Origin: Hymenobacter sp.
GTDB lineage: Bacteria; Bacteroidota; Bacteroidia; Cytophagales; Hymenobacteraceae
Assembly: GCA_025353905.1 (NCBI GenBank)
Contig: JANXNW010000176.1
Span: 1-61,637 of the forward strand
Length of the DNA: 61,637 nt
Reading direction: 5' to 3'
The position numbers and the translations under genes were made by a program. Below the pieces are notes generated by a model. The model made no database searches, was not told the DNA's origin, and worked only from the letters and a program-made list of their open reading frames with translations. Positions 1 through 61,637 of the stretch are shown piece by piece (positions within the stretch are counted from its first letter, which is position 1; each line of letters begins with the position of its first letter).

Positions 1-568
<568 letters not shown>

Positions 569-614
569 CGGGGCGGCGTATCTTGCTGTTCCCGGTCCTA
601 ATTCCTAATTTTCT

Positions 615-1262
615 ATGACTGCTACCATTCACGCCGCCGCCCCGGAGACTTCAGCCGCCCCGGTCGTCGCCCCCGAAACGCCCGCCATCAAGCCGCATAC
701 CAGCGTGGCCGACGTGCTCAAGGGCCTGAGCGAAGACGAGTTTTTCGCCTGGTGCCAGCAGCAGCGCGACCAGAAATTTGAGCGCCGCGCCGACGGCACC
801 ATCGAGCTTATGCCCTTAACCGGAGGCGAATCGGGTCGCCGCAACAGTGAACTGACCACTGACCTGACTATTTGGAACCGCCAGTGCCAGTTGGGGGTCG
901 TCTTCGATTCGTCCACTGGCTTCCGGCTGCCTAGCGGGGCGGTGCGCTCGCCCGACGCGGCTTGGGTGAGCACCGCCGCTTGGCAGGCGCTCACCGACGA
1001 GCAGCGCCGTAAGCACCCGCCGCTCTGCCCCGATTTCGCGGTTGAACTGCTCAGCGAAACCGACACCATCAACGACCTCGTGCTGAAAATGCAGGAATAC
1101 TTGAGCAACGGCCTGCGCCTGGGCTGGCTGCTCGACCCCAAAACGGGCCAGGCCCGCGTGTTTCGGGCCAACGGCTCAGTCGAGGTAAAGACCTTCGACG
1201 AAACGCTGAGTGGCGAAGACGTGTTGCCCGGCTTCACGTTCGCGCTGAGCGCGTTGCGCTGA
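615..1262 (+). CDS. Uma2 family (DUF820) putative restriction endonuclease-like protein
   Basis: This 215-residue protein belongs to the Uma2/DUF820 family of PD-(D/E)XK nuclease-fold proteins, which are common in cyanobacteria and Hymenobacter. Their function is largely unknown. Family hallmarks are visible: a GGESGRRNSEL stretch near residue 75, a fold-core SPDAAWV near residue 112, PDFAVELLSETD near residue 140 with the expected acidic residues, then KMQEYLSNG and GWLLDP. About 40 N-terminal residues are Ala/Pro-rich and look like a flexible tail. The ATG at 615 follows pheS by 46 bp, so co-transcription is possible, but no functional link is implied. Such genes usually occur as many dispersed paralogues. 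The family is clear and the activity unproven. Confidence 0.85.
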   Translation: MTATIHAAAPETSAAPVVAPETPAIKPHTSVADVLKGLSEDEFFAWCQQQRDQKFERRADGTIELMPLTGGESGRRNSELTTDLTIWNRQCQLGVVFDSSTGFRLPSGAVRSPDAAWVSTAAWQALTDEQRRKHPPLCPDFAVELLSETDTINDLVLKMQEYLSNGLRLGWLLDPKTGQARVFRANGSVEVKTFDETLSGEDVLPGFTFALSALR

Positions 1263-1383
1263 CGCGAGGATTAACATTTGCGCCGCTGACGAATTAGCTC
1301 ACAACTAACCAAGAAAAGTAACCTACCGTCTATTCTATCCAGCCAGCGCAGTTGGCGTATCCCCGAACCGGAGGTCAGCGAAG

Positions 1384-1415
1384 CTAAATCAGTTAAATCA
1401 GTTAAATCCGCGGTC
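1384..1415. repeat. Short-word tandem repeat ending ATCCGCGGTC, abutting the rimO start
   Basis: Nonamer-like AAATCAGTT words are repeated with period 9 and end in ATCCGCGGTC at 1406-1415. The rimO TTG start follows with no gap. The end is the reverse complement of GACCGCGGAT found at other gene borders in this window. The rest of the 1263-1383 interval shows nothing I recognise. Confidence 0.75.
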
Positions 1416-2729
1416 TTGAAAGTCAGAACTCTAAAACAGAATAAAGTAAACGTCGTCACGCTGGGCTGCTCGAAAAACCTGGTGGACTCGGAGGTGCTCA
1501 TGGGCCAATTGCGGGCCAACGACTTCGCCGTGACCCACGAGGCCAAGCGGCCGGATGCGAACATCGTCATCGTCAATACCTGCGGCTTCATCGACAACGC
1601 CAAGCAGGAAAGCATCGACACCATCTTGCGCTACGCCGACGAGAAAGAGGCCGGCCGGCTGGATAAGCTCTACGTAACGGGCTGTTTGTCGCAACGCTAC
1701 AAGGACGAGCTGGAGGCCGAGATTCCGCAAGTGGACGCTTATTTTGGCACGCTGGAGCTGCCCCAGTTGCTGAAGGTGCTCAATGCCGACTACAAAAAGG
1801 AGTTGCTTGGCGAGCGGCTGCTCACTACGCCGCGCCACTACGCCTACTTCAAAATCGCGGAGGGCTGCAACCGGCCCTGTTCGTTTTGCGCCATTCCGCT
1901 CATGCGCGGGCAGCACGTCGATAGGCCAATGGAAGACCTTGTGCGCGAGGCCACGCGCCTGGTAAGCCTGGGTACGAAGGAGCTGATTCTCATCGCCCAG
2001 GACCTGACCTACTACGGCCTGCAGGCCTACGGCGAGCGGCGCTTGCCGGAGCTGCTGACCCGCCTGGCCGACGTGCCCGGTCTGGACTGGATTCGGCTGC
2101 AATATGCCTATCCGTCGCAGTTTCCGCTGGCCGCGCTCGACGTGATGCGCGAGCGGCCCAACGTGTGCCGCTACCTCGACATGCCCTTGCAGCACATTTC
2201 GGACAATATGCTCAAAACCATGCGCCGGGGCATCACGCGGCGGCGCACCGAGGAGCTGGTCGAAACCATTCGGGCGCGGGTGCCGGGCATTGCGCTACGC
2301 ACGACGCTCATCGCCGGCCACCCCGGCGAAACCGACCGCGACTTCGAGGAGCTGTGCGAGTTTGTGCAGAATGCTCGTTTTGAAAGACTAGGCATTTTTA
2401 CGTATTCGCACGAGGAAAATACCCACGCCCACACCCTGCCCGACGACGTGCCGGCCGACGTGAAGCAGGCCCGCGCCGACCGAATCATGGAAATTCAGCA
2501 GCAGATTTCGCTCGAGCACAACGAGGCGCGTATCGGGCAGACGCACAACGTGTTGTTCGACCGTTTCGAGGGCGGCTATTACGTGGGCCGTACCGAATTC
2601 GATTCGCCCGAGGTGGACAACGAGGTGCTCGTGCTGGCCCAGAGCGGGGTGCATCTGCCAGCCGGCTCGTTTGCCCAGGTGCGCGTGACGAGCGCGTCCG
2701 ATTTTGACTTGTACGGGGAGCTTGTCTAG
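1416..2729 (+). CDS. rimO: Ribosomal protein uS12 methylthiotransferase RimO
   Basis: RimO is a radical-SAM methylthiotransferase that adds a methylthio group to a conserved aspartate of ribosomal protein S12. The 437-residue protein has the three domains of the family. The N-terminal MTTase domain binds an auxiliary 4Fe-4S cluster through Cys18, Cys56 and Cys90 (LGCSKN, NTCGF, TGCLSQ). The radical-SAM domain has CNRPCSFC (Cys151, Cys155, Cys158). A C-terminal TRAM domain covers roughly the last 65 residues. LGCSKNLVDSE and the length distinguish RimO from MiaB. The start is a TTG at 1416, because no ATG or GTG lies at the expected distance and the family N-terminus (KVNVVTLGCSKN) begins at once. 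That TTG directly follows a repeat terminus. Confidence 0.95.
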   Translation: MKVRTLKQNKVNVVTLGCSKNLVDSEVLMGQLRANDFAVTHEAKRPDANIVIVNTCGFIDNAKQESIDTILRYADEKEAGRLDKLYVTGCLSQRYKDELEAEIPQVDAYFGTLELPQLLKVLNADYKKELLGERLLTTPRHYAYFKIAEGCNRPCSFCAIPLMRGQHVDRPMEDLVREATRLVSLGTKELILIAQDLTYYGLQAYGERRLPELLTRLADVPGLDWIRLQYAYPSQFPLAALDVMRERPNVCRYLDMPLQHISDNMLKTMRRGITRRRTEELVETIRARVPGIALRTTLIAGHPGETDRDFEELCEFVQNARFERLGIFTYSHEENTHAHTLPDDVPADVKQARADRIMEIQQQISLEHNEARIGQTHNVLFDRFEGGYYVGRTEFDSPEVDNEVLVLAQSGVHLPAGSFAQVRVTSASDFDLYGELV

Positions 2730-2869
2730 ACCGCGGATTTATCGGATTGAGCGGATTGGTCGGATTTTGGTGGGTAACCCGGGTTAGTGGGCAGAAGCAA
2801 ATTTTGAATACTTGAAGGCAATCGCCACCAAAATCCGTGTCATCCGACCAATCCGATAAATCCGCGGTT
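2730..2869. repeat. Imperfect inverted repeat of CGGATT words between rimO and bshC
   Basis: The left arm (2730-2775) begins ACCGCGGAT directly after the rimO TAG stop and consists of CGGATT words spaced 9-10 bp. The right arm (2825-2869) is its imperfect reverse complement and ends ATCCGCGGTT. A spacer of about 50 bp separates the arms. The right arm contains the probable GTG start of bshC at 2837. Confidence 0.85.
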
Positions 2870-4483
2870 CAGATAAGCTACGCCGCTACGGGCGCGTTTT
2901 CGGGCTTGCTCACCGACTACCTGGCCCAGGCGCCGGCCCTCGCGCCATTCTACCACCGCTTCCCGACGCTGGAGAATTTCGCGGCGCAAATCGAGGAGAA
3001 GCGCGCCGCGTATTCGGCCGAGGCGCGGCAGCGGCTGGTAACTGATTTGCGGGCGCAATACGCGGACTTGCAACTCGATACGCTGCCGACGGCCGTAGCC
3101 GCGAACCTGGAGTTATTGGGCCGCGACACCACGTTCACCGTCACGACCGGCCACCAGCTGAGTCTGCTCACGGGGCCGCTCTACGTGATTTACAAGCTGG
3201 TTACGGCCATCAAGCTGAGCCGCGAGCTGAAGGCGGCGTACCCGGCATTCGACTTCGTGCCGGTCTATTGGCTGGCTTCCGAAGACCATGATTTCGCCGA
3301 AATCAACCACTTTCAGCTTTTCGGCAAAACGTATAGCTGGGCCGGGCCGACCGGGGCCGATGGTACACCCGCGCTGGGCGGGCCGGTGGGCCGGTTGTCA
3401 CTCACGGGCCTCGACGCGGAGCTGCTCAGCCAGCTGCCGCCCGAAGTGCCGGTCGCTTTCCGAGAAGCGTATGCGCGAAGCCAAGCCTTGAGCGAGGCCA
3501 CGCGCCGGCTGATGACGAGCTTATTTGGCGAGCACGGCCTTGTCTGCCTCGATGCCGACCGGCCAGCCCTGAAGCAGGCATTGCGGCCGGTGCTGGCCAA
3601 GGAAATTCAGCAGCAAGCCTCGAACGCGGCGGTGCAGGCCACTAACGCCCAGCTGACGACCGCCGGCTATAAGCCGCAAGTGTATTCGCGGCCGCTCAAC
3701 CTGTTCTTTATCAGCGAAAAAGGCCAGCGCGAGCGCCTGGAGCCAGACGTGGCCGCGGGAGCCGACTGCACCCAGGTTACCGTGCGCGGCACGGCCCGCT
3801 GCCACACCACGGCCGAGTTGCTGGCCCTGGCCGATGCGCACCCCGAGCAATTCAGCCCCAACGTGGTGCTGCGGCCGCTCTACCAGGAGCTGCTGCTGCC
3901 CAACGTGTGCTACGTCGGCGGCGGGGCCGAAGTGGCGTATTGGTTTCAGCTCAAAGACGTGTTTGCGGCTTTCGGTGTGCCGTATCCGATTGTACTGCCC
4001 CGCAACTCGGCCCTTTATCTGAGCCGTGCCAACCTGGGCAAGCTCGCCAAGCTGGGCCTCACGCCAGCCGATGTTTTCCGACCGTTGGCGGAGCTGAAAA
4101 AGCAGGTCGGGGCCGCGCTGGGGCAGGAAGAAGTCAGCCTCGCCGACCAGCAAGCCCAGCTGCGCGCCGCTTTCGACGCGGTGGCCGCCCTGGCCCAGCG
4201 CCTCGACCCGACCCTGGTACGCACCGTGGCCGCCGAAGCCCAGAAGGCCGCTGCTACCGTCGCCAGCCTCGAAAAGCGCCTCAGCCGCGCCGCTGAAACC
4301 AAGCACGAAACTGCTTATGCCCAGCTCGCCGCTCTCCACGGTAAGCTTTTCCCCGAAGGCAGCTTACAGGAGCGGACGGATAACGTGCTCAGCATATCAA
4401 TTAACAACCCCGGCTTTATCGGGCAGCTGTTGGCGGCATTCGAGCCGCTGGCGCTGGAATTCACCGTGCTGGAGGAGGCCTAA
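2837..4483 (+). CDS. bshC: Bacillithiol biosynthesis cysteine-adding enzyme BshC
   Basis: BshC catalyses the last step of bacillithiol synthesis, adding cysteine to glucosaminyl-malate in the cytoplasm. The 548-residue length is normal for the family. Conserved stretches are TGHQLSLLTGPLYVIYK, the HD-containing YWLASEDHDFAEIN and NVVLRPLYQE with GGGAEVAYW. A C-terminal coiled coil is suggested by the Ala/Gln/Leu-rich segment around residues 430-510. The start is uncertain. An in-frame stop lies at 2813, and the only in-frame start between it and the family's conserved N-terminus (ISYAATGAFSG) is a GTG at 2837. About eleven residues would therefore be encoded by the palindromic repeat. bshA and bshB are not in the window. 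Confidence 0.93.
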   Translation: MSSDQSDKSAVQISYAATGAFSGLLTDYLAQAPALAPFYHRFPTLENFAAQIEEKRAAYSAEARQRLVTDLRAQYADLQLDTLPTAVAANLELLGRDTTFTVTTGHQLSLLTGPLYVIYKLVTAIKLSRELKAAYPAFDFVPVYWLASEDHDFAEINHFQLFGKTYSWAGPTGADGTPALGGPVGRLSLTGLDAELLSQLPPEVPVAFREAYARSQALSEATRRLMTSLFGEHGLVCLDADRPALKQALRPVLAKEIQQQASNAAVQATNAQLTTAGYKPQVYSRPLNLFFISEKGQRERLEPDVAAGADCTQVTVRGTARCHTTAELLALADAHPEQFSPNVVLRPLYQELLLPNVCYVGGGAEVAYWFQLKDVFAAFGVPYPIVLPRNSALYLSRANLGKLAKLGLTPADVFRPLAELKKQVGAALGQEEVSLADQQAQLRAAFDAVAALAQRLDPTLVRTVAAEAQKAAATVASLEKRLSRAAETKHETAYAQLAALHGKLFPEGSLQERTDNVLSISINNPGFIGQLLAAFEPLALEFTVLEEA

Positions 4484-4568
4484 CTGGTTGCCCAACTGGC
4501 CGCCGCTTGTTTCACACGTCCTAAATTGCGGCCGGCAACGTTTGCCAATCACCCAAGCCGTAAATGCT

Positions 4569-5462
4569 ATGACTAACTGGTTTATACGCGGTTTTTCCGC
4601 CTGCTTACTTTTCGCCCATGCTGCCTCAGGCCAATCGGTGCGCTACACTGGCTTGGTGGGCACCGCTCCCGTTGAGCTGACTTTGATGAAAAGTGACCAC
4701 GGACGAATTGAGGGCTTGTACGCTTACACCCGGTTTGGTACGCCGATTGGGCTGAGCGGCACCCTCAAGCAAGGGCTGCTTCAGCTAACGGAGCGCAACA
4801 GTTTGGGCAAAAGCAGCGCGAGCCTGACGATTACAGGCTTTGCGGATACGACCGCGACGGCCGCCGGAACCTGGAAAAACCTGGCTACCGGCCGGCAGAT
4901 TCCCCTGGTGCTTACTCAGCTTCCGCAGGGCGGGACGGAGTACGACACGGCATCAGGCGGGCACGAGCTGCTCCAGGAAGCCTCCTTGCCAAACATCTAT
5001 TTCAAAACCGTGCTAGCGGGAAATGCGGATGATTACAGCGGCTACGTCACCGCCGTCCGGCTCGTGGAAAAAAGAACTAACCGGCTGGTCCAGGAAGTCG
5101 TTGCGGGTGGCCAGTCGCACGGCCTGAGTAGTGTGCAAGTGGGGGATTACAACTTCGATGGTCATCCCGATTTTGAGGTGTTCGAGAGCAGCTACGCGGG
5201 GCCTAACACGTCAAGCGTTTATTTCCTCTACAATCCGCTCACGAAGCGCTACGTGAACAGTGGCTTTACCGGCACGTCGCTGGAATTTGACGCGCGCAAG
5301 AAGCGGATTTATGAACGCAACTCCTGCTGCGCCGGCTCTTCGGTAACCACGGCCGAGTACAAGGTAGTGCGCAACCGCATGGTGCTCGTGGCCGAGCATT
5401 GCTACCGCTGGGACGAAAAAAAGCAGCAGCTGGTAGAGCGCAAGCCCAGCGCCTGCCGGTAG
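4569..5462 (+). CDS. Secreted protein with XAC2610-like C-terminal region
   Basis: This 297-residue exported protein has a clear signal peptide: MTNWFIRGF, a hydrophobic core, then AHAASGQS. The middle (about residues 25-120) is rich in beta-strand-like segments (YTGLVGTAPVELTLM, GRIEGLYAYTRFG) that resemble ligand- or wall-associated modules. The C-terminal half has the DYNFDGHPDFEVFE motif, reminiscent of calcium-binding FG-GAP/VCBS loops, and a Cys pair (NSCCAGSS), as in XAC2610-related proteins. The ATG at 4569 was chosen over upstream in-frame starts because it gives the signal peptide. The bshC stop is 85 bp upstream. Function is unknown and the family call is from memory of sequence style. 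Confidence 0.7.
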   Translation: MTNWFIRGFSACLLFAHAASGQSVRYTGLVGTAPVELTLMKSDHGRIEGLYAYTRFGTPIGLSGTLKQGLLQLTERNSLGKSSASLTITGFADTTATAAGTWKNLATGRQIPLVLTQLPQGGTEYDTASGGHELLQEASLPNIYFKTVLAGNADDYSGYVTAVRLVEKRTNRLVQEVVAGGQSHGLSSVQVGDYNFDGHPDFEVFESSYAGPNTSSVYFLYNPLTKRYVNSGFTGTSLEFDARKKRIYERNSCCAGSSVTTAEYKVVRNRMVLVAEHCYRWDEKKQQLVERKPSACR

Positions 5463-5531
5463 CGTGCGCCGCTGGCCGTGGGCAGGGCCAGTTTGTGAAA
5501 TAATAACAAGCCAGCCAATACCAGAGAAGCC

Positions 5532-6062
5532 ATGTGTCGCTACGCTTTTTACTCGTACAAGCCGCACTACGCGTGCTTCGATTGCCGTAAGTCGTTCAAG
5601 CGGCGGCTGTTGAATGACGTGGACGAGAGCCGGGCTGAGTCAGCGGCGGCTACCTGCCCGGACTGCGGCGCGCTGACGGCCAACATGGGCAAAGACTTCA
5701 AAGCGCCGCCCCGGAAGGAGTTGAAAGCCTGGCAGCATCTGCGGCTGCTCTACTCGGTTGGCATCGCGTTTCATTCGTGCGGCTGCAACGGCCCCGGCTA
5801 CGTGCCGGCCGATGCTGGCCAGCTGGCCAACAGCTTAGCAGCCCGCCAAGCGGAATACGTGAAAAACCTGCGGTTCTGGCTTAATAAAGCTGAGCTGAGC
5901 AAGGCAGACTACGCGCGGGACCGACAAAAAAACTTCGAGTATTACGGCAGGCTACCCGATAAAGACAGCGGCGAAACCCCCGGCAAAGCGGTTGAATACT
6001 GGCAGGGCAAGCTGCGCGAGCTGGACGAAAAGCTGGCGCGCGCCCGGGCAGCGCTTGCCTGA
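5532..6062 (+). CDS. Conserved hypothetical protein with N-terminal zinc ribbon
   Basis: The 176-residue soluble protein begins MCRYAFYSYKPHYACFDCRKSFKRR. It has two CxxC pairs (CFDC near residue 15 and CPDC near residue 42) that could bind one zinc ion, and a third cysteine cluster SCGCNGPGY around residue 90. The C-terminal third is charged and helical, with a likely coiled coil (YWQGKLRELDEKLARARAALA). A zinc ribbon plus helical tail suggests nucleic-acid or protein binding, but I recognise no characterised family. It lies 69 bp after the secreted protein gene, in the same direction. Confidence 0.6.
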   Translation: MCRYAFYSYKPHYACFDCRKSFKRRLLNDVDESRAESAAATCPDCGALTANMGKDFKAPPRKELKAWQHLRLLYSVGIAFHSCGCNGPGYVPADAGQLANSLAARQAEYVKNLRFWLNKAELSKADYARDRQKNFEYYGRLPDKDSGETPGKAVEYWQGKLRELDEKLARARAALA

Positions 6063-6097
6063 AATGCCTGCGGCCGCCGGGCCGACTAGCAAAAACG

Positions 6098-6526
6098 TTA
6101 GGCTGTGGGGTTCGTCTCGTCCTTCACGCCCAGCAGCGAGCTGTGGTAGCGGGCTTCTTTCCAACGCTCGCCGACGCGCTTCCAAATGATGGTGCTCAGG
6201 GCGGAGAAGCGCAGGCGCTTGCCGTCGGGCGTGACCAGCATTTGGTCGAAATCGACGACGCAGTAGCCCATCTCGGCGGTCTGGACGGCTTCGTAGCCGG
6301 TGATTTCCGACCAGGTTTGGGCCTGGAGCTGGGTGAGCTGGGCGAAGAGGCCGCGAAACCAGGCTTCCCACTCGGCGCGGTTGCGCACGACGAGCGTGCC
6401 GCCCTCGGCGTTGATGTCCACGATGCCGAAATCATCGTCGCACAAGGCGGCGAGCGGCTCAAAGGCGTGGTCGCGCACGTGGGCGAAGAGCTGCTCGGTT
6501 TCGGCGTAAAAGGGTTTGTCGCGCAT
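6098..6526 (-). CDS. NTF2-like (SnoaL/DUF4440-type) domain protein
   Basis: The 142-residue protein has the size and pattern of a single NTF2-like cone-shaped domain. An N-terminal helix (AETEQLFAHVRDHAFEPLAALCDDDFGIVDIN) is followed by beta-strands with WEAWFRGLFAQL and a C-terminal strand pair, LSTIIWKRVGERWKEARYHSSLLG. The RWKEARYHSS ending is typical of DUF4440/SnoaL-like proteins, which act as small ligand-binding or isomerase domains. The ligand cannot be inferred. The gene converges with the zinc-ribbon gene (36-bp gap) and diverges from the cyclo-ligase gene. Confidence 0.7.
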   Translation of the reverse strand: MRDKPFYAETEQLFAHVRDHAFEPLAALCDDDFGIVDINAEGGTLVVRNRAEWEAWFRGLFAQLTQLQAQTWSEITGYEAVQTAEMGYCVVDFDQMLVTPDGKRLRFSALSTIIWKRVGERWKEARYHSSLLGVKDETNPTA

Positions 6527-6619
6527 GTTGGTGGGATTAGAGATGAAGGATGAGAGATTAGGGACTGGGGTTTATGAACGGGTTTTTAACCCTGACTAAT
6601 AGTTGATGTTTAGCTAACT

Positions 6620-7207
6620 ATGCCGACCAAAGCCACCTTGCGCCGCGCCGCGCTTGCCGAGCGCCAGGCCCTGAGTACGGCCGAAGTCGCCGCCCGCAGC
6701 GCCCGGCTCGCCGAGCAGCTTTTTGCCCATTTCGATGCGGCTGCCTGGCGCTGGCTGCACGTGTTTCTGCCCATCGCGGCCCGGCACGAGCCCGATACCT
6801 GGCGCGTCATCGAGCGCGTGTGGGCCGAAAAGCTGCCCGTGCGCCTGGTCGCGCCCGTGATGCAGCCTAGCCGCGTGCTGCGGCACTACGAGCTGACTGC
6901 GGTTACCGAGCTGATAACCAATAGTTGGGGCATTCAGGAGCCAGCCGCCGACCCGTCCGCCGAAATCCAGCCTGCTCAGATTGATGCGGTGCTGGTGCCG
7001 CTGCTGGCCGCCGACCACCGCGGCCACCGCGTGGGCTACGGCGGCGGCTACTACGACCGGTTTCTGGCCCAGTGCCCAGCCGCCACGCGCTTCATCGGGC
7101 TGAGCCTGCTGGAAACGGAGCCAGTGGCGGAAATCGCCGACCTGGAGCCGACCGACGTGCCGCTGCACGCGCTCCTCACGCCGGCCGGGGTGTGGAATTT
7201 CGGCTGA
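6620..7207 (+). CDS. 5-formyltetrahydrofolate cyclo-ligase
   Basis: The enzyme converts 5-formyl-THF to 5,10-methenyl-THF with ATP in cytoplasmic one-carbon metabolism. The 195-residue protein has the family layout: an N-terminal basic helix (KATLRRAALAERQAL), the substrate strand HVFLPIAARHEPDT, and the diagnostic C-terminal motif VPLLAADHRGHRVGYGGGYYDRFL around residues 128-154. This contains the glycine-rich phosphate loop and conserved Tyr/Asp. The ATG at 6620 is supported by the KATLR start. The exbD gene follows 48 bp downstream in the same direction. Confidence 0.93.
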   Translation: MPTKATLRRAALAERQALSTAEVAARSARLAEQLFAHFDAAAWRWLHVFLPIAARHEPDTWRVIERVWAEKLPVRLVAPVMQPSRVLRHYELTAVTELITNSWGIQEPAADPSAEIQPAQIDAVLVPLLAADHRGHRVGYGGGYYDRFLAQCPAATRFIGLSLLETEPVAEIADLEPTDVPLHALLTPAGVWNFG

Positions 7208-7255
7208 GGCCGCATCGAGGAGGAGACGTCTCACCTTCTCATCTCATCACCCAAG

Positions 7256-7783
7256 ATGGCCAGCCTCAACCAACCCGCCGCCCGCGCCAGTAAAAAGCCG
7301 CGCGCCCGCAAGCTCAACCTCCGCCTCGACATGACGCCAATGGTGGACTTGGCGTTTTTGCTGCTCACGTTTTTCATGCTGACTACCACGTTTGCCAAGC
7401 CCCGCGTGATGCAGCTGCAAATGCCCGTACACGACCCGGAGCACCCGTCAGATGTGATGGAGAGGCGCGCCATGACGGTTATCGTGGGGCGGCAGCATCG
7501 GGTGTTTTACTATTTCGGGTTGAGCCGGCCGACTGACCCGTCCGTGCCGGTGCCGACGCTGCACACCACCGATTTCAGCGCTCACGGCCTGAGGCAGGCG
7601 CTGCTGCTGGCCCGGCAGCATCAGCCAGAATTGGTCGTGCTGCTCAAAGCCAATCCCGCCGCCAGCTACCAGGATATGGTGAACCTGCTGGATGAGATGA
7701 CGCTCACCAACCAGCCGAAATACGCCCTCACTGTCCTCACCGCCGCCGACCGCGCCCTGCTACCGCCGGCCGAGCGGTTTTAG
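7256..7783 (+). CDS. ExbD/TolR-family biopolymer transport protein
   Basis: The 175-residue inner-membrane protein belongs to the proton-motive-force coupling family (ExbD/TolR) that works with ExbB/TolQ. The hallmark is one N-terminal transmembrane helix preceded by LNLRLDMTPMVDLAFLLLTFFMLTT. Its membrane Asp (MTPMVDLAFLL, about residue 27) matches the proton-channel aspartate of ExbD. The periplasmic domain ends with DMVNLLDEMTLTNQPKYALTVLTAAD, the usual ExbD C-terminal helix-strand. No exbB, tonB or tolQ is adjacent, so it is an orphan here and partners must be encoded elsewhere. Confidence 0.9.
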   Translation: MASLNQPAARASKKPRARKLNLRLDMTPMVDLAFLLLTFFMLTTTFAKPRVMQLQMPVHDPEHPSDVMERRAMTVIVGRQHRVFYYFGLSRPTDPSVPVPTLHTTDFSAHGLRQALLLARQHQPELVVLLKANPAASYQDMVNLLDEMTLTNQPKYALTVLTAADRALLPPAERF

Positions 7784-7866
7784 GTTTGTTGCTTTTTGCT
7801 TTTTGTTTGTTGATAGTCAATCGACTGACTAACAAAAAGCAACAAACACTAAACAACAAACCTAAC
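7784..7866. repeat. Imperfect inverted repeat between convergent exbD and GDYXXLXY genes
   Basis: The left half repeats TTTGTTGCTTTTTG-like words and the right half carries the complementary AAAAAGCAACAAAC words, with a short centre near 7815-7830. It fills the 78-bp gap between two convergent genes and touches both ends, and could act as a bidirectional terminator. Confidence 0.75.
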
Positions 7867-8398
7867 GCTTCAGCACTCGCACGGCCTCGATGCGGGCCTG
7901 GCCCCAGGGCGCGATGCTGACTTGCACTCGTAACTGTGGGCCAGAGCGCAGGCTGCGCAGGGGGCTTTCGGCGGGCACGTAGTAGCGCTCCAGGTTATAG
8001 CGCAGGGCGAGGGTTTTGGGATAAACTTCGGCTACCCAGCCGCGCAGCACAGCCTGGCCGGCGGCGGGCGCGGCGGGGGCGCTGGCGTAGATGCCGGCCA
8101 CGGTGGCGAGGCTGTCGGCCGGGCCAGGGGCGAGCAGCACATAGGCCGCCTGCCCGCGCCGAGGCAGCGCGGCCCCGCGCCAGGCGCTGAGCGGGGCCTC
8201 GGCCACAGCGTAGCGCAGGCGCACGAAGCTCTCGTATTGCAGCGCATGCAGGTCCACGGGGCTGGTGCTGAGCCAGATGTGCTGGCCGTAGGCCGTAGTG
8301 GCGTAACCCGCGCCGGCCACGCCCAGCACGTAAAGCACCTGCGCCGCTACGAGCAGCTTGAGCAACAACCGGCGCGACGCGGAAGCAGAAAACGCCAT
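7862..8398 (-). CDS. GDYXXLXY-type membrane-anchored protein
   Basis: This 178-residue protein has one N-terminal transmembrane helix (LLLKLLVAAQVLYVLGVAGAGYATT) and an extracytoplasmic domain. It is called from context and from the segment SPVDLHALQYESFVRLRYAV, which aligns with the DxRDLxxGDYVxLRYxI core of GDYXXLXY proteins. Those usually follow DUF2157 genes, as here. The eponymous GDY is replaced by ESF, while the LRY end is kept, so the motif is degenerate. The start at 8398 lies inside the end of the DUF2157 gene (52-bp overlap), which supports translational coupling. Function is unknown. Confidence 0.65.
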   Translation of the reverse strand: MAFSASASRRLLLKLLVAAQVLYVLGVAGAGYATTAYGQHIWLSTSPVDLHALQYESFVRLRYAVAEAPLSAWRGAALPRRGQAAYVLLAPGPADSLATVAGIYASAPAAPAAGQAVLRGWVAEVYPKTLALRYNLERYYVPAESPLRSLRSGPQLRVQVSIAPWGQARIEAVRVLKR

Positions 8399-9675
8399 GG
8401 CTCAGGAGCGGGGACGGGCTGCCCGGCGGCAACTGTGGCTAAGCTGCGGGCGTTGCGTCGGCGCAGGTACCAGCTCAGGCTCAGCAGCAGCACCCCGCCA
8501 ATCAGAAAGAAAAGCGATTTATCTAGAAATGCCCAGGTGAGCTTGAAGTAAGCCACCATGGTGGCCACCACGAACAGCACCGTGCCCAAAGTGAGCTGTT
8601 CGGCATCGCCCGAGCGCTGGGCGCGGGCCAGCACCGAGCCGGCGTGGGCGTAGAGCACGACCAGCGTGGCTATGGCCAGCGGCAGCCCGCCCGGCAAATA
8701 GAAACCCGGCAGCAGCAGCAGCCAGTCGGGCAGCGAAGCCAGCCTGCCCCGCGCCCGCTTGCCAGCCCCCGACAAGACAGACACGGTCGCCAGCGCCCCC
8801 AGGTAGGCCAGCACCGGCGGCCGCAGCAGCCCGGCGTACTGGTCGGTTTCGCCAAACAAGGCCAGGCCCAGCGCAAACAGATACGCTGCCACCAGCGGCG
8901 GCCCTTGCAAGGCGCGGCCGGCGCGGGCGCTGGGGTGCCAGTCGCCGGCCGCATAAACGAGCAGCGCCGGAATAAAAAACCAGGTGATTTTCGCCTCGCT
9001 CGCGGCTACCCACAGCGCCGCCTGCGCCAGCAGCCCCGCCGCCAGCACCGAGGCTACGAGCGGGTCGGGCGCGGCAAGGGCGCCTGGCCCGCTCGCGCCA
9101 ACGCCCGGCCCGCGCCACCAGCGCAGGCCGCTACCGCCGGCCACGAGCCCCGCCACGGCGTAGCTGTAGCTGCCCAGCGCCTGCACGCAGTACGCCTGCA
9201 CGGCCACCCCGATGACGACGGGCAGCAGCAACAGTCCCTGGCTGTCAATGAGGTAGCTCAGTAATACGCCCGCCGCCACCCAGGCCAGCAGGCCGCTCAC
9301 GTCGTAGCCCACCAGCTGGTAGAGCTGGCTGGTGAGGATGATGCTCACGCCGAACGCCACCAGCCCGAGGCCCAGCAGCGCGTGGCCCAGCCGCCGGTTG
9401 CCGCGCCGCCCGAAGTAGTCGCCGCCCGCGTAGGCCGCCACCACGGTGCCCACCAATAGGGCCAGCCGCCCGGCCGCTGGCAGCGCCTGCCAGTTGGCCG
9501 CCACCACGCTCAGCGCGCTTAGTCCCACCAAAATGCTGCCCAGCAGCGGCAGCAAGCCCACGGCTTGCGTAGCCTCGGGTGGGTAGCGGGCCAGCAGCTG
9601 CTGCCGCTGCGCCTCGCTTACGAGGCCCTCGGCCACCCAGGCAGGCGTTTCGGCATCGAGAAACTTACGACTCAT
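8347..9675 (-). CDS. DUF2157 domain multi-pass membrane protein
   Basis: The 442-residue integral membrane protein has an N-terminal cytoplasmic helix pair (WVAEGLVSEAQRQQLLARYP) followed by LGSILVGLSALSVVAANWQ, the DUF2157 signature. I count about eleven or twelve hydrophobic helices, many Ala/Leu/Gly-rich. The start at 9675 (MSRKFLDAET) is preferred over 9693 because the extra residues are Cys-rich and atypical. It overlaps and probably shares an operon with the downstream GDYXXLXY gene. DUF2157/DUF4401 pairs are widespread but have no established role. Confidence 0.85.
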   Translation of the reverse strand: MSRKFLDAETPAWVAEGLVSEAQRQQLLARYPPEATQAVGLLPLLGSILVGLSALSVVAANWQALPAAGRLALLVGTVVAAYAGGDYFGRRGNRRLGHALLGLGLVAFGVSIILTSQLYQLVGYDVSGLLAWVAAGVLLSYLIDSQGLLLLPVVIGVAVQAYCVQALGSYSYAVAGLVAGGSGLRWWRGPGVGASGPGALAAPDPLVASVLAAGLLAQAALWVAASEAKITWFFIPALLVYAAGDWHPSARAGRALQGPPLVAAYLFALGLALFGETDQYAGLLRPPVLAYLGALATVSVLSGAGKRARGRLASLPDWLLLLPGFYLPGGLPLAIATLVVLYAHAGSVLARAQRSGDAEQLTLGTVLFVVATMVAYFKLTWAFLDKSLFFLIGGVLLLSLSWYLRRRNARSLATVAAGQPVPAPEPWRFLLPRRAGCCSSCS

Positions 9676-9793
9676 GCAGCAAAAGCAAGTCAATGGTTAG
9701 TGAGTAATGGTCAGTGATTAATGATGGACGAAGCTCGGTCGGGGTCTGAAATTATTGACCATTAACCACTGACCATTAATCACTAACCACTAA
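9676..9793. repeat. Imperfect inverted repeat of TTAGTGATTAATGGTCAGTG-like words
   Basis: The left part (about 9690-9724) repeats TGGTTAGTGA/ATGGTCAGTG words. The right part (about 9750-9793) contains the complementary CATTAACCACTGACC and AATCACTAACCAC words. It fills the gap between the zinc-ribbon and DUF2157 genes. Confidence 0.75.
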
Positions 9794-10054
9794 TCAGGCG
9801 GTTGGCACGGCGAAGGCTTCTTCTACCAGCTCGGCCACCAGCCCGTCGAGGCCGTGGTACCAGTCGAGGTGGGGCGAGGTGGTGCCGCAGCCGCCGGGCT
9901 GCGTCGGGCAATCGGTATCGTGCCAGTGGTGGCGGCAGCGCGGGCACACGGCGGCCGTCGCAAACGTGTCCCAGACGTGGCCGCAGCGGCACTGCCAGTG
10001 CGCGTCGCCATCGGGCTCCCAGTGGCAATGCGGGCAATGAATTTCGATGGTCAT
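9794..10054 (-). CDS. Small double zinc-ribbon protein
   Basis: The 86-residue protein starts MTIEIHCPHCHWEP and has CPHC, CRCG and CPRC pairs plus a His/Cys-rich segment (RHHWHDTDC), enough ligands for two zinc ions. The C-terminus is a short amphipathic helix ending at EEAFAVPTA. A start at 10054 is preferred because the family-like TIEIHCPHC begins there. An upstream in-frame start at 10114 would add 20 atypical residues. No characterised homologue is recognised. A zinc-ribbon adapter or redox-sensing role is possible but unproven. Confidence 0.6.
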   Translation of the reverse strand: MTIEIHCPHCHWEPDGDAHWQCRCGHVWDTFATAAVCPRCRHHWHDTDCPTQPGGCGTTSPHLDWYHGLDGLVAELVEEAFAVPTA

Positions 10055-10173
10055 AGTTATTAAATATTTGGTTCTTAGTGGTTGATGGCTGTTTTTAAGG
10101 TCTGGGTAAAGCAAGGCAGCGCCGCTGGTAGTACGCGGAGCGCCGCCAGAATCTGTGGCCTAAAAACAAGCAG

Positions 10174-10893
10174 CTACGGCTTGCGTGCCCGCGTCATCTC
10201 GCGTTTGCCCAGGGGGCCGGGCAAGGACTCGGTGAGCCAGCCGGCGGCGCGCAGGTTGCGCCGAAACTGCCCCTGGGCGGAGTAGCTCACCAGCACCGCG
10301 CCCGGTGCGGCGGCGGCGTAGAGGCGCTCAAACATGTTTTCGGACCACAGCTTGGGCTGTTTTTCGGGGGCGAAGGCATCGAAATAAATCAGGTCGTAGT
10401 GGGCGGCAGCCAGCTTGGCGGTCTGGGCCGACTCCAGGCGTTTGAGCAACGAAAACTCGACCCCCAGCTCCTGTACCACGTCCCAGGGCAGGGCGTGCAG
10501 CTTGCGAAAGGTGTCCAGCATGTCGGGGTCGTCGGCCCAGTCCTGGGCCAGGGCCTCGACGATGGTCGCCGGCAAGGGCAAGGTTTCCAGCGCATCGTAG
10601 CAGATAATACCACCCCGCTCGGCGGCGACGGCGGCCCGCAGCGAGAGCAGCGCGTTGAGGCCCGTGCCCAGGCCCACTTCGAGCACTTGGAGCGGCGGCC
10701 CGTCGTAATAGCCCCGCCCGGCGGCCAGCAAGGGCAGCAGCCCGGCCCCCACGAATACGTGCTCCGACTCTTGCCACGCCCCGTTGTAGGAGTGGTACTG
10801 CTCGTCGAGCTCCGGCACATAGAGCGTGGAAGAGCCGTCGGCCGTGGTCCGAACTTCTAACTTTGAGGCATCAAAATACCGGTCGTCTCTCAT
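10174..10893 (-). CDS. mnmD: tRNA (mnm5s2U34)-methyltransferase MnmD
   Basis: MnmD is the stand-alone methyltransferase corresponding to the N-terminal half of MnmC. It completes mnm5s2U at the tRNA wobble position using SAM. The 239-residue protein shows the family N-terminus (TLYVPELDEQYHSYNGAWQES), the SAM-binding loop EVGLGTGLNAL and the catalytic-region motif IYFDAFAPEKQPKLWS. The ATG at 10893 was chosen; a GTG at 10905 is possible. It is head-to-head with the thioesterase gene, the two starts being only 15 bp apart, so each promoter must overlap the other gene. Confidence 0.9.
   Translation of the reverse strand: MRDDRYFDASKLEVRTTADGSSTLYVPELDEQYHSYNGAWQESEHVFVGAGLLPLLAAGRGYYDGPPLQVLEVGLGTGLNALLSLRAAVAAERGGIICYDALETLPLPATIVEALAQDWADDPDMLDTFRKLHALPWDVVQELGVEFSLLKRLESAQTAKLAAAHYDLIYFDAFAPEKQPKLWSENMFERLYAAAAPGAVLVSYSAQGQFRRNLRAAGWLTESLPGPLGKREMTRARKP
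10858..10865 (+). promoter_or_regulatory. Candidate TAnnTTTG -7 box for the thioesterase gene
   Basis: TAACTTTG matches the Bacteroidota -7 consensus and lies 42 bp before the thioesterase ATG, inside mnmD. No convincing -33 TTG was found. Confidence 0.4.
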
Positions 10894-10907
10894 CTGTACT
10901 TGCACGT

Positions 10908-11342
10908 ATGGCCCGCATAAAGGTAGCCCTGCCCGATATTTTCCTGCTCACCGTAGAGCTGCCCGTGCGCATCACCGACCTCAACTACGGGGCGCACCTC
11001 GGCAACGATGCCCTGCTGGGCCTGCTGCACGAGGCGCGGGTGCAGCTGCTCGCGCACCTGGACACGGCCGAGCTGGATGCCGCCACCGGCCGGGGTTTCA
11101 TCCTGGCCGATGTCGCCGTGGAGTACAAGGGCGAGGCATTTTACGGCGACGTCCTGCGCGTCCAGGTTGGGGTAGCCGACCTGAGCAAGTACGGCTTCGA
11201 CGTGGTGTATCACGTTCACAATCAAGCGAGCAAAGAAATTGCGCGCGCCAAGACCGGGATGCTGGCTTTCGATTACCACGCCCGTAAGCTGCGGCCGCTG
11301 CCGGCGGAGCTGATTGAGCGGCTGAGCAGTCCAAGCAGCTGA
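10908..11342 (+). CDS. Acyl-CoA thioesterase, hotdog fold (4HBT family)
   Basis: The 144-residue protein has the hotdog-fold thioesterase pattern. The conserved N-terminal segment VRITDLNYGAHLGNDALLGLLHEAR carries the active-site helix, where YbgC/FcbC-like enzymes have an Asp/Asn-Gly-His pattern. It is followed by AVEYKGEAFYGDVLRVQVGV and GMLAFDYHARKLRPLP. It probably hydrolyses an acyl-CoA, but the substrate cannot be read. The ATG at 10908 removes atypical residues of a longer in-frame extension. It is divergent from mnmD. Confidence 0.82.
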   Translation: MARIKVALPDIFLLTVELPVRITDLNYGAHLGNDALLGLLHEARVQLLAHLDTAELDAATGRGFILADVAVEYKGEAFYGDVLRVQVGVADLSKYGFDVVYHVHNQASKEIARAKTGMLAFDYHARKLRPLPAELIERLSSPSS

Positions 11343-11478
11343 CTTTAAACCTGAAAGACAATCCGCAGCTCCGCATTTACACGCATCGGCTCCCCGGAGT
11401 GAAAGTGGGGGTGAGGCGCGCCGCAAAGGCGTGAGAGCAGTTGGAAGCAGCGGGCTACCCCGGCCTAACCGCAGCGGT

Positions 11479-11486
11479 TACATTTG
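11479..11486 (+). promoter_or_regulatory. Candidate TAnnTTTG -7 box upstream of the SPFH gene
   Basis: TACATTTG fits the Bacteroidota -7 consensus exactly and lies 79 bp before the SPFH start. No clear -33 element was seen. The surrounding 11343-11564 interval otherwise holds nothing I recognise. Confidence 0.4.
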
Positions 11487-11564
11487 TGGCCTGCCGTAGC
11501 GCAGCCCGGCACTTGGCTAAGGGCGCTGACCGGCGGCTTTCTTCACCCCGCAACCCTTCCGCTT

Positions 11565-12704
11565 ATGTTCGGCCTCAGCTACGCCAAGTTCGACTCGACG
11601 ACCTACGTTATGCTCTACAAAAACGGGCGGTTGGTGCGCGAGGGGCGCGGGCTGGCATTTTTTTATGGGACGCTGGGCAGCTCCATCGCGGCCGTGCCGC
11701 TGGCTTCCAACGACTTGCCCTTCATCTTCAACGAAACCACCGCCGACTACCAGAGCATCAGCATCCAGGGCCAGCTCACCTACCGCATCACCCAGCCCAA
11801 GCAGCTGGCCGAGCTGCTCGACTTCACGGTGAGCAGCAGCGGCAACTACAAGACGGACGACCTCGAAAAGCTCAACCAGCGCCTCGTAAACGAGGCCCAG
11901 ACGGCTACTTCGGCCTTCGTGCATAGCCTGGGGTTGAAAGACTCGGTGCGCTCGAACAAGGCCATCGAGGCTGAAATCGGGGTCGGGCTGCGGGCTTCGG
12001 CGGCCGTGGCGCTGCTGGGCATTGAGGTGCTGGGCGTGAACATCCTGGCCGTGCGGGCCACCCCCGAAATGGAGCGGGCGTTGGAGGCCGAAACCCGCGA
12101 GCGCCTTCAGCAGGAAGCCGACCAGGCCGTGTATGAGCGCCGCAACTTTGCCGTCGAGCAGGAGCGCCGCATCAAGGAAAGCGAACTGAACACCGACATT
12201 GCGGTCGAGGAAAAGCGCAAGCAGATTGACGAGAAGCGCAACCAGACCCAGCTTCAGCGGGCCGCCAACGAGCGCCAGCTCCGCGAGCTGCAAGTGCAGG
12301 CCGACATTGCCGTCGAGGCCAGCCGGGCCAAGCTCCTGGAGCAGCAAACGGCCAACGAGCGCCTCGCCGCCGATGCCCAGGGCTACGTCACTGAAACCAC
12401 CCTGCGGCCCTTCCAGAGCCTGGACTGGCGCATCCTCACGGCCCTGCAAAACAACCCCGACCCGCGCCTCAACATCGCCCTGGCTTTCCGCGAGCTGGCC
12501 GAGAATGCCGCCAAAATCGGCACCCTCAACATCACCCCCGACCTGCTCGACGGCCTGCTCGACAAGAACGATAATTCCGGCGGCAGCTCTGGCAACAATT
12601 CCGACAACAGCGCTGGCAATAGCTCCGGCGGTGACTCCAGTAATGACTCCGGCAGCTCGCGCCGCGACGCGCGCCCGCAAACCCCCAAATCCGGTAGGCG
12701 GTAG
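11565..12704 (+). CDS. SPFH/Band-7 domain protein
   Basis: The 379-residue protein starts MFGLSYAKFDSTTYVMLYKNGR, followed by an SPFH/prohibitin-like domain (about residues 20-200: VREGRGLAFFYGTLGSSIAAVPL, QGQLTYRITQPKQLAELLDF, LGIEVLGVNILAVRATPEMERALEAETRERLQQEAD). A long charged coiled coil follows (about 200-300, Glu/Arg/Gln-rich). The last 50 residues are a low-complexity Ser/Gly/Asn/Asp tail. No N-terminal transmembrane helix is obvious, unlike flotillins. SPFH proteins scaffold membrane microdomains. The next gene encodes an NAD-kinase-like protein in the same direction, an arrangement suggesting a functional pair. The start at 11565 removes an atypical upstream extension. Confidence 0.82.
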   Translation: MFGLSYAKFDSTTYVMLYKNGRLVREGRGLAFFYGTLGSSIAAVPLASNDLPFIFNETTADYQSISIQGQLTYRITQPKQLAELLDFTVSSSGNYKTDDLEKLNQRLVNEAQTATSAFVHSLGLKDSVRSNKAIEAEIGVGLRASAAVALLGIEVLGVNILAVRATPEMERALEAETRERLQQEADQAVYERRNFAVEQERRIKESELNTDIAVEEKRKQIDEKRNQTQLQRAANERQLRELQVQADIAVEASRAKLLEQQTANERLAADAQGYVTETTLRPFQSLDWRILTALQNNPDPRLNIALAFRELAENAAKIGTLNITPDLLDGLLDKNDNSGGSSGNNSDNSAGNSSGGDSSNDSGSSRRDARPQTPKSGRR

Positions 12705-12762
12705 GCTTGTGCTTGGTACCTAGAAGCAATTTAAGTTAGCAAAAAGACGCTTTTTTGTGGTC

Positions 12763-12884
12763 GGTCATGCCCATCTGGCGTACGCGCAGCGCAGCGAAGT
12801 CGAAGCATCTCTACCGTTCCACCCGGACCGCACAACGAGGCGGTAGAGATGCTTCGACTCCGCTGCGCTACGCTCAGCATGACC
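12763..12884. repeat. GTCATGC...GAAGCATCTCTACCG palindromic repeat
   Basis: The left arm 12763-12816 and right arm 12841-12884 form an imperfect inverted repeat whose best-matched part is AGTCGAAGCATCTCTACCG. The outer ends read GGTCATGC and GCATGACC. It separates the SPFH and NAD-kinase-like genes and resembles dispersed palindromes common in this phylum. Confidence 0.85.
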
Positions 12885-12923
12885 GTTTTTATTAACTCAA
12901 TTAGCTTCTTAGCACTAAGCCTC

Positions 12924-13874
12924 ATGCCCTTCGAGTACGCCATCATCATCAAGAGTAAAACCCGCTACGAGGCGCTGCTGGAGCAGTTTAACACGGCGGG
13001 GCAGGCCAAATTTTACCTCCAGCGCAAGGCCGGCAAAACCGACAGCAGCGACGCCGAATTTGAGGAGTACGCCCAGGAGCATCGCCGCATCGAGGCCGCC
13101 GTGGCCCAGGTGCAGCGCGAGCTGACGGGCGTGGTGAAGAGCAAAATCGTGGACCGGGCCTTCCTGCCCTCGTTCCTGTTTGCTGACAGCCACCTCGTGA
13201 TTGTGGTGGGGCAAGACGGGCTGGTGGCCAACGCCGCCAAGTACGTGCGCGGCTGTCCGCTGGTGGCCGTCAACCCCGACCCCGACCGCTACGACGGCGT
13301 GCTGCTGCCTTTCCGGCCCGATACCTGCCGCGCCGCCGTGCAGCGGGTGCTGGCCGGCCGCGCCGCCGTGCGCGAGCACCAGCTCGCCGAAGCCTGCCTC
13401 GCCGACGGCCAGCGCCTGCTGGCCTTCAACGACTTGTTCGTCGGGGCGGCCTCGCACGTATCGGCCCGCTACCGCATCAGCTTCGGCGGCAGTACCGAGG
13501 AGCAATCCTCGTCGGGCATTCTCGTGGCCACGGCGGCCGGCAGCACGGGCTGGCTCAGCTCGGTCTTCAACATGACGGCCGCCGTCGAGGACTTTGCCGG
13601 CGGCTTTGGCCGGACGGCCGACAGCTACCCCCGGCCCACCGCCCACGAGCTGCTGTTTGTGGTGCGCGAGCCGTTTTTGAGCAAGCGCACCCAGTGCGAC
13701 CTGGTAGCCGGCCGCCTCGATGCCGACGAGCGCCTGCAAGTCGAGTCGCTGATGCCCGCCGGCGGGGTCGTGTTTTCGGACGGCGTAGAGGCCGATTTCC
13801 TGCGCTTCAACGCCGGGGCCGTCGTGCAGATAGGCCCGGCGGCCGAGGTGGCGCGCCTGGTGCAGGTAGGGTAG
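12924..13874 (+). CDS. NAD kinase-like (ATP-NAD/diacylglycerol kinase fold) protein
   Basis: The 316-residue protein has an N-terminal alpha-helical region that looks specific to this subfamily (KTRYEALLEQFNTAGQAK). An NAD-kinase-fold core follows: a degenerate glycine loop VIVVGQDGLVANAAKYV in place of GGDGT, then SSSGILVATAAGSTGWLSSV, which matches the NAD kinase TPTGSTAY region, and a C-terminal beta-sandwich (LMPAGGVVFSDGVEADFL). The usual GGDGT is reduced to GQDG, so catalysis or substrate may differ from housekeeping NAD kinase. The ATG at 12924 avoids starting inside the palindromic repeat. It follows the SPFH gene. Confidence 0.75.
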   Translation: MPFEYAIIIKSKTRYEALLEQFNTAGQAKFYLQRKAGKTDSSDAEFEEYAQEHRRIEAAVAQVQRELTGVVKSKIVDRAFLPSFLFADSHLVIVVGQDGLVANAAKYVRGCPLVAVNPDPDRYDGVLLPFRPDTCRAAVQRVLAGRAAVREHQLAEACLADGQRLLAFNDLFVGAASHVSARYRISFGGSTEEQSSSGILVATAAGSTGWLSSVFNMTAAVEDFAGGFGRTADSYPRPTAHELLFVVREPFLSKRTQCDLVAGRLDADERLQVESLMPAGGVVFSDGVEADFLRFNAGAVVQIGPAAEVARLVQVG

Positions 13875-13944
13875 CGGCGGCGGCAAGCTAGCGCAGGGGC
13901 AGCTACGAACAACCCCCGACTTCACCCTCAAACCCGACCCGCCC

Positions 13945-14376
13945 ATGTCCCGCTTATCCCCGTCCGTCGTTTTCCTGGTCAGCGGTCTGGCGCTGCTGCT
14001 CACGGCTGGAATCGTTGGCTACGATGTCGTACAATTTCGAAAGAAAGCTGTCGTCGTCCCCGGCTTCGTGGACGAAGTTTACTCGTACCAATATCAGAAT
14101 ACCGATAACATGACCAGCACCGGCTACGGTACGATAATCGGGTTCCGGGCGAAGGATGGGAAAACCCATTTTTTTATCGCCAGTGTATTCTCCGGTCGGC
14201 CACGCTACGCCCGGCTCGACCCCGTGACGGTGCGCTACGACCCGCTGCATCCCGAAAAAGCCCGGCTGGATGACAGGCTGGAAAACTGGTTCGGCACGGG
14301 CGGATTGGGGCTGATGGGCGTAGTCTTTTTCGCAGTGGGTGCCGCCATGTGGTATGGCGAACGCCCTAGGGCGTAG
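13945..14376 (+). CDS. DUF3592-type membrane protein
   Basis: The 143-residue protein has two transmembrane helices, near residues 7-27 (VVFLVSGLALLLTAGIVGYDV) and 115-138 (GLGLMGVVFFAVGAAMW). The extracytoplasmic domain between them contains PGFVDEVYSYQYQN, GTIIGFRAKDGKTHFF and DPVTVRYDPLHPEKARLDD. The VRYDPxxPxxARxD pattern is the usual mark of DUF3592 proteins, which are of unknown function. It lies 70 bp downstream of the NAD-kinase-like gene in the same direction and may be co-transcribed. Confidence 0.7.
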   Translation: MSRLSPSVVFLVSGLALLLTAGIVGYDVVQFRKKAVVVPGFVDEVYSYQYQNTDNMTSTGYGTIIGFRAKDGKTHFFIASVFSGRPRYARLDPVTVRYDPLHPEKARLDDRLENWFGTGGLGLMGVVFFAVGAAMWYGERPRA

Positions 14377-14465
14377 TGGGTTGACCTTCCAACCGGCCGA
14401 TGTGTGCCAGAAACTAGCGCCCCCCGTGGCTTACCGGCCCCGGAACTCGCGGCCCGCCGCCCGTG

Positions 14466-14473
14466 TACTTTCG
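14466..14473 (+). promoter_or_regulatory. Candidate -7 box (TACTTTCG) for the Moco cluster
   Basis: TACTTTCG differs by one base from TAnnTTTG and lies 20 bp before the moeB start, which would give a very short leader. Confidence 0.3.
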
Positions 14474-14493
14474 CGCCCCGCTCGCTTTTACTT

Positions 14494-15624
14494 ATGCCTG
14501 CCGCGCCCACCGACCCTGCCGCTCCCGACCTGCTCCGCTACCGCCGCCAGGTGCAGCTGCCCGAAGTGGGGGCGGCCGGGCAGGCGCGGCTGGCCGGGGC
14601 GCGGGTGCTGGTGGTGGGCGCGGGCGGGCTGGGCTGCCCGGTGCTGCTGTACCTGGCCGCCGCCGGCGTGGGTACGCTCGGCCTGGCCGATGCCGACCGC
14701 GTGGAAGCCCACAACCTGCCCCGCCAAACCCTCTACGGCACCGCCGACGTGGGCGCGCGCAAAGTCGAGGCCGCCGCCCGCGCCCTGGCCCGGCTCAACG
14801 CCGACACCCGCACCGAGCTGCACCCGGTGCGCGTGCGGCCCGACAACGTGCGCGCCCTGGTCGGGGCCTACGACCTGGTGGTGGACGGCTCCGACAATTT
14901 CCCGACCCGCTACCTGCTCTCCGATGCCTGCGTGAGCCTGGGCCGGCCGCTGGTGTCGGGGGCCATTTATAGGTTTGAAGGGCAGGTGTCGGTGTTTAAT
15001 TACGACGGCGGGCCGACGTACCGCTGCCTGTTTCCGGTGCCGCCCGGCGCGGCCGAAGCGCCCGACTGCAACGTGACCGGCGTGCTCAATGTGCTGCCCG
15101 GCCTGGTTGGTTTGGTGCAGGCCACCGAGGCGCTCAAGGTGCTGCTCGGGCTGGGCGAGGTGCTCAGCGGCCGGCTCTGGCTGCTCGACGTGCGCAGCTT
15201 CCAAACGCGGCTGTTGCGCTTCCGGCGCGACCCCGTGCGCAGCCTCCTCAACCTCGACACCGCCGACCCGGCCGATTACCTTGACCCGGCCTGCGACCCG
15301 ACCACCACGCCCGTGGAGGGTAATAACTACCTCAACATCAATGCCGACGAGTTGCGCGTCGCCCTCGCTGGCCCCGACCCGCCGCTGCTGCTCGACGTGC
15401 GGCGGCCCGACGAGTTTGCCCGTCAGCATTTGCCCGGCTCGGTGCCGGTGCCGCTGGCCGAGCTGGCCGCCCGCGCCATTGAAGTACCTCGTGACCGTTT
15501 GGTGGTCGTCGTCTGCCAGAGTGGGGCGCGCAGCGCGCAAGCCGTGCGTCTGCTTCGCGAGGAGCTGGGTTTTGACGAGGTGCGCTCGCTGGCCGGCGGG
15601 TTGGCGGAATATTTTGATGGCTGA
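14494..15624 (+). CDS. moeB: ThiF/MoeB-type E1-like adenylyltransferase with C-terminal rhodanese domain
   Basis: The protein (376 residues) should adenylate the C-terminal GlyGly of MoaD, and through its rhodanese domain hand over sulfur, for molybdopterin synthesis. The N-terminal E1 domain (about 10-250) has LLRYRRQVQLPEVG, the nucleotide loop VVGAGGLGCPVLLYL, DGSDNFPTRYL and CNVTGVLNVLPG. The rhodanese domain (about 280-376) has LLLDVRRPDEFARQHLPG and active-site CQSGARS. The zinc-binding CxxC pairs of E. coli MoeB are missing: the position before YRC is Thr, and no later CxxC is present. The start at 14494 is chosen by homology. It leads the Moco cluster. Confidence 0.88.
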   Translation: MPAAPTDPAAPDLLRYRRQVQLPEVGAAGQARLAGARVLVVGAGGLGCPVLLYLAAAGVGTLGLADADRVEAHNLPRQTLYGTADVGARKVEAAARALARLNADTRTELHPVRVRPDNVRALVGAYDLVVDGSDNFPTRYLLSDACVSLGRPLVSGAIYRFEGQVSVFNYDGGPTYRCLFPVPPGAAEAPDCNVTGVLNVLPGLVGLVQATEALKVLLGLGEVLSGRLWLLDVRSFQTRLLRFRRDPVRSLLNLDTADPADYLDPACDPTTTPVEGNNYLNINADELRVALAGPDPPLLLDVRRPDEFARQHLPGSVPVPLAELAARAIEVPRDRLVVVVCQSGARSAQAVRLLREELGFDEVRSLAGGLAEYFDG

Positions 15625-15663
15625 GCGTGTAGAACGGAGTGCCACTCCGTTCTACACGCTCAG
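15621..15663. repeat. Palindrome with 20-bp perfect arms at the moeB stop
   Basis: The arms CTGAGCGTGTAGAACGGAGT and its exact complement flank a 3-bp centre. The moeB TGA (15622-15624) is inside the left arm. Another half-copy (ACGGAGTGCCCCTCCGT) lies at 15740-15763 before the transporter start, and a relative sits at the uvrC stop near 59.7 kb. Confidence 0.9.
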
Positions 15664-15771
15664 CGGCAAGCCTCGGTCCTTCCGTTTGGGCGGCGTCCGC
15701 TCCTTCCAACCTCACGCGCACCTGCCGCTGCGCGGCAAAACGGAGTGCCCCTCCGTTCTACACTCTTACCC

Positions 15772-16938
15772 ATGCTGCTTACCCAAACTGCCCGCCCATC
15801 CTTGCGCTTCGACCGCCACGAGCTGGCCGGGGCGCTCGGCGGGCTGGGCACCGACTTGCCGCTGCTCATCGGGGTGCTGGGCGCGTCGCCGGGGCTGGAT
15901 GCGGCCAGCGTGCTCATCCTGTTCGGGTTGATGCAGGTGGCCAGCGGGCTCTGGTACCGGATGCCCATGCCGGTGCAGCCGCTCAAAGGGTTCGCGGCGC
16001 TGGTCATCGCCCAGCGTATTCCGGCCCCGGTTATTGCCGGGGGCGGGCTGGCGGTGGGTATCGGGATGCTGCTGCTGAGCGTGTCGGGGCTGTTGGGCGG
16101 GCTGGCGCGGCTCGTGCCGAAGGCCGTCATTCGGGGTATTCAGCTCGGGCTGGCTTTGCAGCTGAGCACGCTGGCGCTGAAAACTTACGTGCCCAGCGAC
16201 GGGGCAGTCGGCTACGGGCTGGCGGCGGTGGCCTTTGGGCTGACGGCCGTGCTGCTGGGCCACCGCCGCTACCCGGCCGCGCTGGTGGTAGTGGGCCTGG
16301 GCGTGGCCTGGGCGCTGGCTTTTCGATTTAACTGGGCCGCTTGGGCCGGGGCCGGCCACGCCGTGGGCCTGCGCCTGCCCACGCCCTACCTGCCCACCTG
16401 GCCCGACCTCGCCACCGGGGCCGTGCTGTTGGCCCTGCCCCAGATTCCGCTCTCGCTCGGCAACTCGGTGCTCGCCACCCGGCAGGTCGTGCAGGATTAT
16501 TTTCCCGAGCGCCCGCTCAGCGTCCGCCAAATCGGGCTCACCTACGCGCTGATGAATTTTGTCGGCCCCGTGCTCGGTGGCTTTCCGACTTGCCACGGCT
16601 CGGGCGGATTGGTGGGGCACTACGCCTACGGGGCGCGCACGGGCGGCTCGGTCGTGCTCTATGGCGGGCTGTACCTGACGTTAGGTCTTTTTTTTAGCCC
16701 TGGTTTCACCGAAGTGGTGAAGATTTTCCCGCTGCCAGTGTTGGGCGTACTCTTGCTGTTCGAGGCCCTTACGCTGGCCGCGCTGCTGCGCGATTTGGCC
16801 GCCGACCGCGCCGCGCTGCTGTTGGCCCTGCTCGTGGGCGTAGTTTGCGCCAACCTGCCCTACGGCTACCTCGTAGGGCTGCTGCTGGGTACGGCCGTGC
16901 ATTACGCGCAGCGGGCCGGCTGGCTGGGGTGGAAGTAG
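15772..16938 (+). CDS. MOT1-type molybdate (sulfate-family) transporter
   Basis: The 388-residue membrane protein belongs to the MOT1/putative sulfate-molybdate transporter branch of the SulP superfamily. It carries both MOT1 signatures: PMPVQPLKGFAAL (about residues 65-77) in an early helix, and PQIPLSLGNSV (about 223-233) followed by CHGSGGLVGHYAYGARTGG. About ten or eleven hydrophobic helices are visible, and no STAS domain. Position between moeB and moaA makes molybdate the likely substrate and suggests uptake is made together with cofactor synthesis. The ATG at 15772 follows a repeat copy closely. Confidence 0.88.
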   Translation: MLLTQTARPSLRFDRHELAGALGGLGTDLPLLIGVLGASPGLDAASVLILFGLMQVASGLWYRMPMPVQPLKGFAALVIAQRIPAPVIAGGGLAVGIGMLLLSVSGLLGGLARLVPKAVIRGIQLGLALQLSTLALKTYVPSDGAVGYGLAAVAFGLTAVLLGHRRYPAALVVVGLGVAWALAFRFNWAAWAGAGHAVGLRLPTPYLPTWPDLATGAVLLALPQIPLSLGNSVLATRQVVQDYFPERPLSVRQIGLTYALMNFVGPVLGGFPTCHGSGGLVGHYAYGARTGGSVVLYGGLYLTLGLFFSPGFTEVVKIFPLPVLGVLLLFEALTLAALLRDLAADRAALLLALLVGVVCANLPYGYLVGLLLGTAVHYAQRAGWLGWK

Positions 16939-17139
16939 GATGAGGGATTAGGGATACAGGATTAGGGATTTATGATAAGGCATTTTATCCAACACATTAT
17001 TCCTTCTGCTGCCCCTCCGCGTGAACTGCCTGAATAGCTTGTTTAACCGTTCTCGTATCCAGTCCATAGTCTCTTGTCCTTAATCCCTCATCTCTCATCC
17101 TGAGTCCCTCATCCCTAATAATCCCTAATCCAACAAACC
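16939..17139. repeat. Inverted arrays of GGATTAGGGAT words between transporter and moaA
   Basis: The left part (about 16936-16980) repeats GGATTAGGGAT-type words. The right part (about 17075-17131) repeats the complementary AATCCCTCATC and ATCCCTAAT words. The centre shows nothing recognisable. No Moco riboswitch could be identified here. Confidence 0.75.
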
Positions 17140-18132
17140 ATGCTCGACGCCCACGGCCGCCCCCTGGAATACCTGCGTTTGGCCGTGACGGACCGCTGCA
17201 ACCTGCGCTGCTTCTACTGCATGCCCGAGCAAGGCATCAAGTATTTGCCCAAAAGCGAGGTGCTCAGCTACGAGGAAATGCTGCGCCTGACCACGCTGCT
17301 CGCCGGCCTGGGTGTGCGCAAGGTGCGCCTGACCGGCGGCGAGCCCTTCGTGCGGCGCGGGCTGCTGCCCTTCATCGAACAATTAGCCAACGTGCCCGGC
17401 CTGACTGACATCAGCCTGACGACCAACGGCGTACTTACCGCCCCGTATGTGCCCGAGCTGGCCCGGCTCGGGGTGCGGGCCGTGAACCTGAGCCTCGACA
17501 CGCTCGACCGGCATCGCTTCGCCGCCATCACCCGGCGCGACGAGCTGCCGGCCGTGCTGCGCACGTTCGACGCACTGCTCGATGCGGGCATCGAATTGAA
17601 AATCAACGCCGTCGTGATGGCCGGGCGCAACATCGCCGACCTGGTACCGCTGGCCGAGCTGGCCCGCACCCGGCCGTTATCAGTACGCTTCATTGAGGAA
17701 ATGCCTTTCAACGGCGGCTCGCATGAAGCTTCGGCTGCCACGTTACCCTGGCACCACGCCCGCATCCGCCAGCACCTGGAGCAGCACCTCGGCGAGCTGC
17801 GCCCGCTGCCCGCGCCGCTCGGCAACACCGCCGACGAGTACGCCGTGGCTGGGTTTGAAGGGACGGTGGGCATTATCGCGGCGTATTCGCGCACGTTCTG
17901 CGGCTCCTGTAATCGTCTGCGCCTGACGGCCGAAGGCGGCCTGCGCACCTGCCTCTATTCCCAGAACGGCCTCGACCTGCGCGCCCTGCTACGTGGCGGC
18001 GCAACCGATGCCGACCTGCTCATCGCCCTGCAACAGGCGTTCTACCACCGCGCCTCCGACGGCTTCGCCGCCGAGCGCGAGCGCCCGCTGCATCAGCTCA
18101 GCTTCGAGAGCATGGCCACGATAGGCGGGTGA
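17140..18132 (+). CDS. moaA: GTP 3',8-cyclase MoaA
   Basis: MoaA is the radical-SAM enzyme that rearranges GTP in the first step of molybdenum cofactor synthesis, jointly with MoaC. The 330-residue protein has the N-terminal cluster motif at Cys20, Cys24 and Cys27 (CNLRCFYC), the SAM-region motif RLTGGEPFVR, and the C-terminal second-cluster motif FCGSCNRLRLTAEGGLRTCL. It ends in GlyGly (SMATIGG), as functional MoaA proteins do. moaD follows 98 bp downstream across a short-word repeat. Confidence 0.97.
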   Translation: MLDAHGRPLEYLRLAVTDRCNLRCFYCMPEQGIKYLPKSEVLSYEEMLRLTTLLAGLGVRKVRLTGGEPFVRRGLLPFIEQLANVPGLTDISLTTNGVLTAPYVPELARLGVRAVNLSLDTLDRHRFAAITRRDELPAVLRTFDALLDAGIELKINAVVMAGRNIADLVPLAELARTRPLSVRFIEEMPFNGGSHEASAATLPWHHARIRQHLEQHLGELRPLPAPLGNTADEYAVAGFEGTVGIIAAYSRTFCGSCNRLRLTAEGGLRTCLYSQNGLDLRALLRGGATDADLLIALQQAFYHRASDGFAAERERPLHQLSFESMATIGG

Positions 18133-18230
18133 TTTTCAAGGAGCAATTATCAAGGAGTAATGAATAATTCTCGTTGGCCGCGTTCCCTTTACTTTGTTCG
18201 CAACGACTGAACAATCAATAAACCACCACT
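18132..18230. repeat. Short-word repeat GATTTTCAAGGAGCAATTAT before moaD
   Basis: The sequence after the moaA stop (GATTTTCAAGGAGCAATTAT) is nearly the same as that after the moaD stop (GATTTTCAATGAGCAATTAC at 18472). Both thus carry the same word family directly after a stop codon. TACTTTG at 18190-18196 is a near-consensus -7 box. Confidence 0.65.
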
Positions 18231-18473
18231 TTGAAACTTACCATTCAGCTATTTGGCATCGCCCGCGATATCGCAGGGCACTCCGTCCTGACGCTCATCG
18301 CCCCAGCGGGCGAAACGGCGGCCGGCCTGCTCGCCAGTCTGCGCGCCACGTACCCCGGCCTGACCGAATTGCGCAGCTTGGCCGTGGCCGTCAACAACGA
18401 GTACGCCGCCGCCGATGTGGCCCTGGCCGAAGGTGACGAAATCGCGCTCATCCCGCCCGTTGCCGGAGGCTGA
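18231..18473 (+). CDS. moaD: Molybdopterin synthase small subunit MoaD
   Basis: MoaD is the ubiquitin-like sulfur carrier whose C-terminal glycine becomes a thiocarboxylate and donates sulfur to precursor Z. The 80-residue protein has the beta-grasp pattern (KLTIQLFGIARDIAG, SLAVAVNNEYAAADVALAEGDEIALIPPVAGG) and ends in the required GlyGly. The start is a TTG at 18231, since no ATG is available and the family N-terminus begins there. Its activator is the MoeB-rhodanese protein and its partner is the downstream MoaE. Confidence 0.95.
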   Translation: MKLTIQLFGIARDIAGHSVLTLIAPAGETAAGLLASLRATYPGLTELRSLAVAVNNEYAAADVALAEGDEIALIPPVAGG

Positions 18474-18585
18474 TTTTCAATGAGCAATTACCAATGAGCA
18501 ATGAGCAATTCTCGCCAATGCTGCACGGCAATGTTCATTGACTAGAATTGTTCATCGTTCATTGCTCATTGTTCATTGCTTACTG
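18474..18585. repeat. Inverted arrays of AATGAGCAATT words between moaD and moaE
   Basis: The left array (18478-18517) repeats AATGAGCAATT. The right array (18536-18578) repeats the complementary ATTGCTCATTGTTCATTGC words. The spacer between them is about 20 bp. Confidence 0.85.
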
Positions 18586-18999
18586 ATGATTGACCTAACC
18601 GACCAGCCCATCGACGTGGCGGCCGTACTGCGGGCGGCCGAATCGCCGGAAGCGGGGGCCGTAAATGCGTTTATCGGCACCGTGCGCGACCGCAGCGACG
18701 GGCGGGCCGTGGTGCGCCTGCACTACGAAGCCTACGTGCCGATGGCCCGGCGGCAGCTGGCCCGCGTGGCGGAAATGGCCCGCGAGCGGTGGCCGCAGCT
18801 GCGCCAGGTGGCCATCGTGCACCGCTACGGCACCCTCGAAATCGGCGACGTGGCCGTGGTAGTCGCCGTGAGCACCCCGCACCGCGCCGACTCGTTCGCG
18901 GCCTGTGAATTTATCATCGACACGCTCAAAAAAGTCGTGCCCATCTGGAAAAAAGAGGAGTACGAAGATGGCACCGTGTGGGTGGCCGCGCATCCGTAA
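18586..18999 (+). CDS. moaE: Molybdopterin synthase catalytic subunit MoaE
   Basis: MoaE pairs with MoaD to convert cyclic pyranopterin monophosphate into molybdopterin. The 137-residue protein has GAVNAFIGTVRDRSDGRAVVRLHYEAY near the N-terminus, VAIVHRYGTLEIGDVAVVVAVSTPHR in the middle and the active-site lysines in LKKVVPIWKKEEYEDG near the C-terminus. The ATG at 18586 was chosen because upstream in-frame codons belong to the repeat array. The downstream gene moaC is convergent, with a perfect inverted repeat between them. Confidence 0.95.
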   Translation: MIDLTDQPIDVAAVLRAAESPEAGAVNAFIGTVRDRSDGRAVVRLHYEAYVPMARRQLARVAEMARERWPQLRQVAIVHRYGTLEIGDVAVVVAVSTPHRADSFAACEFIIDTLKKVVPIWKKEEYEDGTVWVAAHP

Positions 19000-19002
19000 A
19001 GT

Positions 19003-19106
19003 GTAGGGGCGGCTCGCAGCCGCCCGCTGGATGTATGAACCAAGCTGACGGTAGTATTACGCACCAGCAACAGCAACCGTAGCGGGCGGCTGCGAGCCGC
19101 CCCTAC
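19003..19106. repeat. Perfect 26-bp inverted repeat between moaE and moaC
   Basis: The arms at 19003-19028 and 19081-19106 are exact reverse complements (GTAGGGGCGGCTCGCAGCCG... and partner), with a 52-bp spacer. The right arm contains the moaC stop codon. A related GC-rich sequence contains the stop of the lamin-tail gene at 40319. Confidence 0.92.
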
Positions 19107-19603
19107 GCGCGATAATCGGATTTGCCGCCCGTTTTTTCCAGCAGCCGGATGCCTTCGATGACCATGTCGGGGGCGAGCGCCTTGCACATGTCGTACACGG
19201 TGAGGGCAGCCACGGTGGCTCCGGTGAGGGCTTCCATCTCGACGCCGGTGCGGCCGGTGAGGCGGGCCGTGCATTCGATGCGTACCGCGTTGGGGGCGTG
19301 GGCCTCGACGCGCACCTGAATATCGTCCAGGCCCAGCGGGTGGCAGAGTGGGATGAGGTCGGCGGTTTTTTTGGCCGCCATCACCCCGGCGATGATGGCC
19401 GTCTGGAAAACGGGACCTTTGCGGGTGGGCAACTCGCCGGCCTGCACCAGGGCCAGCACCTCGGCCCCGACGCGCACGTAGGCCTCGGCGCGGGCCAGGC
19501 GGGCGGTGGCGGGCTTATCGGCTACGTTCACCATCGCCGGCTGGCCGGCTTCGTTGACGTGCGTGAGGTGCGGGACGGCGGAAGAGTCGGGGGTAGGAAG
19601 CAT
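19103..19603 (-). CDS. moaC: Cyclic pyranopterin monophosphate synthase MoaC
   Basis: MoaC converts the MoaA product 3',8-cH2GTP into cyclic pyranopterin monophosphate. The 166-residue protein has the family landmarks: [56 protein letters not shown] (with the conserved Lys-Lys and Cys-His), [26 protein letters not shown] and the ending [12 protein letters not shown]. It is on the opposite strand from the rest of the Moco cluster and converges on moaE. Its TAG stop lies within the inverted repeat. Confidence 0.96.
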
Positions 19604-19640
19604 GAGCCAGCAAGCGGCCGGCCGGGGCGAAGGTTTTGGT

Positions 19641-19691
19641 GAAAGCCAAAAAACCCCTTCTGCTACCAGCAGAAGGGGTTTTTTGGCTTTC
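19641..19691. terminator. Strong hairpin terminator, 24-bp perfect stem
   Basis: Two perfectly complementary 24-bp arms (19641-19664 and 19668-19691) flank a 3-nt loop, with A6/T6 tracts in the stem flanks. It lies at the 3' side of the minus-strand sorting-domain remnant and upstream of moaC. Confidence 0.9.
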
Positions 19692-19725
19692 AGGTCAGCA
19701 GCCAGTGGCTGGCTGCTCGGCTCGC

Positions 19726-19868
19726 TTACTCCTGGGTCAGGCGCAGCACCTGGCGCAGGGGCGAACCGTCGGGCTGGGTGCCGCTCACTACCACCAGGTA
19801 CGAGCCGGCGGCCAGGCCGGGCAGGGCCAGCGGGACCGACTTCGATGTGAGTGTAGCGTCAAAGCCTC
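19726..19868 (-). pseudogene. Remnant of a T9SS type A sorting-domain C-terminus
   Basis: Reading on the minus strand, 19834 to 19726 encodes [17 protein letters not shown] followed by a [16 protein letters not shown] ending and TAA. This is nearly identical to the C-terminus of the 1945-residue protein that ends at 23914, and at nucleotide level only a handful of about 105 bases differ. Homology breaks abruptly at about 19834. The frame meets a TGA near 19868, so only the tail of a former cargo gene remains, still followed by a terminator. The 19604-19932 interval holds this remnant and the terminator only. Confidence 0.8.
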
Positions 19869-19932
19869 AATTTCAAAGAATGAAGCCCCCATGCCCTGCC
19901 TTTCCTTCTGGGGGTAATGGTCGGGCAACGAG

Positions 19933-21451
19933 TCAGTCGGCGTACAATTCCAATTCCGCAACAGCCATCTGCCCGCCTGGCTGGTTTGGACCATCCGGCT
20001 TGTTGGCCTGGAGGCGCACGTAACGCGCGGCTACTCGGGGGAAATCGAGCGTGTACGTCCCGCCTACCGTGGGTTTCAGGTGCTTAACAGACTGCCAGCG
20101 TTGCCTGTCGTCTGAAATCTCGAGGTTGGCATCGGTAGCGTAAAGATTTTTCTGGAAGGTTACGATGGCTTTTGAAAATGTGGCCGTACTGCCCAGGTCA
20201 ACCACCAGCGACCAGGGCCACTCCTGGGCCGCCTGTGCATCGTAATAATCCCTTTGACCATCGATGGCAAACAGCGCCGAGTGCTGGTACCGTTTGCCGC
20301 CATCCGCACGCGAACCTCCACTCACCGGCAAGTCGAGGCCGGTGACGTTGCTGGTAAGAAACGCGTTTTTGTACAGGGCCAGGTTCGGGTTGGCGGGCGC
20401 GGTTTGGGCATCGCGAATCAGCGACCTCACGCGGCTCATGGCCTGTAGCTGAGCCGGAAACAGCGACCCGTCGGCCCGAATCCCCAGGTCTACCGTGACC
20501 ACCCCGGCGCGGTCGCTGACGAGGCGGATGTAGCTGGCAAGCTGGTCTGGTGAGCGGGTCAGCTCGCCATCCCCCCATTGTCGGCCCAGGTACGAAGTCA
20601 TGTGCCAGATTAACCCCTTGCCTTTGAACTGCTCGGGCTGCGCCCCGGGGAAACGTTCGAACTCGTTTTCCTCGCCCGCCATGTAATCCTGCTCCTGGCT
20701 AACCGATTTGAACAGCTCCGCCGACGGGTTGCAGGTAGCAAGTGCGCCGGGGTTGCCCGTGCGTACCGCTCTCAAGAGCGCGTCGATGTTTTGCTCGCCG
20801 TCGGTTGGGTTGTAGTAGCCACCCACCCAGGGGTAGCAGCCGTCAAGCCACCAGCCGGCAACATTGGTTCCCCACCGTTTCGACCATTCCTCGTACATGG
20901 CGTTGAGCGTCGCCCGCTCCGCCGGGGTAGCCTGGTCATTGGGAACAGGGAAACGGGTCATGATTTCCGAAGGCGCCGAAAGCGGCCCCTGGGCCGTAGC
21001 GTACACCAGCAATTTGATGCCTGCGGCTTTCAGGGCCACGCTCAGGTCCGCGATTAAATCACGCTCGGAAACGTACTGTCCCGGCAGCGTACCCGTCTTT
21101 TTGGTGTATGCCGCACTGGGCGCGACGTAATAGTCCGAGTTCTGCCCGACCGAGAAGACCACGTAAGCGGCCCCCGTTTGTTGCACGTCCGCCACGAACC
21201 GGTTGGTATCGAAATTTTTGACGGTCGTGTTCCACGTGCCGTCTTTGCCCGACTTGATACCATTGATTCCCGGAACGTAGTGCACCATTACCCCGTATTT
21301 CGAGGCCGCAAACCACGCCTGATTACTGATGAGTGGGGGGGTAGCTGGCGGCCCAGGGGAGATGGTGGGGGTGGGGTGCGTGCGTACAGGCGTTCAGCGT
21401 GAGCGTCAGGACGGCGATGAGAGCGGGCGTTTGCTGAAATAGTTTTGGCAT
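19933..21451 (-). pseudogene. GH29-like (alpha-L-fucosidase family-related) lipoprotein with F5/8 type C domain, frameshifted
   Basis: The gene starts at ATG 21451 with a lipoprotein signal (MPKLFQQTPALIAVLTLTLNAC, lipid Cys22). The catalytic-type barrel continues in another frame: QAWFAASKYGVMVHYVPG, YVVFSVGQNSDYYV, GWWLDGCYPW with a probable nucleophile Asp, then DLGIRADGSLFP. A C-terminal galactose-binding/F5-8C domain follows (NLALYKNAFLTSNV, VVDLGSTATFSKAIVTF, ARYVRLQANKP). The two frames would join if the seven-C coding-strand run at 21335-21341 had one more C. This may be phase variation, decay or a base-calling error. The His-His of typical GH29 KHHDGF is replaced by GQNSDY, so fucosidase activity is doubtful. 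Confidence 0.7.
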
Positions 21452-21749
21452 GGAAGGACGCCACGCCGGGGTGGGTCGGAGAAAGTGAAAAAACAGCGTT
21501 ACTCAACTTCGGGCGGGCTTGGATTGGGTAGGGTTGAATTGGTCAGGGCGCAGAGGGCAGGGCCCGGCTCATACCCCGGCCCGAACGACTGTATCGTATT
21601 TGCGCCGCTTATCGGTTGTTCGGACTAGTTCCACAATACGAGCAAGTTACTTCATTCGGACCCACTTTTGTGAGACTATCCCAGGCCAGACCGGCCCCGG
21701 CCCAATCGCCTCGCCACTGTCAGCTTGTATCACTATAGTCCTCTCGGCC

Positions 21750-22214
21750 ATGATAATCCCGTTTCTTACCCGGTTTTTTTTCGAAGACACCGATTCCGGA
21801 CTGTCGAAAACAACGTTTGCTGATGGCCTCAGTCTCCAGCTTAAGCAACGTTTCGAAAGCTTGCTGCTCGACATCGCGGGTGATTTGCCCGACCTGTTGA
21901 TTGTGTCCGTCATAGACCTCCAATCGGGCCGGCTGCTGGCCACGCGCCAGCTCGGGGGCAAGCTAAACCCCGCCAAGGCCGCCCCCTACCACGCGGCCGG
22001 CATTCGGCAGAACCAGTTGGCCCTGCAAATCTGGGAGCTGGCCCCCGGCGAAGCCATCGAGGACATGCTCATTACCAGCGACACGCAGTGGCACGTGCTG
22101 CGCCTGTTACCCGGCAACCGGCATTTCGTGCACCTGCTGGTGAGCCACCGCGACACGAACCTGGCCATTGCCCGTGAAGTGCTACGGACCCGTACCGTCG
22201 GTAGCCCAGCCTAG
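21750..22214 (+). CDS. Roadblock/LC7-like domain protein, paralogue 1
   Basis: The 154-residue soluble protein has a roadblock-like core after a 30-residue N-terminal extension: FESLLLDIAGDLPDLLIVSVIDLQSGRLLA, then GEAIEDMLITSDTQWHVLRLLPG and FVHLLVSHRDTNLAIAREVLR. It is clearly paralogous to the convergent gene at 22307-22687, sharing IxDxLIT, LxxLL and DTNLAIAR-VLR at matching spacing. Roadblock/LC7 proteins regulate small GTPases or act as dimeric scaffolds, but no GTPase gene is nearby. The ATG at 21750 was chosen; upstream in-frame codons run through non-coding-like sequence. The 21452-21749 interval otherwise shows nothing I recognise. Confidence 0.65.
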   Translation: MIIPFLTRFFFEDTDSGLSKTTFADGLSLQLKQRFESLLLDIAGDLPDLLIVSVIDLQSGRLLATRQLGGKLNPAKAAPYHAAGIRQNQLALQIWELAPGEAIEDMLITSDTQWHVLRLLPGNRHFVHLLVSHRDTNLAIAREVLRTRTVGSPA

Positions 22215-22235
22215 CCATTGGCCTGGGCCGAAATA

Positions 22236-22269
22236 CGAGAGCCACCCCCGCTGATAAGGGTGGCTCTCG
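22236..22269. terminator. Bidirectional hairpin between the convergent roadblock-like genes
   Basis: The 12-bp arms CGAGAGCCACCC and GGGTGGCTCTCG surround a 10-nt loop in the 92-bp gap between the two convergent genes. Confidence 0.8.
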
Positions 22270-22306
22270 TGTTTCAGTACGCCCGGCTTGGGCAACCGGA
22301 GCCGGA

Positions 22307-22687
22307 CTATTTGAACAGCTCCGCTTGCTGGCGCAACACATCGCGGGCGATGGCCAGGTTCGTGTCGCGGGTATTTACCACCAGGTAAATGAATTTCTTA
22401 GTATCTTCGAGCAGCTTAATCAGGTGCAGCTGCGAGGTGAGGGTGATGAGGATATCATCGATTTTCTCGTTCGTAAGCTTGAGGGCAGTCATAGCCTTCA
22501 GCTTCTGCTTCACCACTTCGGTGTTGTAGGCCGCCGCCGTCTCCGGGTTCAGGGTAGGCGAGTTGGAATGCGAGGCCAGGCACAGGCCCGAGCTGACTTC
22601 CACCACCGCCACGGCAACGAGCTGCGGTAAGCTGTCAATGATGTTCTGCACGGCTTGGCCGGCGGAAGTGTTTAGTGCGTATGCCAC
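22307..22687 (-). CDS. Roadblock/LC7-like domain protein, paralogue 2
   Basis: The 126-residue protein is a compact single domain: AVQNIIDSLPQLVAVAVVEVSSGLCLASHSNSP, then NEKIDDILITLTSQLHLIKLLEDTKKFIYLVVNTRDTNLAIARDVLR. The fold prediction (helix-strand-strand-helix-strands-helix) and the G-LAS segment fit roadblock/LC7 proteins. It shares most conserved positions with the neighbouring 21750-22214 protein but lacks that protein's N-terminal extension. Opposite orientation suggests an inverted duplication. The role is unknown; in other bacteria roadblock proteins such as MglB act on small GTPases. Confidence 0.65.
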   Translation of the reverse strand: MAYALNTSAGQAVQNIIDSLPQLVAVAVVEVSSGLCLASHSNSPTLNPETAAAYNTEVVKQKLKAMTALKLTNEKIDDILITLTSQLHLIKLLEDTKKFIYLVVNTRDTNLAIARDVLRQQAELFK

Positions 22688-22763
22688 AGATGGGAATCTA
22701 AAAAGGTGAGGAGGAAAATTGCGAAATAGTCGAGAAGTAGGTATGATTGGTATGGATGAAAAA

Positions 22764-22785
22764 CCGGCTCCCGTGCGGGAGCCGG
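22764..22785 (-). terminator. Hairpin terminator downstream of the anti-sigma-like gene
   Basis: A 10-bp stem, CCGGCTCCCG with its complement, and a 2-nt loop are followed on the minus strand by a T run (GGTTTTTCATCC). It ends the 22832-23548 gene. Confidence 0.8.
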
Positions 22786-22831
22786 CACCAGCGATGCCCT
22801 AAAAAAGATTTTTAGAAAATCGAAGCGGGAA

Positions 22832-23548
22832 TTAGTTGAACAGCCAGCGCGCGGCTTTCCGGGTCCATCTGGCCAGCGCGCCTTTGGTAGGTGCGCTTTT
22901 GGTTGGCAGCAGCGTCACGTTCTCCACGGCATGGCTATCCTCCTCAATGTGTACTTCCTCGTCGGTATAGCCGCTGTAGCCGTACGCCAGCGTGGTAGGC
23001 CGGCCGTAGGGTACCTGCAAGGAATAAGCACCTTCGGCATTCGTGCTCACGCCCCGGCGGGTATTTTTCTCGAATACCGTGGCTCCCACCAGCGGCTTGC
23101 CACTCTCGTCCAGGATTCTGCCGCTTATCGTTGCCATTACCAGTGCCTCGGTGCCGGTGGCGGGGGTTTTGCCCAGCGTAGATACTGCCGACGGCGAAGC
23201 CACTACTTTACCGGGGGCAACCGGCGTAGCGTGGCGCGCGAACACGGCCCCGACCAGGAGCATGGTTACGGCCATCAGGGCGGCCGCTTGCCGGCGGGTC
23301 CGCCCCGTCGAGGTCCGCACCCGGTCAATCTGACGCTGCATCCAGCCCACGGCTAATACTTGTTCGCCGGTTTGGGCCATTTCGTGGTAGCGCTGCCACG
23401 TCTGGGTGCCGCGCGCCGTGTTTTTTTGCAGGTAGTTATCTACCATTCGGGTGTGCTCCGCGGTCAAGTCGCCGCGGAGGTAAGCGTCGCGGTAAGCTGG
23501 GAGCAGCTCACCGGTGTGCTGACTAAAGGGAAAAGCAGTTAGTGCCAT
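22832..23548 (-). CDS. Membrane protein with zinc-finger-less anti-sigma-like N-terminus and CarboxypepD_reg-like domain
   Basis: The 238-residue protein has three parts. Residues 1-70 (LPAYRDAYLRGDLTAEHTRMVDNYLQKN) resemble the cytoplasmic region of anti-sigma factors but lack the HxxxCxxC zinc site. One transmembrane helix lies near 85-105 (QAAALMAVTMLLVGAVFA). A periplasmic carboxypeptidase-regulatory-like beta-sandwich spans about 135-215 (ISGRILDESGKPLVGATVFEKNTRRGVSTNAEGAYSLQVP). The topology suggests signalling or surface-associated function, but no sigma factor is adjacent. Confidence 0.6.
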   Translation of the reverse strand: MALTAFPFSQHTGELLPAYRDAYLRGDLTAEHTRMVDNYLQKNTARGTQTWQRYHEMAQTGEQVLAVGWMQRQIDRVRTSTGRTRRQAAALMAVTMLLVGAVFARHATPVAPGKVVASPSAVSTLGKTPATGTEALVMATISGRILDESGKPLVGATVFEKNTRRGVSTNAEGAYSLQVPYGRPTTLAYGYSGYTDEEVHIEEDSHAVENVTLLPTKSAPTKGALARWTRKAARWLFN

Positions 23549-23627
23549 ACAAATAAGTAAGAAAAAAGGTGAGGGAAATAAAGATGTCCAGTCAGCTTGT
23601 CTTCGCCGTTTAGAATTTTTGTGCTTT

Positions 23628-23635
23628 CAAATGTA
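23628..23635 (-). promoter_or_regulatory. Candidate TACATTTG -7 box for the anti-sigma-like gene
   Basis: On the minus strand TACATTTG exactly fits TAnnTTTG and lies 80 bp before the start at 23548. The rest of the 23549-23820 interval shows nothing recognisable. Confidence 0.4.
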
Positions 23636-23824
23636 ACAGGTTTTATTTAAATATCATGGGAACCAGCCTGGTGAGTATGATAGAGCCGCGCTCGACTGAG
23701 GCGCTGTCGTAAAGCTTTGGTCTGAGAAACGGCCGCGTTTTCCTCATTCAATGGGCACGTTGCCCGGTCCCCGGACTCAGAAAAGCTATTTCGCTCGCCC
23801 TCACGTCATTCCGACTACCCAAAA

Positions 23825-23860
23825 GCAAAGCCCTTCCGCTATTGGCGGAAGGGCTTTGCT
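23825..23860 (-). terminator. Hairpin terminator of the 1945-residue T9SS cargo gene
   Basis: The 16-bp arms AGCAAAGCCCTTCCGC (23824-23839) and complement (23845-23860) flank a 5-nt loop, followed on the minus strand by TTTT. It lies 54 bp after the stop at 23914. Confidence 0.85.
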
Positions 23861-23913
23861 GGCGGTAAACCAGGGAGCAGACGGGGTGCCGTCTGTTTCC
23901 GCCGTGGGCGCGG

Positions 23914-26900
23914 CTACTCCTGGGTCAGGCGCAGCACCTGGCGCAGGGGCGAGCCGTCGGGCTGGAGGCCGCTCACTACCACCAAGTACGAGCCGGCGGC
24001 CAGGCCGGGCAAGGCCAGCGGGCGGGGCTGCCCGCCGGTCAGCGACCAGGCCCGGATGCTGCGGCCAGTGGCGTCGAGCAGGCGCACGTCGTAGCTGGCC
24101 GTAGCGGGCAGGCTGCTTAGGTCGAGCGTGGGGGCCGTGCCGCCGGGTACCGGGTTGGGGTAGAGCGTGAGCGGGCCGGCCGGGCCGGTGGCCACGAACG
24201 AGACGCTGCGCACGACCGAATAGGTGCTCTTGCCATCCTGGTCCACCTGGTGCAGGCGGTAGTAGACGAGCGCGCCCGTGTCGGCGGCGCGGGGGTCCAC
24301 GAAGCCGTAGGTAGTTGGGCTTAGCTTATTACCCTGCGCATCGACCCGGCCGATGGCCGTGAAGCTGCCGGGCTGGCCGCTCACACTGCGCTCGACGCCG
24401 AAGTAGGCGCTGTTGATTTCGCTGGCCGTCGTCCAGGCCAGGCGGGCGCTGCGGCCGCTGGCCTGGGCCGTGAAGCTGGTCAGCACCACGGGCAGCGGCT
24501 GGGCGCTGACCGGGATGATGTAGGTCGCGATGTTGTTCGAGCCACCGTCCTCGGTGTCGACGGCCGTGTAGGTAAACACGGCGTTGCCCGAAAAATTAGG
24601 GTCGGGCTGGTAGTAGAGCGCGTCAGCCTGATTGACCGGAATAATCTGGCCGACAGTCACGATGGGGCCGGTGGGGCCACCCAGGCGCAAGGTGCCAGAG
24701 GCGGGCAGCGTCTGGATGATGAACGAGGCGATAGGCGCGCCCGGCCCCGTCAGGGTGCCTTGCAGCGGCTTGTTGAGCGGGGTTGGCGGGGAGGCCTTGG
24801 GTATGGCCGGCGCATTAGTTTGGTCCACGGCCAGCAGGTTCACGCTGCACGTGCCAAAGTAGAGGTCGTCGAGGCCGAAGTCGTTGCCGCCCCGGATGCG
24901 GTTGATGTCGCGAATTTCGAACTTAGCCGACGTGCTGGTGCCCGAAAACCACACGCCCCGAAACTGGATGTAGTTGGTGGTGCCGTCGAGCGTGGCCGTG
25001 GCCGACGCCGACTTGTCGTTGATGACGAAGCCCAGCACAGCCGGACTGCCGGGGTTGATGGAGTTGGCGAAGCCCGAAAAAGTGTAGTAGCGGCCGCGGG
25101 CCACGGTCACGGTCTGCGAGTACACCTTGCTTTGGTCGGGGGCACCATTAATCATCATGAACTGACGGCCGCTGCGGGCCAGGCCCGTAAAGGCGGGGTG
25201 GTACACGGCGGCATCCACGTCCACGCCGTAGGTAGTTTCGGGTATCAAGCCGCTGTTGCCATTGGCGCTGGCCGCATTGTCCGCCGCCGACACAAACCGG
25301 TAGGCCGAAGTGAAGAGCGTATTGCCCTCCTCGAAGCCGGCGTTTCTGAGCCGGTTCGGGCCGTTGGCCGTGATGCAGACTGTCGCCCCATCGTACACCC
25401 GGATTCGCACCGTGGCCACGTTCGAGCAGTTACCCGACTGGCAAAGCTGGTACTGGAAGCTGTCGTCGCCGGTGTAGCCCGGCTTGGGTGTGTAGGTATA
25501 GTTGCCGTCGGCACTGAGTGCCACCGTACCATTCTGGGCTACCAGGCCCACCGCCGTGACGGTAGCCGTGAGCGTACCCGTGGGTTGGGTGTCGTTCAGC
25601 AGCACGTTGCCACTGGTAGGCGTGTCTTTGGGTACGTTCAGCTCGTCGTCGTTGGCGATGTAGCCCGTGTTGGACACCACCACCGGAATGGTGTAGGTGG
25701 CCACGTTGCTGGTGGCGCCAGTGGTGTTGGTGGCCAAAAACCGGAACGTCGCGGCACCGGTAAAGCCCAGCGTGGGTGTGAAAGTGAGCTGGTTGGTATT
25801 GGCCACCGGCACCACCTGCCCCCCGACGGCCGTCACGGCCACGCCGTTAATGAAGAGCGTACCGTTGGTGGCCGGAAACACCGTGAACGAAGCAATCGGC
25901 GTGGCCGGGTCGTCGGCGGCTTGCGGCACGGTCAGGCCCGGGTTGAGGGCCACCAGGCTCACGTTTTGCGGGACGTTGAGGTTGGTAACGTCGAAGGCCG
26001 TGGGGCCGCTGGTGATGGGCACGTTACCCGAAAACTCCGACGTGCCGGTGCCCGCCAGCGTGGCCGTGCTCGTGAGCAAGGACCCGCCAGCTCTCAGAAC
26101 AGCCTTTTGGGCGGCCGTGAAGCTGCTCAGCTGGAGCGTGGCCGTGAAGCTGCCGTCGGCGGCGGCGGCCGTCGTGTTGCCGAGGTACGAGCTGCCCTGG
26201 CCGTAGCCGTTGCCCAGGCTGGGGTTGCCCACGGTGTTGGCCTGCACCAGGAAGAGCTCGACCGTGGCCCCGGCCACACCCGTACCCGTGACGACGAGGT
26301 TATTGCCGCTGAACACCGCTTTGGTAATCACCGGGAAGTTGAGCAGCGCGTTGCCGCCGTTGGTAGTCGCGCTGTTGAGCGTCACGTAGGGAGCGGTGCC
26401 GGTGGCCGGGTTTTGACCCACGGCCAGCAGGTCGATGCCGATTTCCCCGGTCGGGGCCGCGCCGCCGCTGCCCGGCCCGTTGCCGTTGCCGGCAATGGCG
26501 TTCTGGCTGATGACGTTGTTGAGGGCCGTGGGCAGCACCAGCACCCCGGCCCCGTAGTTATTAATAATCGAGTTCTGAAGCAGCGTGTGGCCGCTGCCGC
26601 CCACCCGGACGCCCGGCGTGAAAGTCGGGCCCGCGCCCAGGCCCGCACCGTTGCTGCTGAACGTGTTGCCGCTCACCGAAACCCCGGTGCTGGCCGGTCC
26701 CAGGTCGAGGCCCGCGCCGCCGTTAGCCGTCACCAGGTTGTTGAGCACCGAGCTGCCGCCGTTCAGCACCAGCAAGCTGGGCAGGCTGGTGCCGATGCCG
26801 TTGCCGCGCACCTCGCTGCCGCTGATGGTGGCCGTAACCGAAGCCGACAGGGCAATGCCCTGCCCGGCGTGAAACTCAATCAGGTTCTGGGCCAGTACCA

Positions 26901-29751
26901 GGGCTGTGCCGCTCAGCACCCGGATGCCGTCGGCCCCGGAGCCGCCCGCCGCCGACGCGCCCTTGGCCGACGCGCCCACGAACGTGCCCTGCACCCGCAC
27001 CGTGTTGCCGGTGCCGGGGTTGAGGCGCAGGTTGGCCGCGCCGTCGCTGTTGGGCGCGCCGCCGAAGCCCAGCACCGCTAGGCCCAGCACGTTGCTGCCC
27101 GCCGAGCCCGCGCCCAGCTCCAGGCCCACGGCCACGGCCGCCGTGCCGCTGATTTGCACTTCGGGGCCGTTGTACTGCGGCACCACGGTGTTGGTGCTGC
27201 CCACCGTGCCGCCCGTCCCCACAATCACATCGTTACTATTGCCAATGTTTCGGGTCTGCGTCCAGCCGTTGAGCGACGTGCTCGGGCCGGTGAGGGCGGG
27301 CAGCGCCGTGCGCGGGCTCACCACGGCCACGCCGCCCGTGAGCTGGCCCGGCACCGAGGCCAGGATGCCGTCGTGGGCACCCCCATCGGCAATCATGAAG
27401 ATGCTGCTTTCAATGCCCGCCGGCAGGGGCGCGAACACGACGGGCGCGCCCACAATCTGGTTGAGAAACGAGCCGGCCTGCGCCAGGCTGCTTTCGCCGC
27501 CGAGCGCGTTGGCGTTCAGGATAAACTGCCGCAGCGAGCCCTGGCCCGCGTCGTTCACATTGACGATAACGTCGAAGTTGAAGCCGAAATCCGGGCCGGT
27601 GGTTGGGCCGCTGCCCAGCGCGACGGTCGCCACCGACTGCGCCGCCGTCGTGGTCGTGTTCAGGCTGCTCAGGCTGGCACTGCTGGTGTTGGGGCCAGCA
27701 TCGGCCCGGCTCGGGGCCTCGCCGCCCACCCGCGAGGTGGTGCCGTTGTAGGTCTGCACGGCCAGCTGGTCGCTCACGTAGCCCGCCGTGGCGCTGCCCG
27801 TGAAGGTGGCTCCTGCCCGGCTCGAAACAACCGAGCGGTTCACCACCCGCACCGTGTAGGTGGCCCCCGAGGCGGCCGTGAAGCTGTAGCGTCCGCTGGC
27901 ATCGGTTACGGTCGAGCCGGCGTAGTTGCCGTTGGTGTCGTAGAGCTCCACGATGACCCCCGGCCGGACCGCCGCCGCCGCGCCGAGCGTGGCCCGGCTG
28001 CGTCCGCTACCGCCGCCGTAGTTGGCATCCTCGTACACGAAGCCCGTGAGCGCAACCTGCGGCACCGCTGGGGCCTTGGTAGCGCAGAGCAGCGCGTTGG
28101 GCACGGTGCCACTGCCGCCCGCCGAGCTGGTATAGCTGAAAGTGAGCGTGTTGTCGCCACCCGCCTGGCCGTAGAAAATAAGCACGTCGTGCAGGCCCGC
28201 GCTGAGCGTGAGCGTAACCGACGAGCGCGACCGGCTGCCGTGCGCCCCACCGTTGTCCACGGCCGCCGAGGCCAGCGTGGGCGTGGCGGCCAGCGCGGCC
28301 CCGTCAATCCACAGGTACGAGGCATCGTCTGAGGTCAGGGTCAGCACGTAGTTGCCGGCGGTTGGCACGCTGAAGCTGCCCCGGTAACGGGCCGAATATT
28401 GCTGGTAGCTGTTGGCGTTGCCGTTGGTGGCGCCGCTCAGGCCCAGGTTACCCCAACTGTTGTTAGCCGGAAAATTGACCTGCGCATCGTAGCGGGCCAG
28501 CACGGGTGTGTTGCTGGCAAAAAAGCCCAGGTTATCGGCCCCGCTCGTGGACTGCGCCGTCGAGCCGAAGTAGCCGTTGTAGTATTCGGCATAGAGGCCG
28601 CTGCTGGTGCTCGGGCCGTAGGGCGTACCGCCGCAGCCATTGGCGGGTAGCACCACGAGGTTGCTCGTGCGGGCGGCGGCCAGGCTGCCGTCGTTGTTGC
28701 CGGGGGTCAGGTCGGCCGTAGTTGCCGTCGACGAGGCGGTAGCCGCGATGGTCGCGGAGTAGGGCGGGGCCGTCAGGCCGAAGGTAATCGTCTGGGCGCC
28801 GGCCGCGCCGCTCGGCAGCGAGGCCACGGCGGGCAGCGTGAGCCGGCCGGTGGTGTTGTCGTAGCTGGCGCCGGCGGGCAGGCCCGTGAAGGCGGCGCTG
28901 GTCAGGCCTATTGGCAACTGCACCTGGGCCACGACGTTGGTTGCCGCCTGGGGGCCGTTGTTGAGCAGTCGCACCGAATAGCTCAGGCTGGTGCCGGGCC
29001 CGACCGAAGCCGGCGCGCTCGTGCTGAGCGTGGTGGCCACGTCGGCGGCGGCGCTGGTCGGGCTCAGGTTCAGGTCGTCGATGCTGAAGTCGTCGCCGTT
29101 GCTGGAGCGGGTCAGGTCAGTCAGGCGGATGATGAGCTGCGTGGCGCTGCCCGTGGCAATGGTCAGCGGCGGGCTCAGCTGCCAGTTCGACCGGCTGCCG
29201 CTCGTCGTGCCGCTGGTGTTCTGAAACGTGGGCGTGGCCGTCGTAAACGTCGTCCCGCCGTCGAGGCTGTACTCCGTCTGGATGACGCCCGGCGCGGCGA
29301 AAAAGTTGTTGATGAGCCAGTACGAGAACACGTAGCTCGTATTAGCGGCTACGGTCACCGTCTGCTGCCAGAAATAAGCGCTGGTAGCGCTGACCGAAGC
29401 GTTCACCAGCAGCATGTTGCCGCTGCCGCTGGTGTGGTCCACGTTGTTGAGCCCAAAGCCCGGGTTGTAGGCTAGCGTGCCTGTGCGAATGGCCAGGAAG
29501 CCCGCGCCGGGGTCATTGGTGCCGGGAGGAGTAAAACTGTAGCCCGGAAACGTGAAGCCCACGTTGGTGGCCGTGTAGTTGGCGGCCGGCTGCGCCTCGA
29601 AGCCGGGGTTGATAATCAGGTTCTGGCCCCAGGCCCGGCCTACGGTCAGCCAGCCCAGCAGCACCAACAGTACCAACGACCAAGGGCGATGCCCCACGCC
29701 GCCCGCGCGCCGCTGCCGGCCCCGCGAAATGGTGAATAAGAATGCGTCCAT
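23914..29751 (-). CDS. Very large multidomain secreted protein with T9SS type A sorting domain
   Basis: The 1945-residue protein starts MDAFLFTISRGRQ, with a hydrophobic signal segment ending GRAWGQ. Domains in order: a carbohydrate-binding/choice-of-anchor module (NLIINPGFEAQP to DDLNLSP), a DUF11-like module with SYSVRLLNNGPQAATNVV, a PA14-like module (GLYAEYYNGYFG and DDASYLWIDG), an SdrD-B-like module (TGFVYEDANYGGG), a long right-handed beta-helix-like stretch (about 700-1150, repeated GNTF/NNLV turns), cadherin/Ig-like repeats with a VxLNDTQPTG-style motif, a second anchor module, and the sorting domain LTLYPNPVPGG...[13 protein letters not shown] surface adhesin or matrix protein is likely. 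A GTG at 29781 is an alternative start. Confidence 0.85.
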   Translation of the reverse strand: MDAFLFTISRGRQRRAGGVGHRPWSLVLLVLLGWLTVGRAWGQNLIINPGFEAQPAANYTATNVGFTFPGYSFTPPGTNDPGAGFLAIRTGTLAYNPGFGLNNVDHTSGSGNMLLVNASVSATSAYFWQQTVTVAANTSYVFSYWLINNFFAAPGVIQTEYSLDGGTTFTTATPTFQNTSGTTSGSRSNWQLSPPLTIATGSATQLIIRLTDLTRSSNGDDFSIDDLNLSPTSAAADVATTLSTSAPASVGPGTSLSYSVRLLNNGPQAATNVVAQVQLPIGLTSAAFTGLPAGASYDNTTGRLTLPAVASLPSGAAGAQTITFGLTAPPYSATIAATASSTATTADLTPGNNDGSLAAARTSNLVVLPANGCGGTPYGPSTSSGLYAEYYNGYFGSTAQSTSGADNLGFFASNTPVLARYDAQVNFPANNSWGNLGLSGATNGNANSYQQYSARYRGSFSVPTAGNYVLTLTSDDASYLWIDGAALAATPTLASAAVDNGGAHGSRSRSSVTLTLSAGLHDVLIFYGQAGGDNTLTFSYTSSAGGSGTVPNALLCATKAPAVPQVALTGFVYEDANYGGGSGRSRATLGAAAAVRPGVIVELYDTNGNYAGSTVTDASGRYSFTAASGATYTVRVVNRSVVSSRAGATFTGSATAGYVSDQLAVQTYNGTTSRVGGEAPSRADAGPNTSSASLSSLNTTTTAAQSVATVALGSGPTTGPDFGFNFDVIVNVNDAGQGSLRQFILNANALGGESSLAQAGSFLNQIVGAPVVFAPLPAGIESSIFMIADGGAHDGILASVPGQLTGGVAVVSPRTALPALTGPSTSLNGWTQTRNIGNSNDVIVGTGGTVGSTNTVVPQYNGPEVQISGTAAVAVGLELGAGSAGSNVLGLAVLGFGGAPNSDGAANLRLNPGTGNTVRVQGTFVGASAKGASAAGGSGADGIRVLSGTALVLAQNLIEFHAGQGIALSASVTATISGSEVRGNGIGTSLPSLLVLNGGSSVLNNLVTANGGAGLDLGPASTGVSVSGNTFSSNGAGLGAGPTFTPGVRVGGSGHTLLQNSIINNYGAGVLVLPTALNNVISQNAIAGNGNGPGSGGAAPTGEIGIDLLAVGQNPATGTAPYVTLNSATTNGGNALLNFPVITKAVFSGNNLVVTGTGVAGATVELFLVQANTVGNPSLGNGYGQGSSYLGNTTAAAADGSFTATLQLSSFTAAQKAVLRAGGSLLTSTATLAGTGTSEFSGNVPITSGPTAFDVTNLNVPQNVSLVALNPGLTVPQAADDPATPIASFTVFPATNGTLFINGVAVTAVGGQVVPVANTNQLTFTPTLGFTGAATFRFLATNTTGATSNVATYTIPVVVSNTGYIANDDELNVPKDTPTSGNVLLNDTQPTGTLTATVTAVGLVAQNGTVALSADGNYTYTPKPGYTGDDSFQYQLCQSGNCSNVATVRIRVYDGATVCITANGPNRLRNAGFEEGNTLFTSAYRFVSAADNAASANGNSGLIPETTYGVDVDAAVYHPAFTGLARSGRQFMMINGAPDQSKVYSQTVTVARGRYYTFSGFANSINPGSPAVLGFVINDKSASATATLDGTTNYIQFRGVWFSGTSTSAKFEIRDINRIRGGNDFGLDDLYFGTCSVNLLAVDQTNAPAIPKASPPTPLNKPLQGTLTGPGAPIASFIIQTLPASGTLRLGGPTGPIVTVGQIIPVNQADALYYQPDPNFSGNAVFTYTAVDTEDGGSNNIATYIIPVSAQPLPVVLTSFTAQASGRSARLAWTTASEINSAYFGVERSVSGQPGSFTAIGRVDAQGNKLSPTTYGFVDPRAADTGALVYYRLHQVDQDGKSTYSVVRSVSFVATGPAGPLTLYPNPVPGGTAPTLDLSSLPATASYDVRLLDATGRSIRAWSLTGGQPRPLALPGLAAGSYLVVVSGLQPDGSPLRQVLRLTQE

Positions 29752-29884
29752 AAAAGGAAATAAAAAAGATGGTTTCGGCACGATGGCCCACTGCCCGGCC
29801 CGGGGGAGGGCTGGCTCAGGCTGGCGAAGTTACGGGAACGAGTCAGTAAAATGTGAATTTTGGTTTTATTGTTCGACGTGTTCA

Positions 29885-30060
29885 TGGCTGAGCTTACAAA
29901 TCAAAATATCCCCAAAATAGCCGTCCAGGCAACTCTAAGCGGGTTTTTTAGAAATCGCGTATAATTCCTGACCAGCTAACTGTTCAGCCTATACAAACAT
30001 TTTTTGTCAGTAAAATACAATCATTCCTCGCCGATTTAACGCATATTTAACCCGCAATCA
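29885..30060. other. AT-rich non-coding interval upstream of the large cargo gene
   Basis: The interval between 29752 and the palindrome at 30076 is markedly AT-richer than its surroundings and contains no open frame I believe. It probably holds the promoter of the large minus-strand gene, but no exact TAnnTTTG box was found. Confidence 0.4.
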
Positions 30061-30075
30061 GGCGTAGATGACTGT

Positions 30076-30132
30076 CCTAAGCGCCAACGCGCCGACGCGG
30101 ACCAGGTCCGCGTCGGCGCGTTGGCGCTTAGG
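30076..30132. repeat. Perfect palindrome with 28-bp arms, one-base loop
   Basis: The arms 30076-30103 and 30105-30132 (CCTAAGCGCCAACGCGCCGA... and complement) are exact, around a single A. The last 16 bases (GGCGCGTTGGCGCTTA) are repeated directly at 30131-30146, where the IS element is inserted. A related word reappears at 31001-31012 beyond the IS. Confidence 0.93.
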
Positions 30133-30146
30133 CGCGTTGGCGCTTA

Positions 30147-30997
30147 GGGGCTGTTTAAGTTACTTTTGCTGGGAAATCAATTTCAAAACATTATTATTCG
30201 AACTAAGCGATATACCTCCGACATGGCCCCGGGGGTTTGGCCCCGCATCGTGGGCCTGATTCCGGTCAAACGGCGCAGCAAATGGGAACTGGAAGAAGTG
30301 GTGAACGCCATGCTCTACGTGCTCAAAAATGGCGGTGGCTGGCGCGATATCCCCGGCGAGTTTCCCTGCTGGAACACGGGGCATTACTACTGCACGAAGT
30401 GGGGCAAGGAAGGGGTCTGGGAAAATATCAACGCCTGTTTACTAGTGGATTACCGCGAGAAACCCCCCACGGCTGAAAAAAAAACGCCGAACCAAGCACC
30501 CTTCTCCTCGATGCGCAAAGTGTCAAAAACTCCGCCACCGCGACCGAAAAAGTCGGCTTCGATGGCGGCAAATTAATCAAGGGCCGCAAGCGGTTTGTGC
30601 TCAGCGACACGTCGGGGGCTTTGGGGGGCCACGCTCGTCGTGCCAGCCAACCAGCACGACGGGCAAACGGCGTTGGCCTGGTGGGCCAGCTTACAGCACC
30701 ACCCCCTGTTGGGGCAGGTCAAGCGCGTCCTAATCGACGGGGGGTTTCGGGGTGAATTTGTCAGAAAAATGGCGTAGACGCATCAGATAGTGGTCGAAGT
30801 ACCGCAGCAGGTGGTCCGGCAAGCGGGCAAGTTTTGCGTTCATGCCCAGCGCTGGATTATCGAGCGCAGCAGCAGTTGGCTGACGAATAACCGCAGACTA
30901 GCAAGGTGTTACGAACGAAAAACTGTTAATGAAGAATCCTTTATATTGCTAAGCAACATCCGCCGGATAGTCAAAATGTGCCAACTTAAACAGCCTC
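30147..30997 (+). mobile_element. IS5-family (IS427-like) insertion sequence, 851 bp, degenerate
   Basis: Terminal inverted repeats GGGGCTGTTTAAGTT (30147-30161) and GAGGCTGTTTAAGTT (minus strand from 30997) differ at one base. A 3-bp target duplication TTA flanks them (30144-30146 and 30998-31000). Length, TNA-type target and a single transposase region fit the IS427 group. The transposase is broken, so the copy is probably immobile on its own. Confidence 0.85.
30223..30997 (+). pseudogene. Degenerate IS5-family transposase
   Basis: The N-terminal part (MAPGVWPRIVGLIPVKRRSKWELEEVVNAML, GWRDIPGEFPCWNTGHYYCTKW) is typical of IS5-family DDE transposases. The frame is lost in homopolymer-rich sequence near 30456-30480. 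Fragments in other frames retain the three catalytic regions: LLDAQSVKN (first Asp), VLIDGGFRGE (second Asp) and QRWIIERSSSWL (Glu). A further frameshift lies near 30620-30640 and an in-frame TAG at 30775-30777. Some group members use programmed frameshifting between two ORFs, but the nonsense codon argues for a dead gene. The last frame reads through the right terminal repeat to 31026. Confidence 0.85.
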
Positions 30998-31071
30998 TTA
31001 GACGCGTTGGCGTTTGGGGCCGGTAGCCCGACACGTTGGTTGGGGCGGGGCATTGCGGCCGGGTTCAGCTT

Positions 31072-31109
31072 GGCTTACTAATCGCCCCGGCCGGGGCGAT
31101 TAGTAAGCC
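31072..31109. terminator. Perfect 38-bp palindrome containing the malQ stop codon
   Basis: The arms GGCTTACTAATCGCCCCGG and exact complement meet without a loop. The malQ TAA (31100-31102, minus strand) lies in the right arm. Without a flanking T run it is not a classic terminator, though it could form a strong hairpin. Confidence 0.75.
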
Positions 31110-33871
31110 GGGCCGCGGCCGCTCTCGGCTACGAGCTGGCGCAGGGGCTCGTTAAAGCCTTCCGCGTCGAGCAGCTCTTCCAGGGGCAGGTGCAGGCGGT
31201 ATTGCCAGTAGTGGCTGGGGTTGCTCGGCACGTTGATTTGCTCGTCGTGGGGGTTGGCCCGGCGCAGGCCCGCGTCCATGCCCAGCAGGTCTTGCAGCGG
31301 GAAAATGGCCCACATGGCCGGCGAGGCCAGGTGCTGGGCCAGCACGTCGCGCACCACCCAGGGCTCGCAATAAAAAGGCGCGAGCTGCCGCCAGTGGCCG
31401 AGCGTGGTTTCGTAGTAGCGCTGGGTGCGCACCCGGTCTTCTTCCCACCAGCCGCGTAGTGTGCTCATGTCGTGGCTGCCCGTCGTGACCACGCTCAGGT
31501 AGGACGCGTCGGCGGGGTGGCCAAATTCGGTGCGTGGGTTGGCCGGCATACGCTGAACGTGCAGGCCCAGGATGCCGAGCTCGCGCATCACGCCGGGCAC
31601 CGAGGCGGGCACCATGCCCAGGTCTTCGCCGCAGATGAGCATCCGGGTGGCGTAGCGCACGGCCGGCAACTTTACCAGCCCCTGCGCGCGCCAGAACTCC
31701 TCGTGTCGTCGGAAGAAGTAGTCCACGTAAATATCGTCGCGCAGCCGGCGGCGGCTCGGCTCGTCGGCCAGCTCGGCGAAGCTGGCGGTTTTGTCGAGCG
31801 TGATGCGCGGGTGATAAAAATCGGGCTCATCGGCTTTCACAAACAGCACCTCGTTGGCGAAGTGGTAGAGCCCCGGCCGCACCCGCTCGTAAAAGTCAGC
31901 CCGCTCGGGCCAGGCCACGCGTTGGGCCGCCACGTAGCTTTCGACGGCCCGCTGACTGCTCATTTCGGCCCGAAACGCGATGTTGCCGTAGGCGTCGGCC
32001 GTCATAAACTCATCGAACACGGCCTGGGCCTCGCCGCCGAAAGTGCGCTCCAGCAGGTGCCAGCGCAGGTAGGGCGCGCAGAGGCGGCCTTCGTCGAACC
32101 AGCCCAGGCGGCGCTCAATCTCGGCGCGGTGCAGCGGCAGGGCCGGGGCAAAGTGCCCGAGCAGGCCCTCAACCGAGCTGGCGGGCATTTCCCAGATGCG
32201 GAAAAAGCCCAGGATGTGGTCGATGCGCAGCGCGTCGAAGTAGCGGGCCAGGTGGCCCAGGCGCTGCCGCCACCAGGCGTAGTCGTCCTGGGCCATGCGC
32301 GCCCAGTTGTAAGTCGGGAAGCGCCAGTTCTGGCCGGTGGTCGAGAAGTCGTCGGGCGGGGCGCCGGCCTGCCGGTCGAGGTGGTAGAGCTCGGGCTGGG
32401 TCCAGGCATCGACCGAATGGCGGTAGATGCCGATGGGCAGGTCGCCCTTGAGCACCACCCCGCGCTGCCGGCCGTAGTCCACGGCCGCGCGCAGCTGCTT
32501 ATCGAGGTGAAACTGGGTGAAAAAGTGCAGCCCGAATTCGTCGAAGTCGGCCCCGTCCTCGGCCGTGAGCGCGTCGAGCCCGGTCGGGGTTTGAAACTCA
32601 GCCGGCCACTGGTGAAAGTCCACGGTGCCAAAGCGCTCGCGCAGCCCCGAAAACGCGGCGTAGGGCACCAGCCACCCAGCCTGCTCGGCGCGAAACTGCC
32701 GGTAGGCCGGGTCGGCGAGAAAAGTCTGCTTCTCCTGCTGATAAAGCTTTCTCAAAAACGCCCACTTGGCGCTCATCACGGCCTCGTAATCCACCGTGGC
32801 CAGCGCGTTGAGCTGCTCGCGCAACTCGGCTAGCGCGGCGCGGTCGGCAGCTCTGCGCAGCTCGGCAATGCTTTCTAAATGAATATATTGCGGATGCAGC
32901 GCAAACACCGAGATGGCGGCGTAAGGGTAGGAGTCGACCCAGGTGTGGGTGGCCGTGGTGTCGTTGATGGGCAGCACCTGCACCACACTCAGCCCGGTGC
33001 GCGCGGCCCAGTCGATGAGCAGCTTCAGGTCCGGAAACTCGCCCACGCCCAGCCCGGCTTCGCTGCGCAGGCTGAACACGGGCAGCGCCACACCGGCGCC
33101 GCGCCAGGGCCCGGCCGCGTAGCGAAAGCGTTCGTCGTGGAGCACCGTGAGCGAGCCGGCGGCCGGGGCGGGCAGGGTGCGGTCGTCGCCGGTTTCGAGC
33201 TGGACCACCGCGCCGACAGCCGCGTCCCAGAGGCCATACTTGTAGCGCAGCCCGGCCGCCGGCTCGGCCAGGGCGAGCTCGCCGGTCCAGGTGGGGTAGT
33301 CGGCGTCGCCGAGCAGCAGCGGCGGTCCCTGGTCCCAGGCCCCGAGGGCGGGGTCGGAGCCGAGTACGCACACCTGCTGGCCGGGGGCCACCCGCGGGGC
33401 CGCCAGCGCGAAGCGGACCCGCGCGGCACCAGGGTTTTTCAGGCTGATTTTGGGCCGGCCAGTCGGCGCGGTGGGGTCGTTAAGTGAGGCCGAAGCCGCG
33501 GGCCGCCGAAACAGCGTGTCGGTAAAAGCGGCCGTAAACAGCTCGTTGGTTTCCTGGGCCGGCGCGCGCCAGAAGTCGCGCACGTCGAGCGTAGCTGGGG
33601 CACCTGGGGGCAGGGCCAACGAGCGGTCATCGCCCCATTCCCAGACCACGCCGCCGCCTTCCACCAGCAGCACGTACTTATAGCGCAGCTCCGCCAGGTA
33701 GTTCGCGTCGGGGGGCAGCGTCAGCTCGGCGCTCCAGCGGGTGGTGGCTTCGTCGTAGTGCAGGGGTAGGGCCTGGGCCAGCTGCCAGCCGCCCAGGGTG
33801 GGCCAGGAGCCGCACAGCACCAGCCGTTGCCCGTAGGTGGTGCGGTAGGGTAGCGAAAAACGGAGGGTCAT
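31100..33871 (-). CDS. malQ: 4-alpha-glucanotransferase (GH77) with two N-terminal CBM20 domains
   Basis: The enzyme (amylomaltase/disproportionating enzyme) transfers alpha-1,4-glucan segments between malto-oligosaccharides. The 923-residue protein begins with two starch-binding CBM20 modules (about 1-100, LVLCGSWPTLGGWQLAQALPL; and 135-235, VCVLGSDPALGAWDQGPPLLL). The GH77 barrel follows, with GDLPIGIYRHSVDAW, ALRIDHILGFFRIWEMP (nucleophile Asp), ICGEDLGMVP (acid/base Glu) and TGSHDMSTLRGWW (third Asp). The ATG at 33871 is preferred to 33901 since the CBM starts at MTLRFSLPYRT. This architecture resembles plant DPE2 and Bacteroidota forms. No other glycogen genes adjoin it. Confidence 0.95.
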   Translation of the reverse strand: MTLRFSLPYRTTYGQRLVLCGSWPTLGGWQLAQALPLHYDEATTRWSAELTLPPDANYLAELRYKYVLLVEGGGVVWEWGDDRSLALPPGAPATLDVRDFWRAPAQETNELFTAAFTDTLFRRPAASASLNDPTAPTGRPKISLKNPGAARVRFALAAPRVAPGQQVCVLGSDPALGAWDQGPPLLLGDADYPTWTGELALAEPAAGLRYKYGLWDAAVGAVVQLETGDDRTLPAPAAGSLTVLHDERFRYAAGPWRGAGVALPVFSLRSEAGLGVGEFPDLKLLIDWAARTGLSVVQVLPINDTTATHTWVDSYPYAAISVFALHPQYIHLESIAELRRAADRAALAELREQLNALATVDYEAVMSAKWAFLRKLYQQEKQTFLADPAYRQFRAEQAGWLVPYAAFSGLRERFGTVDFHQWPAEFQTPTGLDALTAEDGADFDEFGLHFFTQFHLDKQLRAAVDYGRQRGVVLKGDLPIGIYRHSVDAWTQPELYHLDRQAGAPPDDFSTTGQNWRFPTYNWARMAQDDYAWWRQRLGHLARYFDALRIDHILGFFRIWEMPASSVEGLLGHFAPALPLHRAEIERRLGWFDEGRLCAPYLRWHLLERTFGGEAQAVFDEFMTADAYGNIAFRAEMSSQRAVESYVAAQRVAWPERADFYERVRPGLYHFANEVLFVKADEPDFYHPRITLDKTASFAELADEPSRRRLRDDIYVDYFFRRHEEFWRAQGLVKLPAVRYATRMLICGEDLGMVPASVPGVMRELGILGLHVQRMPANPRTEFGHPADASYLSVVTTGSHDMSTLRGWWEEDRVRTQRYYETTLGHWRQLAPFYCEPWVVRDVLAQHLASPAMWAIFPLQDLLGMDAGLRRANPHDEQINVPSNPSHYWQYRLHLPLEELLDAEGFNEPLRQLVAESGRGPAY

Positions 33872-33974
33872 CGAAAGGCGAAAATCAGCGCGGGGGCGCA
33901 AGATACTGCCCTCTCGTTGGGTGGGGTCAGGCGCGAGTCAATTCGGGCCGCCGGCCCGCAAAGGTTGGCCGACG

Positions 33975-33982
33975 TACTTTTG
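33975..33982 (+). promoter_or_regulatory. Candidate TACTTTTG -7 box for the outer-membrane barrel gene
   Basis: TACTTTTG fits TAnnTTTG and lies 32 bp before the start at 34015. The best upstream TTG is too close to be a -33 element. Confidence 0.4.
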
Positions 33983-34014
33983 TCCAACTTTTCCGGCCCT
34001 TTACCACCTTTGCT

Positions 34015-34761
34015 ATGCGATTAGTCCTTTTTACTGCTTTTTTGGCCGTCGGCCTGCTACCTTTCGCTGCCCAGGCCCAGGGGGGCTACCACGCTCCACG
34101 CCGGTTTCGGGACGGGCAAGGGCGCATGTACCGTCGGCCGTCGCTGCGGCTCGTGCTGAGCGCCAACACGGCTTATTACAACGGGGACCTCACCAACCGC
34201 TGGGCCGACAATACCCGGCAGCTGGGCCTGGGCGTAGGCTTGGTTCAGACGATGAGCCCGCGCGTGAGCATGGCCTACGAGATAAGCTATTTCCGCCTCG
34301 AAGCCCGGGACATCTTCCCCGCGCGCAACTTCGCCTTCACCGCTACCAACGCCCTGACCACGGTGCTGCTGCGCTACAACCTGCTGCCTGACCGCAGCCT
34401 TTACATCGGGCAGCGGTACCGGCGTACCCCGCTGCTCATTTTTGCTGAGGCCGGTTTGGGCGCGCTCATCAACAACCCCGAGGCCCGGCAGGGCATCGAG
34501 CGCCTGGCCCCGGAGCCCCGCACTTTTTTCCCGAGCCAAGTTGGGGTGCTGCCCGTGGGCGGCGGCCTCATGCTGCGCCCCAGCGGGCGCCTGGCTTTCA
34601 CGCTCGAAGGGCTCTATTTTTTCACCACCACCGACCAGCTCGATGGCGTCAGCCTGCGGGGCAACCCTGACTCCAATGACCAGTTTGCCACCGGCAGCCT
34701 CAAGATGGAGATAACGCTCGGCCGCGGGCGCGGCAAGCCGTTGGCCCACGGAGCGGACTGA
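34015..34761 (+). CDS. Outer-membrane beta-barrel protein (DUF6089-like)
   Basis: The 248-residue protein has a signal peptide (MRLVLFTAFLAVGLLPFAAQAQ). The rest is dominated by alternating-residue amphipathic strands with terminal aromatic residues (RLVLSANTAYYNGDL, LGLGVGLVQTMSPRVSMAYEISYFRLEARD, ALTTVLLRYNLLP, LLIFAEAGLGALINNP, LAFTLEGLYFFTTTD, SLKMEITLGRG). This is consistent with an eight-stranded barrel. The AYYNGDL and L-GLG pattern resembles DUF6089 proteins of Bacteroidota. Function is unknown. It converges with the M20 peptidase gene (12-bp gap). Confidence 0.72.
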   Translation: MRLVLFTAFLAVGLLPFAAQAQGGYHAPRRFRDGQGRMYRRPSLRLVLSANTAYYNGDLTNRWADNTRQLGLGVGLVQTMSPRVSMAYEISYFRLEARDIFPARNFAFTATNALTTVLLRYNLLPDRSLYIGQRYRRTPLLIFAEAGLGALINNPEARQGIERLAPEPRTFFPSQVGVLPVGGGLMLRPSGRLAFTLEGLYFFTTTDQLDGVSLRGNPDSNDQFATGSLKMEITLGRGRGKPLAHGAD

Positions 34762-34773
34762 GGGGTTGGTTGA

Positions 34774-36135
34774 TTACTTCTTAGTTCCCTCGCTCAGATA
34801 ATCCACGGCCAGGCTCACCAGCGTGCGGACGCCGAGCGGGAAGGAGGTCTCATCGACTTTGAAGCCGGCGGTGTGGTGGTCGGCCACGGTGGCCGGGTCG
34901 GTGCCGGGCGTCATGCCGCCCAGAAAGATGAACACGCCGGGTATTTTCTCTTGAAAGCAGGCGAAGTCTTCGGCGCCGGTTACAGCCTTGATTTCGACCA
35001 CGTTGGCCGCCCCGTTAGCCGCCCGCTGGAGGGTGGGCAGCATCTGGGCGGTGAGGGCGGGGTCGTTGAAAGTTACCGGCACGTAGGGCTCGATGCTGAC
35101 TTCGGCGGTGGCCCCGTTGGCGGCGGCGATGCCGGCGGCCATGCGCCGGATGCTGTCCCAGATGCGCTGCTGGGTGGCGGGGCTGAACGCGCGGATGGTG
35201 CCCGAAATAGTGGCGTCGGGCGGGATGATGTTGTAGCGCACCCCGGCCTGCACCGTGCCCACCGTCACCACGGCCGCGTCCTGGGTGAGGTCGAGCTGCC
35301 GGCTCACGATGGTTTGCAGGCTGGTGATGAGCTGTGCGGCCGTTACCACCGGGTCGACGCTGGCCCAGGGCTTGGCCCCGTGCGCCCCGCGCCCGATAAT
35401 TTTCACCGAAAAGCGGTCGGAGCTGGCCATCTCACCCCGAGGCCGGTACCAAAGCTGCCCCACCGGGCCCGAAGCCCAGATGTGCAGCCCGAAAATGGCG
35501 TCCACCTTGGGCTTGTCCAGCACCCCTTCCTGCACCATGAGCCGCGCCCCGCCCACGGTGCCGGGCACCGAGCCCTCCTCAGCGGGCTGAAAAATAAACT
35601 TGACCGTACCGGGCAACTGCTGCCGCACCTGGCTCAGGGCGTGGGCCGCGCCGAGCAGCATGGCCACGTGGGTGTCGTGGCCGCAGGCGTGCATCACGCC
35701 CACGGGCTGGCCCAGGTAGGTGGTTTTGACGGTGGAGGCAAACGCGAGGCCGCTGGTTTCGGTCAGCGGAAGGCCGTCCATGTCGGCGCGCAGGGCCACT
35801 ACGCGGCCGGGCTTGCCGCCCTTCAGCACCCCGACCACGCCGGTGCGGGCCACGCCGGTTTGGACCTCCAATCCCCAGCTTTTGAGCTGCGCGGCCACGA
35901 AAGCGGCGGTGCGGGTTTCCTCATTGCCCAGCTCGGGGTGCTCGTGCAGGTCGCGTCGCCAGGCCACCACGCTGGCTTGCTCGGCGGCGACGAGCGGCGC
36001 GAGGCGTGCGGTAAGCGCCGCGTTCGGGGCCGCGCTCAGCATCGTTTTGGGCACGGCTTTTTGGGCGCGGGCGGCGGGCGGGGCGGTCAGCAGCAGCGCG
36101 GCCGGCAGCAGGGGCAAGAGTAAGAGACGGTTCAT
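34774..36135 (-). CDS. M20D-family amidohydrolase/carboxypeptidase, exported
   Basis: The 453-residue protein has a signal peptide (MNRLLLLPLLPAALLLTAPPAARAQ) and an M20D (IAA-amino-acid hydrolase/hippurate hydrolase-like) catalytic domain: RRDLHEHPELGNEE, RADMDGLPL, HACGHDTHVAMLLGAAHAL (metal and catalytic residues), FIFQPAEEG, the dimerisation-domain GRGAHGAKPWASVDPVVTAAQLI and the C-terminal GAEDFACFQEKIPGVFIFLG. It should remove an acyl or peptidyl group from an amidated amino acid in the periplasm or outside. The ATG at 36135 was preferred over an upstream TTG. CAAAGTA at 36142-36148 would be a near-consensus -7 box with almost no leader. Confidence 0.9.
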   Translation of the reverse strand: MNRLLLLPLLPAALLLTAPPAARAQKAVPKTMLSAAPNAALTARLAPLVAAEQASVVAWRRDLHEHPELGNEETRTAAFVAAQLKSWGLEVQTGVARTGVVGVLKGGKPGRVVALRADMDGLPLTETSGLAFASTVKTTYLGQPVGVMHACGHDTHVAMLLGAAHALSQVRQQLPGTVKFIFQPAEEGSVPGTVGGARLMVQEGVLDKPKVDAIFGLHIWASGPVGQLWYRPRGEMASSDRFSVKIIGRGAHGAKPWASVDPVVTAAQLITSLQTIVSRQLDLTQDAAVVTVGTVQAGVRYNIIPPDATISGTIRAFSPATQQRIWDSIRRMAAGIAAANGATAEVSIEPYVPVTFNDPALTAQMLPTLQRAANGAANVVEIKAVTGAEDFACFQEKIPGVFIFLGGMTPGTDPATVADHHTAGFKVDETSFPLGVRTLVSLAVDYLSEGTKK

Positions 36136-36200
36136 ACCGACCAAAGTACGGCCGCCGCGCCGGGTCGCGACTTAGCGCCCGTTTCATCAGGCCGGGGTGG

Positions 36201-36237
36201 CTGGCGTAGCGCGGGTTTCTGCCCCGCGCTACGCCAG
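36201..36237. repeat. Hairpin with 14-bp arms upstream of the M20 gene
   Basis: The arms CTGGCGTAGCGCGG and complement flank a 9-nt loop in the divergent gap between the M20 and PAP2 genes, so it is not a terminator for either. Confidence 0.85.
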
Positions 36238-36364
36238 CTGCTCCTTGGTGCGATTGGCCCTCGACCCCACCGACTGGGGCAATTAATAACGGAGAATTAA
36301 CGCGCCGGCCATGCGCATTTCGCGAACGCACTGCGGGCTTCCGAAAAAAATAATTCGTCGGGCT

Positions 36365-36372
36365 TATTTTTG
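36365..36372 (+). promoter_or_regulatory. Candidate TATTTTTG -7 box for the PAP2 gene
   Basis: TATTTTTG fits TAnnTTTG and lies 41 bp before the start, the same spacing as the thioesterase gene box. Confidence 0.4.
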
Positions 36373-36413
36373 CTGACTTGCCCCGCCCGCTTCTTTTTTC
36401 TGCCCCGCCCATC

Positions 36414-37133
36414 ATGCGCGTTTCTCAACCGTTCGCGGCCCGCGACCTGCCCGCCGATTTGCTGGTCGAAACCCCACTTCCGAGCCCGATTCAGGTGCCG
36501 ACGCGGACGCTGGCTCCGCGCGGCGAGTGGGCGCGGGCCTGGGCCGCGGCCCGGTTTCGGGGGCAGCTGCTGGCCGTGCTGCTGCTGTTGGTGGGGGGGC
36601 TCGTGCCGATTATGCCCGCTTATTTTCACCTGATTCAGCAGCGCGCGGGCTTCCTGCTGCCCGACCCACTACTGGCCCTGCTGCCGCGCGCCGACGTGGC
36701 CCAGCCGGTTTTTCTGCTCATGTATGGCAGCGTCCTGGCCGCCCTAGCCTGGCTGACGCGCCACCCGGCCCTGCTGCTGCGCGGCCTCTGGGCCTACACC
36801 CTGCTGCTGCTGCTGCGGATGCTCGTCATCTGGCTCGTGCCGCTGGTGCCGCCGCTCGATATACTGCCCATGCCCGACCCGTTCACCGCGCTCTGCTTCC
36901 ACGCGGAGGCGGAGATTATCACGAAAGACCTGTTTTTTTCGGGCCACACGGCCACCGTGGCGCTGCTGGCGTTGGCCGTGCGCGGCCGCGGCTGGCGGCT
37001 GGCACTGGCCGCCGCCGCGCTAGCCATCGGCGGGTTGGTGCTGGTGCAGCGCGTCCATTACAGCTACGACGTGCTCGCCGCCCCCCTCTTCGCCTGGTTG
37101 GCCTACTGGCTGGCTGGCCGGCTGGTGCGCTAG
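36414..37133 (+). CDS. PAP2-family lipid phosphatase/sphingomyelin synthase-like membrane protein
   Basis: The 239-residue integral membrane protein has about five or six helices and the PAP2_C (sphingomyelin synthase-like) catalytic motifs: KDLFFSGHTATVALLAL (first active-site His) and VHYSYDVLAAPLFAWLAYW (second His and Asp), forming a His-His-Asp triad. Such enzymes act on lipid phosphates or transfer phosphate head groups. The substrate is not evident. The ATG at 36414 was chosen; the earlier in-frame ATG at 36378 adds twelve residues. Confidence 0.82.
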   Translation: MRVSQPFAARDLPADLLVETPLPSPIQVPTRTLAPRGEWARAWAAARFRGQLLAVLLLLVGGLVPIMPAYFHLIQQRAGFLLPDPLLALLPRADVAQPVFLLMYGSVLAALAWLTRHPALLLRGLWAYTLLLLLRMLVIWLVPLVPPLDILPMPDPFTALCFHAEAEIITKDLFFSGHTATVALLALAVRGRGWRLALAAAALAIGGLVLVQRVHYSYDVLAAPLFAWLAYWLAGRLVR

Positions 37134-37312
37134 CGCGCCATTGGCGATTATTCTGGTGGAGCGCCCCGCTAATACCCGCCGCGCCGTGCGCTAGCTGCTG
37201 GCCCACGCGTATGGCGTTTATCATTCATAAATTAACCTTTAAAACTTGTCAGTCAGCAGTCGCATTGTCAATTGATAAGCGTTAATTGTTAATTGATAAA
37301 GGTTAATAGGAC

Positions 37313-38596
37313 TTACACTAGTCCGGCCAGTTTCTCCACACCCGGCCCGAGCACGAGCCCGGCATCGGCCCCGAGCCAGTCGGTGAGCACGCTGGCGTAG
37401 AGGCTGCGGAAGTCGAGTTGGTAGCGCAGGTCGCCCTGGTCGAGGTCGGCGGCGGCCAGGCTGGCGGGCTGGTTGAGCAGGCCGGCGCGGCGCAGGGCGC
37501 CGCTGAGCAGCAGCACGTTGTTGGCCGTGCCGTGGTCGGTGCCGTTACTTGCGTTCTGGCTTACGCGCCGCCCAAACTCGCTGAATACCAGCACGAGGGT
37601 ATTGGTCCACTCGCCGCTTTTTTGCAGGTCGGCGGCCAGCGTGGTTAGGCCGTCCGAGAGCTCGCCCAGCAGCTGCGCTTGCCGGCTGTGCTGCCCCACG
37701 TGGGTGTCGAAGCCGCTCAGGGCCACGTAGTACACCCGCGACTCGACGCCCGCGTTAATGAGCCCAGCCGTGGTCTTCAGGCTTTTGCCGAACTCCGAGT
37801 TCGGATAAGCCCCCGTGCTGGTGCTGGCCGGTCGGGCTTTCGCTTTTTCGTAGAGATAGTCGGCCGACGAAGCCGCGTCGGCCAGCGTTTTGTAGAGGTA
37901 GTCCAGCGCAGAGCTGCCCGGCGCGGCGGCGCTTTCCTGGCTGAGGCGGCTCAGGTAGCGGCTTTGGGTGAGCTGATGAAACTTGGCCGGGTCGCGCAGG
38001 GCCAGGCCAGTGCGCCGCTCGCCCTTGAGGGCCAGGCTGAGTGTATCGTCGATTTCGAGGGCCTGGTAGGCGGGTGGCGCGCTGGCCATGGCTGGCGCAC
38101 CTGGTGCGCCGGGCGCGCCCGCCGCGGGGCAGCTGCTGTCGAGGTAGCGGCCCAGCCAGCCGGTCGTCAAGGTGCGCTCGGAGCCCGAGCCCGACTGCCA
38201 GATGTCCATCGAGCGGAAGTGCGAGCGGTCGGGGTTGGGGTAGCCCACGGCGTTGGCGATGGCCAGCTGGCCCTGGTCGAACAAGCCCTTCAGGCCCCGC
38301 ATGGCCGGGTGCAGGGCCAGCTCGTCGCTGAGCGGCAGCAGCCCGTCGCTGGAGCGCAGCGCCAGCGTGGGCCGGGCCTGGAAATATAGGTCGTTGCGAA
38401 ACGGCACGATGGTGTTCAGCCCGTCGTTGCCGCCGCCGAGCTGCACCACGATGAGCCGCCGGCCCGCGCCGCCCGGTGCGTCGCGCAGCCGCGCCGCGAG
38501 CCCCGCCCCCGGCCGGTCGAGCGCGTACAAAAACTTGGGTACCAGCAGCAAGGTGCTGGCCAGGGCCGAGGATTGCAAAAAACGGCGGCGTTGCAT
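37313..38596 (-). CDS. DUF1501 domain protein
   Basis: The 427-residue protein has a twin-arginine-like start (MQRRRFLQSSALASTLLLVPKFLYAL). The body matches DUF1501 proteins: RRLIVVQLGGGNDGLNTIVPF, FRSMDIWQSGSG, YYVALSGFDTHVGQHSRQAQLLGELSDGLTTLAADL, LVLVFSEFGRRVSQNASNGTDHGTANNVLL. The SEFGRR...DHG motif is sulfatase/alkaline phosphatase-superfamily-like. It is downstream of DUF1800 in the same direction, a pair seen widely in Bacteroidota and Planctomycetota. The function of the pair is not established. Confidence 0.92.
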   Translation of the reverse strand: MQRRRFLQSSALASTLLLVPKFLYALDRPGAGLAARLRDAPGGAGRRLIVVQLGGGNDGLNTIVPFRNDLYFQARPTLALRSSDGLLPLSDELALHPAMRGLKGLFDQGQLAIANAVGYPNPDRSHFRSMDIWQSGSGSERTLTTGWLGRYLDSSCPAAGAPGAPGAPAMASAPPAYQALEIDDTLSLALKGERRTGLALRDPAKFHQLTQSRYLSRLSQESAAAPGSSALDYLYKTLADAASSADYLYEKAKARPASTSTGAYPNSEFGKSLKTTAGLINAGVESRVYYVALSGFDTHVGQHSRQAQLLGELSDGLTTLAADLQKSGEWTNTLVLVFSEFGRRVSQNASNGTDHGTANNVLLLSGALRRAGLLNQPASLAAADLDQGDLRYQLDFRSLYASVLTDWLGADAGLVLGPGVEKLAGLV

Positions 38597-38625
38597 GATG
38601 GTGATGGGTAGTTGAGTTTAAATAA

Positions 38626-38667
38626 CGGTCATTGCGAGCATGTTGCGCAACATGCTCGCAATGACCG
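38626..38667. repeat. Perfect 42-bp palindrome without a loop
   Basis: CGGTCATTGCGAGCATGTTGC is followed directly by its exact reverse complement. It lies in the 96-bp gap between the co-directional DUF1800 and DUF1501 genes. The outer word GTCATTGCGAGC also occurs in the 55.1-kb palindrome. Confidence 0.95.
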
Positions 38668-38692
38668 ACGAGGAAAATGCGCCATCCTACTA

Positions 38693-40246
38693 TCAAGCCA
38701 GCTGATATTCGGGCAGGCTCAGCAAGCCTACCAGCGTGGCGCGCAGTTGCTCTTCGGGCGTGGCGGCCTGGGCGGCGGCCTGCGCTACGAGGGCCAGGTT
38801 TTCGGGTCGGATGGGCGCTTGCAGCAGAAACGCGGCCAGCTGGCGCGGCTGCTCGGCGGCGGGCGTGGCCCCGAGCAGCTGCTGCAGCGGGGCCAGCGGC
38901 AGGCGGGTGGCGAGGCCAGCGCGCAGCTGCCGCTGGCCGGCCGTAGTTTGGGGCGTCACGTCGTTCTCATCGTCTTTGAGGCGCAGCGTGAAATCGGCGT
39001 TTTTGAATAAAATACCCGGCAGCTGCAAGCGCAGCAGCAGCGACGACGAGTCAATCCAGGCGCGGCCGCCCGGCCAGCCGGCCACGTTGGGCGGAAACAA
39101 CAGCGTCTGGCCCAGCGCGCGCTGGTAGCCGAGCAATACGTTCTCGTTCGTGACGCGCAGGCCCAGCGTCCGGCGCAGCCCGGCCACGAGCGCCACCGGC
39201 GACTTGATGAGCGCGCCCACCTGCGCCGGCTCGTAAAACCAGGGTGCCGTGAAAAGGCGACTCAGCAGCTCGCCCACGTCGTAGCCGCTGGCCCGGAAAG
39301 CGGCCGCCAGCGGCGCGATGCGGGTCGGGTCGGGCTGGTCGTTTACGAAAAAGCGGTAGATTTTCGTGGTCAGAAACGTGGCCGCCGCCGGCTGTGCCAG
39401 GATGATGCGCAGCGCGTCTTCGCCGCTCCAGGGGCCGGTTTGGCCGAGCAGGGTTTTGGAGCCGGCGTCGTGCTCGCGCTCCCGAAATCGAAACTTTCCT
39501 TCGTAATCGAAGCCCCAGCCGGTGAACGCGCGGGCGGCTTCCTTCACGTCAGTCTCCGAATAATTGCCCCGGCCCAGGGTGAAAAGCTCCATCAGCTCGC
39601 GGGCGAAATTCTCGTTCGGGTGCTGCTTTCTATTTTGTTGGTTGTTAAGAAATTGCAGCATGGCCGGCTCGCGGCTCACGGCCAGCAGCAAGTCCGGAAA
39701 TTTGCCCAGCGCCCCCGCCCGAATGGTGTTGAGCAAGCTCAGGGCGGCCTCAGGGCGGCGCACCCGGCAGGCAAAGTGCCCGTGCCAGAACAAAGCCATC
39801 TTCTCGCGCAATTGGCCTTCGCTATCGCTCATGCGCGTCATCCAAGCCGCGCTCAGGTTGAGAAATGCGTCTCGGTTGCCTGCGTTCAGCGCCTTGCGCT
39901 GCTCGGGGGTCAGGTCGGCGCGGCGCAGTCGGGGCGGGCCCGTCTGGTTTATCTGGCTCATTTGGCCCGAGGCTGGTGCCGGACTTGTCGGCAGCGGGGC
40001 CTGCTCGGCGGGAGCCGGTGCCACCAGCGGCGCGGTGGTTGCCGGCGGGGCCATGGTGGCCATCAGCTCGCCCGGCGGGACGGCGGCAGCGGGCAGCGTG
40101 AGGGGCGCGTAGGCCTGGGCATCGCGCCAGAGCTGCTGCCACGCGCGGGCCGGGCTCAGGCCGGCGGCCCCGTTCGACACGTCCTGGGGCCGCGGCCCGA
40201 AGCCGGCCCGCCAATACAAGTGCTGAAGCTGCTGCTGGGTGCTCAT
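38693..40246 (-). CDS. DUF1800 domain protein
   Basis: The 517-residue protein has the DUF1800 hallmarks: HLYWRAGFGPRP at the start, LREKMALFWHGHFACR, NENFARELMELFTLGRGNYSETDVKEAARAFTGWGF and a C-terminal GYQRALGQTLLFPPNVAGWPGGRAWIDSSSLL. A Pro/Ala-rich insertion (about 60-100) follows the N-terminal helix. No convincing signal peptide was seen. It is upstream of DUF1501, forming a probable two-gene operon interrupted by a perfect palindrome. Function is unknown; a surface or cytoplasmic role is undecided. Confidence 0.92.
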   Translation of the reverse strand: MSTQQQLQHLYWRAGFGPRPQDVSNGAAGLSPARAWQQLWRDAQAYAPLTLPAAAVPPGELMATMAPPATTAPLVAPAPAEQAPLPTSPAPASGQMSQINQTGPPRLRRADLTPEQRKALNAGNRDAFLNLSAAWMTRMSDSEGQLREKMALFWHGHFACRVRRPEAALSLLNTIRAGALGKFPDLLLAVSREPAMLQFLNNQQNRKQHPNENFARELMELFTLGRGNYSETDVKEAARAFTGWGFDYEGKFRFREREHDAGSKTLLGQTGPWSGEDALRIILAQPAAATFLTTKIYRFFVNDQPDPTRIAPLAAAFRASGYDVGELLSRLFTAPWFYEPAQVGALIKSPVALVAGLRRTLGLRVTNENVLLGYQRALGQTLLFPPNVAGWPGGRAWIDSSSLLLRLQLPGILFKNADFTLRLKDDENDVTPQTTAGQRQLRAGLATRLPLAPLQQLLGATPAAEQPRQLAAFLLQAPIRPENLALVAQAAAQAATPEEQLRATLVGLLSLPEYQLA

Positions 40247-40296
40247 GGCCGCTTGGAGGGCACGGGCGGGGCGGGGTTTAATGAGTACTCCTGCCC

Positions 40297-40322
40297 AGCG
40301 GGCGGGCCGCGCCCGCCCCTAC
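40297..40322. repeat. GC-rich repeat containing the lamin-tail gene stop codon
   Basis: This AGCGGGCGG...CCGCCCCTAC-type sequence resembles the 26-bp arm at 19081-19106. On the minus strand the stop TAG of the lamin-tail gene (40319-40321) lies in its outer end, as the moaC stop does in the other copy. Confidence 0.6.
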
Positions 40323-42934
40323 AGCCGCGCGCCCACGACCACCGTTTTTTTGTATTCGCGCCGCGCGCCGTCGCTGGGCCGAAACAGCTCGATATGCAGG
40401 ATGTAGTAGCCCACGGTGGCCTTGCGGCCCTGGTCGGTGAGGCCGTCCCAGGCGACGAAGCCGCTGGTGGGCAGGGTTTCGTTGCGTACGAGGCGGCGCG
40501 TGAGCTGCCCCAGCGCGTCGTAAACCGTGACGGAGGCCACGTAGCCGGGCTGGTCGAGCGCGTAGTTGAGGGTCGTGAAATCGTTTTGCCCGTCGTCGTC
40601 GGGGGTGAACAGCTCAGGCGCTACGCTCAGCTCCGAGCCGCCACCTACCGCGTCCTGGGCCTGCGAATTCGCGCGGCCGGGCGTGGCGTAACCCACCGTG
40701 CTGGCCGCCGAGTGGAAGTTGCCGGCCTGGCTCGGCCCCTGGGCGCGAATGCGCTCCAGCGACACGCCATCGAGCGTGCTCAGCAGGCTCAGCTGCTGGC
40801 TTTTGTCGTAGTCGTAGCGGTCGAGCTCCTGGCCCCGCGCGTCGAGCACGTACACCCGGCCGGTATTGTTGTCGAGGGTCGGGAAGCCGCTCACGGCCAG
40901 CAGGTTGTTCGGGTCGGCGCTGGTCGGGTACTGCGCCAGCAGCACGGCCGGGTCAGCTGTCAGGGCCACGAGCTGGCCGGGCGCGAGCACGAACGGCGCG
41001 GCCGCGCTCACCAGCGCCTGGCTGCCGCCGCCGGCCTTCACCGTGCCGATGGCGTAGCCCTGCAAGCTCACGTAGCGCGCCGAGCGGTTGAGCACTTCCA
41101 CGAAATACGCCCCACCGACGCGCGGGTTGAACAGCACCTCGTTCACGACGACATCACCTGGCTGGGCCGACTCGGGCCGGGCCAGGCCCGCGAAGCTCAG
41201 CGCCCCGCTGGCGTTGCCGACGCAGTCCACGGCGCGGGCCACGCGCACGGTCAGTGGCTGACTGGGCAGCAGAGGCGTACTGAGGCTCAGGTCTACGGCC
41301 CGGAAATCAGGCCCCACCGGCGCGGCCCGCAGCACGGCGGCCCCGGCCGTGCCGCCGCTGCCTTGCAGGGTATAAAGCGCCGGGCTGGCGCTGGCCGCGC
41401 TGTCGAGCTTTTCGCCAAAGTACAAACGTATTACGCTGGCCGTGAGGGCCGCCACGCGCAGCAGCGTGGGCGGTTGGCGGTCGGGGTTGGCGGCTGCGAT
41501 GCTGTTGCGGCGGCCAGGCGTGCCGCCGCTCGCATCCTGGCTGGCGGCCCAGTTGCCGGCCCCGGCGCAATAGTTGGCCGGGTCGCGCATTTCGAGCGTC
41601 CAGCCGCCGTTTTTCTTGCGCTGGTCGCCGTACCAGTCATCGGTGTAGCTCACCTCGAACAAGGTCGTGCCGCCCGGGCCGCGTAGCACGAGCTGGTCGG
41701 CGGTGTTGCTCAGGGCCGGAAAGTTGGTCAGCCCAAACACCCGCCCGAAACCCGCAAACTGCCCCGCACGCGTCGAGCCGCACAGCACGGCGTACTGGCC
41801 GGGCCGCAGCCGGGCCGTGTCGGGCAGCACGGCCGCCGTGCCGCCCGGCTTGAGCAGCCGCACCCCGCGCAGGCTCAGCGTTTTGGTGGTCGTGTTGTTG
41901 AAAATCTCGACAAACTCCGAAGCCGGCAGCCCCACCACCGGCGTTTCGTCGGCCAGTATCTCCGTAATAATCAGCTCGCCTACGCCGGGCACCCCGGCCG
42001 GCCCGCCGAAGCTGGCCGTGAGCGGACCGGCCGCCACATTGCCATACAGGTCGGCCACATTGCGGACTTCCAGCACGTTGCTGCCCGCAAAATCAGCCCC
42101 AAACACCAGCCGCACCAGCGCTGGGTTCTGGGCCGACACCTGGGCCGTGAGCGGGGTAGTGCCGCTGCCGAGGCGGTAGCGGCTGGCTTGTCCGACGCTG
42201 GCCGGGTCCACGGCTTCGTTGAAAAGTACGTCGAGGGTGCGCGCGGTGGCGGCCGCGGCGCGGGTGAGCAGCGGCGGCGTGGTGTCGCTGACGAAAAAGT
42301 CGTCGAAGTAAAAATTGCGGGCATTAGCCGACGAGTACAGCAGCGACACGCCCACCACGACGCTGCGTTGGTACAGGTTGTCGGTGGCCGGCGAGGCGGG
42401 CTCAGGCACGAAATTGCGGCCGCCGGTGAGGTCGCGCGCCAGCGTCCAGCCGCCACTGGTCGAGCGCGTTACGCGCACCCGCACCAGGTTGTTGGTGGTC
42501 GAGGCCAGCGTACCCGCCTGCCCGGCGATGACGGCCACCGGCCCGCGCGTCGAGTCGCGCCGAAACAAGCTCACCGCGTCGTCGGTGCCGCCCAGGCGCA
42601 CGAAGTAGCCCTGCGCGTCGGGCCCTTTGAGGTCGGCTTGCGAGGCCAGCAGCCACACATCGGCCAGGTTGCCCGACGAGGTGGCGAAGCGCAGATTAGC
42701 CCAGAACTCCCAGCTCGTGCCAGTGTTGGCCTGGCAGGCCGTAACGAGCTGTAGCTGAGTGCCCGTAACGGCCGGCCCGTTGCTGCGCAAAATCTGACTC
42801 TCGACTGCGAAGCTGCCCGCGTCGCCGGTCCAGACCGGGCTTTGGGTAAAGTTGCCGTTGGCGAACGTCTCGGCCAGCTGGGCACGGGCCAGTGCCGGAG
42901 CGAGCACCAGCAGGAGCAGCGTAAAGAGCTTCAT
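40319..42934 (-). CDS. Secreted lamin-tail-domain protein with gliding-associated-like C-terminus
   Basis: The 871-residue protein has a signal peptide (MKLFTLLLLVLAPALARAQ). An N-terminal concanavalin-like domain (about 20-205, FANGNFTQSPVWTG to NFYFDDFFVSD) is followed by big/CopC-like modules (DVLFNEAVDPASVGQASRYRL). A lamin-tail domain follows (GELIITEILADETPVVGLPASEFVEIFNNTT), then a second lamin-tail-like segment with VVNEVLFNPRVGGAYFVEVLNRS. The C-terminus VAPELFTPDDDGQNDFTTLNY...ASVTVYDALGQLTRRLV resembles gliding-associated (type B) tails. A nuclease-like or surface-scaffold role is possible but no catalytic motif was seen. Confidence 0.82.
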   Translation of the reverse strand: MKLFTLLLLVLAPALARAQLAETFANGNFTQSPVWTGDAGSFAVESQILRSNGPAVTGTQLQLVTACQANTGTSWEFWANLRFATSSGNLADVWLLASQADLKGPDAQGYFVRLGGTDDAVSLFRRDSTRGPVAVIAGQAGTLASTTNNLVRVRVTRSTSGGWTLARDLTGGRNFVPEPASPATDNLYQRSVVVGVSLLYSSANARNFYFDDFFVSDTTPPLLTRAAAATARTLDVLFNEAVDPASVGQASRYRLGSGTTPLTAQVSAQNPALVRLVFGADFAGSNVLEVRNVADLYGNVAAGPLTASFGGPAGVPGVGELIITEILADETPVVGLPASEFVEIFNNTTTKTLSLRGVRLLKPGGTAAVLPDTARLRPGQYAVLCGSTRAGQFAGFGRVFGLTNFPALSNTADQLVLRGPGGTTLFEVSYTDDWYGDQRKKNGGWTLEMRDPANYCAGAGNWAASQDASGGTPGRRNSIAAANPDRQPPTLLRVAALTASVIRLYFGEKLDSAASASPALYTLQGSGGTAGAAVLRAAPVGPDFRAVDLSLSTPLLPSQPLTVRVARAVDCVGNASGALSFAGLARPESAQPGDVVVNEVLFNPRVGGAYFVEVLNRSARYVSLQGYAIGTVKAGGGSQALVSAAAPFVLAPGQLVALTADPAVLLAQYPTSADPNNLLAVSGFPTLDNNTGRVYVLDARGQELDRYDYDKSQQLSLLSTLDGVSLERIRAQGPSQAGNFHSAASTVGYATPGRANSQAQDAVGGGSELSVAPELFTPDDDGQNDFTTLNYALDQPGYVASVTVYDALGQLTRRLVRNETLPTSGFVAWDGLTDQGRKATVGYYILHIELFRPSDGARREYKKTVVVGARL

Positions 42935-43125
42935 GTCAAAGTTGTAAGCCGGAGTGGCCCCCTGTTTATCGCCGGTACGGCGAAGCTACGCCACAAGTGG
43001 CGCAGTGGGGAGCCAAGCCCGGCGACCATCCGCCGCCGCGCGGCGCCAAGCGGCGGTAGGGCGGTTTTTAAGTCGGCGAGCTTATTTGCTCGAACAGCTT
43101 CTGGAATCACGCTAAACCAGCCTCC

Positions 43126-46100
43126 TTACTCCCGCAGCACCCGTTGTGCGAACGGCCCGCCCGGCCCTTCGCCGCGCAGCACATACACGCCGGCCGGCAA
43201 CGCGGCCAGGTCGAGCGGGTAAGCCTGGCCGGCGGGGCGCGTGAGCTGCCGCACGGCGCGGCCGGCGGCATCGAGCAGGGTGAGGCGGTAATCGCCGGGT
43301 GGCAGGCTGGTCAGGTCGAGGGTGGCGGGGCCGGCGCTGGGGTTGGGCCAGAGGCGCGCGCCGGCCGTGGCGCGGAAGCTCACCGCTTGCGTCGGCGAGT
43401 AGCTGGCGCGCCCGTCGAGGTCCACTTGGCGCAGCCGGTAGTAGAGCGTCGGGGCCGGCTCGCGGGCCGCGCCGGCATCGACGTAGCCGTAGGTGGCCGT
43501 GCGGCCCCGGCCGGGTACGCGTCCCAGGGGTTTAAAGTGCCGGCCGTCGGCGCTCCGCTCGACTTCGAAATAATTGTTTTGCTGCTCCGAAGCCGTGCGC
43601 CAGCTCAGGTGCGCGTCGGCCTGCTGGGCGCGGGCCACGAACTCGACCAGCTCGACGGACAGCGGGGTGGCCGCCGCGCTCGCGTTGGCTCGCAGCAGCA
43701 CCACCGACGCGAACGGAGCCAACGAAAAACTGCCCGCGTAAGCTGCCCCACGGGGGTCCACGAAGCGCTGCCCGGCCGGCAGGCTTACGGTGCGAGCCGC
43801 CGAAGTGGCGTTGTACTCAAAGCGAATGGAATCGGCCACCGAAGCCGGCGTGAGGGTGGTTTCACTTACCGTCACGTTGTCCACCCACAGCGACCGGTTG
43901 TCCTCTTTGGTTTCCAGGGTGAGGTTCACGGCGGGGTCGCCGAAGCGGGTCGTGAAGGCCGTCTCGAACTGTTGGCTGGTGGTTCCGACCGTCACCACCG
44001 TGCGGCTAGGCGACAGCTCGATGTACGGCGGACTAGCCTGGATGAGGTACACTTGCACGGGCTTGGTGCCAGCCGACACCCGCGCCCGGAAGCGCACCAC
44101 GTAGCTGCGGCCCTGCGGCAGCCCGCCCAGCAGGCTTTGCGCCTGCAGCACCGCCGTGGGCTGGCTGAAATCGGGGAAATCCATACGCAGGCTGCCCCCG
44201 CTGCCGAGCTGGTTGCCATTGTCCCAGCTCATACGGCCGTGGCCCGACGAGGAGTAGCCGCCCCAGTTATTGATGTTCGTGTCGAAGGTGCTGTTGGTTA
44301 TTAATTGACTTCCAATCAGGGCGTTGACGCGGTAGGGGCGGAAGGCTACGGGGCTGAGGCGCGAGCTCGCATCCTGGCCGTAAGCGGCCTGCCAGTCGGC
44401 CAGCGACGTAGGCCCGCCCTGGCCCTGGCCGTTCACCGAATAGTCGAGCCGCAGCGGCTGGGCCGGCGCAAACGGGCGGGCATAGACGTTGCTATTAAAG
44501 CTGCCGTAATTGCCCAGGTCGTTGAAAGGCGTTTCGAAGCGGGCGGCATCCTGAGCGGGGTCGCGGGCGACGAACACGTTGTTCGTCACGGTATTGGCGC
44601 GGATGGGGCAGAGCGAAGTTTGCGGCGTGTACTGCATCAGCAGCTGGGTGGCGTTGTTGTAGCAGGTGTTGTTATCGACCGTCGAATTATTGGAGTTGTG
44701 AATGAAAATACCGCTTTGTCGGCAATTGAAGGCCGTGTTGCCCCGAATGACCACGTTCTGAGAGCAGTCGTCGGTGTAGATGCCGTTGGCCGGAATGTAG
44801 TTGGGGTCATTGGTGCCCTCGGGCGCGCCGACGGCGTTGAACACCATGTTTTCCAGAATCTGCTGGTTCACGTTGTTGCGGCGCAGGCCGGTCCCGTTCC
44901 AGGTCGTGATGGCCCCGCCGTCGTCCACGGTCAGGCAGTAATTGCTCACCACGTTGCGCCGGACGACGATGTTGCTGGTGGCCAGAAACGTGAGGCCCAC
45001 GTAGCCGCAGCTGTCGAGGGTGTTGTTTTCGAGCAGCACCTGGTCGGCGAAGATGATGGAAAACCCGACGTGCTGGCCGTCGCCCCCTTCCGCGCGGCCG
45101 GGCACCAGGGCCACTTTTTTCAGCGTGTTGTTGCGCAGCGTGAAGCCCGTGCAGTTTTCCACTACCATGCCGTTGCCGTTGGTGCCTTCGATGAGGTTGT
45201 TCTCGAAGAGCACGTCGGTGCTGGTGCCGTTGAGCAGCACCCCGCCCCGGCCCGAGTCGAGCACCCGCAGTCCACGCACCGTAAAGTGCGACACGCTCTC
45301 AGCCGCCAGCCCGGTCAGGAGCGGGTGGATGATGGTCAGGTTTTCGAGGGTGATGTACTGCTGATTGCGAATGCTCACCGCGTCGGACGCGCCCGTGGTG
45401 GCTTCGAGCGCGCCGTCGGCCGGACGGGCAGTGGCAAAGACCCGAACTTTTTTGTTGGCGGCATCAAACCACCACTCGCCCGGCTGGTCGAGCGTAGCCG
45501 GGTGGTTTTGCAGAAAAACCCCCCAGCCGTCTTTCAGCCCATACCTTGACTTATTCTCCGGTGGCCCCAGCGTCAGGGTGCCGCCGCTTTGCCCCGTCAC
45601 GGGCGTGCGGTCCAGAATCCAGCGCTCGCCGCGGGTGATGACCGTCGCCCCGACCCAATTACCGCTCAGGCCCGCGCCCGTCAGCTGGGTGCTGTCCACG
45701 TGGGAGGCGATGGTGAGGTAGCCTTTGTTGGGCGCGTCGGGGTTGGGGTAGCGGCCCAGCGGCAGGGCGCGGCCGCCCACCACGTACACGCCCGTCATGG
45801 TGGCCCCCGCGCTTGGGCAGGGCGCATCCCACAAATTAGAACCTACGCTCACCCAGCCGCTGAGCAGGGCGCTGCCATCGATGACCGGGTTGGGGTCAGT
45901 AGCTGTCCCATAAGCCCCGAACGTGAGCGGACTACCCGCGCTGCCCGAGCGGGTAATGACGAGCTGCCCCCGAAACACGTCGCCGCGCCGTAGCAGCACC
46001 TGGTCGCCGGGCTGCAGGCCGCCCATGCTGGCGTTGAGCTTGGTGATGCTCTGCCAGGGTGTGGCCGGGTTTTGGGCCTGGGCGGCGGTGCGCGCATCAT

Positions 46101-46179
46101 CGCCGTTGGCAGCCAGGTAGTAGGTGGCGGCGCAAGCGGGCTGAGCCAGCAGCAGCCCCAGGATAAGCGTGGTTTTCAT
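43126..46179 (-). CDS. Secreted right-handed beta-helix protein with T9SS type A sorting domain
   Basis: The 1017-residue protein has a short signal peptide (MKTTLILGLLLAQPACA) and a pectin-lyase-like beta-helix (about 25-540). The helix has a YYLAANGDDARTAAQAQNPATPWQSI entry motif typical of such enzymes and repeated turns (VLFENNLIEGTNGNGMVVEN, FTLRNNTLKKV, VVIRGNTAFNCRQSG, STVDNNTCYNN). A carbohydrate-binding-like module (about 640-770) and linker with YYRLRQVDLDGRASYS follow, then the sorting domain LWPNPSAGPATLDL...GVYVLRGEG. It may be a polysaccharide lyase or epimerase or a binding protein. Catalytic residues could not be assigned. SusC/SusD genes lie upstream on the same strand. Confidence 0.85.
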   Translation of the reverse strand: MKTTLILGLLLAQPACAATYYLAANGDDARTAAQAQNPATPWQSITKLNASMGGLQPGDQVLLRRGDVFRGQLVITRSGSAGSPLTFGAYGTATDPNPVIDGSALLSGWVSVGSNLWDAPCPSAGATMTGVYVVGGRALPLGRYPNPDAPNKGYLTIASHVDSTQLTGAGLSGNWVGATVITRGERWILDRTPVTGQSGGTLTLGPPENKSRYGLKDGWGVFLQNHPATLDQPGEWWFDAANKKVRVFATARPADGALEATTGASDAVSIRNQQYITLENLTIIHPLLTGLAAESVSHFTVRGLRVLDSGRGGVLLNGTSTDVLFENNLIEGTNGNGMVVENCTGFTLRNNTLKKVALVPGRAEGGDGQHVGFSIIFADQVLLENNTLDSCGYVGLTFLATSNIVVRRNVVSNYCLTVDDGGAITTWNGTGLRRNNVNQQILENMVFNAVGAPEGTNDPNYIPANGIYTDDCSQNVVIRGNTAFNCRQSGIFIHNSNNSTVDNNTCYNNATQLLMQYTPQTSLCPIRANTVTNNVFVARDPAQDAARFETPFNDLGNYGSFNSNVYARPFAPAQPLRLDYSVNGQGQGGPTSLADWQAAYGQDASSRLSPVAFRPYRVNALIGSQLITNSTFDTNINNWGGYSSSGHGRMSWDNGNQLGSGGSLRMDFPDFSQPTAVLQAQSLLGGLPQGRSYVVRFRARVSAGTKPVQVYLIQASPPYIELSPSRTVVTVGTTSQQFETAFTTRFGDPAVNLTLETKEDNRSLWVDNVTVSETTLTPASVADSIRFEYNATSAARTVSLPAGQRFVDPRGAAYAGSFSLAPFASVVLLRANASAAATPLSVELVEFVARAQQADAHLSWRTASEQQNNYFEVERSADGRHFKPLGRVPGRGRTATYGYVDAGAAREPAPTLYYRLRQVDLDGRASYSPTQAVSFRATAGARLWPNPSAGPATLDLTSLPPGDYRLTLLDAAGRAVRQLTRPAGQAYPLDLAALPAGVYVLRGEGPGGPFAQRVLRE

Positions 46180-46281
46180 AGGCAGAGCTCGGGAAAAGGG
46201 GAAGGAGAATCACGTAGCAAGCTGCCCTCTATTTTACCAACTAGGCCAGCAGCAATAGGTTACTCGGAGCGGCGTGCATAA

Positions 46282-46422
46282 TCAGGGCCAGTTTTAACGA
46301 GGCTGAGCGACGGTTATTTCACCTACAGCGCCACCTCTTACCCAGGTGAAGCTGCGGTGCTGGCCCGCGTAAACGCCGCAAATGAAGCGAAAATGACGGC
46401 TCAACTCGGCCGGCGGGAGTAG
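46282..46422 (+). pseudogene. Possible C-terminal gene remnant of 46 codons
   Basis: After an in-frame TAA at 46279 the frame stays open to TAG at 46420-46422, with a coding-like run (DGYFTYSATSYPGEAAVLAR then AANEAKMTAQLGRRE). There is no convincing start codon. I cannot assign a family. The rest of 46180-46452 shows nothing recognisable. Confidence 0.25.
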
Positions 46423-46451
46423 CTTGTCGAGCGCTGCGGCGCGCACGCAAA

Positions 46452-46479
46452 AGCCCCGCCGACCGAAGCCAGCGGGGCC
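46452..46479 (-). terminator. Hairpin terminator downstream of susD
   Basis: A 7-bp GC stem (GCCCCGC at 46453 and GCGGGGC at 46472) is followed on the minus strand by CTTTTGC. It lies about 40 bp after the SusD stop. Confidence 0.6.
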
Positions 46480-46519
46480 ATCCCTGAAGCGAACGAGACG
46501 GAGCCAGCCCGCCGCCAGC

Positions 46520-48082
46520 CTACGGCTGGTCGAACCACAACGGCTTGGTAATGTAGACGTTGTTATCGGTCGTGCCCGCTTCGCTGAAGACCTTGGCTAC
46601 GGCGTTCGGGTTGTAGAGCACCTCGGTAGCGCCGGGCAGCAGCCGGCGCGGGTAGCGCAGCTTGGAATCGGGCTGGGCGGCGACGACCGGATTAACCGTG
46701 CCGCGCGGATACACGAAATTGGCGTAGATAGCCGGGTCGAAATCGAGCCGCCGCAGGTCGCTCCACGAGTCGGGGTTAAGGAACATGGCCAGGTATTTTT
46801 GCTCCATTATCGCGCGCAGCGTTACGGCGGCGGCCGTTTGGGGCACGGCGGCCGAAGTCAGATACGCGTTAATCTGAGTGCTCGTGATGGGGGCGAACGT
46901 CACGGCCGGGTCGCCGTTCGAGCCGCCGCGCCCCACCTTGGCCATGTGCGCCCGGATGCCGTCTTGCAAAGCCCGCAGCGCGCGCGGCCGGTTATTGGCC
47001 CGAAAGGCTGCCTCGGCCTCAATAAACTTCAGCTCGTGGTAGGTGATGGCCTCGAAGTAGCCCAGGTCGCGGGCGTACCAGCCGCCGTAGAAGTCGGTGT
47101 AGCTGGAGCCGGGCGTGCGGTTGGCCGCGCTCGGCGTGCCGAGGCCGGCCACGGCCCCGGTGCTCGTGGCCGGAGTCAGGATGCCGAAACGGGGGTCCAC
47201 CACGCCCGGAAAGGTCGTGCCGTTGAGGTAGTTGATGACGTTGGTCGAGAACGTAGCCGAGCCGAAGTTGCCGCGCGTGATGCCGAAAATGCTCGTCGTG
47301 TTCGAGAGCGGCGCCACGGCCTCCTGGAAGTTAATCTGCGCATCGTCATCCGACGACTGCAGCGCCTTGTCCACCAGCGCCAGCACGGCCTGGGGGTCGT
47401 AACTGGCCTTTTTGGTCAGGTGCTGGGCCTGCCGAGCTTTGAGCGCATACGCCAGGCGCACCCACTTATCGGGGTTGCCCTTGTAGAGAATGTCGCCGCT
47501 CTCGCTGGGCGAGGTGCTGTAGAGCGGACGTTTGTTGGCGGTGGCCGGCTTCGACATTTCCACCACGCCCTCGTCGCAAAGCTGATTGACGGTAGCGTAA
47601 ATCTGCTGCTGCGAGTCGTATTTGGGCGTGTAGTTGGCCCCACCCAGGTAAGCTTCCGTGTACGGAATGTCGCCGACCATATCGGTGAGGTGGGCCAGAA
47701 TCAGGGCCTGCATAATCTTGCCCGCGCCCACGTAGTAGGGCGAGCCTTCCTCCTGCGCCGCCTTTATCATGAGCGGAATGTTGCCGCCCGAATAAAAGTA
47801 GGAGTAGTTGAACACGTTGGTGCTCTGCGCGTTGCTCAGGTAATACTGGTCCACGTTACGGTTGTCTATCTGCCGCCGCACGACGTACTGCGAGATGTAG
47901 GAAGTGCGCAAGGCGGTGAACATCTGCGTCTGGATGCCATTGGAGATGATGCTCGGCAGCAGGAAGTTCGGGGTCGAAGCCGTGGGGTTGTTGGGGTCGG
48001 TGTTCACGTCGAGGTATTTCTCGCACGAAGTGAGGCCGCCCAGGCCGAGTACGAAACTCAGGCCAATGATAATTTTTTTCAT
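46520..48082 (-). CDS. SusD/RagB-family outer-membrane lipoprotein
   Basis: The SusD-like surface lipoprotein binds oligosaccharides or peptides above a SusC channel. The 520-residue protein has a lipoprotein signal (MKKIIIGLSFVLGLGGLTSC, lipid Cys20). The SusD-like_2 pattern follows: EKYLDVNTDPNNPTAS, LADMVGDIPY-type segment ILAHLTDMVGDIPYTEAYLG, KWVRLAYALKARQAQHLTKK and YHELKFIEAEAAFRANN, plus a C-terminal PRRLLPGATEVLYNP. susC lies directly upstream (39-bp gap), so the two are co-transcribed. No glycosidase gene is adjacent except the downstream beta-helix protein. Confidence 0.95.
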   Translation of the reverse strand: MKKIIIGLSFVLGLGGLTSCEKYLDVNTDPNNPTASTPNFLLPSIISNGIQTQMFTALRTSYISQYVVRRQIDNRNVDQYYLSNAQSTNVFNYSYFYSGGNIPLMIKAAQEEGSPYYVGAGKIMQALILAHLTDMVGDIPYTEAYLGGANYTPKYDSQQQIYATVNQLCDEGVVEMSKPATANKRPLYSTSPSESGDILYKGNPDKWVRLAYALKARQAQHLTKKASYDPQAVLALVDKALQSSDDDAQINFQEAVAPLSNTTSIFGITRGNFGSATFSTNVINYLNGTTFPGVVDPRFGILTPATSTGAVAGLGTPSAANRTPGSSYTDFYGGWYARDLGYFEAITYHELKFIEAEAAFRANNRPRALRALQDGIRAHMAKVGRGGSNGDPAVTFAPITSTQINAYLTSAAVPQTAAAVTLRAIMEQKYLAMFLNPDSWSDLRRLDFDPAIYANFVYPRGTVNPVVAAQPDSKLRYPRRLLPGATEVLYNPNAVAKVFSEAGTTDNNVYITKPLWFDQP

Positions 48083-48121
48083 AATGCTGAGGCTGTTGTC
48101 TGAAACCAGAACGGACGATGC

Positions 48122-51100
48122 TTAAAAATTGACCCGCAGACCCATGTCCACGCCGCGCGTGGCGGGGATGTTGCCGTACTCGATGCCGCCCGAGCCACCG
48201 CCCCGGACGCCCGCGCCGGCCGTGGCCGTTTCGGGGTCGGCCCCGCTGTACTTGGTGCGCAGCAGCAGGTTGCGGCCGGTTACGCTCAGCTCCACGCCCT
48301 TGAGGAAGGAGGCCGGGCCGCCAATCCACTGCGTGGGCAGGGCGTAGCTCAGGGCCACGTAGCGCAAGCGGGTCCAGGAGCCGTCTTCGATGAAGGCCGT
48401 CCCCACCTGGCTCAGCACGTTCTGGTAGTACGCCTGGGTCAGGGGTACCGACTGCGTATTGGGCACGTAGGTTACGTCGCCGCTTGCGCCGCGCTGCGCC
48501 ACCACGCCGCCAAACACCGTTTGCTGGCCGCGGTCGGCGGTGCGCACGGCCGTACCGTTGCCGGTCTGGAACCAGTCGTTGCCGTTCACCACCACGCCCC
48601 CGACGCGGAAGTCAAGCAGCCCCGTCAGCGACAAGCCCTGGTAAGTAACCGTGTTCGTCACTTGCAGCGTGTAGCGCGGGGCGCGGTTGCCGCCGTAGAT
48701 GAGCGTCGAGTTGGCGGTCGGGTAGCCATCAGCCCCGATTATGACCTGGCCGAAAGCCGGGCTGTTGGGGTCTTTCACGCGGTCGAAGTCCGTGGTGGCG
48801 ATGCCCGTGATGGGCCGGCCGGGGAAGGCCGCACCCTGGTGCACGTCGGTCACGTAAGTGTCCGACTGATACACCACCGTGAGCGGGACGGGCAAGCTCT
48901 CCGTGGTGTTGGTGTTGTGGTAAAAATTGGCCCCGATGTCCCAGTTAAAGCCCGACGCGGTGCGCACCGGCGAGCCGTAGAGACTCACCTCCTGGCCCTC
49001 GTTGGTCACCACGCCCCCGTTGATGTACTGCAAGATAAAGCCCGTCGCCTGGCTCACGCGCGGGGCGATGAGCTGGTCCGTGGTGCGCGAGCGGTAGTAG
49101 TTCACGTCCAGCGTCAGGCGGTTTTTCAGGAATTGCAGGTTCATCCCTACTTCGTAAGTGCGGGTGCGCTCGGGCTTGAGGATGGCGTTCGAGCCGAAAA
49201 AGCCGTTGCGGAAACCGCCCCCGATGTAGGTGTTGCTCGTCAGCGGCGACACCACGCGGTAGGGACCAGTGTCGCGGCCCACTTCGGCTACCGAAGCCCG
49301 CACCTTGCCGTAGTTGAGGATGGGGTTCTGGTCGAGGCCCAGAATTTTGGTGAACTCGTAGCCCGCCGCCGCCGAGCCGTACAGAAAACCCTTGCCGAAA
49401 ATCTTGCCCTCGTCGGGTCGCGGCAGGGTCGAAGATTTGTCGTAGCGGGCCTGCAGCTCCACGATGAACTGGTCGAAAATCGTGGTCGAGAGCCGGGCGA
49501 AGTTGCCGATGAGGTGGCGCGTGGCGTCGCGCTGCAGCGCGTTGCGGTTCACCGTGTTGTTAAGGCCCACGAAGTTGGGGTTCTGAAAAATCAGCCCGAT
49601 GTAGTCCACTGCTTCGTTGCGGTTTTCCTCAATCGTGTTGCCCAGGATGAGCGAGCCGCGCACCCGCTCGCCAAAGCTGTGGGTGAACGTGGCCAGCGTG
49701 GTGGCCGTCGTCAGGCGGCTCTGCTCCACTGTCTGGGCGATGCCGCCGTCCTGGCTGCCGGCCTGCGAGGTGCCCACGGCCCGCACCGACTGGCTGCGGG
49801 TGGTGTACATATCGGTGCCAATGTTATGGCTCAATGTCAGCCACTTGGTAGGCGAAGCCGAGAATATCACGTTGCCGATAAAGCGGTTGGTGCGGTCGGT
49901 CTGCGGGTTGTTGAGCACCGTCCAATACGGGTTATCGGCATCGGCCTCGATGTCGCCCGCCGGCACCAGGCGGCGGCGGCGGCCGTCGGGGTTGAGGTAG
50001 TCGCTCGTGCGGTCGTTGCGCGGCCAGTTGAGCAGGCTCAGCAAAAAGCCGCCCGACGAGCCGAACAGTCCATCGCCCTGCAAGGGCCGCAAGCCGCCCG
50101 AATTCAGGTACTGCGCCGAGCCACTGATGCTGACCTGTGGCGAAATCTGGGCCATGCCCGAGATGCGCACCGTCGTTTTGTCGAAGTTGCTGCTCGGCAC
50201 TACGCCCGTCTGGCGCAGATTGGAAGCCGAGGCGAAGAAGCTGGCCTTGTCCGACCCGCCCGACATGTTGACGAAGTTCTGGTAGGTGTTGCCCTTGCGG
50301 AAAAACTCGCCCAGGTTGTCGTACACCGGCTGGCCGGGCGCGAAGGCCGGCCCCCACGACGAGCGGGTCGTGGGGTCGGCTACCCCGCCCGAGCCTTGCC
50401 CGAACTGGCTCTGCATCTTGGGCAGCCGGCTCACCTCATCCACCGAATACTGGGAGCGGACGTTGAGCTGGGTGCGGCCGGCTACCCCTTTCTTAGTAGT
50501 GATGACCACGGCCCCGTTGGCGGCGTTCAGGCCGTAGAGGGCGGCGGCGGCCGGCCCCTTGAGCACGGTAATCGAGGCGATGTCTTCGGGGTTGATGTCG
50601 CCGGCGCGGTTGGCCGCGCCCACCGAGCGCCCGAGCAGCCCGTTGAAGTCGGAGCCGCCGCCGGGAGCCGAGCTTTCGGCAAACGACGAGTTATCCATTA
50701 TCATCCCGTCCACGACGAACAGCGGCTGGTTGTTGCCGTCGAGCGAGGTGCCGCCGCGGATGATGATGCTGGCCCCTTCGCCCGCGCCGCCGCCCGACGA
50801 GGTGATGTTCACGCCCGCCACCTTGCCCTGCAAAGCATTGACGAGGTTGGTCTGCCGCGAGTCGATGATGTCCTTGCTCTTAACTTCCTGCACCGAGGTC
50901 ACGATGTCGCGCTGGGCCTGCTTGATGCCGTAGCCGAGCACTACCACCTCGTCGAGGTCGCTGGCATTGGCCACGAGCGTAATGTCGAGCACGTCGCCCT
51001 CGGCGCGGCGTTCCAGGCTGGTGTAGCCCACGAACGAGAACACGAGCGTGGCCCCGGCCGGCACGCCGCTCAGCGAGAAGTGGCCCGCGCCATCGGTAGC

Positions 51101-51304
51101 GGTGCCGTTATTAGTGCCCTTCACGAGCACGTTCACGCCGGGCAGCGCGGTGCGGTCGGTGGCCTGCCGCACCGTGCCGGTAACGGTGCCGCCCGCCGGG
51201 GAAGGTGTTTGAGCTTGCGCGGCGGGTGTGGTCTGGGCGTGGCCGGGTGGGGCCAGCAATCCGCCCGGCAGCAGGGCCAGGCACAGCCAGTACGTTTTTC
51301 TCAT
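48122..51304 (-). CDS. SusC/RagA-family TonB-linked outer-membrane transporter
   Basis: The outer-membrane TonB-dependent channel imports the ligand captured by its SusD partner. The 1060-residue protein has a signal peptide (MRKTYWLCLALLPGGLLAPPGHAQ). An N-terminal carboxypeptidase-regulatory-like domain (about 38-108, TVTGTVRQATDRTALPGVNVLVKG) is followed by the plug with VVLGYGIKQAQRDIVTSV, NLVNALQGKVAGVNI and the SusC signature IIIRGGTSLDGNNQPLFVVDG, then a 22-strand barrel ending with an aromatic residue (GVDMGLRVNF). No STN domain is present, so it is not of the FecA-like sigma-signalling type. It leads the susC-susD operon. Confidence 0.96.
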   Translation of the reverse strand: MRKTYWLCLALLPGGLLAPPGHAQTTPAAQAQTPSPAGGTVTGTVRQATDRTALPGVNVLVKGTNNGTATDGAGHFSLSGVPAGATLVFSFVGYTSLERRAEGDVLDITLVANASDLDEVVVLGYGIKQAQRDIVTSVQEVKSKDIIDSRQTNLVNALQGKVAGVNITSSGGGAGEGASIIIRGGTSLDGNNQPLFVVDGMIMDNSSFAESSAPGGGSDFNGLLGRSVGAANRAGDINPEDIASITVLKGPAAAALYGLNAANGAVVITTKKGVAGRTQLNVRSQYSVDEVSRLPKMQSQFGQGSGGVADPTTRSSWGPAFAPGQPVYDNLGEFFRKGNTYQNFVNMSGGSDKASFFASASNLRQTGVVPSSNFDKTTVRISGMAQISPQVSISGSAQYLNSGGLRPLQGDGLFGSSGGFLLSLLNWPRNDRTSDYLNPDGRRRRLVPAGDIEADADNPYWTVLNNPQTDRTNRFIGNVIFSASPTKWLTLSHNIGTDMYTTRSQSVRAVGTSQAGSQDGGIAQTVEQSRLTTATTLATFTHSFGERVRGSLILGNTIEENRNEAVDYIGLIFQNPNFVGLNNTVNRNALQRDATRHLIGNFARLSTTIFDQFIVELQARYDKSSTLPRPDEGKIFGKGFLYGSAAAGYEFTKILGLDQNPILNYGKVRASVAEVGRDTGPYRVVSPLTSNTYIGGGFRNGFFGSNAILKPERTRTYEVGMNLQFLKNRLTLDVNYYRSRTTDQLIAPRVSQATGFILQYINGGVVTNEGQEVSLYGSPVRTASGFNWDIGANFYHNTNTTESLPVPLTVVYQSDTYVTDVHQGAAFPGRPITGIATTDFDRVKDPNSPAFGQVIIGADGYPTANSTLIYGGNRAPRYTLQVTNTVTYQGLSLTGLLDFRVGGVVVNGNDWFQTGNGTAVRTADRGQQTVFGGVVAQRGASGDVTYVPNTQSVPLTQAYYQNVLSQVGTAFIEDGSWTRLRYVALSYALPTQWIGGPASFLKGVELSVTGRNLLLRTKYSGADPETATAGAGVRGGGSGGIEYGNIPATRGVDMGLRVNF

Positions 51305-51527
51305 GTGAGAGAGGGAGAGGAAGAGTGAAGAATGAGGGATAGAAAACTGAAAAACAAGCCGCTAAGCGCCGCGTCTGAACGTCAAAGGTGCGCATATTTT
51401 CGCCAATAACTGTCGGAAAAAGATATATTTACCTAAAATATTGACGAGTAGGTTATTGAAGGGTCCATTCGGCAGGTGAGCTTATGCGGGCAGCGCTGAG
51501 CATGCGCGTTGTTCCGGCCCACTTGTC

Positions 51528-51791
51528 TCAGCCCTCCCGCGACACCGACCGGATGACCTGATACAGGGCCAGAAATATCCCGCCCAGCGTCAGGCTAATC
51601 GTGAACCACGGCGTGTGGGGCCGAAAATGCCCGTCGAGCCAGACGCCCGCCCAGGTGCTGAGGCCGATGATGGCCGCCATCTGCACGGCGATGCCCGAGT
51701 ATTTGGCCAGCGCCGAGCGGTCGGAGGCATCGCCGTTTTTGGGGTCGTCGGCGGGCGTGTTGGGCGGGGCGGGCGGCGGAGTCTGGCTCAT
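51528..51791 (-). CDS. atpZ: AtpZ/AtpI family protein
   Basis: The 87-residue membrane protein has two transmembrane helices, near 36-54 (QMAAIIGLSTWAGVWLDG) and 63-81 (TISLTLGGIFLALYQVI), after a Pro-rich N-terminus. The YSGIAVQMAAIIGLSTWAGVWLD...PWFTISLTLGGIFLALY pattern matches AtpZ/AtpI, accessory proteins of the F-type ATP synthase implicated in c-ring assembly or cation supply. The usual atp operon is not visible downstream (the next minus-strand gene is susC). The start at 51791 is divergent from sprE. Confidence 0.88.
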   Translation of the reverse strand: MSQTPPPAPPNTPADDPKNGDASDRSALAKYSGIAVQMAAIIGLSTWAGVWLDGHFRPHTPWFTISLTLGGIFLALYQVIRSVSREG

Positions 51792-51971
51792 GCGAAAGCG
51801 GCGGGCGAAGTGGGGCGCGCAAGCTACGGCCCGCGTCAGATGTGCTTCGGCTGCGCTTCGGGCGGGGCGGGCGTAATTTTACGGAATGGCCGGCGTTACG
51901 GGGCCGGCGGGGCCACCCGAAACCGGCCGCGCCAGTCGCCAAGGCTCCATTCACCAGCTTGTTTTTTGACG

Positions 51972-54900
51972 TTGAAGCCTGCCTTGCTCCTGAGTTTTTG
52001 CCGGTGCTGGCTGCTGGCCGCGTTGGGGCTGGGCGCGGTCGCGTGCGCCTCCGATAAGTCGTTGGTCAGCCACAAGCTCAACAACATCGCCGCGCGCGAC
52101 AACGGCTTTTTCCTGGCCCGCGAGAAGCTCGCCGAAGTCGAGGGTACGCTTTACCAAGGCCGGCTCAACGACTACAACCGGGTGCTGCCGCTCTTCCCCA
52201 CCCTCGACAGCACGAGCGTACGCGCCGGCCGCGGCGATTTGAACGACATCATCAAGAAAGCCTCGCTGCCGATTCAGCACCGGCCGGGCTCCGACTGGAC
52301 CGACGACGCGTACCTGCTCGTGGGCTGGTCCCGGTTTTATAAGATGGAGTTCGACGACGCCGTGCTCACGTTCAAGTACGTGAACAGCACCAGCAAGGAC
52401 GATTTTGCCAAGCAGGCGGCGCTGATTGGGCTGTTGCGCACTTTCCTCATTACCAAGCAGCTCGACAACGCGAAGGCCGTGTCGGACGTGCTCGAAAAGG
52501 AAATCGGCCTGCCCAAAGACGCGCGCGAGCTGTTTCTGGCCCGGGCCGATTTTTACCTGCAGACCGGCGAGCCCGAGCAGGCCATCGCCCAGCTCGAACG
52601 GGCCGTGCCGCTGATTCCGCTCAAGAACGAGCGCTCGCGGACGCGCTTCATCCTGGCCCAGCTCTACCAGCAGCAGGGCCAATCCAAGGAAGCAGCCGCG
52701 CAGCTCAACCAGATTCTGAGCCACAACCCGCCCTACGAGCTGGATTTTCAGAGCAAGCTGCTGCTCGGCCACGTCTCGGATTTGCAGGACCCCAAGAGCC
52801 AGGCGCGGCTGGACAAGTATTTTGCCGGCCTGCTGAAAGACCCCAAAAACAAGGAGTACCGCGACAAAATCTACTACGAGATGGGCCGGGTGCAGTACCG
52901 GCAAAAGCACTACGCCGACGCGCTGGCTTTGCTGGGCAAGTCGGCCCACATCGGCGGCCCCAACCGCTCGCAGAAGGGCTACACGTATCTGCTGGCCGGG
53001 CGCATCTGCTACGAGAACCTGCAGAAGTACCCGTTGGCGGCCGCCTACTACGACAGCACCGTGCAGGCCATGCCGAAGGATAATCCGCTCTACGCCGCCA
53101 TTCAGGAGCGGGCGGGTGTTCTGAAGGAGTTCGCCAAAAACTACGTCGTCATCCAAACCCAGGACAGCCTGCAGGCCCTGACCCGCCTGCCCGAAACCGA
53201 GCTCAACGCCCGCCTCACCCGCTACGCCGTCGCCGCCCTGGAGGCCAAACGCCTGGCCGACGCGAAAGCCGCCGCTCAGCAAAAAGCCCTGGCCCAGCAG
53301 CGCGAGCAGCAAGGCCGCGCCGGGGCGGGCACGGGCGTGGGTGGTAGCAGCCCGGCCAGCCAGCCGAGCGCGCTCAGCGGTAATCAGCGCGATATTTCCA
53401 ACCCCAATGCTTTCGACCCCAGCAACGCGGGCGCGGGTAGCGGGCTCTGGTATTTTGATAATCCCGGTACGCTTAGCTCGGCCCGGAGCGACTTTGTTCG
53501 CCTCTGGGGCGACCGCAAGCTGCAAGATAACTGGCGCACGGTGAGCGCGCCCAACACGGCGGCTGGCGGCGCCGCACCGCCCGTGGCCGGCCAGCCCGGT
53601 AACAACGGCGGTGCCGGCGGCGGCAAACCCGGCGACCCGGCCGCCGCCGTCATCGACCCGCTCGCCGCCCAGCGCGACCTCGTAGTCGTGTACCGCCAGA
53701 GCCTGCCCGACTCACCGCCCAAGCTCGAAGCGTCGGACCGGCTCATTGAGGCGGCCCAGTACGCGCTGGGCGGTATTTACAAGGAGCAGCTGCAAGAGCC
53801 CCAGCGCGGCTACGATACCTACGCCGCCCAGGTGGCCCGCTACCCGCGCGGCGCGCACGCCGCCGATGCGGACTACCTGCTCTACCTCTACTACAAAGAG
53901 CTGCCCGACCCGGCCAAAGCCGCTGGCTACGCGGCCGCCTTGCAGCGCGAGTTTCCAAATTCGACCTACGCCAAGCTGCTCGCCGACCCGCTCTTCCGCG
54001 AGCACGAGCGGGCGCTGCACGTGGCCGTCGTCGCCCGGCTCGATTCGGCGTTCGCGCTCTACAAAGACCAGTTTTTTACGAAGGCCAAAGCCGCCGTGGC
54101 CCGCCTGGAGCGCGCCTACCCGAAGCACGACCTGCTCGACCGGGTGGCGTACCTGAAGCTGTTGCTGGCCCTGCGCACCCAGCCGCCCCCGGCCGCGCGG
54201 GCCAGCGTAGCGCAGTTTATCAAGGACTTCCCCGATAGTCCGCTGGCCGGGCAGGCGCGCACGTTGGCCGGTGCGTACCAGAAAGCCGAGACCGGGCAAT
54301 TGGCCGGCGCGCTGGCCTCGACCGAGCCGCCCCGCGTGTCGCAGTTCCGGCCGGGTGAGGTGGACAACCGCGTCCGTATCCTCTACGACGGCGTGAACGA
54401 CAACGGCGCGCCCGCGCCGGTGGTCGCGCCGCCCGCGCCTCCGGGCAACCCCCAGCCCGCGCCCAATGCGGATAAACCCGCCGAAAAGCCCGGTGCCGCG
54501 CCGGCTGGCGCGCAGCCAGCTAGCCCGCCTGCTTCGGTCAATGGCGGCGCGTCCCCATCTAGTCCGGCTACTCCGACTACTCCGGCGGGCACGACAGTCC
54601 CGCCCGCTGCGCCCGGTGCCAGTGCGGCTGCGGCTGACGGCGGCGCTCCAGCCGCCGCCGCGCCCACTGCCGCGGCCGCCGCTACGCCCGCACCTGCCTC
54701 CGCGCCGGCCGTGGCCTACGCCACTGAGCTGAGCGCGGCCCACGCGGTGGTGCTGCTGTACCCGGCTGGCCAGCCGCCCGTGGCGAATCTGGCGGCCCAG
54801 CTCGGCGGCTACAACGGCAAGTTCTTCGGGGCTGATAATCTGCGGGTGCTGCCGGCTCAGCCGCTGGGTGCGGGCCAGGAGGCCGTGGTGGTACGCGCTT

Positions 54901-55088
54901 TGCCGGGGGCTAAGGTCGCCCGCACCTACGCCATCCGGCTGCGCGGGCCGCAGTCGCCGCTGGGTCGCCTGCGCGGGCAGGGCTACCAGGTGCTGCTCAT
55001 CAGCCTCGCCAACCTGGCCCTGCTGCAACAAAGCGGCGGCGATGTGGCCGGCTATCAGCAATTTTTCCAGCAGGTTTACCCCCAGTAG
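51972..55088 (+). CDS. sprE: T9SS/gliding lipoprotein SprE (PorW-like), TPR repeats
   Basis: SprE is a periplasmic, outer-membrane-anchored component needed for type IX secretion and gliding. The 1038-residue protein starts at a TTG (51972) with a lipoprotein signal ending GLGAVAC (lipid Cys25); longer in-frame starts would put Ala/Arg-rich sequence before it. TPR-like helices fill about 60-560 (LVGWSRFYKMEFDDAVLTFKYV, ARELFLARADFYLQTGEPEQAIAQLERAVPL, ERSRTRFILAQLYQQQGQSKEAAAQLNQIL). The C-terminal part has LIEAAQYALGGIYKEQLQEP. A Pro/Ala/Ser-rich linker of about 110 residues (about 810-920) precedes the last domain (AVVLLYPAGQPP to FFQQVYPQ). Its identity fits GldM/GldN nearby. Confidence 0.85.
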   Translation: MKPALLLSFCRCWLLAALGLGAVACASDKSLVSHKLNNIAARDNGFFLAREKLAEVEGTLYQGRLNDYNRVLPLFPTLDSTSVRAGRGDLNDIIKKASLPIQHRPGSDWTDDAYLLVGWSRFYKMEFDDAVLTFKYVNSTSKDDFAKQAALIGLLRTFLITKQLDNAKAVSDVLEKEIGLPKDARELFLARADFYLQTGEPEQAIAQLERAVPLIPLKNERSRTRFILAQLYQQQGQSKEAAAQLNQILSHNPPYELDFQSKLLLGHVSDLQDPKSQARLDKYFAGLLKDPKNKEYRDKIYYEMGRVQYRQKHYADALALLGKSAHIGGPNRSQKGYTYLLAGRICYENLQKYPLAAAYYDSTVQAMPKDNPLYAAIQERAGVLKEFAKNYVVIQTQDSLQALTRLPETELNARLTRYAVAALEAKRLADAKAAAQQKALAQQREQQGRAGAGTGVGGSSPASQPSALSGNQRDISNPNAFDPSNAGAGSGLWYFDNPGTLSSARSDFVRLWGDRKLQDNWRTVSAPNTAAGGAAPPVAGQPGNNGGAGGGKPGDPAAAVIDPLAAQRDLVVVYRQSLPDSPPKLEASDRLIEAAQYALGGIYKEQLQEPQRGYDTYAAQVARYPRGAHAADADYLLYLYYKELPDPAKAAGYAAALQREFPNSTYAKLLADPLFREHERALHVAVVARLDSAFALYKDQFFTKAKAAVARLERAYPKHDLLDRVAYLKLLLALRTQPPPAARASVAQFIKDFPDSPLAGQARTLAGAYQKAETGQLAGALASTEPPRVSQFRPGEVDNRVRILYDGVNDNGAPAPVVAPPAPPGNPQPAPNADKPAEKPGAAPAGAQPASPPASVNGGASPSSPATPTTPAGTTVPPAAPGASAAAADGGAPAAAAPTAAAAATPAPASAPAVAYATELSAAHAVVLLYPAGQPPVANLAAQLGGYNGKFFGADNLRVLPAQPLGAGQEAVVVRALPGAKVARTYAIRLRGPQSPLGRLRGQGYQVLLISLANLALLQQSGGDVAGYQQFFQQVYPQ

Positions 55089-55137
55089 CTTTGCGGTATG
55101 AAGGGCGCGGTGCGAATTGCGCTTGCCCGTTTCGTCG

Positions 55138-55239
55138 GTCATTGCAAGCGCAGCGAAGCAATCGCCCCTGTTCAGCCGCGTCTGACGAGCTTAGCAGCGG
55201 ACTGAACAGGTGCGATTGCTCCGCTGCGCTCGCAATGAC
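55138..55239. repeat. Imperfect inverted repeat GTCATTGC...CAATCGC...GTTCAG
   Basis: The left arm 55138-55177 and right arm 55198-55239 are imperfect complements with outer ends GTCATTGC and GCAATGAC. The words AGCGCAGCGAAGCAATCG are shared with a repeat known widely in bacterial intergenic DNA. It lies between sprE and the PBP1A gene. Confidence 0.85.
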
Positions 55240-55302
55240 GGGCGTTATTTGACCCAGCAAAAAACAACCAACAATCAGCCACCAACAACCAACAACCCAA
55301 CT

Positions 55303-57657
55303 ATGCCCACGCTTCCTCCCCGCCCCACGCGCGCACCCATTCCGGCCCGGCGGGGGCCGGCGCCGGCCCGGCCGGGCCGCTTCCGGGGTTTCGTGCGGAC
55401 GCTGTGGCTGCTGACGGTGGGCGGCGCGCTTGGGCTGGGCGCGTGGGTGCTGGCCGTGAATACCAATGCGGGCAACCTGTTCGGGCGAATGCCCAATCTG
55501 CGGACGCTCGAAAATCCGCGCTCCGAGCTGGCCTCGGAGGTGTACTCGGCCGACGGGGTGCTGCTGGGCAAGTATTTTCGCGAAAACCGGACGCCGGTAG
55601 ACTACGAAGACCTGCCCCAGAACGTGATTGACGCGCTCATCGCTACTGAGGACGTGCGCTTTGAGCAGCATTCGGGCATCGACCCCAAAAGCATCGCGCG
55701 GGCCGTGGCCGGGCTGGGGCGCGGCGGCGGCGGCTCCACGCTCTCGCAGCAGGTGGCCAAGGTACTCTTCCGTACCCGCGACGACCTGAGCGACGGCGCC
55801 TGGAACGGGCCCGGCAAGCTCGGCCTGCTCATCATCAAAACCAAGGAATGGCTGCTGGCCGTGCGCCTGGAGCGCAGCTATACCAAGCGCGAAATCCTGC
55901 GCATGTACCTCAATACGGTAGACTTCGGCTCGAACGCGTTCGGCATCAACACGGCGGCGAAAACGTTTTTCAACAAAAAACCGCTCGACCTGACCACGCC
56001 CGAAGCGGCCACGCTGGTGGGCATCGTGAACGCGCCTTCGCGCTTCAGTCCCGCTGCCCACCCGGTCCGCTCGAAACGCCGTCGCAACTGGGTGCTCCAG
56101 CAGATGAGCAAGGCCGGCTACTTGCCCGTAGCCCAGATGCAAAAAGATACCGCCGGGACTATCCGCCTGCATTATTCGGTCGAAAGCCCCAGCCAGGGCC
56201 TGGCCCCGTACTTCCGTTCGGAGGTGGCCAAAAGCCTGGCCGGCTGGGCCAAAGACAACGACAAGGACCTCTACGCCGATGGCCTGAAAATCTACACCAC
56301 CCTGGATTCTCGCCTGCAGGCCGCCGCCGAGAAGTCGGTGGCCGAGCACCTGGCCTTGCAGCAAAAGTGGTTTTCGGCCCACTGGAAAGGCCAACTCCCG
56401 TGGCGCGACGAGAACGGCCGCGTCATTCCGCAGTTTTTGGAAACGGCCATGCGCCGCACCCAGCGCTACAAGTCGCTGATGAACCAGTACGACGGCAACC
56501 GCGACTCGGTGAACTACTACCTGCGCAAGAAATACCCGATGACGGTTTTCAGTTGGCAGGGCGAGAAGGAGGTTACGATGTCGCCGATGGACTCGCTGGC
56601 CTACTACAAGCGGTATTTGCAGGCGGGTTTTCTGGCCGTCAATCCGCTCAACGGCTACGTGCGGGCCTGGGTAGGCGGGGCCAATTTCAAGTTTTTCAAG
56701 TTCGACCACGTGCGCCAGGGCAAGCGCCAGCCGGGCTCCACATTCAAGCCGTTCGTGTACACGGCCGCCATCGACCAGGGCTACTCGCCCTGCTTTCCGC
56801 GGCCCGACATTGCCACCACTTTCCCCGGCGAAGCCGGGCGCGCACCCTACACGCCCCACAATTTCGAGGGCGTTTTTTCGGGGCGCGTGTTTACGCTGCG
56901 CCAAGCGCTGGCGCGGAGTATGAACTCGATTACGGGCTGGCTCGTGTACAAGCTCGGGCCGGAAACGGTAGTGGCTTACGCCAAGCGCATGGGCATCAGC
57001 TCGCCGATTGATGCGGTGCCCTCGGTGGGTTTCGGCTCTTCTGATTGCAGTATTTTCGAGCTCGTGGGCGCGTACGGGACCTTCGTCAATAAGGGTGTCT
57101 GGACAGGGCCGCTGCTGGTGACGCGCATCGAGGACCGCCACGGTAACGAGCTGCGCCACTTCGTGGCCCAAACCAAAGAGGCACTCAGCGAAGAAACTGC
57201 CTACGTGATGACCAACATGCTGCAAGCCAGCACCACCGACCCCGGCGGCACGAGCACCGTGCTGCACCAGGGCTTTAAATTCCCGTTTCAAATCGGGGCC
57301 AAAACCGGCACCACCTCCAACTACTCCGATGCCTGGTTCATGGGCCTCACCCCGAACCTGGTCTGCGGCATGTGGATTGGCGGCGAAGACCGCAGCATCC
57401 ACTTTCGCACCGGCTCCTACGGCCAGGGGGCACGCCTGGCCCTGCCGCTCTACGGCTTGTTCATGCAGAAAGCGCTCAAAAACAAAGGCAGCGACGTGGA
57501 CGTGGATACCCGCCCTTTCCCCGCGCCCAGCAAGCCGCTCAGCATCGAGCTCGATTGCAGCCAGTACACGGGCGGCGGCAGCCTGCGCGACACGATTCCC
57601 AACGACCAGAAACTGCCCCCACCTGTTACCAATCCGCTGGACGACCAGGAAATATAG
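55303..57657 (+). CDS. Class A penicillin-binding protein (PBP1A-type transglycosylase/transpeptidase)
   Basis: This bifunctional enzyme polymerises and cross-links peptidoglycan outside the inner membrane. The 784-residue protein has a Pro/Arg-rich cytoplasmic tail (1-30) and one transmembrane helix (about 31-51). The GT51 domain has catalytic Glu116 in EDVRF, GGSTLSQQVAK and the LERSYTKREILRMYLNTVDFGSNAFGI motif. The transpeptidase domain has Ser479-x-x-Lys482 (STFK), SMN (539-541) and KTGT (667-670). The gene starts at ATG 55303 after a repeat. Its stop TAG is followed at once by the repeat terminus ACCGCAGAT. Confidence 0.95.
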   Translation: MPTLPPRPTRAPIPARRGPAPARPGRFRGFVRTLWLLTVGGALGLGAWVLAVNTNAGNLFGRMPNLRTLENPRSELASEVYSADGVLLGKYFRENRTPVDYEDLPQNVIDALIATEDVRFEQHSGIDPKSIARAVAGLGRGGGGSTLSQQVAKVLFRTRDDLSDGAWNGPGKLGLLIIKTKEWLLAVRLERSYTKREILRMYLNTVDFGSNAFGINTAAKTFFNKKPLDLTTPEAATLVGIVNAPSRFSPAAHPVRSKRRRNWVLQQMSKAGYLPVAQMQKDTAGTIRLHYSVESPSQGLAPYFRSEVAKSLAGWAKDNDKDLYADGLKIYTTLDSRLQAAAEKSVAEHLALQQKWFSAHWKGQLPWRDENGRVIPQFLETAMRRTQRYKSLMNQYDGNRDSVNYYLRKKYPMTVFSWQGEKEVTMSPMDSLAYYKRYLQAGFLAVNPLNGYVRAWVGGANFKFFKFDHVRQGKRQPGSTFKPFVYTAAIDQGYSPCFPRPDIATTFPGEAGRAPYTPHNFEGVFSGRVFTLRQALARSMNSITGWLVYKLGPETVVAYAKRMGISSPIDAVPSVGFGSSDCSIFELVGAYGTFVNKGVWTGPLLVTRIEDRHGNELRHFVAQTKEALSEETAYVMTNMLQASTTDPGGTSTVLHQGFKFPFQIGAKTGTTSNYSDAWFMGLTPNLVCGMWIGGEDRSIHFRTGSYGQGARLALPLYGLFMQKALKNKGSDVDVDTRPFPAPSKPLSIELDCSQYTGGGSLRDTIPNDQKLPPPVTNPLDDQEI

Positions 57658-57901
57658 ACCGCAGATAATCGCAGATTTTGCAGAATGCTCGTCGGATGTT
57701 GGAACCTCGTCTGACGTTGGATTCAATCGTGCGCTCATCAATCTGCGAGTACCAACACACTTTTCGCTTTGTTCAGTTTACATTGAATCCAACGTCAGAC
57801 GAGGCTCCAACATTGAACGAGCATTCTGCAAAATCTGCGATTAAATCCAACGTCAGACGAGGCTCCAACATCCGACGAGCATTCTGCAAAATCTGCGATT
57901 A
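57658..57901. repeat. Inverted plus tandem repeat element between PBP1A and uvrC
   Basis: One copy at 57667-57723 is inverted relative to two direct 58-bp copies at 57786-57843 and 57844-57901. Each copy carries GACGAGC, GCAAAATCTGCGATT and AACGTCAGACGAGG words. The element begins ACCGCAGAT next to the PBP1A stop and ends two bases before the uvrC ATG. Confidence 0.92.
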
Positions 57902-57902
57902 A

Positions 57903-59714
57903 ATGGCTGCCTCTTCTACTCTCCAAGCGCAAATCGACCACCTGCCGCACCGGCCGGGCGTGTACAAATACTACGGCCACGGCGACGACGAGGACACGAT
58001 TATCTACGTCGGTAAGGCGATTGACTTGCGCAAGCGCGTCTCGTCGTACTTCACCAAGCAGGACCACAACAAGAAAACTCAGCAGCTGGTCAAGAATATC
58101 CGCCGCATCGAGTTCACCATCGTGGACTCGGAGTCGGATGCGTTTCTGCTCGAAAACAACCTCATTAAGCAGCACCGGCCCAAGTACAATATCCTGCTCA
58201 AGGATGGCAAGACCTACCCGTATCTGCTGCTGACCAACGAGCGGTTTCCGCGCCTGATTCCGACCCGCAACAAGCGGCCCGGCGACGGCCAGTATTTCGG
58301 CCCCTACGCCAACGTGACGGGCATGAACCTGATAGTCGAGCTGGTGCGGGCCTTGTACCCGCTGCGCACCTGCACCTATAATTTGTCGGCGGAAAACGTG
58401 GCGGCCGGCAAGTTTCGGCCGTGCCTGGAGCTGCAGCTCGGCAACTGCAAAGCCCCCTGCGTGGCCCGCGAGGACGAGGACACTTACAACGGCTACATCC
58501 AGCAAATCCGGCAGATTCTGAAAGGGGATTTGCGCCTGCCGAAGCAGTATTTCCGCGAGCGGATGACGAGCGCCGCACAGGACATGCAGTACGAGCTGGC
58601 CCACCAGTTCAAGGTCAAGCTCGACCGGCTCGAAGACTTCCAGACTAAGAGCACCATCGTCAATGCCAACCTAACGGACATCGACGTGTTCGCCATCGCC
58701 TCGAACGAGAAGGCCGCGTTCGTCACTTATTTCCGGGTGATGAACGGCTCTATTATTCTGACCCAGAACCTGGAATTGGTCAAGAAGCTCGACGAGGAAG
58801 ACGCCGAGATTCTGGCTCTGCTTGCCATGCAATTGCGTCACGAGTTCGAGAGCGAGAGCCGCGAAATCCTCAGCAACGTGGCCCTGGAGCTGCCCCTGCC
58901 GGGCGTGGCCGTGAGCGTACCCCAAATCGGCGACAAGCGCAAGCTGCTGGAGTTGGCCATTAAAAACGTGCTCTACGCCCGCAAGGAAAAGGAGAGCATG
59001 AACGAGAAAAGCAAGGACCTCAACGAGGTGCGCATCATGGAGGTCATCAAAAAAGACCTGCGCCTGACGGAGCTGCCCAAGCACATCGAGTGCTTCGACA
59101 ACTCGAACTTTCAGGGCGACAACCCGGTGGCGGCCATGGTGTGCTTTCGCAATGCGCGCCCCAGCAAGCGCGACTACCGCCACTACCACATCAAAACGGT
59201 CGTCGGTCCCGACGACTTCCAGTCGATGTACGAGGTCGTGCACCGCCGCTATCGCCGCCTCGTGGACGAGGGAGCCAGCCTGCCCCAGCTCGTGATAGTG
59301 GACGGCGGCAAGGGCCAGCTCAGCATGGCCGTCAAGGCGCTCAAAGACCTCAACCTCTGGGGCCAGATGGCGATAATCGGCATCGCCAAGCGCCTCGAAG
59401 AAATCTACGTGCCCAACGACCCGCTGCCGCTCTACATCGACAAAAAGAGCGAAAGCTTGCGCCTGTTCCAGCGCATGCGCGACGAGGTCCACCGATTCGG
59501 CATCACCTTCCACCGCTCCCTACGCGATGCGGGCACCCTCAAAACGGAGCTGACCGACGTCAAAGGCTTGGGTCCCGTCACGGCCGACAAGCTGCTCACC
59601 AAGTTTAAGTCGGTCAAGAAAATCCGCGAGCTGACCGAAGCCGAGCTTATTGGCGAGGTGGGCAAGGCGAAAGCGAAAGTGCTGCAAGCCTACTTCGCGC
59701 AACAGGAAGCGTAG
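57903..59714 (+). CDS. uvrC: UvrABC excinuclease subunit C
   Basis: UvrC makes the two incisions flanking a DNA lesion in nucleotide-excision repair. The 603-residue protein has the GIY-YIG nuclease domain at the N-terminus (GVYKYYGHGDDEDTIIYVGKAIDLRKRVSSYF, about 18-50), the cysteine region CLELQLGNCKAPC, a UVR-type middle, the RNase H-like C-terminal endonuclease domain (ECFDNSNFQGDNPVAAMVCF, VIVDGGKGQLS) and a helix-hairpin-helix pair (DVKGLGPVTADKLLTKF, EVGKAKAKVL). The ATG at 57903 follows a tandem repeat by one base. The stop TAG lies in a palindrome of the TAGAACGGAG family. Confidence 0.97.
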   Translation: MAASSTLQAQIDHLPHRPGVYKYYGHGDDEDTIIYVGKAIDLRKRVSSYFTKQDHNKKTQQLVKNIRRIEFTIVDSESDAFLLENNLIKQHRPKYNILLKDGKTYPYLLLTNERFPRLIPTRNKRPGDGQYFGPYANVTGMNLIVELVRALYPLRTCTYNLSAENVAAGKFRPCLELQLGNCKAPCVAREDEDTYNGYIQQIRQILKGDLRLPKQYFRERMTSAAQDMQYELAHQFKVKLDRLEDFQTKSTIVNANLTDIDVFAIASNEKAAFVTYFRVMNGSIILTQNLELVKKLDEEDAEILALLAMQLRHEFESESREILSNVALELPLPGVAVSVPQIGDKRKLLELAIKNVLYARKEKESMNEKSKDLNEVRIMEVIKKDLRLTELPKHIECFDNSNFQGDNPVAAMVCFRNARPSKRDYRHYHIKTVVGPDDFQSMYEVVHRRYRRLVDEGASLPQLVIVDGGKGQLSMAVKALKDLNLWGQMAIIGIAKRLEEIYVPNDPLPLYIDKKSESLRLFQRMRDEVHRFGITFHRSLRDAGTLKTELTDVKGLGPVTADKLLTKFKSVKKIRELTEAELIGEVGKAKAKVLQAYFAQQEA

Positions 59715-59737
59715 AACGGAGTGGCACTCCGCTTTAC
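59711..59737. repeat. GTAGAACGGAGTG palindrome at the uvrC stop
   Basis: GTAGAACGGAGTGG and CACTCCGCTTTAC form an imperfect hairpin, and its first TAG is the uvrC stop. The same word family occurs at the moeB stop (15621-15663). Confidence 0.8.
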
Positions 59738-59776
59738 ACAAAAAAGGCCCGTGCTGCAAGCACGGGCCTTTTTTGT
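59738..59776. terminator. Bidirectional terminator between uvrC and gldN
   Basis: The 15-bp arms AAAAAAGGCCCGTGC (59740-59754) and complement (59760-59774) flank a 5-nt loop, giving A6/T6 tracts on both sides. It serves both convergent genes. Confidence 0.92.
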
Positions 59777-59804
59777 ATCCGTTTAATTCGTTGAATCAGT
59801 TCGC

Positions 59805-59814
59805 ATCCGCGGTC
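59805..59814. repeat. ATCCGCGGTC element terminus abutting the gldN stop
   Basis: Read on the minus strand, GACCGCGGAT follows the gldN TAA (59815-59817) with no gap. It is preceded on the plus strand by AATTCGTTGAATCAGTTCGC, consistent with the short-word element family. Confidence 0.75.
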
Positions 59815-60936
59815 TTAGAAGGACCATAGATTATACTCATATTCCACCAGGTCGGCGGCTGTTTGCTGAGCGGCCAGCAGGCCGGCCCGCTCCGAGCCGT
59901 AGAGGTCGGCTAGGTCCCGGTTGTCGGGGTTCGATACTTTGACGATGTACGAGTTGAAGAGGCGCAGCTCAAATGCGTCGGCCAGGTTCTTGTGCTGCGC
60001 GTCGTTCTGCGAGTTGAACCACACGGCCGCCTGCGGATTGTTGCGGAACACGCGCACGAGGTCGGCGTACTTGAACGAGGCGATGTTTTTTTCCAACCCG
60101 CCCGCGTTGCCGGAGAGCGTGGAGGGCAGCTTCAGCGACACGGTTTTAATCTGGTTGTACATCCGCGAGCGCTTCTTGTCGAAAATCATCTCTTCGGTCA
60201 GCTCCATCTGGTAGATATCCTTGTAGCGATACTCGGCCGTGGTGGCTGGTGGCTTAGGCGCCTCAACGGCCACCGACGACGTTTTCACGGTTTTATAAAC
60301 GAACTTACCGTTCTTCTTCACCGGCTTGCCGTTGGCATCGAGTACTTTTTCTTTCTTGGTAGCGGCCGTCTTCGGGGCCTGAATGGGAGCACCCCAACCG
60401 TCGTCGGCCGCCTTTTTAGCGGGCGTTTTAGCTTTGCCGTCCTTGGGGGGAGGAGTGCCACCCCAGTCGTCGCCCGCGTCGGCAGATGGCGCGGCCTCAA
60501 TCGGGTACGACATATTGGCGGCCATCTCCTGCGCGTTTATCGTGGAGGTAACCGAGTCGCTACGGTAAGGGATGAGCTCGCCACGCTTCACGGCCTCAAC
60601 AATGACGCGGCTGATTTCCTTGCCGTCTGAAAACAAGGGCTTGTTCTGCTTTTCGCGCAGGTCGATAGCCCGCGTGATGGTTTTGCGGAACATCTGGTCG
60701 GAAAGCGGAATCGGCCGGGTCGCGCCCATGCTGACGGCGACAGCTCCCTGCTCGCCGGCAGCCGTGGTCGGGGCGCTGGATGCAGCGGGCGCTGCCGGCA
60801 CACCCGCCGCGGCGGGTGCAGCTGGCACACCTGCTGCTGCGGGTGTGGCCGCAGGCTTGGTAGCTTGTCCATAGCTGCTGAGTGCCACCGCGAAGGCAGC
60901 GGCCGTCAGCGGCAGGGCTTTAAAATAGCGAGTCAT
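59815..60936 (-). CDS. gldN: Gliding motility/T9SS protein GldN
   Basis: GldN is a periplasmic ring component of the T9SS/gliding machine, forming a ring with GldK under the outer membrane. The 373-residue protein has a signal peptide (MTRYFKALPLTAAAFAVALSSYGQ). An Ala/Pro-rich stretch with tandem AAAGVPAAP repeats (about residues 27-55) follows. The conserved core includes PIPLSDQMFRKTITRAIDLREKQNKPLF, KEISRVIVEAVKRGELIPYRSDS, DIYQMELTEEMIFDKKRSRMYNQIKTVSLKLP and the C-terminal FELRLFNSYIVKVSNPDNRDLADL. The start at 60936 is preferred to 60975. gldM lies upstream with a 40-bp gap. Confidence 0.95.
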   Translation of the reverse strand: MTRYFKALPLTAAAFAVALSSYGQATKPAATPAAAGVPAAPAAAGVPAAPAASSAPTTAAGEQGAVAVSMGATRPIPLSDQMFRKTITRAIDLREKQNKPLFSDGKEISRVIVEAVKRGELIPYRSDSVTSTINAQEMAANMSYPIEAAPSADAGDDWGGTPPPKDGKAKTPAKKAADDGWGAPIQAPKTAATKKEKVLDANGKPVKKNGKFVYKTVKTSSVAVEAPKPPATTAEYRYKDIYQMELTEEMIFDKKRSRMYNQIKTVSLKLPSTLSGNAGGLEKNIASFKYADLVRVFRNNPQAAVWFNSQNDAQHKNLADAFELRLFNSYIVKVSNPDNRDLADLYGSERAGLLAAQQTAADLVEYEYNLWSF

Positions 60937-60976
60937 AATAAGAAAATAGTTAGAAGCTAACGACGATTCAGGCAAG

Positions 60977-61637
60977 CTATTGCACCGACACGGTAAACGA
61001 GCGTGTAATGGGCACGTCCGAGATTTTGCCCTGGAAGTTCTGGCGCTGCACGCCCTTCACTTCGATAAACAGGCGGTCGTCGGCGCGGGCCGCGTTGGCC
61101 ATCGAGCTGATGTCGCCCGACGGGCCGTTGATGGTCTGCGTCTGCTGCACCGGGCGCTTGCCGCGGGCCAGCGTTACTTCGAAGCGCGATACCCGAAAGC
61201 GGGCATCGTCGGGCAGGAAGGTGGCGAAACCAGCATCCGGGATGGCGCGCAGCGTGATGTTACGCAACTGCCCGGCCGCTACGCCGCGCTTGTCTTCCAT
61301 GTTCGTGCTGCCAATGAACCCCTGAATGGTCGGGTTTGGAATCGGCCGCACCTTGAACACCTGCGAGCCAATGGGGTTACCCCCGCTGCTCACGTTGAGC
61401 GTCACTTCGCGGGCTTCCGGGATGAGCGTTACTTCACCTTTCTGCCCGGTAATGACGCCCGCGCCCGAGGCAGAAAACGCCGGCTGGTACTGCGCGCCGA
61501 GGGCCGGCACGTTCACCGTCAGCTTGTTGCCGCACTGGTAGTAGAGCGCCTGCACCGAAGCCGACTGAATCTGCATCACCGGCTTGGTGATGGTGTAGGG
61601 CACGGTGACGGCGAAAGTCGTGTCGCGGCCGTTCTGG
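60977..61637 (-). CDS. gldM: Gliding motility/T9SS protein GldM, C-terminal part (truncated by window edge)
   Basis: GldM spans the periplasm and couples the GldL inner-membrane proton motor to the outer ring. The visible 219 or so C-terminal residues are the periplasmic repeat domains: TITKPVMQIQSASVQALYYQCGNKLTVNVPALG, then GFIGSTNMEDKRGVAAGQLRNI, VSRFEVTLARGKRPVQQTQTINGPSG and FIEVKGVQRQNFQGKISDVPITRSFTVSV. The ending is typical of GldM. The frame stays open to 61637, so the start is beyond the window. Order gldM-gldN is the usual gldKLMN arrangement. Confidence 0.93.
   Translation of the reverse strand, partial: QNGRDTTFAVTVPYTITKPVMQIQSASVQALYYQCGNKLTVNVPALGAQYQPAFSASGAGVITGQKGEVTLIPEAREVTLNVSSGGNPIGSQVFKVRPIPNPTIQGFIGSTNMEDKRGVAAGQLRNITLRAIPDAGFATFLPDDARFRVSRFEVTLARGKRPVQQTQTINGPSGDISSMANAARADDRLFIEVKGVQRQNFQGKISDVPITRSFTVSVQ

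Follow-up and report, generated by a model that had tools for sequence, protein, structure and literature searches.

The window, by which we mean the whole stretch of 61,637 nucleotides of Hymenobacter DNA that was analyzed, contains five places at which a preliminary description reported a ten-letter word in relation to a start or stop codon, and all five were confirmed as stated when the sequence was read again. The names rimO, bshC, PBP1A, gldN, and uvrC are those of that description, given from the sequence alone, and the genes were called by a codon-usage script without a ribosome-site model, their stops being surer than their starts. The TAG stop of rimO (2727 to 2729) shares its G with GACCGCGGAT (2729 to 2738), and the TAG of PBP1A (57655 to 57657) shares its G with GACCGCAGAT (57657 to 57666). 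On the minus strand, the gldN stop (59817 to 59815) is followed directly by GACCGCGGAT (59814 to 59805). At gene starts, ATCCGCGGTC (1406 to 1415) abuts the TTG of rimO at position 1416, and ATCCGCGGTT (2860 to 2869) lies within the bshC frame, the called start of which is the GTG at 2837.

The rimO reading frame, as called (1416 to 2729, plus strand), is preceded by a single arm (1385 to 1415, reading GACCGCGGATTTAACTGATTTAACTGATTTA on the minus strand, with a motif match at 1396 to 1414) that touches its TTG start, and the frame ends with its stop TAG within an element tip, GTCTAG. The element between rimO and bshC, recovered as an inverted repeat (I4, spanning 2719 to 2879), consists of a left arm on the plus strand (2724 to 2773, tip GTCTAGACCGCGGATT), a loop of 51 nt in which no notable reading frame was seen (2774 to 2824), and a right arm on the minus strand (2825 to 2874, tip TCTGAACCGCGGATT) that contains the in-frame GTG from which the bshC frame was called (2837 to 4483, plus strand, from the gene call and comparison with relatives). 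The predicted fold of the window element is at −90.7 kcal/mol, with a z score of −11.5. A left arm on the plus strand begins at the stop TAG of PBP1A (57655 to 57729, TAGACCGCAGATAATCGCAGATT...) and is matched by a right arm on the minus strand (57782 to 57901; inverted repeats I1 and I2) made of two tandem copies, the second of which stops a single nucleotide short of the uvrC ATG (57903). Another single arm lies directly 3′ of the gldN stop (59777 to 59814, GACCGCGGATGCGAACTGATTCAACGAATTAAACGGAT on the minus strand). Across the whole window, Rfam gave no match above the gathering score.

The places are real, but the word alone, with up to one mismatch allowed, is not above chance in shuffles of the window, with seven matches against 5.74 expected and 33 of 100 shuffles reaching seven. 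Two of these seven matches (at 23456 and 55514) fall within predicted genes. The draft genome holds nine exact copies, compared with three of the reversed control, and three of the nine are intragenic (L003, L004, and L008). A longer motif, ACCGCRGATTNNNNNGATT, has 22 matches in the same draft genome and none in the control, and 16 of these pair up as eight inverted pairs with spans of 137 to 291 bp. The ten-letter word was rejected as a unit, since it shows no enrichment by itself and GACCGCGGAT is one variant form of a longer tip, which belongs to palindromic elements dispersed in the genome.

These elements begin with a tip, TGTCTGAACC(G/A)C(G/A)GATT, followed by words of the type NNNCGGATT, a loop, and the inverted arm. 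The arms are degenerate tandem words, those of the CGGATT type being 8 to 9 nt long with a fixed tip; the tips of the 22 matches and of the loci fetched from other genomes read (T)GTCTGAACC or variants. Of the 101 genomes of the genus that were examined, 26 carry the tip motif, and none has its reversed control. Inverted arms, i.e., terminal inverted repeats, were seen in 105 complete elements, and the median span was 175 to 192 bp for elements between convergent and tandem genes. Some loops are plain, whereas others contain either a terminator-like hairpin or a gene of the GxxExxY family; loops from different loci appear unrelated by eye, and we rejected the idea of a conserved loop. Among 97 complete elements, 54 lie between convergent and 2 between divergent genes, against a background of 59 and 56, respectively, among 322 gene pairs of the sample. 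A terminator-like hairpin occupies the loop in 40 of the 54 convergent elements, and an inner gene occurs in only 1 of these 54 and 1 of 41 tandem elements. An IS200/IS605-like TnpA, assigned by eye, lies beside a truncated element (L136) with a hairpin adjoining; we considered it as the mobilizer and read it as a later insertion. The elements are probably mobile, forming a family of palindromic, dispersed intergenic DNA.

The contact with gene borders that was reported for the window is also seen in the family, and part of it has a simple source. Among 133 tips that face the 3′ end of a gene (a count from which one arm was skipped and only identical flanks were removed, so that orthologous sites across genomes are not independent), 73 supply the stop codon, 53 lie 0 to 10 nt past the gene's own stop, and 7 do neither, giving contact in 126. 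In the 73 cases the contact is explained by the stop codon that the element's own tip carries. The stop in use is often the TGA of a TGTCTGA tip, and the tip was read in frame 73 times and read past once (P = 7e-34 under random frames). Of 64 tips that face a 5′ end, 29 touch the start codon, and 9 have the start codon inside the arm. A test of uniform placement in fixed spacers gave no signal (32 observed against a mean of 30), since an element takes up the spacer in which it lies, and a comparison of palindrome classes was used in its place. By class rules that are our own, under which the rimO-bshC element and the one at 57666 count as "other" and the short-word class contains no row from the window, 16 of 24 edges of short-word arms lie within 8 nt of a gene, compared with 12 of 74 for GTCAT-type palindromes (Fisher P = 7e-6); the contact is thus sharper than that of another palindrome family. 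Spacers with an inverted repeat, all repeat classes pooled, contain little DNA besides it, with a median slack of 46 against a median spacer of 140 (P = 2e-7). An element tends to occupy the whole interval between a stop codon and whatever follows, be it another stop, a start, or a promoter-like block; the one at L113 ends beside such a block and not at a codon.

Comparison with related loci, in pairs picked by hand, showed that the old spacer is missing at some sites: in the close pair L112/L298 a 42-bp spacer has been replaced without a trace and the gene end is one codon longer, and at bshC in the window the upstream DNA kept by relatives is absent together with the first codons (MAAADCITLP in relative L013). 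This agrees in part with the suggestion that other intergenic DNA has been lost, although the element at L113 stops at the promoter-like block. Visual comparison of L112 and L113 with relatives revealed no clear target-site duplication. The loop at L113 may still contain the old terminator, with scores of 17 and 16 against shuffles. For L120 and L142, the terminator in the loop recurs in relatives whose arms are different or decayed, a pattern not expected from replacement of the whole element.

Each arm of an element is closer to its partner than to other copies. None of 5,000 within-genome shuffles reached the observed match between partner arms in 49 elements, from a set that contains a small number of mispaired arms and of loci from outside Hymenobacter (L224, L268, and L279). 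At orthologous sites, with sites and arms of our choosing, the score was 36.6 within elements (n = 24) and 25.3 for the best of four between elements (n = 40). At L138/L309 both arms have been altered alike. Arms match poorly in some species, e.g., G034 at site L094, with 13 within the element and up to 30 between elements.

CGGATT-type arms enclose a GxxExxY gene at six loci (L092, L131, L224, L225, L268, and L291). Of 30 GxxExxY loci of the genus, these being the best PF13366 match of each of 30 genomes, 28 lie between inverted arms, either CGGATT-type or of another short-word type, as against none of 98 control genes from one genome (G029). In other genera of the phylum, arms reached a score of 20 at only 4 of 27 loci, namely, those of 29 that were long enough; gene calls are unreliable there and arm scores only were used. 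The L092 protein belongs to the GxxExxY family (TIGR04256/PF13366; 136.7 bits against a cutoff of 35). PF13366 matches exceed the cutoff in 41 of 61 genomes of the genus, and GxxExxY genes are counted in 42 of these 61 and in 39 of 80 genomes of the phylum sample; one relative was also seen in viral_contigs. Members of the PD-(D/E)XK nuclease superfamily have the pattern E ... D ... ExK ... Q. Residues E31, D70, E80, K82, and Q94 (L216 numbering) are each present in 57 of 58 aligned proteins, and from this alignment the product looks like a PD-(D/E)XK-type protein, a putative nuclease. A structure model had a pLDDT of 41, too poor for use, and the search by sequence for a solved relative returned none (best E value, 0.42). 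The numbers of GxxExxY genes and of tip motifs are correlated across 61 genomes (Spearman 0.41, P = 0.001); for presence of the one and of the other, the association does not reach significance (17/3/25/16; Fisher P = 0.08). No functional study of GxxExxY was found in the literature searched, and a link with palindromic elements located at the borders of genes offers this widespread family a testable role.

We see about an even chance that the words are the tips of probably mobile palindromic elements that replace the spacer as they spread. They would do so by an inferred reaction that swaps out the old spacer, and the GxxExxY nuclease-like protein of full-length copies would make or trim the break. 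Junctions would survive where functional DNA starts, the stop codon in the tip would make more of them viable, and the arms would be kept alike via hairpin-templated copying, selection for an RNA stem, or both. This explanation draws on the spread of the tip motif against its control, the contact at 3′ ends and the edge comparison, on the spacer swap at L112/L298, the match of partner arms and the joint change at L138/L309, and on GxxExxY within CGGATT elements, its flanking arms, its conserved residues, and the correlation of numbers. The lack of a significant tie in presence, the few phylum loci with arms, the rarity of inner genes, the possible old terminator in the L113 loop, and the loop terminators shared with relatives at L120 and L142 weigh against it. 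The elements also show how dispersed DNA can supply stops, sometimes starts, and RNA stems without breaking genes. In a more specific version, which we regard as rather improbable, the elements would replace the transcribed untranslated gap from a stop, at which ribosomes halt, to a start or the next promoter, with the putative PD-(D/E)XK enzyme acting on a ribosome-free transcript, R-loops, or hairpin DNA; they would then be mobile DNA of a new kind, sensing gene borders through transcription and translation, rewriting entire spacers, and copying each arm from the other.

Selection could instead keep REP-like functional hairpins, an RNA stem after the stop serving termination, processing (e.g., by RNase III), or mRNA stability, with the GxxExxY link secondary. 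This is a possible reading but a doubtful one: the convergent bias, the terminator-like loops, the strong fold of the window element, and the position of REPs, which one study places in most cases less than 20 bp away from each of two converging 3′ ends (PMC3733652), argue for it, whereas the patchy presence in the genus, the like behavior of several word families, the starts inside arms, and the greater distance of GTCAT-type palindromes in the same sequence from genes argue against. It is unlikely that elements inserted at random anywhere in the spacer and that surplus nonfunctional DNA was deleted later. The end at L113 and the small slack are consistent with this, but GTCAT-type palindromes, exposed to the same losses, rarely have edges near genes, and elements with near-identical arms (L138 and L142) are already in contact, although mutual arm copying would hide their age.

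The preliminary description proposed a process aimed at gene borders, or else selection. A nuclease-like protein does accompany the arms, but no RNA-primed or stop-codon-guided process is evident. That the inserting machinery targets stop codons directly is quite unlikely. Contact is far stronger at stops than at starts, and the tips are in frame 73 times against 1; however, most of these stops belong to the element itself, the same bias could arise if viable products are the ones that survive, and some elements end instead at a start codon or, in one case, at a promoter-like block. Selection, for its part, may still account for the contact. That a common word meets codons by chance is scarcely credible: the word alone is unenriched in the window and is found inside genes, but the fuller motif, the edge comparison, and the 3′ contacts refute it.

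REPs have a REP-associated tyrosine transposase. The elements described here resemble REPs of the GTAG and CGTC superfamilies, which the same study describes as intergenic palindromes mostly near 3′ ends, with GTAG tips that often give flanking genes their TAG stop (PMC3733652); stop supply is, on that account, already known and is not new here. Their tip is TGTCTGAACC, and the GTAG or CGTC tag is absent from the tips of the draft genome and the fetched loci. At about 140 to 200 bp, and with long arms built from degenerate words, they exceed the 20 to 40 bp of a REP palindrome; they sometimes take over starts, and longer members enclose the GxxExxY gene. Like MITEs, they are short, dispersed, mostly gene-free, and inverted at the ends; unlike in MITEs, the loops of different loci seem unrelated on visual inspection, the arms differ between copies and match within a copy, the spacer is lost and not interrupted, and the associated protein, GxxExxY, which is encoded in elements that share these ends, is no known transposase. 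MITEs are further marked by a duplicated target site and by a parent element that has their ends and a transposase. In the short tandemly repeated repetitive (STRR) sequences of cyanobacteria, the words are heptamers. One report (PMC2670836) describes STRRs as short, degenerate words that lie in spacers and are able to form hairpins, as they do here; the CGGATT words, however, are 8 to 9 nt long, their tip is fixed, and they are partnered by GxxExxY. The intervening sequences of 23S rRNA, like the elements with an inner gene, have a small gene enclosed by inverted arms, but the site here is a spacer between protein genes and the protein of CGGATT elements is GxxExxY. Such intervening sequences occur with the IVP/S23 four-helix protein (Pfam PF05635), and the arms at PF05635 genes in this genus have heptamer-like words.

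The contact of palindromic repeats with coding ends is genuine and unusually sharp. The preliminary description had built its case on a ten-letter word that abuts start or stop codons of rimO, PBP1A and gldN and lies within the 5' end of bshC, and all of its coordinates are correct on re-reading of the window. The word itself is a poor basis for the argument: the window holds 7 near matches with 5.7 expected, and three of the nine exact copies in the draft genome (4.14 Mb, 82% complete) are intragenic. The longer motif ACCGCRGATTNNNNNGATT has 22 matches in the genome and none for the reversed control, and 16 of the 22 make up eight inverted pairs spanning 137 to 291 bp. When reading is extended outward of this motif, the tip, or outer end of an arm, is usually (T)GTCTGAACC(G/A)C(G/A)GATT; inward of it lie the words NNNCGGATT, then a loop and the inverse of the same words. 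The rimO tip reads GTCTAG-ACC, and GACCGCGGAT, the form first described, is a tip variant with G for A.

Tips were gathered by pattern, blind to genes, in two sets (genus genomes, and ACCACGG stretches of the species genome collection), and the surrounding genes were called by our own script. Among tips facing a gene 3' end (n = 65 and n = 68), 36 and 37 supply the stop codon themselves (the TGA of TGTCTGA), 26 and 27 follow the gene's own stop by 0 to 10 nt, 3 and 3 are farther off, and 0 and 1 are read through. The tip TGA is used in frame by 73 of the 74 genes running into a tip (P = 7e-34 under random frames). Such agreement is hardly to be expected if frames were random, so the frame at the tip is fixed by selection or by the process. 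For start-facing tips (n = 36 and n = 28), the distance to the start is between -8 and 10 nt in 13 and 7 cases and greater in 20 and 15; in a further 3 and 6, the arm contains the start. A large share of the contact with stop codons is due to the tip's own stop codon, and the remainder to spacer-filling elements. A REP element survey (PMC3733652) describes stop codons supplied by palindromes, so this source of stop codons is not new. Searches of one open-access library found no prior description of the element in Hymenobacter.

An inverted-repeat scan covered the window, 400 kb from a single genome and, minus their seed elements, the named loci of Hymenobacter. With repeats classed by sequence alone, edges lay within 8 nt of a gene for 16/24 short-word arms, 12/74 GTCAT-type palindromes, 5/24 of the GTAG/GC type and 21/60 of the class "other," which held the window's own elements. 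Both edges were within 12 nt for 7/12 short-word arms versus 2/37 of the GTCAT type. GTCAT-type palindromes of the window lie at 12784-12873, counted in the comparison class of the scan, and at about 55135-55255.

Of 101 Hymenobacter genomes, 26 carry the tip motif (reversed control, 0). Its ACCACGG version was found in 76 stretches of the species genome collection: 70 from Hymenobacter, 4 from uncultured Bacteroidetes or Bacteroidia, and one each from Desulfonema magnum and Caldilineales. In the last, a 320-aa frame ends, by eye, about 12 nt before the tip; no clear neighbor gene for the tip was seen in the Desulfonema stretch. Complete elements (n = 97) lie between convergent (54), tandem (41) and divergent (2) genes, compared with 59, 207 and 56 sample gene pairs in genome G029 (P = 4e-13), and a terminator-like loop hairpin is present in 40/54, 11/41 and 0/2, respectively.

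In unpolarized comparisons of orthologous loci, a check that the preliminary description had proposed for finding the insertion junction, the old spacer is gone at locus L112 and at the window's bshC, and weak terminator similarity is left at L113. L112 (genome G037) has 196 bp in place of the 42-bp spacer of L298 (G081); the bshC genes of the two share 90.7% DNA identity. The gene at L112 is extended by one codon at its end (TTTGTCTGA for TTCTAA) with no change to the ATG, and the old spacer scores 8.0 there against a shuffle mean of 8.1, so no trace of it was detectable. The L113 element fills the interval between the stop codon and a point 2 nt short of a conserved promoter-like block, and the weak similarity to the old terminator segment scores 17 and 16, with maxima of 17 and 14.5 in shuffles. 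Four relatives have in common a 110-nt stretch upstream of bshC (pairwise, 63.5 to 78 to L013), which had no match above shuffles in the window spacer (2730-2880); the window's bshC is without the conserved first codons, and an arm tip lies at nearly the same bshC position in two further genomes (L027 and L038). Codons read by eye at L098 show an upstream protein ending in LRKAE or LRKVD without the element and in LRKAV or LRKADV with it, a change of about one codon, and arm sequence at the downstream ATG position; in L160, an arm GTG is the likely start. The L092 site carries an element with an internal GxxExxY gene in two species, while in L171 the flanking genes share a 4-bp overlap and other relatives have spacers of 112 to 367 bp.

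We infer a reaction that replaces the spacer. Whole-element replacement leaves unexplained the loop terminators shared at L120/L307 and L142/L312/L313; these are common to relatives with different or decayed arms, which shows that a core can persist longer than its arms. The arms of one element resemble each other: their inner 30 nt agree at a mean of 0.77 (median, 0.87; 105 candidates), against 0.66 for arms of different elements in the same genome, and partner shuffles within genomes reached the observed match in 0 of 5,000 trials (49 elements). Where species share a site, arm pairs within a species average 36.6 (n = 24), and cross-species comparisons, taking the highest of four pairings, average 25.3 (n = 40), although some species run counter to this trend. 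L138 and its ortholog L309 have both arms altered alike around an alignable loop. Hairpin-templated copying would produce such likeness, and so would selection on an RNA stem; the window element has a predicted fold of -90.7 kcal/mol (z = -11.5).

The elements have a nuclease-like partner; the mechanism of the replacement is inferred. The loop gene of L092 belongs to TIGR04256; the corresponding PF13366, named for the PD-(D/E)XK superfamily, is present in 42 of 61 genus genomes, and each residue expected of a PD-(D/E)XK site is kept in 57 of 58 proteins. In 30 genus loci (best match per genome, 30 genomes), inverted repeats scoring at least 20 surround the GxxExxY gene in 28, compared with 0/98 control genes (80 to 220 aa, G029; maximum, 14), and 44 of 60 outer edges are no more than 8 nt from the neighboring gene. 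Several short-word families are represented among these arms, CGGATT being one; arms of the CGGATT type enclose GxxExxY at L131, L224, L225, L268 and L291, and at L092 with a varied left arm. Among 27 usable loci of a phylum sample, a score of 20 is reached by 4 and of 16 by 8, which points to a weaker link or to shorter arms outside the genus. GxxExxY and tip-motif numbers correlate across 61 genomes (Spearman, 0.41; P = 0.001), with no significant association between presence of the two (P = 0.08). Searches of one open-access library, PDDEXK_3 included, yielded no published link between GxxExxY and such elements. Genus loci of PF05635 (23S_rRNA_IVP; L338 to L357) reach 20 in 5/20 and at least 16 in 10/20 (control, 0/98); their flanking inverted words are heptamer-like, similar to other word types of the window. 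L224 and L268, from uncultured Bacteroidetes bins, have a near-identical GxxExxY protein between TGTCTGAACCACGG arms, in what seems to be one and the same gene neighborhood.

Other degenerate short-word repeats of the window (types GATTAGGG, GTTTGTTG, TTAGTGA, CAATGAG, TTAATTG and CAGTCACT) lie at 1-35, 6527-6566, 7784-7861, 9694-9789, 16939-17136, 18474-18585 and 37290-37312; several form inverted pairs, and several contact stop or start codons. A GTAG-type palindrome, GTAGAACGGAGTGCCACTCCGTTCTAC, lies at 15617-15664 and 15738-15773, its exact full form being confined to one place in the genome, and the similar AACGGAGTGGCACTCCG follows the uvrC stop TAG (59712-59714). By eye, a GTCAT-type palindrome is apparently nested in the left arm of the 478-bp L134 element, and an IS200/IS605-like TnpA frame with a hairpin beside it (L136:1718-2230) adjoins a truncated element.
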